From: a virus
Virus record (IMG/VR): IMGVR_UViG_3300031214_000014
Location: 1-22,853 of that record
DNA: 22,853 bases
Direction: 5' to 3' (one strand)
Part shown: piece by piece, positions 1 to 22,853 of the stretch
Layout of the letters: each line of letters starts with the position of its first letter
Numbering within the stretch: the stretch's first letter is position 1
Translations under genes and position numbers: made by a program
The notes under the pieces: generated by a model
What the model was told of the DNA's origin: nothing
Database searches by the model: none
What the model saw: the letters and a program-made list of their open reading frames with translations, nothing else

Positions 1-171
1 ACTGCGCCTCCAATGGTAAGCTAAGTACGAGCCTTGTAGAACTGTGTACACTATTGTTGCTATGTACATCCAGTCCTCAAGGCCCAAACCAAATACACTT
101 GCTGCACTTACCGTAATAGGAGGTGCCACACGAAGAGCGCCATCCACAAATTGCGTTACTTCGTTTGACAC
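1..171 (-). CDS. Holin, partial (C-terminus beyond the left edge)
   Basis: I read 57 codons from a GTG start at 171 to the window edge without a stop; the frame is open at position 1. The visible protein has a short polar N-terminus (starts MSNEVTQFVDGALRVAPP), then SVFGLGLEDWMYIATIVYT and a hydrophobic stretch at about residues 36-50, ending with a basic YHWRR turn. This is the look of a small phage holin, which forms the membrane lesion that times lysis. The GTG is chosen because AGGAGG lies 4 bases upstream, while the overlapping ATG (171-173 region, +1 frame) hits a stop after five codons. Its place after the tail genes matches T7 gene 17.5. The family is recognised by pattern only; a second membrane segment, if any, is outside the window. 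Confidence 0.75.
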   Translation of the reverse strand, partial: MSNEVTQFVDGALRVAPPITVSAASVFGLGLEDWMYIATIVYTVLQGSYLAYHWRRS

Positions 172-201
172 ATTACCTCCTGTTATAATTTAACCTGTAG
201 C

Positions 202-297
202 TCAACTTCCGTAGGCGTAATCGCTTGCTGATATTTGAATCAACCGGGGATCCACCCCTGCTCTACGCTTGTTTGATGTTGTTGAGAATTTAAACAT
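202..297 (-). CDS. 31-aa mini-ORF, possible endolysin N-terminal remnant
   Basis: The ORF starts directly after the tailspike stop (TAAATG) and has a good ribosome-binding site, GGGAGGTGG, 7 bases before the ATG. The peptide begins MFKFSTTSNKRRAGVDPRLI and ends QISASDYAYGS. The first 22 residues resemble the N-terminus of phage M15-type peptidase endolysins (FS-x-S-x-x-x-R-x-x-GV-x-P-x-L-I pattern), but such domains run for more than 100 residues and this one stops at codon 32. From about position 230 the next frame reads QQAITPTEVELQVKL and stops at 183-185, so two unrelated coding remnants may abut here. It could instead be a real short peptide. The M15 resemblance is from memory and unverified. 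Confidence 0.4.
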   Translation of the reverse strand: MFKFSTTSNKRRAGVDPRLIQISASDYAYGS

Positions 298-2169
298 TTA
301 TTTCCACCTCCCCTGAGCAAATAACACTACGTCGCCGCTAAAGGCCGCGCTTATTCTCATTCTGCCCTGAGTTGCTTGAAAGGAGTTATTTGGCCAATGA
401 ACAATCCCAATTTCGGGGGATCCAGACGCCGTTGCAAACAATACATAGTCGTCATCGAGAAAGTCCGCCGGAAACGGCCAATCAGCGTCCGCATTTGGCC
501 CGTCAAAATCTACGAAAGAACGGATGTGTTTGCACACTTGCGTACCGTCCTCCCATCTTGTCCATTCGCCGTCGGAATTGCTTCCCGAATTTACAACGAA
601 CTCGCCGTACCTTGTTATCCGCGTTGTTGTGCTGGTATCAACAGTATCTTGGGACGTGGGGTTTAATAGCGTTGTAGTTTCAGAGTCTACTTGATTAATA
701 GTTATAAGCTCACAAGTGTCGTTTTCAGTGTCTCTTAACGAAATATCTGTTGTTTGAGTGTCGTTGCCACTTGGTGTTTTTACAATTTTGACCGAGTCTA
801 TCTTAACGTTGGCGATTGGATACCCAACGCTTTCCCCCGGTAGAGTTAGTAATGATATAGGCGCACTATTGGCAGGAGATTCAAAATCGTTTTGGTTAGC
901 GTCTTCTATGTAAAGTTTGCCTATGTGTATTTGCGGCGCTAGCGTCGTCCAGCGTCTAATGTTTATCCCGGACCTATCGCTACGAATAGACCTTAAAACA
1001 CCAATTTCAATTAGCCCCGTTGGCTCGTCGCCTCCGGTTACATCTGGACGTAAACTGATACTTGAACCAGTGTCTGAAAAATAATCAACTTTAATACTAA
1101 CCGGATCAGAGGTTGAATCTAAGTTTCTTAGTACAATGCCCAAGCCGCCTTTTGTGTTATTTGTTATCAAAGTCTTTATATGAAAGTTGGTTATTGTCGA
1201 GTTTGTGTCGTTTGGCTCTATATCAATTCCGTACTGCGGATCAGTTCCCAATATGTCTGAAATTATAAGCGTGTCCGCTGTAAAGCGAGTGCAGTGTACG
1301 ACGCTAATCCCTTGCCTGCGGCAGTCGAATATATGTGCAACCCCTTCTATATCGACAGAGCACGGGTTTTGCGCGCTATCTGCACCAACGTAAATACCAT
1401 CGCCCCATGCTTTAGACAAGGTTGGATTAATTATGCGTACATTTTCTGTAGAGTACAAAGCTATTAGCATGCCCAGCTCTCCGGCTGTGCCGATATGCGT
1501 ATCTCTATCGCCAATTATAACAGGATTGTGTAGCGTTACGTTTTTGCCCCCTTGAAACCCGCCGTACAATGCAAAATAAGTGCCTAGGTCATTTGGTAGC
1601 ACTGTTAAAGACGCACTATGCCAGTAAAGATCCTTATTACTTTTTAATGTTAGGCCGATGCTTCCCGCAAACTCCATCTCATAGTCACCGTTGGCAAGCA
1701 TAAAATGAGCAAAGTTGTCGTGGCCAAACTGCAAAAGATCAAGCACATCTCCGCTGCTTGGAACTATCCCCAAGTCGTGAGTCGTCATAATACCCAAATT
1801 TGAAAACACAAATAAACCGTTCCCAGTAGGGTCTGTTTCTCCGGTTGCGTTCAAAAATGCTAGGGTTCTTTCACTAAGAGTTGCTCCGGCTTGAAGACTT
1901 ACAGCCGGTACGGTAGAAGACCAGCCTTTTACGCCGTGCCCAGTTTTCGGCTCATCTGCTCGATATACAAATGAGCGTTGCCCATAACGCGCATCTACGT
2001 GGAAGCTGTTCGATCTGTATTGCGCCCCGTCTATTCCGGTAGTAGCTGCAAATCCCTCGGCTACGCTCGTGACGCGAATGACGACTTCATCCATGCTGGA
2101 TATCTCGTCTACTTCTATGACTCGTCCGGTATCCAAACTTTCTAAATTATTAGTTCTTAATGTGCTCAT
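298..2169 (-). CDS. Tailspike / receptor-binding protein, beta-helix type
   Basis: This 623-residue virion protein probably binds the host surface and may cleave a polysaccharide. A short N-terminal anchor (residues 1-20, LRTNNLESLDTGRVIEVDEI) resembles the heads of other phage fibre proteins. Residues about 105-450 are rich in short beta repeats with regularly spaced Gly, Asn, Val and Ile (for example NVTLHNPVIIGD, NVRIINPTLSKAWGDGIYVG), as in right-handed parallel beta-helices. Residues 518-623 look like the compact tip domain of many fibres (gp53-like C-terminus): G-E-W-x-R-W-x-D-G-T-Q-V-C, then W-x-F-P, ending VVLFAQGRWK. The start overlaps the adaptor stop as ATGA, with GGAGAGG upstream. 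I see no catalytic residues I can assign with confidence. Arginine codons CGA and CGC appear more often near its start than in the neighbouring internal virion gene, hinting at acquisition. Enzyme activity is inference. Confidence 0.8.
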   Translation of the reverse strand: MSTLRTNNLESLDTGRVIEVDEISSMDEVVIRVTSVAEGFAATTGIDGAQYRSNSFHVDARYGQRSFVYRADEPKTGHGVKGWSSTVPAVSLQAGATLSERTLAFLNATGETDPTGNGLFVFSNLGIMTTHDLGIVPSSGDVLDLLQFGHDNFAHFMLANGDYEMEFAGSIGLTLKSNKDLYWHSASLTVLPNDLGTYFALYGGFQGGKNVTLHNPVIIGDRDTHIGTAGELGMLIALYSTENVRIINPTLSKAWGDGIYVGADSAQNPCSVDIEGVAHIFDCRRQGISVVHCTRFTADTLIISDILGTDPQYGIDIEPNDTNSTITNFHIKTLITNNTKGGLGIVLRNLDSTSDPVSIKVDYFSDTGSSISLRPDVTGGDEPTGLIEIGVLRSIRSDRSGINIRRWTTLAPQIHIGKLYIEDANQNDFESPANSAPISLLTLPGESVGYPIANVKIDSVKIVKTPSGNDTQTTDISLRDTENDTCELITINQVDSETTTLLNPTSQDTVDTSTTTRITRYGEFVVNSGSNSDGEWTRWEDGTQVCKHIRSFVDFDGPNADADWPFPADFLDDDYVLFATASGSPEIGIVHWPNNSFQATQGRMRISAAFSGDVVLFAQGRWK

Positions 2170-2945
2170 TGTACCTCTCCATTAGCTATTGTCCAAAATG
2201 AATTAAGACCAATAGTGATTGTTTGACCTGCACCTATAGTCATCGTTGGGCCAAATGACCAAGCGTTCTTATTCTCAGGGATTGTAACACTATTTTCAAT
2301 AATAGGGTCATGCCACGAAATAGGGCTGAATGCACTGGCCTCTAAAGGAACTTCCCCCGCTAGTTGACTCTGTATGTTAGCGTCAGCAGCCCCGAACTCT
2401 CTTCTTATGTTATAGTCTTCTTGTTTTCTTTCAATAACCTCTGACTCTAGTGGTTCCCTGTACCTATCGTCACCTTCTCTAAAGTTAACAACGGAATCTG
2501 GAACACTTTGGTCAGAGTCTGTTACCTCTGCCTTGCCATTCACATAAAGGTTACCGTCTATTGTAGCATCCTCAATAAAACGGATAGCAGATTGGATAGT
2601 ATATCCCTCTGGAAAGAAACCATCTAAGCTTTCATGAACAATATAAAGTAGCTGCAAGAAGCTATTGTTTAGTACCTCTTGCCCAAAGTTGTTTCCTCTT
2701 TTAAAATCTGCGTAGGGTACGTCCTTAGGCATTACCCTTCTTATTAAAACATTATCTTCTCCAACAGGGGGAGCTACTGATAATTCAAGAGTGTTTGAAC
2801 TGGTTAGAGAGAACGAGGCTAATGCCCCGTCCACAACCACTACCAAGTCTTCATCTCGAAAGTATCCCTCGTCTTGCCCCGTGAAGGAGAAGGTGAATGC
2901 TTTTTGAGTTCCGTTACCAGATCTCTTAACATAGCTAAAAGCCAT
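2166..2945 (-). CDS. Tail fibre N-terminal/adaptor protein (T7 gp17-like)
   Basis: This 259-residue protein begins MAFSYVKRSGNGTQKAFTFSF and continues through residues 1-125 with the conserved T7 gp17 N-terminal domain, which attaches fibres to the tail: note NVLIRRVMPKDVPYADFKRGN and the LNNSFLQLLYIVHESLDGF helix. The rest is a charged linker (about 150-200) and a C-terminal module with NSVTIPENKNAWSFGP and TMTIGAGQTITI, a motif common at the ends of phage structural proteins. T7 gp17 is about 550 residues, so this gene holds only the anchor; receptor binding presumably passes to the next gene, which overlaps by four bases. It lies 30 bases downstream of a predicted phage promoter start and has AGGAGAGGAGG ahead of its ATG. 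Assignment to the family is firm; the adaptor role is inference. Confidence 0.88.
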   Translation of the reverse strand: MAFSYVKRSGNGTQKAFTFSFTGQDEGYFRDEDLVVVVDGALASFSLTSSNTLELSVAPPVGEDNVLIRRVMPKDVPYADFKRGNNFGQEVLNNSFLQLLYIVHESLDGFFPEGYTIQSAIRFIEDATIDGNLYVNGKAEVTDSDQSVPDSVVNFREGDDRYREPLESEVIERKQEDYNIRREFGAADANIQSQLAGEVPLEASAFSPISWHDPIIENSVTIPENKNAWSFGPTMTIGAGQTITIGLNSFWTIANGEVQ

Positions 2946-2972
2946 TCTGACCTCCTCTCCTTAAGTTCATTC

Positions 2973-2989
2973 TTCTATAGTCCGGGTTA
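2973..2989 (-). promoter_or_regulatory. Phage T7/T3-like promoter before the tail-fibre gene
   Basis: On the minus strand the site reads TAACCCGGACTATAGAA, identical in all 17 bases to the copies before the capsid gene and after the reductase gene. By alignment with T7 promoters the start is the G at 2975, giving a 29-30 base leader to the fibre ATG. The first three bases are the stop codon of the internal virion protein gene. It sits at the place of T7 phi17. Confidence 0.82.
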
Positions 2990-5900
2990 ATCGTTAACCG
3001 TATTTGCTATGGCTAATGCAACACCTACGGCTGCTGTGTTCATTATAGGAGCTATGCCATAGATCTGTTTAAGCCCTTTCATTGCAGCTTCTGAATCACC
3101 AGATACAGCACCAGACACAGTTCCTTGTACGCCCTTGAACCCTTGAGTTACAACACCTGATACAGGCAAAGACTCAAGACCTGTTATTGGTCTAGCACCA
3201 GAGCGTGAACCACTTGTACCGGAACCTCCAGTTAAGCCTACAGTAGCACCAATCTCCATACCGAAACCAAGCAGACCTATTTGTGGACTCATGTTAGCGA
3301 TACCCATTGCTGCGTTTGCAGGATCTGAGGCTCTTTCCCAGCTCTCCTCGAAATCATCTCCGTCTTCCTTCGCCTTGATATAAGCACGAGAGTAGTAAGC
3401 ACCAGAGGATAGACCTGTTCCCCACATAACCTTAAGAGCCATAGCGATTTTGTCACCACGGATACCTGCGGCTACCTGACGTTCTATTGCAATCAACGAG
3501 AATGCCCTGAACTGAGTTATAAGCTTGCCTAACTCTTTGCTCATCCAGATAGGTGTGTCACCAACAAAGGACTTCTGCATGTCTCTGGCAAGCATTGAGT
3601 TGAATGCAGCACCAAGCTTATCTAGGAAAATCTCATCCATGCCATCCCCTGTGAAGATCTGTATCTGATCTCCATCAACAGTGGCGTACTCCGGCTTGTT
3701 TCTAATGTGATTGAACACATTGTCTATCTCATCCGGGGATACACCTGCTCTCTCAAGGTTCTCATAGTCCAGTTTCCTAGGTTTGATCTCACCATTAGCC
3801 ATACGAACCAGCCTGTCCTGCATACCTCTAAGTGCAAGGTCTTCAGATCCATGCTGGACTGCACGATACCCTGACAATAGCTGGGTCTTGTTACTAACAA
3901 AGCCATAAGCATTGTTAAATATCCTTTCAAAGGCGCTCTTACCCGGCTCATCCATTGTGTCAAGCAGGTAGTTGTTGTTCTTGATCCAAGCACCTCGCTG
4001 TCCGTATGCGCCAATAAGCTTGTACATACCCTTAAGATCTTCTGATTCTTCTATCTTACCGATAGCTGCGAAGTCTTTGAACTTAGTGTTACGCATAGTA
4101 GTACCAAGGCCATTGTTTACAATAGCGTTAGAGTTCTCACTGATACTAGCAAACCCGTTCCAGCCAAGCCTAACAAGAGATGCGTACTTCCGTGTCATAC
4201 GGATACCTCTGTACCCAAACGGGATGTCACCTGAAGCTGTTGTGTCTAGGCTCTCTCCGTACATAAGACGAACAGAATCCATTAGCTTGTCTGCATCCTC
4301 ACCAACCTCATCTATCTGATCTTTAAGGGTAGCAATCTCTTTCTTAGTATCTCCTCTCTTAATAGCCAGCTCGATCTCGTTCTCCAACAGGTTCTTAGCT
4401 TCTTTCTGGATGTTCTCGATGGTTGACTCTACCTCACCTCTGCTCTTAAAGCCTTGAGTCCCCATAGCTGCATCAGCACTGGCCTCTCTTGCGTACTTCA
4501 TAGCGGTGTTCTGATCTGTATCAATAAGGTCTACCATACGAATGCCTTTGTGCATGTAGTCTATCTTAGCACCCAACGATAACTTAGCTCTGTTGGATAC
4601 CTGTTCAATAGCACGTACATCACTGAAGCTTTCAAGGAACTCATCAATCTGTCCAGTGGGGACACCAAGGTCTTCAAGGTCAGCTCTCAATGCTACAATG
4701 TTTGATTCAGTTAGTACGCTCTTTACACCAGCTTGTTTTGCTTTCACTGTAGAGTTAACAGCTCTTGCGTACTGAGCCTTAGCTACAATACGAGCTGACT
4801 TCTCATTGAGCTTGAACCTACCATTCATATAGGCACCAGTCATGGTCTCTATAACATCTTCTTTCTTATTGGTTCTGCTGGCCTGAAGTATCTTATTACC
4901 ACTAGGGAGAAATGACCAATACTTAGGATCATGCTTGACGTTCTCAAATCCCTTAACACCATAACGCTTGCGGTACTTAAGAGACTCTTCTAGGATACTC
5001 TGTCTTGCTTCTGCTGCAATCTTGATATCCGGGTCATCACTACCACCACGAACCATAGCTAGTACAACTTCATTATCAAACTCTTTCATCTGGTCACCGA
5101 TACCTAGGTGCATCTTGTAAGAGCTAACACCGTTCTTCTTTGCCCAGCTTACCTTGGCTTCAAACTCACGACCACCTTCCTCATTAAGGATACGTGCCAT
5201 GAATGTATCTTGATGGATAGCAGCAGGAACATGGCCCTTGCCAGCTACCTGTGGATCAGATAAGAGCATACGTGACATACCTCTTATAAGATCACTAGGA
5301 CTCGTATCAAGCCTGCTATACAGAGACTTCAATCCAGTCACACCAAGTCCAGACAACCTACGTAGGCTATCTGCTCTAGGGGTCGCTGCACCGAACTGAG
5401 CTGCTTCAGCGGTCATCTCCTCTATACGACCAGCCCCCGGCACATCAAAGATGTCATCCATGAACTCGGAACCTTCAACCCGCATAGCACCAGCGGAATC
5501 ATCAGCGATCTTCTCAGCGGTTGTAGGTGTCCGTACAGTGCCATCCTCGTTGACCCTAGGGGTACGCCCTGCTTCAAGAGCTGAACGCTCTTCCCGTAGC
5601 TTCCTCGCTGTCTCAGCCATATCGCCTGATCTGCGTAGCTCTGCCCTGTTAAGCGGGGACATCTGTGCTTCCATGCTGTCAAGGAGTTTACCCTTAAGAT
5701 GCTCTGGAACAACACCATTAGTTAGCCTGCTTATATCTGCCCATGCATCTCGGAGTGGTTGATCGGCCTTTAGCCTCTGGTCGATATCATCTGCCTTTGC
5801 TTTGACCTTGGCTAGTCGTTCATCTATGCCACTCAGCTTCCCTTGACGCTCAGCAGCACGTCTTGCACGGATACGCTTAGTACCGCCGGGGTCAATATCT

Positions 5901-7099
5901 GGAACCCGTTTGCGGCTCTCTGTGAGCTGGTTGAGCTGGTTGTCTAATTGAGATCTCTCTCTAAGTAGAGCTTCCCTGTCCCCTTTGCTCATCCGGTTCT
6001 TAGCAAGAGGCATCAATTCATCTACCAACTGCTGTCTACCGTCAATGTTACGAACACTTGTTATGCTGATAGCTTCCTCGATATCCTGAAGAGACCTATC
6101 AATCTCGTGCATTCTAGTAATCTTCTGAAGATCCTCGTCTACCAGACGGCTTTCCTCAAAGGCTTCCCGGTACGTATCTGTTCTAGTTGGATCAATGTTA
6201 GCTGGTTTTCCATTCCTAAGTCTTTTGAACCCAGCAACACCCAAAGGAATCGCACTAGATACAAGACCACCACCAATAGAACTAATGACAACATCTTCCC
6301 ACCCTCTATTTGTATCTGTTTGTTTAAGTACAGCCTCTATAGCGGCACCCTCTACGGCACCTAAGGCACCAGTAGATAATGTTCTTGCTAACAAGGTGCC
6401 TCTGGCTAAAGAACCAAGGCCACCCGTTGCAAGGTACAAAGGAAGCAATGCCTCATCAGTCATGCCTGCTGCCATCTGGTAAGCGAACCCTCGCAGACCG
6501 GCATCACCTAACTGTTCAGCTCTGCTTCTGTTGTTATTGATCTGATCCTTTCTTGCTGCGTAGTCCTCGTGATTAACAGCAGAAGCAAGAAGTTCCAGTT
6601 CATTATCTGTGAACTGTTTAGCATCTTGCATAAGCAAACTTTCTTTACCAGCTAAGAATGCCTCGTCCTCTTCAGCTCCACGTAGGTCACTGACCCTCTC
6701 CATACCAGCACCCAAGGTTACATTCTCACGGGCTAGGCTCCATAACTCACCTGCTCCGAGGTCTGCTTCCTCAGCAGCCTCCATTTCTCTGGTTCTCTCA
6801 TTCCTCAGCGTACTGTAATCAGTAGAAAGAATGGGGGAGAAGGTAGTTCCAATGCTCTTGTCTTCCCGAATAGGAGCTACGTTAGATGGGAACTGTGCTT
6901 CTACCTCTGCTGCCATCCCTTCCGGGGCAGGTTGTGCCCCTGTAACTGTACCTTGCGGAGCTACGGTAGCCTCCGAAGGGGAGCTGGTTGGGCTTCTACG
7001 CATAACACTATTGATCTCGTCCTCAGTCGCACCTAATTCTCTTGCTTGCGCTATCAAACTATCTTGAAAAGCGGCACTGTTGTACGGTTTCTCCGCCAT
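2987..7099 (-). CDS. Internal virion protein D (T7 gp16-like ejection protein)
   Basis: At 1370 residues this matches T7 gp16 (about 1318) in size and position, the last and largest inner-core protein before the fibre gene. Such proteins are ejected into the cell first and help build the channel for DNA entry. Visible features: Ala/Pro/Ser-rich N-terminus (residues 1-75), Ala/Gly-rich hydrophobic stretches at about 205-290 (GFAYQMAAGMTDEALLPLYLA; VVISSIGGGLVSSAIPLGVAG), a long charged helical region (about 310-530) and a C-terminus ending in a small hydrophobic helix (GVALAIANTVND). T7 gp16 carries an N-terminal lytic transglycosylase domain; I do not see its catalytic Glu-Ser motif here. The ATG at 7099 has AGGAGG 6 bases upstream. 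The stop codon TAA is built into the next promoter. Confidence 0.87.
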   Translation of the reverse strand: MAEKPYNSAAFQDSLIAQARELGATEDEINSVMRRSPTSSPSEATVAPQGTVTGAQPAPEGMAAEVEAQFPSNVAPIREDKSIGTTFSPILSTDYSTLRNERTREMEAAEEADLGAGELWSLARENVTLGAGMERVSDLRGAEEDEAFLAGKESLLMQDAKQFTDNELELLASAVNHEDYAARKDQINNNRSRAEQLGDAGLRGFAYQMAAGMTDEALLPLYLATGGLGSLARGTLLARTLSTGALGAVEGAAIEAVLKQTDTNRGWEDVVISSIGGGLVSSAIPLGVAGFKRLRNGKPANIDPTRTDTYREAFEESRLVDEDLQKITRMHEIDRSLQDIEEAISITSVRNIDGRQQLVDELMPLAKNRMSKGDREALLRERSQLDNQLNQLTESRKRVPDIDPGGTKRIRARRAAERQGKLSGIDERLAKVKAKADDIDQRLKADQPLRDAWADISRLTNGVVPEHLKGKLLDSMEAQMSPLNRAELRRSGDMAETARKLREERSALEAGRTPRVNEDGTVRTPTTAEKIADDSAGAMRVEGSEFMDDIFDVPGAGRIEEMTAEAAQFGAATPRADSLRRLSGLGVTGLKSLYSRLDTSPSDLIRGMSRMLLSDPQVAGKGHVPAAIHQDTFMARILNEEGGREFEAKVSWAKKNGVSSYKMHLGIGDQMKEFDNEVVLAMVRGGSDDPDIKIAAEARQSILEESLKYRKRYGVKGFENVKHDPKYWSFLPSGNKILQASRTNKKEDVIETMTGAYMNGRFKLNEKSARIVAKAQYARAVNSTVKAKQAGVKSVLTESNIVALRADLEDLGVPTGQIDEFLESFSDVRAIEQVSNRAKLSLGAKIDYMHKGIRMVDLIDTDQNTAMKYAREASADAAMGTQGFKSRGEVESTIENIQKEAKNLLENEIELAIKRGDTKKEIATLKDQIDEVGEDADKLMDSVRLMYGESLDTTASGDIPFGYRGIRMTRKYASLVRLGWNGFASISENSNAIVNNGLGTTMRNTKFKDFAAIGKIEESEDLKGMYKLIGAYGQRGAWIKNNNYLLDTMDEPGKSAFERIFNNAYGFVSNKTQLLSGYRAVQHGSEDLALRGMQDRLVRMANGEIKPRKLDYENLERAGVSPDEIDNVFNHIRNKPEYATVDGDQIQIFTGDGMDEIFLDKLGAAFNSMLARDMQKSFVGDTPIWMSKELGKLITQFRAFSLIAIERQVAAGIRGDKIAMALKVMWGTGLSSGAYYSRAYIKAKEDGDDFEESWERASDPANAAMGIANMSPQIGLLGFGMEIGATVGLTGGSGTSGSRSGARPITGLESLPVSGVVTQGFKGVQGTVSGAVSGDSEAAMKGLKQIYGIAPIMNTAAVGVALAIANTVND

Positions 7100-7147
7100 T
7101 ATTCCTCCTGTTATCTCGCTTGTAGGTTATCTTCTTTCTTCTGGCAA

Positions 7148-9292
7148 CTACTGAAACTGCTCCCTGAAAGCCTTCAACTTCGCCTCGCCTATCTTATTTC
7201 TAAGTTTGAAAGTCCCGAGAGCTTCCTCTACTCTCTTAGTATCTACAGCTTCCCGGTAACCAGTACCAAGCTCTCGCATTGTGACAGGTCTATCGAGAAG
7301 AGGTGAACCTAACTTATCAACCGGCATTATCAATCCACCGGGTCTTGCTGTGAACTTAATGTCTTGCATAGACAAGTCATCTAGTGCTGAGTTCTCATCC
7401 ATCTGTTCTAGGTTAGAGCCAACGAACCATTCAAAGGCTTGGTCTAGCTCATCAGGACGAATCAAAGACTGGCCCTCGGCATCAGTTGCTTCTGCTAGGA
7501 TACGTGATCTACTTCTGTTTATAGCAGATCCCGATTTCAACCTAGTGAAGTTACCCAAAGTTCTCTCTGCGGCAGCAGCACCAACAGAGTCAGGATCAGT
7601 AGCACCGCTACCCATCAGAACACTAGCCTCTCTTGACGCCTCAGTTGCCACCCAATTACGGATGTGATCTGGTGCTGCCTCGGAGCCTGTGAACCAAGCT
7701 GTTCCCCATTCCAGAGGACTTCTATCAAGGGCATCGTCTGCTGCGTCTCTGGCATCAGATATGCCTGTGGCCTGCTGCTCTGGTGTTAGGTTGGTCTCAC
7801 CGTGAGTTGCTGCCCAAGCTCTTCTCCAAGCTCTAGGATCTGGCTCCTCGGTGTCTCTCATGGCATTGTAGTTATTGATGAAAGCTCTGGTCTTGCTGTT
7901 CGCACCGTATAATTCGATGTCAGACTCATTCAGCTTAGGCAATGTCTTGAGTGCTTGGTTAGCCCAATCAGGTACACCATCCTCATTTTGAAAGTCGGCA
8001 GGGTCGAGGGAGGATAAAGAAGAAAAGATCCTTTTAAACTCTGGAATCTCTACACCAGCAGCTCTGCTTATATCAAGCTTTCTATCAACTGCGTACCCGT
8101 AAGCTTCAGTTTGATCTAGCTCACCTGTCTCTACTAGCTGCGCTGTGTACTCATCTACACTTTGAGATAGCCCAACTACTCCCTCTCTTACCTCTGCGTT
8201 GGTAAGGTCAGACCTAAGACCAACACGCATAGAGTCTCCATCAGTTACGTTTTGCATAATGTCTATCTGTACTTGAGTGTTCTTCTCTTCGCCAGCAGCA
8301 ATACTAGCCTGCTGTTGCTTGAGAGAGGAGACCATTGCAGCAGACACAGAACCGGGATACCTTTCGTTAAGGTTGTCCAAGGCAGCTTCCGTTTGTTCCC
8401 AGCTTGCCTGCCTTGTCTTCCATGACATCTCAATATCGCCACGTATGCTACCAATCTTAACAGCATTCTTCTGAGCTTCTTTTCTCTTGTAGATCTCTCT
8501 GGCTTGAGCCACCCTAGGGTCACTGGAAGCCCACTCTTGTCCCTCTATAGCAGACAAGATCCTGCCATCACCAACCTCAGCATCTCTACTAGCTGCATTG
8601 ACGATAGTATTCCTGAACTCCTCAGGGGTAACTCCCAAGGCATCGGCCTCAGCAGACAAGCTACCATCTTCACCGATAGTCTGTGAAAGCTCTTCAATAC
8701 TACCAGCAGCTTCACGGTACTCTTCAATGCTGGAGCCTAAGGCATCTGTCCTAAGCCAAGCTTGATGTCCTTTCTGAGCTGCTGTTCTTATCTGGTGTAG
8801 CTGAACCTGAGACTCTTGCAGTCTATTACTAAGAGCCTTGGACAACTGATCATCTGGTTGGTACTGACTGATTAAACCAGAGTAAGCATCTCGTGTAGCT
8901 ACCGCGTACTCATCATCAGTCATGCCGGGGTTTTCCTGAACAGTCTTAGCAAGCTCAGAGTTTGTTTCAAGAACCTGATCACGCATGTTGATAACTTGAT
9001 AGGAGCGTATGCCAGCGTTGGTAGCATCATCTGTAGGGTCTAGCCCCTGAAGTGCTCTCTGCTGCTGTGTCACCTTATCAAGATCTATCTTAGCTTTCTC
9101 ACTGCGAACTGAAGAATCAATAGCCTGTCCAGAAAATGCCATCAGTCCAGAAACTACCCTAGCTGATTTAGTGGGTTGATTAAGGGCAGCTTGTGGTTCA
9201 ACAAAAGTGTCTACAGTTGTAGACGGTTGTTCTCTCCGCTGGTTCCTTGGAAGAGACTCGATAGCCTCTCTTGATATTTGACCATTAGCCAT
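7148..9292 (-). CDS. Internal virion protein C (T7 gp15-like)
   Basis: This 714-residue, Gln/Glu/Ala-rich and largely helical protein has the size of T7 gp15 (747) and sits between gp14-like and gp16-like genes. In T7, gp15 forms a ring in the inner core and, with gp14 and gp16, the ejection channel. The sequence has no signal peptide or obvious membrane segment and no enzyme motif that I recognise; it shows many Q/E/R-rich helices such as EAALDNLNERYPGSVSAAMV. The start at 9292 overlaps the previous stop as TAATG, with AAAGGAGG 7 bases upstream. It ends 48 bases before the gp16-like start. The call rests mainly on size and gene order. Confidence 0.83.
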   Translation of the reverse strand: MANGQISREAIESLPRNQRREQPSTTVDTFVEPQAALNQPTKSARVVSGLMAFSGQAIDSSVRSEKAKIDLDKVTQQQRALQGLDPTDDATNAGIRSYQVINMRDQVLETNSELAKTVQENPGMTDDEYAVATRDAYSGLISQYQPDDQLSKALSNRLQESQVQLHQIRTAAQKGHQAWLRTDALGSSIEEYREAAGSIEELSQTIGEDGSLSAEADALGVTPEEFRNTIVNAASRDAEVGDGRILSAIEGQEWASSDPRVAQAREIYKRKEAQKNAVKIGSIRGDIEMSWKTRQASWEQTEAALDNLNERYPGSVSAAMVSSLKQQQASIAAGEEKNTQVQIDIMQNVTDGDSMRVGLRSDLTNAEVREGVVGLSQSVDEYTAQLVETGELDQTEAYGYAVDRKLDISRAAGVEIPEFKRIFSSLSSLDPADFQNEDGVPDWANQALKTLPKLNESDIELYGANSKTRAFINNYNAMRDTEEPDPRAWRRAWAATHGETNLTPEQQATGISDARDAADDALDRSPLEWGTAWFTGSEAAPDHIRNWVATEASREASVLMGSGATDPDSVGAAAAERTLGNFTRLKSGSAINRSRSRILAEATDAEGQSLIRPDELDQAFEWFVGSNLEQMDENSALDDLSMQDIKFTARPGGLIMPVDKLGSPLLDRPVTMRELGTGYREAVDTKRVEEALGTFKLRNKIGEAKLKAFREQFQ

Positions 9293-9888
9293 TACGTACC
9301 TCCTTTCACTGTTGCAGCCGGATCACCACCGTAACCTAGGCTTTCTTGTATGTCCTTGCCTGCCGCGTATCCCTGTACTCCAGCAATACCTGTCTGTAGC
9401 CCGACCTCTGCCCAACTTGGACGTTGTATCTTTCTGTTGTCAGTTCTGGCTGCTGTTCCCACCCGGATACTTTCAGCTTGGTTCCTGAAACCTTGGAGTT
9501 CAATATCTTGATTGGTTATGATGGTGTTCATATTACGACCTCGTTGTTGCCTGAGGTCACGAACCATACTGTCTACGCTGAGACCACTGGTGCCTGAGGC
9601 TGCTGCCATCAGACTAATCTTAGAACGCCTAGATGCGTACTCTCTTTGATTAGCCATAGACTCCTCAACAGCTCGTTGCCTAGAGTCTTTTTCTGCTCCT
9701 GACAACTGACTGTACTGGTCTTGCATAGAGTTCAAAGCGGCTGCGTTCTTCTGCTTCCTCTGTGTTTCTGCTGCTTGCGCGGCGTTCCGGGCCTGTATAC
9801 CCTGCATCATAGCAGAGCCAGCAGCCGTGACTGCTGCTATCGCCCCGGCGTTAGCCGCTACCCAAGCACCTGCTGCTGCTATAGCCAT
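9292..9888 (-). CDS. Internal virion protein B (T7 gp14-like)
   Basis: This 198-residue protein is nearly the length of T7 gp14 (196). It starts with an Ala/Gly-rich hydrophobic segment (residues 2-30, MAIAAAGAWVAANAGAIAAV and AAGSAMMQG), followed by a Gln/Arg-rich coiled-coil region and GTSGLSVDSMVRDLRQQRGRN, the typical plan for the ejection protein that inserts into the outer membrane. It follows the tail tubular B gene by 19 bases and overlaps the gp15-like gene by one base (TAATG). AGGAGG lies 6 bases before the ATG. Family by layout and composition. Confidence 0.85.
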   Translation of the reverse strand: MAIAAAGAWVAANAGAIAAVTAAGSAMMQGIQARNAAQAAETQRKQKNAAALNSMQDQYSQLSGAEKDSRQRAVEESMANQREYASRRSKISLMAAASGTSGLSVDSMVRDLRQQRGRNMNTIITNQDIELQGFRNQAESIRVGTAARTDNRKIQRPSWAEVGLQTGIAGVQGYAAGKDIQESLGYGGDPAATVKGGT

Positions 9889-9907
9889 GCTTTCCTCCTA
9901 GTTAAAA

Positions 9908-12451
9908 TCATACACGGCGTCCCCTTTGTGTGAACCTACCCCTCCACTCCATATCTCTTAGCTGGAAAGGTATGTGGCTGTCCGTGATTAGTTTGAATGT
10001 TATCTTCTCTGATTCTTGCCTGATAGGAAAGCTGTACTTACCCGGAAGGATAGGCGCAAAGCCAATGATATTACTGAATCCACCAATAACCCTGCTATTG
10101 AACTCGTAATTTCTTGTGACTCCCCACTCATTTTCAACAACAACTTGGGTTAGTCCTGTCTTATCATAGTTGATATTGACATCATTTATAATAAGCCTAT
10201 CTGTATCTATAACCTTGCCAGCTCTATCTTTGATGAAAGGCATAGTTGGTTGGTATACCATCTTGTATCTTATTCCACCAATGATAGAAACTTCAGACAC
10301 GTCATCTGGCGCTATGTTCTCTTCTATAGATACTTGCTGTCCTGTCCTACTGAATGTAATTGTTACACCAGAATCAAAGCAGCCATCCCCTCGAACAAGA
10401 GATAACTCTTCACCAGCATAACCATAGGGTATCTCAACATCCCACTGCCCATTGGCCTTAACGGCTGTTGCTTGAAACCTCCTGTCTAACCTAGCAGAGA
10501 ATGAAAGCCCATTATCATCGGGGTCTCCTGTTTCGATACGCTCAAGCTCAAGGTTACCCTCTCGGTTTATGAGGATGTAGATAGTATCATTGTCGTAAGC
10601 TATGTACTGTACCTCACCCTCGAAGATCCACTTACTCCATGAGGACTGAACTCTATCCTCACCTTGCCACAACCAGTTGTACACATAGACTTCACTAGGG
10701 TCTTCAGCTAATACAAGAAGCTGGTTCTTGTTTGTGCTGGTAGCTAGTTGCCTTGCTCTACCCATAATGTATTCATCTACGTGGTCTGTTACTGGTCTAG
10801 CTCTCTTTGTATCTGTGAAGCTGTCAGTATAGAACTCCCGGATACCAGAGAATCTTCCGTAAGCAAAAGCAAAGAAGATAACATCGCCTGAGGCAACAGG
10901 TGGACAATCAGCAATATTCTCAAAGGTACTAGCGAACTGCAAAGTTGCGTTGCTCTTAGTGATAGGCTCTCTTCCGCTCTGCAAGAACTGTCCGTTTCTA
11001 CTGAAGAATACCCTGTCACCATCTAGGATAGCAGAGTTCTCAAGGAAGTTAACCTTATTGGTATCTGCGTACACATCAATAGGATCTGTATCTAGCGCAG
11101 TCCTTACTGTGCTCCTAAAGAAATCAAAGAACTGATTGCTTCGGCTATATATAACAGACTCTCCTGCTGTCAATGACAACCTGTTTTGTAATGTGCCTAT
11201 GCTAGTCAGGGGAACACCATCTTGTACAAAGGATGGCATCGGGTTACTCTCCTCTGTCCCAAAACTTCTCTCTTCCCAAGGCCCTTCCTTTATAATAAAG
11301 ACAGCCTTACCCGCCTCAAACCTATCTCTTATAAGAACAACAGGCATAGTCAATACATCCAGCCCTACACTCTGCTCAGGGCCTTGTGTCTCCACCCACC
11401 TTACAGTAGATCCAGAGGTCTCTATTGCTACAAGCCAGTAGTTATCATCGCTGTTGTTTCCCTGCCCAACTACTTCCACCCGATAGCCAACAGGTGCGTA
11501 GACAGGTAGATCAGTTACTTGCTTAACCAAGTTCTTTACAACAAAGAGATCTCTGCCATCTGCACCGTCTGTAGTTGATATATCAAAGTCTGTGCTGTCA
11601 GTCTTTCTTACTAGGATAGTGTTACCTTCAAGAGTAAACTCGTATCCAACAATCTCTCCTAGGTTGGTGCTATCTGTTGCTTCGTAATACTGGAACGCAT
11701 CAACAAACTCCGGGTCTTTTTGTGTGCCCTGATTAACCGATTGGTATACCGCCTCATAAGTTTTTCCATTTAGGAAAATAGTATTATCAGGAGTGCTCGA
11801 AGTCGCATCAGTAAACTGTTGAGTATAGATTCTGTCAACACTAGGATCTCCATAGTTGTTATATAGCCTCTCAGCTACAACAGAAGTATCTACATCATTT
11901 ATATCTTCAGGTTCACTACCATCTGGTGTTGTATAAGACGAGATAGTTGTACCATTAAGGCTAATAGAATACGTCCTACCATAGTCAGCAAACTGAACAT
12001 TTATTATAGCCTGATTATCCAGTGCTGGTGTCAGCTCAGAATCTGCCAAAGGAACTACAGTCTTGTTAACTATAAAGGTGAAGTCACTGATAGTAGAGAA
12101 TCGCATAAAATCAAGAGGGTTTGAGTTGAAGATGTACCCTGTAGAAAGAAGGTTGTTCTCCACTACTAGCTCATCACCAGAGATGTCGAATACACGGGGA
12201 AGGCTGTTAGGTGGAATAGCTACTATGTACTCTTCTCCTGTGCCTCTATTGTAGTAATGATACGCTGTACTCTCTGGAAGTTTCGCAGTAAGAGTTCCTA
12301 TCCTTACAGTTCCCGGACGTTTTCTCAAACCAGTTACTACAGAGCTTATAGCGTTCTCTTGAATACTAGCTTGTCCTTCCAGCCTTATCTTAGGTGGTTG
12401 CTGTGAAACACCTTGAATGGGCCTAGCCCATGCACTCGTTGTTAGAGCCAT
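9908..12451 (-). CDS. Tail tubular protein B (T7 gp12-like nozzle)
   Basis: This 847-residue protein forms the tail nozzle below the gatekeeper ring in T7-like phages. The N-terminus carries the diagnostic pattern IQGVSQQPPKIRLEGQ (residues 13-28) followed by N-A-I-S-S-V-V-T-G-L-R-K-R-P-G-T. The remainder is beta-rich, with aromatic and Asp/Thr-rich strands, and it ends in MEWRGRFTQRGRRV, a typical basic tail. T7 gp12 is 794 residues, so this is slightly longer. The ATG at 12451 has AGGAGG 5 bases upstream and begins 9 bases after the gp11-like stop. Confident assignment. Confidence 0.95.
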   Translation of the reverse strand: MALTTSAWARPIQGVSQQPPKIRLEGQASIQENAISSVVTGLRKRPGTVRIGTLTAKLPESTAYHYYNRGTGEEYIVAIPPNSLPRVFDISGDELVVENNLLSTGYIFNSNPLDFMRFSTISDFTFIVNKTVVPLADSELTPALDNQAIINVQFADYGRTYSISLNGTTISSYTTPDGSEPEDINDVDTSVVAERLYNNYGDPSVDRIYTQQFTDATSSTPDNTIFLNGKTYEAVYQSVNQGTQKDPEFVDAFQYYEATDSTNLGEIVGYEFTLEGNTILVRKTDSTDFDISTTDGADGRDLFVVKNLVKQVTDLPVYAPVGYRVEVVGQGNNSDDNYWLVAIETSGSTVRWVETQGPEQSVGLDVLTMPVVLIRDRFEAGKAVFIIKEGPWEERSFGTEESNPMPSFVQDGVPLTSIGTLQNRLSLTAGESVIYSRSNQFFDFFRSTVRTALDTDPIDVYADTNKVNFLENSAILDGDRVFFSRNGQFLQSGREPITKSNATLQFASTFENIADCPPVASGDVIFFAFAYGRFSGIREFYTDSFTDTKRARPVTDHVDEYIMGRARQLATSTNKNQLLVLAEDPSEVYVYNWLWQGEDRVQSSWSKWIFEGEVQYIAYDNDTIYILINREGNLELERIETGDPDDNGLSFSARLDRRFQATAVKANGQWDVEIPYGYAGEELSLVRGDGCFDSGVTITFSRTGQQVSIEENIAPDDVSEVSIIGGIRYKMVYQPTMPFIKDRAGKVIDTDRLIINDVNINYDKTGLTQVVVENEWGVTRNYEFNSRVIGGFSNIIGFAPILPGKYSFPIRQESEKITFKLITDSHIPFQLRDMEWRGRFTQRGRRV

Positions 12452-12460
12452 CTGTTCCTC

Positions 12461-13096
12461 CTATTGGTACATATTGTTGTTGCCACCTATGAGGCTTACC
12501 CCGCTGCGGATCTGTGCGTTATCTCTAAGGTAGTTCTTCCTAGCTGTTCTGTGGTGCTCAGCCTCAAGGGCTGCAAATGCTCTGTTCTCTCCACGCATAT
12601 TGATCTGGTGCTGAACCTGATCACCAACAACATCATCAGCGAATACCCTACGGGATTTCCAAGCGATAGCAGACCTAGCCGTTTGTGGTAATTCTCCGTA
12701 CTCCAGAGCAAGGATAAGAGAGAAGGTAATTGTACCATCTCTGTTAACAATGTCTCTTAAGTCAAAAGTGTGAGCATCTGTATCGTACACCTTGTTCCCT
12801 CTTACGGTAAGTCTCTCACCTCTGTCATAGAATGTCGCTCTTGCTTCTACAATACTAAGTGTGTTATTAGGTAGTGCTATTGCTCCGAGGGCATTAGGTT
12901 GCAGGTGCCAGTTTCTTTCGGTATTAAACCACCAGCCTCTACCAGCATTTACTTGGAGATCAAGACTTGACTGCTGGATAACAGCTCTTGCCATAGCAGA
13001 GTCTAGGTCGGCAGTCTCTAGGCTTGAGACAGGCTCTCTACCAATCCCAGCAAGGCATAGGTTCACTGCATCAAGTTCTGTATTAAGTAGTTCCAT
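12461..13096 (-). CDS. Tail tubular protein A (T7 gp11-like gatekeeper)
   Basis: This 211-residue protein (T7 gp11 is 196) forms the adaptor/gatekeeper ring joining the portal to the nozzle. Recognisable features are the N-terminal pattern ELDAVNLCLAGIGREPVSSL followed by Asp-Ser-Ala repeats, and GRGWWFNTERNWHLQP (about residues 52-67), a signature of the family. The C-terminal half has E-x-R-R-H-R-T-A-type helices. It is the first gene after the terminator that follows the capsid gene and has AGGAGG 5 bases before its ATG, so its expression depends on read-through of that terminator or on transcript processing. Confidence 0.95.
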   Translation of the reverse strand: MELLNTELDAVNLCLAGIGREPVSSLETADLDSAMARAVIQQSSLDLQVNAGRGWWFNTERNWHLQPNALGAIALPNNTLSIVEARATFYDRGERLTVRGNKVYDTDAHTFDLRDIVNRDGTITFSLILALEYGELPQTARSAIAWKSRRVFADDVVGDQVQHQINMRGENRAFAALEAEHHRTARKNYLRDNAQIRSGVSLIGGNNNMYQ

Positions 13097-13110
13097 TATT
13101 CCTCCTAAAC

Positions 13111-13141
13111 AAAATAGCCCCGCCCCATTAGGGACGAGGCT
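13111..13141 (-). terminator. Intrinsic terminator after the capsid gene (Tphi position)
   Basis: Transcribed leftwards, the region folds into an 11-base-pair stem (13131-13141 with 13116-13126, two of them G-T pairs) and a 4-base loop (13127-13130), followed by ATTTTGTTT. It lies 15 bases past the capsid stop and before the gp11-like gene, where T7 has its Tphi terminator. A partial terminator here would keep capsid message in excess over tail message. Confidence 0.85.
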
Positions 13142-13155
13142 TGATTGCTAGACTC

Positions 13156-14244
13156 TTATGTTACAGTCTGAGTCTTGACGATTTTACGGTTAGCCCGTGC
13201 AGTAACATCAGTGTTTTCGGTGTTACCAACTACGTCAACTACGGAGACAGCATCCCATGCGGAAGGGATTGCGCCCTCTGCTTGGTAGGTGTCAACGAAC
13301 CATGACTTAGAACGACGATCCCAAAAGATGTCACCAGTCATATCAATGGTCTTACCAGTAAGCAGAGCTTCAGGCTTGAACACGATAGCTTTGGACTTAG
13401 CCTGATCCAGACTAGCGGTGTAACGCTGGCCGTTTGTTGCGTTGCTCAACTGACCAGTACGGCTCACTACATCGTTGCCGTTCGGCGCAACTCGCGGGAA
13501 ACGGTTGGATGGAATGACAGGTACGTTGTAGCTCTTCAGAGTAAAGCCGGATACAGTATCACCTTGGAAGGTGCTGTAGTCTGAGTTTACAATGCGCTCG
13601 GCATCACGTAGTACGTTGAACTCGATCCAAGGAACCATGATATACATATCATCCAGATCCACACCATCACCACCATCTTTACCAGTCATCATGTTCTCGA
13701 TAGCCAGTTCGATTGCAGCTTGCAGGTTCTCGGGATCACCCGCCTGATCTGAGGAAATGCTAATCTGGTAAGAGAAGCCGTGACCTGATACACGAGCAGT
13801 AGTACGCTCGGCAAGGGTGTTGCTCTGTGCAGAATAGATCAACTGCTGTACAACCATCTCATCTTCCAGACGAGCAAGTTGCTTCGCTTGGTTCATGGAC
13901 AGCTTAGAGTTGTAGCCTTCGATGTCGTTCTGGATGTCGTGAAACATAGCAACGGCGTTACGAGAGATTACAGTAGTGTCAACTACCAGAGCGTTCTTGT
14001 CTTGCTCAGTAGTGGTAGCTTCCGGGTCTTGACCGGGAGAGAGGATTTGCAGTTGGGTATCACCCATGAATTTCTCAGAAACCATGTTGGTGCCAACGAC
14101 CATTTGTACATCAAAGAAACGCAATAGGTTTTCTTGACGAATGTACGCTTCTTTTACTTTACCTGTGAACTTCTCAACCAGTAGCGTATCGACTTCACCT
14201 GAAGCGGATACTGCCGGGTTGGTAACATTATTAGTAGTAGACAA
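13156..14244 (-). CDS. Major capsid protein (T7 gp10-like)
   Basis: This 362-residue protein has the size and pattern of T7 gp10A (345): an N-arm followed by LLVEKFTGKVKEAYIRQENL, VVGTNMVSEKFMGDTQLQIL and ISRNAVAMFHDIQNDIEGYN, typical of the HK97-fold shell proteins of T7-like phages. It lies between scaffold and tail tubular A, with a phage promoter just upstream and an intrinsic terminator just downstream, as in T7. The start is a TTG: no in-frame ATG or GTG fits upstream, and AGGAGGT lies 6 bases before it. The leader is AT-rich. I see no sign of the T7 gp10A/B frameshift extension, since the sequence after the stop runs straight into the terminator. Confidence 0.95.
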   Translation of the reverse strand: MSTTNNVTNPAVSASGEVDTLLVEKFTGKVKEAYIRQENLLRFFDVQMVVGTNMVSEKFMGDTQLQILSPGQDPEATTTEQDKNALVVDTTVISRNAVAMFHDIQNDIEGYNSKLSMNQAKQLARLEDEMVVQQLIYSAQSNTLAERTTARVSGHGFSYQISISSDQAGDPENLQAAIELAIENMMTGKDGGDGVDLDDMYIMVPWIEFNVLRDAERIVNSDYSTFQGDTVSGFTLKSYNVPVIPSNRFPRVAPNGNDVVSRTGQLSNATNGQRYTASLDQAKSKAIVFKPEALLTGKTIDMTGDIFWDRRSKSWFVDTYQAEGAIPSAWDAVSVVDVVGNTENTDVTARANRKIVKTQTVT

Positions 14245-14280
14245 TTTTGTACCTCCTAAATTATTTTAAAACGCCTTTCC

Positions 14281-14297
14281 TTCTATAGTCCGGGTTA
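14281..14297 (-). promoter_or_regulatory. Phage T7/T3-like promoter before the capsid gene
   Basis: The minus strand reads TAACCCGGACTATAGAA, identical to the other two junction copies. The predicted start is the G at 14283, giving a leader of about 39 bases with AT-rich sequence and AGGAGGT before the TTG of the capsid gene. The TAA is the scaffold stop codon. It is at the T7 phi10 position. Confidence 0.85.
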
Positions 14298-15161
14298 AAG
14301 CCCTCGCTTCATTCCCGTCCTACGTCTGGCGTCGAGTTGTTTCTGTGCGTTGACTTTCTCATGGCCTTTCAAGGCACGGAAAGCAGAACTTGTCATTTCA
14401 TTGATATAGTCTTGACCCGACAATCCAGAACCAGAACCAGTGTCACTAGCACTGTCACCAGATACTAGGTTTACTGTTGTGTCGCCTTCTGCTGATTGCA
14501 TCTTTCCGTTCAAAGCTTTGATAGCAAGCTCTTGCATCCACTTGTCACCACTGGACATAGCCTTATTGAAAGAAGTAATCTCTCCCTCATCTAGGTTTTC
14601 TGTTGCCCATGACTCAAGGGAGTTCCAGTTTTCTTCGCCTCCAACAACTTCGTTGCTCCACTCAACAGCTTGTTTATCTGCTTCACTTGCAGCGTTCTGA
14701 GCTTCAGTTGCTCCTTTAAGGATGCCTTCGTTCTGGCTCTTCATTGCATTAAGAAAGGTGTCTACAACTACCTTGCCGTATTTCTCATCCAAGGGCGCTC
14801 TTGTATCATCAGACAAAGTGAAGTCACTGTCTTTACCGTAAAGCTCTTTAAGAACGGAGTCTACGTTAACACCGGCAGCATCAAGGTTACCCTTCAGGTC
14901 TTCAGGGACCTCTACTTGAACTTGTTGTCCATTGAAATAGAAGTCTGCTTCTCCAGAGTCATCAGTGGAAGTCTGCTTGGACTCTTCACTTGTTGATTCT
15001 GTATCTGTCGCCTCCGTGACGCCTGTTCCTTCTGTCGTTTCCGTGGTGCTCGTGCTCTCTTCTGTTGCATTGGTTACACCCTCAGTAGTTGCGGGAGTTA
15101 CACCCTCTGAACTAGGTGTACTTGCTGTTCCTTCTACTACAGTTGTATCTTCGGTACTCAC
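14295..15161 (-). CDS. Capsid assembly scaffold protein (T7 gp9-like)
   Basis: This 288-residue protein (T7 gp9 is about 307) sits between portal and capsid, the fixed place for the scaffold that guides procapsid assembly and then leaves. Residues 1-70 are a striking low-complexity Thr/Ser/Glu tract, the middle is acidic and helical (LKELYGKDSDF; DTFLNAMKSQNEGILKG), and the end is a basic tail (NAQKQLDARRRTGMKRGL) of the kind that contacts capsid protein. The start is GTG, overlapping the portal stop as GTGA; AAGGAGG lies 6 bases upstream inside the portal end, which suggests translational coupling. Confidence 0.9.
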   Translation of the reverse strand: MSTEDTTVVEGTASTPSSEGVTPATTEGVTNATEESTSTTETTEGTGVTEATDTESTSEESKQTSTDDSGEADFYFNGQQVQVEVPEDLKGNLDAAGVNVDSVLKELYGKDSDFTLSDDTRAPLDEKYGKVVVDTFLNAMKSQNEGILKGATEAQNAASEADKQAVEWSNEVVGGEENWNSLESWATENLDEGEITSFNKAMSSGDKWMQELAIKALNGKMQSAEGDTTVNLVSGDSASDTGSGSGLSGQDYINEMTSSAFRALKGHEKVNAQKQLDARRRTGMKRGL

Positions 15162-16726
15162 TGTTGGCCTCCTTGTTTGATCATATCAGGAACGGCTTTG
15201 CTGGCTTCTGCTGCCATCTTCTGTTCCATCATTGCTTTCTGTTCAGCTTGCTGCATCTCTTTGAACTGCTCATCATTCATCAACCAGTCTATTTCTAGGC
15301 CAATCTCAGCAGCTACCTTGCCACTAAACTTGTCCCATTGCACTCTACGTTGCATAGTTTCAGGCCATGAGTTAGTCATCTGAAGCATCTCTGTGAATTG
15401 CATGATCTTGTCAAGCTCGTTCATTCTACCTAAGGCTTCTACACCAGTTATAATCTCTGGACTAAAGTCACCTAGTTTCAAATCAGAATTGCTGTTATCA
15501 ATAGCCATCTTGAGAAGGCGCATAGCTCTAGGCTTCTGCCAGATAGCAGACAGGTGACTGTATACACCACCCAAAGCCAGCTCAAGATCAGCAGCATCCT
15601 GTCGGATCTCATAAGCAGTTACACGTTCTGCATCTCGTCTTGCTGCCCGAGATACCATAAAGGCTTCACCAACCCTTCGCTCGTAATCCCTAAGGACTTC
15701 AACGATAGGAGAGAAGTCTGCGTATTTCTCTAACTGTAGAACACCGATGTCATCAATGTTGCCACTGATGAATTCCCCTGTTGGGCTTTCAACAAGATGG
15801 TCAACATCTGTGTAGCTTCCGGGTTTAACAAGGTACTTGATGTCTGCCATCAAGATCATACCCTTAGCTACAGCCTCAGAAAGTATTTGAATAACATGGA
15901 AATCTCCACCATGATCTTCTACCAAGCCTCTACCGTAATCTTCACCGTGAGTATGGTTCCACATTAAGATGGTGAAGGGGATGTTCTCTTCCTTCATAAG
16001 GCTTTCTTTACCTACCACCACACCAAGGACTTCTTGATATACTTTGTACTTACCATCAGGTTGACGCAAGCCACCTGTGTACAGAGAGACCTCAGTATCA
16101 TCTTTGATGTGACTGTTACGATAGTCTGATTTTACCTGCTGCTTAATCTCCTCCGGCATAGAGCCTAAGGCTTTCTTCTGGCAGATTATAACTTCAAGTA
16201 AAGTTCCATACGTATCTCTCTTCACAACGTACTGGTTTAGGCTTAAACCTATAGCATGTTTAGTTGTTTCAGGGAAGTAGTGCATGTAGTTACCAGTGAT
16301 AATCAAATGCTTGGATGTTTTAATATCCAAGTCTCTAGGTGTTGTGCTGTCCATGAATGTCATGGCATCAGACTCTACAGCGGCAAGCTCAGTTGCCAAG
16401 GTAGAACTGTCCCAGCCCTCTTCCTTTAGTTCTCTTTGGATATCAGAGGAGAAGCTTAGTTTAAAGAAAGACCTAGAAGGCGGGAACAGGGTCATTATAA
16501 TCTTGTTACTAAGGTGATTAACAACCTTTGCACCAAAGCTCTGCCAACCGTGTTGCATAGAATCACTTTCTGTGTTCTGATTCTCTGGCATAACGTATGG
16601 CAGTGTAGCCTTGGCGTATTGCTCTGAACGACTTAGATAGGTCTCCCTTTTCTGCTTCAACTGATCGTACTTGGAAGCTAGGGTAGACCCTTTATCTCCA
16701 TAGGGAGACAAGGGATTGTTTTTCAT
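15158..16726 (-). CDS. Portal / head-tail connector (T7 gp8-like)
   Basis: The 522-residue protein (T7 gp8 is 536) forms the dodecameric portal through which DNA is packaged. The N-terminus shows the family plan: a YDQLKQKRETYLSRSEQYAK helix, then W-Q-S-F-G-A-K-V-V-N-H-L-S-N-K and TLFPPSRSFFKLSF (about residues 60-92). Later come VSRAARRDAERVTAYEIRQDA, typical of the wing and stem region, and a Gln/Ala/Met-rich C-terminal helix. AAGGAG lies 5 bases before the ATG. It starts 9 bases after the gp7.3-like stop and overlaps the scaffold start by four bases. Confidence 0.97.
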   Translation of the reverse strand: MKNNPLSPYGDKGSTLASKYDQLKQKRETYLSRSEQYAKATLPYVMPENQNTESDSMQHGWQSFGAKVVNHLSNKIIMTLFPPSRSFFKLSFSSDIQRELKEEGWDSSTLATELAAVESDAMTFMDSTTPRDLDIKTSKHLIITGNYMHYFPETTKHAIGLSLNQYVVKRDTYGTLLEVIICQKKALGSMPEEIKQQVKSDYRNSHIKDDTEVSLYTGGLRQPDGKYKVYQEVLGVVVGKESLMKEENIPFTILMWNHTHGEDYGRGLVEDHGGDFHVIQILSEAVAKGMILMADIKYLVKPGSYTDVDHLVESPTGEFISGNIDDIGVLQLEKYADFSPIVEVLRDYERRVGEAFMVSRAARRDAERVTAYEIRQDAADLELALGGVYSHLSAIWQKPRAMRLLKMAIDNSNSDLKLGDFSPEIITGVEALGRMNELDKIMQFTEMLQMTNSWPETMQRRVQWDKFSGKVAAEIGLEIDWLMNDEQFKEMQQAEQKAMMEQKMAAEASKAVPDMIKQGGQQ

Positions 16727-16735
16727 GTAGTCTCC

Positions 16736-16936
16736 TTACGCGCTGAGGCCAGTACCTACCCCTTGGTTTGACCCAACGGCATTACCTGAAGGTCTACGCA
16801 ATGCACGGCGACCTTTCTTTTCACTTTCTTCGCCTTCCCCACCAACAGCGATATCCTCAGGCTCAATAGTGTCTGATCTTTCTGGACGCTTGGCCGGGTT
16901 AGGTACTTCTGGTGTACTAGGTGACATAAAACCCAT
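16736..16936 (-). CDS. Small virion/tail-assembly protein, gp7.3-like
   Basis: This 66-residue protein precedes the portal gene, where T7 has gene 7.3, a small virion protein needed for adsorption. The plan matches: a Pro-rich, acidic middle (EPEDIAVGGEGEE), a basic block (KKGRRALRRPSG) and a Gly/Ser-rich C-terminus (VGSNQGVGTGLSA), as in T7 gp7.3, which ends in basic then Gly/Ser-rich sequence. The start overlaps the acetyltransferase stop as TAATG and has AGGAGAAAG upstream. Such short low-complexity proteins carry little information, so the match rests on place and composition. Confidence 0.55.
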   Translation of the reverse strand: MGFMSPSTPEVPNPAKRPERSDTIEPEDIAVGGEGEESEKKGRRALRRPSGNAVGSNQGVGTGLSA

Positions 16937-17409
16937 TATAACTTTCTCCTGTATTGTGAACCTAAATGAGAGTACCCTAATTTTTGGTACAGTTTACTTG
17001 TCTTTGTTTCATGGACACCCGAGGCTATGCTAAGTCTAATTTCAGATGCACCTTCCTCTTCAGCCCAATCTTCATAAGCTCTCAGTAAATCTAAACCATG
17101 CCTAGTGCCTCTGTACTCAGGTGCAACGTAAACAATTTGATCGAGAGCTACCTTCTCTGGTGACCAAGGTAATGCTGCTACACAAACAGCCCATAGCATA
17201 CCAACAACTTCCTTCTCAGAATTCAAGCTGAGGATAAACAGTTGGTTAGGGTCTTTTGTTGCAAGCATCATATTACCAATGGCAAGCGAGGAGTCGTAAG
17301 AGAGGCCAGCGTATTCGCCAGCCTCCTCAAGGTAGCTCTCTGCTAAACATAGTACAGTGAGAGCATCAAATGCGGTAGCTTCACGTATCATTGGAGATGC
17401 CGTATACAT
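16936..17409 (-). CDS. GNAT-family N-acetyltransferase
   Basis: This 157-residue protein has the GNAT fold order: N-terminal IREATAFDALTVLCLAESY, strand VVGMLWAVCVA (about 68-78), motif A at about 89-110 (LDQIVYVAPEYRGTRHGLDLL, binding the acetyl-CoA pyrophosphate), and motif B with SKLYQKLGYSHLGSQYRRKL at the end. In motif A, Arg103 replaces the usual first Gly of the Q/R-x-x-G-x-G/A loop. The substrate is unknown; phage GNATs may modify host or virion proteins. It lies just before the gp7.3-like and portal genes, overlaps the upstream small gene by 29 bases and has only a weak AGGG site, so Met7 (17391) is an alternative start. Confidence 0.8.
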   Translation of the reverse strand: MYTASPMIREATAFDALTVLCLAESYLEEAGEYAGLSYDSSLAIGNMMLATKDPNQLFILSLNSEKEVVGMLWAVCVAALPWSPEKVALDQIVYVAPEYRGTRHGLDLLRAYEDWAEEEGASEIRLSIASGVHETKTSKLYQKLGYSHLGSQYRRKL

Positions 17410-17578
17410 TTACCCTGTGCTTAAGAACATCAAGAATCCTAAGACGTTCCTGTTCTGCAACGAGTTTCCAAGTTGGCTTGTCAGGGTTCGGTGGGTCTGG
17501 TAAAAGGGTTTGTTCTATCAGCTCCCAAGCATCAATAGGTATCGAAGGTTTCTTGGAAGGTTTCTTCTGAGACTGCAT
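17381..17578 (-). CDS. Small protein of unknown function (65 aa)
   Basis: The protein is Lys/Pro-rich at its N-terminus (MQSQKKPSKKPSIPIDAWEL) and helical afterwards (WKLVAEQERLRILDVLKHRVNV). GGAGGAG lies 4-5 bases upstream of the ATG. The start lies inside the end of the previous small ORF, overlapping by 47 bases, and the end overlaps the acetyltransferase start by 29 bases, so the three are likely translated from one message. I do not recognise the family. Confidence 0.6.
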   Translation of the reverse strand: MQSQKKPSKKPSIPIDAWELIEQTLLPDPPNPDKPTWKLVAEQERLRILDVLKHRVNVYGISNDT

Positions 17579-17717
17579 AAATCTCCTCCGCCTGCTCTAT
17601 TAGTGTATCAACATTAAGTCCAGCATTAGTCCCTTCCATATAAAGGTCTGTGCTCACCAAGCCTTCTGTCGCCTGTGACTCAACGATATCTGCTGCAATG
17701 ACTACTTGACTCCGCAT
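17532..17717 (-). CDS. Small acidic protein of unknown function (61 aa)
   Basis: This is the first gene after a predicted phage promoter, with a leader of about 22 bases and AAGGAG 8-9 bases before the ATG. The protein is acidic (MRSQVVIAADIVESQATEGL; then EQAEEIYAVSEETFQETFDTY) with no membrane segment or motif I recognise. Its 3' end overlaps the next small gene by 47 bases and encodes that gene's ribosome-binding site in the EEIYA codons. Position and signals support it as real; function is unknown. Confidence 0.6.
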   Translation of the reverse strand: MRSQVVIAADIVESQATEGLVSTDLYMEGTNAGLNVDTLIEQAEEIYAVSEETFQETFDTY

Positions 17718-17736
17718 TTAATTACTCCTTATCTGT

Positions 17737-17753
17737 TTCTATAGTCCGGGTTA
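17737..17753 (-). promoter_or_regulatory. Phage T7/T3-like promoter after the reductase gene
   Basis: The minus strand reads TAACCCGGACTATAGAA. The predicted start is the G at 17739. The TAA is the stop codon of the reductase gene. It would drive the small genes, acetyltransferase, gp7.3-like, portal and scaffold genes, similar in role to T7 phi6.5. Confidence 0.83.
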
Positions 17754-19619
17754 TGTTACTTCACAACCAGAGGAAGAGCAAGCTATCTCACCTGCAAGGT
17801 CTGTGTTGTCTGTCTCTTCGTGTACCTTGGTAAGGTCAATGCCTTCAAGGTGCGAGTACATTTCTAGGAATTTCTCTTCTGTGATATCCTCAAAGGGAAG
17901 CTGTTGGTAAGTGCCACCTTCATAAGGCAGAACCGCAATACCATTGAACTCTTCACGATGACTCCACATCCACTCAGACACAGTTCCCCACTCATCTGGC
18001 TTAACTGAGATAGTGCAAGATACGTTATGACTGTTCTTACCTGTTCGATGACCAGTGCGTACCCATTCTTTATTGAAACGGGATACCCGATCAAGCAATG
18101 AAGTAAGAGACTCTGTTCTCACGATGGAGCCTTCAGGTGCCCGTTGAGGTACGCTGATAACTGCCATAGTGTCTGGACGGAACACCTCATCTTCCACCAA
18201 TTCAGGGTGTACTTTAGCTAGGTACTGATACAAGGCTTCGTTCTTACCAATACGCATACGGCGAATGTAGTAAGTGTTGTGCCAAGCATGGATACCAGAA
18301 GAAGAACCAGCTACCAAAGAGCTAGTGCCTGAAGGCTTAACAGTAGAGGTGCGAGCTGCCCTGTTGATACCAATTTTCTTAGAAACTATATCGTTCTCTT
18401 CAAGAACAACACTGGAAGCTTTCTTTAGATCTAGGCTCAACACACAACCACTGGCTATACCAGTCATACCAACACCAATCAAGGCATCCTCTTCAGTGGT
18501 ACGCTTCCACTCAGGGTTAAGGTAATGGAAGTTAGTGTAGCCTGCCTGAAGTGTACCAATGAATGCAGCGGCTCGTGATCTATCTTCTAGGTCTTGCTGG
18601 TCTACAATGTTACTGGCATTTATCTCCGTTAGATTGCAGAACTGGTACGGCTTAAGTGCTATCTCACAACATGGGTTGGTTCCCCAATCTGCATCGTTAG
18701 TCCAGTACACTCCGGGTTCACCTGAATGACTGTCCTCTACCTTCTGCATTAGAGCATAGAACTCCTCCTGAGATACCTCACTCCGAGGAAGCACTGCACT
18801 GTTGTTGGCTCTGCCTCGCTGAGGATTATCCAGATACCATTCTCCAGATTTGCAGCTAAGCATCTCTTCGTCATCTCTGTCGAACAAACAGATCAGGGCA
18901 GCACGGCGGATACCACCGGCTAGGACTGCATCAGCAATGAAGCAGAACATATCATGCACTTCGATTGGCTTGAGTTTTGTTCCACGACCACGGGCTTTTA
19001 ATACACCTTCCAGCAGAGCCTCAAGCTCCAGCAGGCAAGCCTTCAGTGGATCAGGGCCGGGTGCCTTGCCACCAGAAGTAACAAGCTCAGCGCCTTTGTG
19101 ACGGATGTCACTGAAGTCAAACACTGGTCGGATCTTCCCATAGAAATAAGCCTCAACCAGAACCTTAATAGAGTCAGCCCATCCCTCAATGCTGTCCCCA
19201 ATCAAGAACCTTCGCTCTCGATAGTCGGGGCCTTGCAGGGCAGGGAGCTGATCTACGTGTCGGTGCTGTACTGAGTACCCTGCACCAGAACCACCTAGGA
19301 GTAAGAACATCACTTCCTGAAAAGAACTTACCTGTTCAGCAGGTAGGTACGCACAGTTGAATATCCGATTAGGGGCCTTGAAGATCGGGTTACCACCGAA
19401 CTGCAATGAGCGCATAGAAGGCAGAACCTTCTTAGGCATAACAAAATCCATGTACGTATTAAAGATATCTGTTGCAAGATCTGGATACGTATCAATGTGC
19501 ATCTGCATGTTACGAAACACTAGCTCTTCCCATGTTTCTCTGCGCTGTAGGCTTGGTACGAACTTTGCGTACTTGGTAAACACCGTGATATCTGAGAGGA
19601 TACTTGTAGCTTTATCCAT
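17751..19619 (-). CDS. nrdJ: Class II (adenosylcobalamin-dependent) ribonucleotide reductase
   Basis: This 622-residue enzyme should reduce ribonucleotides (probably triphosphates) to deoxyribonucleotides for phage DNA synthesis. It resembles the monomeric Lactobacillus leichmannii RTPR type. Cys89 (RIFNCAYLP) and Cys328 (FCNLTEI) would be the reducing pair and Cys317 (GTNPCCEI) the thiyl-radical residue; the 11-residue spacing 317-328 equals that of Cys408-Cys419 as I recall them. KPSGTSSLVAGSSSGIHAW is the phosphate-binding loop region, and Cys614/Cys619 near the C-terminus (ACSSSGCEVT) would be the thioredoxin-linked shuttle. It is shorter than the about 739-residue L. leichmannii enzyme. 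The start overlaps the MazG-like stop as TAATG. A second Cys directly follows the radical Cys, where Gly or another residue is more common. Confidence 0.92.
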   Translation of the reverse strand: MDKATSILSDITVFTKYAKFVPSLQRRETWEELVFRNMQMHIDTYPDLATDIFNTYMDFVMPKKVLPSMRSLQFGGNPIFKAPNRIFNCAYLPAEQVSSFQEVMFLLLGGSGAGYSVQHRHVDQLPALQGPDYRERRFLIGDSIEGWADSIKVLVEAYFYGKIRPVFDFSDIRHKGAELVTSGGKAPGPDPLKACLLELEALLEGVLKARGRGTKLKPIEVHDMFCFIADAVLAGGIRRAALICLFDRDDEEMLSCKSGEWYLDNPQRGRANNSAVLPRSEVSQEEFYALMQKVEDSHSGEPGVYWTNDADWGTNPCCEIALKPYQFCNLTEINASNIVDQQDLEDRSRAAAFIGTLQAGYTNFHYLNPEWKRTTEEDALIGVGMTGIASGCVLSLDLKKASSVVLEENDIVSKKIGINRAARTSTVKPSGTSSLVAGSSSGIHAWHNTYYIRRMRIGKNEALYQYLAKVHPELVEDEVFRPDTMAVISVPQRAPEGSIVRTESLTSLLDRVSRFNKEWVRTGHRTGKNSHNVSCTISVKPDEWGTVSEWMWSHREEFNGIAVLPYEGGTYQQLPFEDITEEKFLEMYSHLEGIDLTKVHEETDNTDLAGEIACSSSGCEVT

Positions 19620-19927
19620 TACTCACCTGCCTTAACAAAGGTGCCATCAATGGTCTTGCCTTTGCGCTTGCTGATCTTATTATAAGCAGACTCAAGCATC
19701 TCTGCCAGTGTGGTGCCTTGCAACTTTGCTTGTACGCATAGAGTTACCAGAACATCTCCACCTTCCATGATTACTTTGTCTCTATTGCCCATGTGTACTT
19801 CATCTGCAAACTCGTAAGCTTCCTCAATGAATTTGTTAACCTGTGCAACTTCGTTACCTTCAAAGATCAGGCCCTTACCTTCTGCCCACTCTCCTACTGA
19901 CTTCTCTAGTTCTTCTAACTTAGGCAT
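19619..19927 (-). CDS. MazG-like nucleotide pyrophosphohydrolase
   Basis: This 102-residue protein has the all-alpha NTP-PPase pattern: metal-binding E-E-A-Y-E (Glu35, Glu36, Glu39) and E-G-G-D (Glu55, Asp58), then QAKLQGTTLAEMLESAYNKISKRKGKTIDGTFVK, typical of phage MazG-like proteins. Members hydrolyse nucleoside triphosphates or nucleotide alarmones to monophosphates and pyrophosphate. It is translated with the reductase (TAATG overlap) and has GGAGG 6 bases before its ATG, just downstream of a terminator hairpin. The pairing suggests tuning of the dNTP pool; the true substrate cannot be read from sequence. Confidence 0.85.
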   Translation of the reverse strand: MPKLEELEKSVGEWAEGKGLIFEGNEVAQVNKFIEEAYEFADEVHMGNRDKVIMEGGDVLVTLCVQAKLQGTTLAEMLESAYNKISKRKGKTIDGTFVKAGE

Positions 19928-19942
19928 TAAACCTCCAAGTAG

Positions 19943-19975
19943 TAAAGAAAGGGGCTACGCTGCCCCTTTTTTTGA
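19943..19975 (-). terminator. Symmetric terminator hairpin after the ligase gene
   Basis: An 8-base-pair stem (19948-19955 with 19962-19969, core GGGGC/GCCCC) encloses a 6-base loop. Going leftwards it is followed by TTTCTTT and preceded by seven A; on the plus strand the same stem is followed by seven T, so it should work in both directions and better on the plus strand. It lies in the 49-base ligase/MazG gap. T7 has its early terminator TE just after the ligase gene too. Confidence 0.75.
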
Positions 19976-19976
19976 A

Positions 19977-20888
19977 TTAAAAATCTGGTTCAGCTTTATC
20001 ATGCCGTAACTCACCTACTTTAGGTAATCTGATCTTACCCTTGCTGCTATCTTGCAGACCATACACTGCGTAGATTCTGCCAACAGGGTCGTTCTCTTTG
20101 AACTCAAACATATACTGTGCATCCTCATGAGTGTAGTTCTTACCAAGCATAGCTTTAATAGTGTCGCCATCCTTCCACTTGAAGATAAGATTAGCTACCT
20201 TTCCAGCGTACTTTCCTTTACCTTCTTCGGTATCAACACACAGCAGGTCGTACTCAACACGACGAACTTTCTTCATTGAGCGCCAGCCTTTATGTCCAGC
20301 TTCCCAATCAGCGTCATGCTTTAATACGACACCCTCCTGTCCTTCATCAATAGCACCCTTAGCAAAGCTCTCAAGCTCAGAATAGGAATGAATAAGATGA
20401 GTGCCGATGCAAGGAACACCGTGAAGCCTAAGACGATGCTGGCGATGAGTGTAGCGTTGCAAGCTCTTCCCATGAATGAACTCTTCAATAGTAAGATGGT
20501 CATAAAAGTGAATCTCCACATGAGTTATAAAGTAGTTTCCCAATACAGTGTCAATGTCTTTGGTCCGGTTAGGGTTCACAATTCCACTCAAAACCTCAAG
20601 GGACTTGCCGGGCAAACAAACCTCACCTATGTATACTCCTGCTTTCAGGTGACTATATTTCTTACAAAGACGCTCAAGATTGGATAGTCTTTTACCTGTC
20701 CTTCCGAAGATAGAAAGGTGTGTCCCGGTAGCAATGATCATACCGAAGACTCCATCATGCTTGATCTGTCCAATCAGAGGGTAAGATATTTTCTTCTCGC
20801 TGACTTCCTCCAAGTTCTTGACGAGCTGAACAATCTTACCCTCTTTTCTATAGTCCGGGGCAAGCCCCAAGAACTCAAAGCAATTCAT
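19977..20888 (-). CDS. ATP-dependent DNA ligase
   Basis: This protein of about 303 residues (T7 gp1.3 is 359) should seal nicks during phage replication and recombination. Motif I is QIKHDG with Lys43 as the adenylated residue; then FGRTGKRL (Ia), GEVCL with Glu89 (III), EGVVLKHD (IV, about 185-192) and GWRSMKKVRR (V, about 201-210). The C-terminal part, about 85 residues, would be a small OB domain. I chose ATG at 20888, which overlaps the DUF3310-like stop (TGATG) and has GGAG upstream; GTG one codon earlier is possible. Codons 9-15 contain a phage-promoter core. T7 places its ligase early, whereas here it follows exonuclease and endonuclease genes. Confidence 0.9.
   Translation of the reverse strand: MNCFEFLGLAPDYRKEGKIVQLVKNLEEVSEKKISYPLIGQIKHDGVFGMIIATGTHLSIFGRTGKRLSNLERLCKKYSHLKAGVYIGEVCLPGKSLEVLSGIVNPNRTKDIDTVLGNYFITHVEIHFYDHLTIEEFIHGKSLQRYTHRQHRLRLHGVPCIGTHLIHSYSELESFAKGAIDEGQEGVVLKHDADWEAGHKGWRSMKKVRRVEYDLLCVDTEEGKGKYAGKVANLIFKWKDGDTIKAMLGKNYTHEDAQYMFEFKENDPVGRIYAVYGLQDSSKGKIRLPKVGELRHDKAEPDF
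20846..20862 (-). promoter_or_regulatory. Phage promoter core inside the ligase gene
   Basis: The minus strand reads CCCGGACTATAGAA, 14 of 14 bases identical to the core of the three junction promoters, but with TGC instead of TAA upstream. The predicted start is the G at 20848, the middle base of codon Arg14 of the ligase. A small palindrome, GGGGCTTGCCCC, overlaps its upstream half. Messages from it would lack the ligase start and serve MazG-like and reductase genes downstream. Confidence 0.68.
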
Positions 20889-21133
20889 CACTTACTCCAT
20901 TTTGTCAGACGTTCGATTTCTGCATCGGCATAGAACTTAATCTTCTTTGCATCACGAAGCATCTCGGAATGTTCTACCTCACCGTACCTATAACAAGCCC
21001 GGAAGATTTCTCCGATCTGCGAGTTCATGTTCTTATGGGAGATGAGATGTTGCAGTTCCTTGGAACCTTTAGGTAGCTCGTAGTAACTGGCTGTTGACCC
21101 ATCAGACTTGACAGGCTTCCTCTCTTCACTCAT
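20888..21133 (-). CDS. DUF3310-like small protein
   Basis: This 81-residue protein carries SYYELPKGSKELQHLISHKN, then GEIFRACYRYGE and LRDAKKIKFYADAEIERL. The pattern (Tyr-rich start, N-x-x-x-G-x-x-F/I-K/R-A-x-R-x-G, leucine and aspartate, K-K-I/A, E-I-E-R-L end) is that of the phage DUF3310 family, which also occurs within T7 gp1.7, a nucleotide kinase. Only the small domain is present, so kinase activity is not implied. The start overlaps the metallophosphoesterase stop (ATGA) and the stop overlaps the ligase ATG by one base. Its place next to ligase, MazG-like and reductase genes fits DNA or nucleotide metabolism. Confidence 0.68.
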   Translation of the reverse strand: MSEERKPVKSDGSTASYYELPKGSKELQHLISHKNMNSQIGEIFRACYRYGEVEHSEMLRDAKKIKFYADAEIERLTKWSK

Positions 21134-22158
21134 GACTTTCCTCCTTTCATCAAACTTAAAACTCCATTAAGATTACCTGTATATCTGCCGTTATCATCCA
21201 TCGGCATAGGGATAAGGACAGGCTCAGAGTCAATGATAGCTGAACAACCAATAACAGGTTTGTTAGGGAAGTTCTTACCGTAAGCAAAAGCAAGAGCCTT
21301 GCGGTCGATGAGACAACCAGAAACCATAGCCCAATACAAGGCTGAGCTGCTGCTTCGGTAGCGGATAAAGAAGTACCCATGCTCATGTCCTTGTACGATA
21401 TTTGCTCGTTCATGAGCTGCATTGTTAAGGATGTCACCTGCACTCTGGTGCTGGAAGATAACCCTGTCCCCGTTGGGTAGTGTAACATCAATCTGTTCCT
21501 TCCACTCCCATCCTTCTCCGCCACCATCAGGAAATAGAACCTCACGGTATGGACGGATGTACTCAACAGGGATGCCAGTCTTGAATGCACGACGATACAC
21601 AAGTGAGCCATGATTACTGTGGCACACATCCTGTACCGGGAACATACGAGCCAAAGCATGCATGAACTCTCTTGCCTGTGCAAGCTCAGGGCCAGCAGCA
21701 TCCAAGTTAGGATCACTGTCATGGAAGCTCAAGGCATGACCGTCTGTTTCGTCACCAAGATTTACTACCCTAGTTGGCTTAAGTATTGAAGCAACATCAG
21801 CAAGAAAAGCTAGAGCATCTTTGTGTTGATACGGAGCGTGTTGGTCAGGGATGATCATGATACGTGAGTTGTCTACAGTTGTAGACTGACCCTTGTCGTC
21901 ATCTGGTGTAGGATTTCGTAGCTTTACCTCCTGATTCCTGATATGCCTATCGGCAACTGTCGTACCAACGTAGGCTTCTCCGTTCTCTTTGGTGAACTCA
22001 TACAGAGTTCTGTACCAATAACGAACCATATGCCTTGTGACTGAAGTCTCCCTCAACTCAGACAGAGACTTGGCTGCTTCACCAAAGTTCTCCGTATTGT
22101 CAATAGCGTCAATGATTTCTTCATTGGTAAACAGTTTTCTAAGTCGTACTCTTGCCAT
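21130..22158 (-). CDS. Calcineurin-like metallophosphoesterase
   Basis: I chose the ATG at 22158 because AGGAGG lies 9 bases upstream; an upstream extension to 22278 runs through the endonuclease gene. The 342-residue protein has the metal-binding set of this superfamily: D-x-H (Asp105, His107 in IIPDQHAPY), G-D-x-x-D (Asp136, Asp139 in VVNLGDETDG), an N-H motif (Asn182, His183 in CHSNHGS), His237 (IFQHQS) and G-H-x-H (His258, His260 in VQGHEHGYFF). Residues about 8-50 (TNEEIIDAIDNTENFGEAAK, then TSVTRHMVRYWYRTL) look like a DNA-binding helix-turn-helix. This suggests a nuclease or phosphatase acting on DNA. It overlaps the endonuclease stop by 20 bases. Substrate unknown. Confidence 0.85.
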   Translation of the reverse strand: MARVRLRKLFTNEEIIDAIDNTENFGEAAKSLSELRETSVTRHMVRYWYRTLYEFTKENGEAYVGTTVADRHIRNQEVKLRNPTPDDDKGQSTTVDNSRIMIIPDQHAPYQHKDALAFLADVASILKPTRVVNLGDETDGHALSFHDSDPNLDAAGPELAQAREFMHALARMFPVQDVCHSNHGSLVYRRAFKTGIPVEYIRPYREVLFPDGGGEGWEWKEQIDVTLPNGDRVIFQHQSAGDILNNAAHERANIVQGHEHGYFFIRYRSSSSALYWAMVSGCLIDRKALAFAYGKNFPNKPVIGCSAIIDSEPVLIPMPMDDNGRYTGNLNGVLSLMKGGKS

Positions 22159-22531
22159 TAACTTTCCTCCTAGTTCTTGCTCTTTTGTTTCGGAGGGCGC
22201 GCTTCTCTTCCTCAGTCTTATGAGTGCTGTGTAAGAACTCAGTCTGAGGAATCCTGTGAGATTCTGTGTAAGATACAAGATTCTTCAACCAATGAAGTAT
22301 GGTGAGGTCTTTCTTGTAGCGGGCAGCAAGGTTCTTGATCTTACCTTCAGCTCCATTACACCCTCGGCAAAGCACTCCACGTACAATCCCTGTCTTATGG
22401 TCGTGATCCAAGCAGATGTTCGACTTCAAGATGCGTCTTAAATCTTGTTGGCAGATAGCACATCTGTAAGCCTGTTCCTTCAGAAGTTCTGCTTTGACTT
22501 CTTTCTGTCTTTTTACGGTTAGCTTTTCCAT
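22139..22531 (-). CDS. Recombination endonuclease VII (HNH-type)
   Basis: The 130-residue protein has the zinc site and catalytic core of the phage endonuclease VII family: Cys24/Cys27 (RCAIC), Cys55/Cys58 (VLCRGCNG) and the active core CLDHDHKTGIVRGVLC with Asp42, His43, Asp44, His45, followed by Asn59. Such enzymes cut branched DNA (Holliday junctions). I chose the ATG at 22531, which begins inside the end of the exonuclease gene (overlap 13 bases) with GGGGAG 8 bases upstream; a longer reading to 22573 has no support. A basic tail (KRARTRRKVNGK) may aid DNA binding. T7 has a different enzyme (gp3) for this step. Confidence 0.9.
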   Translation of the reverse strand: MEKLTVKRQKEVKAELLKEQAYRCAICQQDLRRILKSNICLDHDHKTGIVRGVLCRGCNGAEGKIKNLAARYKKDLTILHWLKNLVSYTESHRIPQTEFLHSTHKTEEEKRALRNKRARTRRKVNGKSTT

Positions 22532-22853
22532 TCTTCGCTCTCCCCATGCGGTACGTAGATGTCTCGGCACCACACCTCTCCTGTCTCTTTCCGCATGTGC
22601 GCAAGTCTTCCTTGCTCCACCATAAATTGTTCAGGAGTGAGATGGATGCTACCACCACGATGATTAGTAGCCAAGCTGCTTTCACCGTATACTTTGTTGT
22701 ACTCTTGCAGGACTGCATTATACATATCTTCCTCGGTTTCACATGAGTTTAAAACCTCAAATGCCCGAGTCATGCCTACTCCGGGGATACCGGGATAATT
22801 GTCTGCACTATCACCAACTAAGAGTTGTGAGTAGAAGAACTTAAGTCCAGCTC
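22519..22853 (-). CDS. 5'-3' exonuclease, partial (C-terminal end only)
   Basis: The frame is open to the right edge, so the N-terminus with the catalytic metal residues lies outside the window. The visible 111 residues begin GLKFFYSQLLVGDSADNYPG followed by IPGVG: Gly-Asp-Ser-Ala-Asp is a metal-binding loop and PGIPGVG is the helix-hairpin-helix of flap nucleases. In T7-like phages this gene (T7 gene 6) removes RNA primers and degrades host DNA. The following 80 residues are mixed charge and end in a stop at 22519-22521. I take it as a stand-alone exonuclease rather than part of a polymerase because the next gene starts right at its end. Confidence 0.87.
   Translation of the reverse strand, partial: AGLKFFYSQLLVGDSADNYPGIPGVGMTRAFEVLNSCETEEDMYNAVLQEYNKVYGESSLATNHRGGSIHLTPEQFMVEQGRLAHMRKETGEVWCRDIYVPHGESEEWKS

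Follow-up and report, generated by a model that had tools for sequence, protein, structure and literature searches.

A dispersed motif in an uncultivated SP6-like phage is very probably the promoter of a phage-encoded single-subunit RNA polymerase

What is the function of a 17-base motif that recurs on a single strand of a viral DNA fragment in which 445 of 22,853 bases are intergenic? The fragment, IMG/VR record IMGVR_UViG_3300031214_000014, is referred to here over its whole length of 22,853 nucleotides as the window. It carries three exact copies of TAACCCGGACTATAGAA on the minus strand, at 2973-2989, 14281-14297 and 17737-17753, each of them intergenic, and a fourth match on the same strand at 20846-20862 (TGCCCCGGACTATAGAA), in which two bases mismatch and the 14-base core at 20846-20859 is exact. 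All four were found where the original prediction had placed them, and the +1 positions obtained by sequence (2975, 14283, 17739 and 20848) are the start points that it had listed; we take these to be the probable initiation sites. The prediction had also proposed that the motif be counted against shuffled sequence. At up to three mismatches the window holds 4 matches versus 0.02 expected (100 shuffles, none of which reached 4), and the motif is thus not frequent at random; a reversed-pattern control scanned in the window gave no matches. The repeat is strand-specific, has a TATA-like core ending in the +1 G and adjoins phage genes. The open-licence literature, whose scope leaves most subscription papers outside, yielded no mention of TAACCCGGACTATAGAA. 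Together with the evidence set out below, these observations lead us to conclude that the motif is, with high probability, the promoter of an uncultivated SP6-like phage of Autographiviridae-type gene order, used by a single-subunit RNA polymerase that the phage itself encodes.

The gaps around the three exact copies measure 41, 50 and 33 bases; from the +1 to the next start codon there are 30, 39 and 22 bases, respectively, with a ribosome-binding site in between. Copy 1 (+1 G at 2975) separates the internal virion protein D gene from the tail fibre N-terminal protein gene (2166-2945, minus strand; PHROG 2710; PF03906, Phage_T7_tail), whose ATG is at 2945, and would drive the tail-fibre genes. 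Copy 2 (+1 G at 14283) occupies the gap between the scaffold and major capsid genes and would drive the capsid operon; the capsid gene (13156-14244, minus strand; PHROG 267 major head protein, E 2e-61) has a TTG start, and its product is 50-52% identical to SP6-like phage capsids. Copy 3 (+1 G at 17739), which is kept in the related contigs L109 and L021, follows the ribonucleotide reductase gene and would drive the operon of small ORFs, acetyltransferase and head-tail adaptor (portal), the last at 15158-16726 on the minus strand (PHROG 449, E 9e-170). The flanking genes bear out the proposal that the copies take places like those of T7 phi17, phi10 and phi6.5 for these three. A putative terminator, a minus-strand hairpin at 13116-13141 with an 11-pair stem and then a T-rich tail (fold z-score -4.0), comes after the capsid gene and resembles Tphi of T7, likewise a strong hairpin in that place.

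Every gene in the window with a family match is on the minus strand, and the T7-group structural families matched comprise the tail fibre N-terminus, internal virion proteins, tail tubes, capsid, scaffold and portal. SP6, HJG and Vp670 have the same gene order (5'-3' exonuclease, endonuclease VII, metallophosphoesterase-position ORF, ligase, acetyltransferase, portal, scaffold, capsid), the metallophosphoesterase of the window being assigned by position, as a Pfam search of this ORF gave no match. This order, along with an early RNA polymerase gene in the phage group, identifies a member of the SP6-like supergroup (Molineuxvirinae, Colwellvirinae and relatives). Unlike SP6, HJG and Vp670, the interval between ligase and acetyltransferase contains genes for a ribonucleotide reductase (17751-19619; one match is to a class II-like insertion domain) and for a MazG-type pyrophosphohydrolase (19619-19927). 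A 48-base segment of the tail-fibre gene (2373-2420) occurs as a tandem repeat with a period of about 66 bases in contigs L015 (9691-9842) and L022 (5609-5694), possibly encoding a stalk of variable length. An Rfam search of the window returned nothing, and a search of public phages for DNA nearly identical to the window found none.

The original prediction had counted four promoters, and its weakest point is the fourth; the three exact copies are conserved and intergenic. Copy 4 (+1 G at 20848) lies inside the 5' end of the ATP-dependent DNA ligase gene (19977-20891, minus strand; PF01068, PF14743) and is absent from the homologous place in five relatives (L109, L018, L013, L008 and L021); this lack of conservation makes it the least certain of the four. 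A chance or decaying match without function, a reading that would leave copies 1-3 as promoters, has a likelihood that we put somewhat short of even: besides its absence from the relatives, the copy falls within a coding region and is changed at -13 and -12, positions that are invariant in the other sites, yet its exact 14-base core has an expected number, over both strands, of 0.00015, T7 too has an intragenic promoter (phi4c), and promoters may move. As the core is far beyond chance, copy 4 may be an intragenic promoter that is young or specific to its lineage, from which transcription would possibly begin inside the ligase gene, although it deserves less trust than the other three.

The original prediction had invoked a phage RNA polymerase, as yet unseen, of distinct specificity. 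A search of the window for an RNA polymerase gene (PF00940) found none, as expected for a record that is a 22.9 kb fragment. A scan of viral contigs found the exact 17-mer in 18 of them; 12 can be aligned with the window, and the remaining six carry a polymerase gene. A T7-type polymerase is encoded in 7 of the 18 motif-bearing contigs; the eighth match of the polymerase search, G019, is a phage genome lacking the motif and is not counted among the seven. The phages that bear the motif encode a T7-type polymerase in the sister contigs L018, L005, L013 and others, as well as in a further genome, G021, though not in the window fragment itself. L018 contains the polymerase gene together with six promoter copies, all on one strand, two of which (at 4006 and 4731) come after the polymerase gene; just upstream of another promoter, at 14088 of L018 (L107), are three tRNA genes (Met, Leu and Arg; 13686-14061). 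L018 overlaps contig L109 for 4.7 kb with 99.6% identity; the alignment of L109 with the window is 93% identical over 14 kb and 97% identical over 10.7 kb that take in most of the structural genes. From these overlaps, the polymerase belongs to the part that the window lacks, the upstream half of the genome in this phage group, and the window's own phage probably encodes the same enzyme. However, the window between about 19,400 and 22,219 is only 75% identical to L018, and its polymerase could therefore differ in detail. Identity to L018/L109 is about 97% in the structural genes but drops to about 75% across ligase and the upstream region, a pattern suggestive of recombination between related phages.

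The L018 polymerase matches PF00940 and PF14700 and keeps the catalytic residues D537, K631, Y639, H811 and D812, and its AlphaFold model (mean pLDDT 78) matches structures of T7 RNA polymerase, 1CEZ (the promoter complex) among them. Its identity is 44-47% with the polymerases of SP6, HJG, Vp670 and PP99 and 33% with that of T7, and in trees built from the polymerase and from six concatenated proteins the lineage falls within the SP6-like supergroup (100/100) yet outside every subfamily compared. The designation of the motif as a T7/T3-like promoter is therefore apt in that a single-subunit system of the T7 type is involved, but needs amending in that the polymerase is of the SP6 rather than the T7/T3 type. 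The proposal of a phage polymerase with its own specificity is supported, as the enzyme is present in motif-bearing sister contigs and has a specificity loop unlike those of T7, T3, K11 and SP6; the L018-type polymerase presumably reads this motif. A polymerase scan of GTDB genomes found only a 34% relative, in Bradyrhizobium, and consequently identified no host.

That the phage group encodes its own polymerase bears on whether the motif could instead be a host RNA polymerase promoter of the sigma-70 type, with TATAG, which resembles part of a -10 element, as its -10 box. A scan for pairs of -35 and -10 hexamers at a spacing of 16-18, run over 9000-22853, the stretch with copies 2 to 4, found no such pair at the copies at 14281 and 17737 and one weak plus-strand match overlapping copy 4. 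The same interval held 14 sigma-70-like sites against 19.1 expected in shuffled sequence, and the near-invariant block of 13-15 bases is unlike a sigma-70 pattern. We accordingly regard the probability of a host promoter as negligible.

If the motif is a phage promoter, related phages should hold counterparts at equivalent gene positions. We scanned for repeats de novo, with no prior motif and with T7, T3, K11 and SP6 as positive controls; the known promoters of all four were recovered, and the T7 start points checked were the annotated ones. This revealed that each SP6-like lineage has its own, different promoter: ATTAGGTTGCATAATAG in HJG, AATTAAGTTGCAGTATAG in IMG 2974513341, AATTAGGCACTACAATAG in PP99, TTAGAGACCACTATAG in PM85, TTAACCACCCAGTATAG in EamP-S2, TTAACTACTACAATAG in VL73, TTACAGGCCAGTAGTG in BD1 and, in Vp670, TAAGTTGCCCTATAG, which agrees with the published phiA318 consensus AATAAAGTTGCCCTATA (PMC4099482). 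A lineage-specific copy is present in the scaffold/capsid gap in all ten annotated genomes compared, the same gap as that of the window copy at 14281, and at least one copy is present in the polymerase/helicase interval in 10 of 10. For P26059B, CRP-125, RHph_I40, IME-DE1 and 46 distant contigs the de novo calls gave no secure start register, and these were left out of the residue-base comparison below. The positions recovered also weigh on the suggestion that the motif is an operator or another protein-binding site, serving a phage regulator, replication or packaging, rather than a start site. Dispersal and conservation would fit such a site, and the same phages do have a second dispersed family, a palindrome, that is the more operator-like of the two. 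However, the motif is non-palindromic, its orientation is always toward the following gene, its end is TATAG plus purines, and its gene-relative positions are those of the known T7 and K11 promoters from the same scan. A binding site of this kind is, in our judgement, very unlikely, and a promoter is the reading that we retain.

The palindromes form a family of their own. Nearly all SP6-like genomes examined contain palindromes of 16-18 bases (GTC....GAC) with lineage-specific arms, mostly 6-10 copies per whole genome (SP6-like genomes L131-L136 and L139-L141). The arms are GTCTACA/TGTAGAC in L018 and the window, GTCTCAC/GTGAGAC in HJG, Vp670 and G021, and GTCCAAC/GTTGGAC in PM85. Copies are found at 21871-21886 and 9209-9224 in the window and at 550, 3062, 3977, 4156, 6826 and 16311 in L018 (L107). 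Across 13 sequences, some of them close relatives, 23 of 91 palindromes are found upstream of the local phage promoter at a distance of at most 60 bases and 1 of 91 lies downstream, and some directly precede a ribosome-binding site; none adjoins any of the four promoters of the window. Several palindromes (those just given for the window, and those at 550 and 6826 in L107) are intragenic and encode Ser-Thr-Thr-Val-Asp in frame; the proteins concerned include internal virion protein C, the C-terminus of the helicase and the product of the metallophosphoesterase-position ORF. In other autographivirus-like clades the palindrome families are different ones, of up to 14 copies (L206, L236, L232), and a search of the open literature found no mention of the SP6-like family.

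Base by base, the promoter of this lineage, WAACCCGGACTATAGAA, is a composite: AACCC at -13 to -9 as in the T3 consensus, GG at -8/-7, and ACTATAG at -6 to +1 as in T7 and SP6. This description had been given correctly in the original prediction as regards T3, T7 and the GG, and had missed that ACTATAGAA (-6 to +3) is also the start region of SP6. Thirteen of 18 positions are invariant among ten distinct sites in the group. The motif falls outside the SP6 specificity class, which requires GGTGAC at -12 to -7 where this promoter has ACCCGG, and outside the T3/T7 class, with CGG rather than CTC at -9 to -7 and with I746, E756 and T758 in the polymerase rather than R746, R756 and Q758. In T7 RNA polymerase, N748 contacts -10/-11, R756 contacts -9 and Q758 contacts -8 (PMC5937735), and R746A inactivates the enzyme (PMC11477551). 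The corresponding residues of the L018 loop (I746, Y748, E756 and T758), which differ from those of T7, T3, K11 and SP6, are placed on the two strands of a hairpin in the model of this polymerase. Neither these loop residues nor CCCGG at -11 to -7 matches any of the cultured phages compared, and as far as our searches reach the specificity is new, the kind of system being well known.

A second, likewise uncultivated lineage shares the promoter. Scanning contigs with AAACCCGGACTATAGA identified G021 (IMG 3300025030_000256, L160-L161; 38,762 bases), which starts inside an RNA polymerase gene and carries the promoter ten times, on a single strand. Its polymerase is 49% identical to that of L018 and has E746, D748, C756 and I758 in the loop. 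Polymerase and six-protein trees place both lineages deep in the SP6-like supergroup and in none of its subfamilies that were compared, and support for a sister relationship between them was 34% and 26% of bootstraps in two trees and 64/62 in another. A common ancestor already using this promoter would be a simpler reading than convergence. Comparing residue 746 with base -7 across lineages, with the annotated gene taken as the BD1 polymerase, R746 pairs with C in nine phages, Q746 with T in PP99, WCT72P1 and VL73, and I746 or E746 with G in the L018-type and G021 lineages; the exception is Vibrio phage BD1, with I746 and C. As independent pairs on the tree amount to only 1-2 independent contrasts, we claim no significance for this correlation, and the tracking of base -7 by residue 746 is suggestive only. 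A broader proposal, which we advance tentatively and consider less likely than not as a whole, is that CCCGG at -11 to -7, with G at -7 where T7, T3, K11 and SP6 have C, may define a distinct natural specificity class; that two polymerases of 49% identity may have replaced R746 differently (I746/Y748 versus E746/D748) and so make different contacts; and that the clade-wide upstream palindrome may regulate or process transcripts.

Under the promoter reading, the single-subunit polymerase would bind WAACCCGG (-14 to -7), mainly through its specificity loop, melt TATA at -4 to -1 and begin transcription at the G of GAA. Such a polymerase-promoter pair should not cross-talk with those of T7, T3, K11 and SP6, which would make it an orthogonal expression tool, and it would be useful for studying the reading of DNA by the specificity loop. 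Two distant polymerases with a promoter in common but different contact residues would also provide a natural test of the share of the recognition code that lies in residues 746, 748, 756 and 758.

Among known systems, the SP6 promoter and SP6 RNA polymerase (Zindervirus SP6, Molineuxvirinae) share with the present system, as read from sequence, ACTATAGAA at -6 to +3, a scaffold/capsid promoter, two promoters after the polymerase gene, the gene order and 45% polymerase identity, but have GGTGAC in place of ACCCGG at -12 to -7 and R/R/K/S in place of I/Y/E/T at 746/748/756/758. The T3 promoter has the same AACCC at -13 to -9, a likeness that in several G021 copies reaches as far as AATTAACCC (-17 to -9), and the G021 polymerase has D748 as does that of T3; T3 differs in TC at -8/-7, in R746, R756 and Q758, and in a polymerase only 33% identical. 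Vibrio phage phiA318/Vp670 and Aeromonas phage HJG (Colwellvirinae) are likewise SP6-like, with lineage-specific promoters at equal gene positions, but have GTTGC rather than CCCGG at -11 to -7 and polymerases that are 46-47% identical. Finally, the metagenome-derived polymerases EM1 (PMC9596486) and No. 1575/2049 (PMC13029058) are also uncultivated T7-type enzymes with promoters inferred from sequence data; those promoters (TCAGAAGTCACACTATAA; TAATTAACCCACACTATAG; TATTTACTGGACACTATAG) keep the C at -7, unlike the one described here, and, once inferred, were active in vitro.
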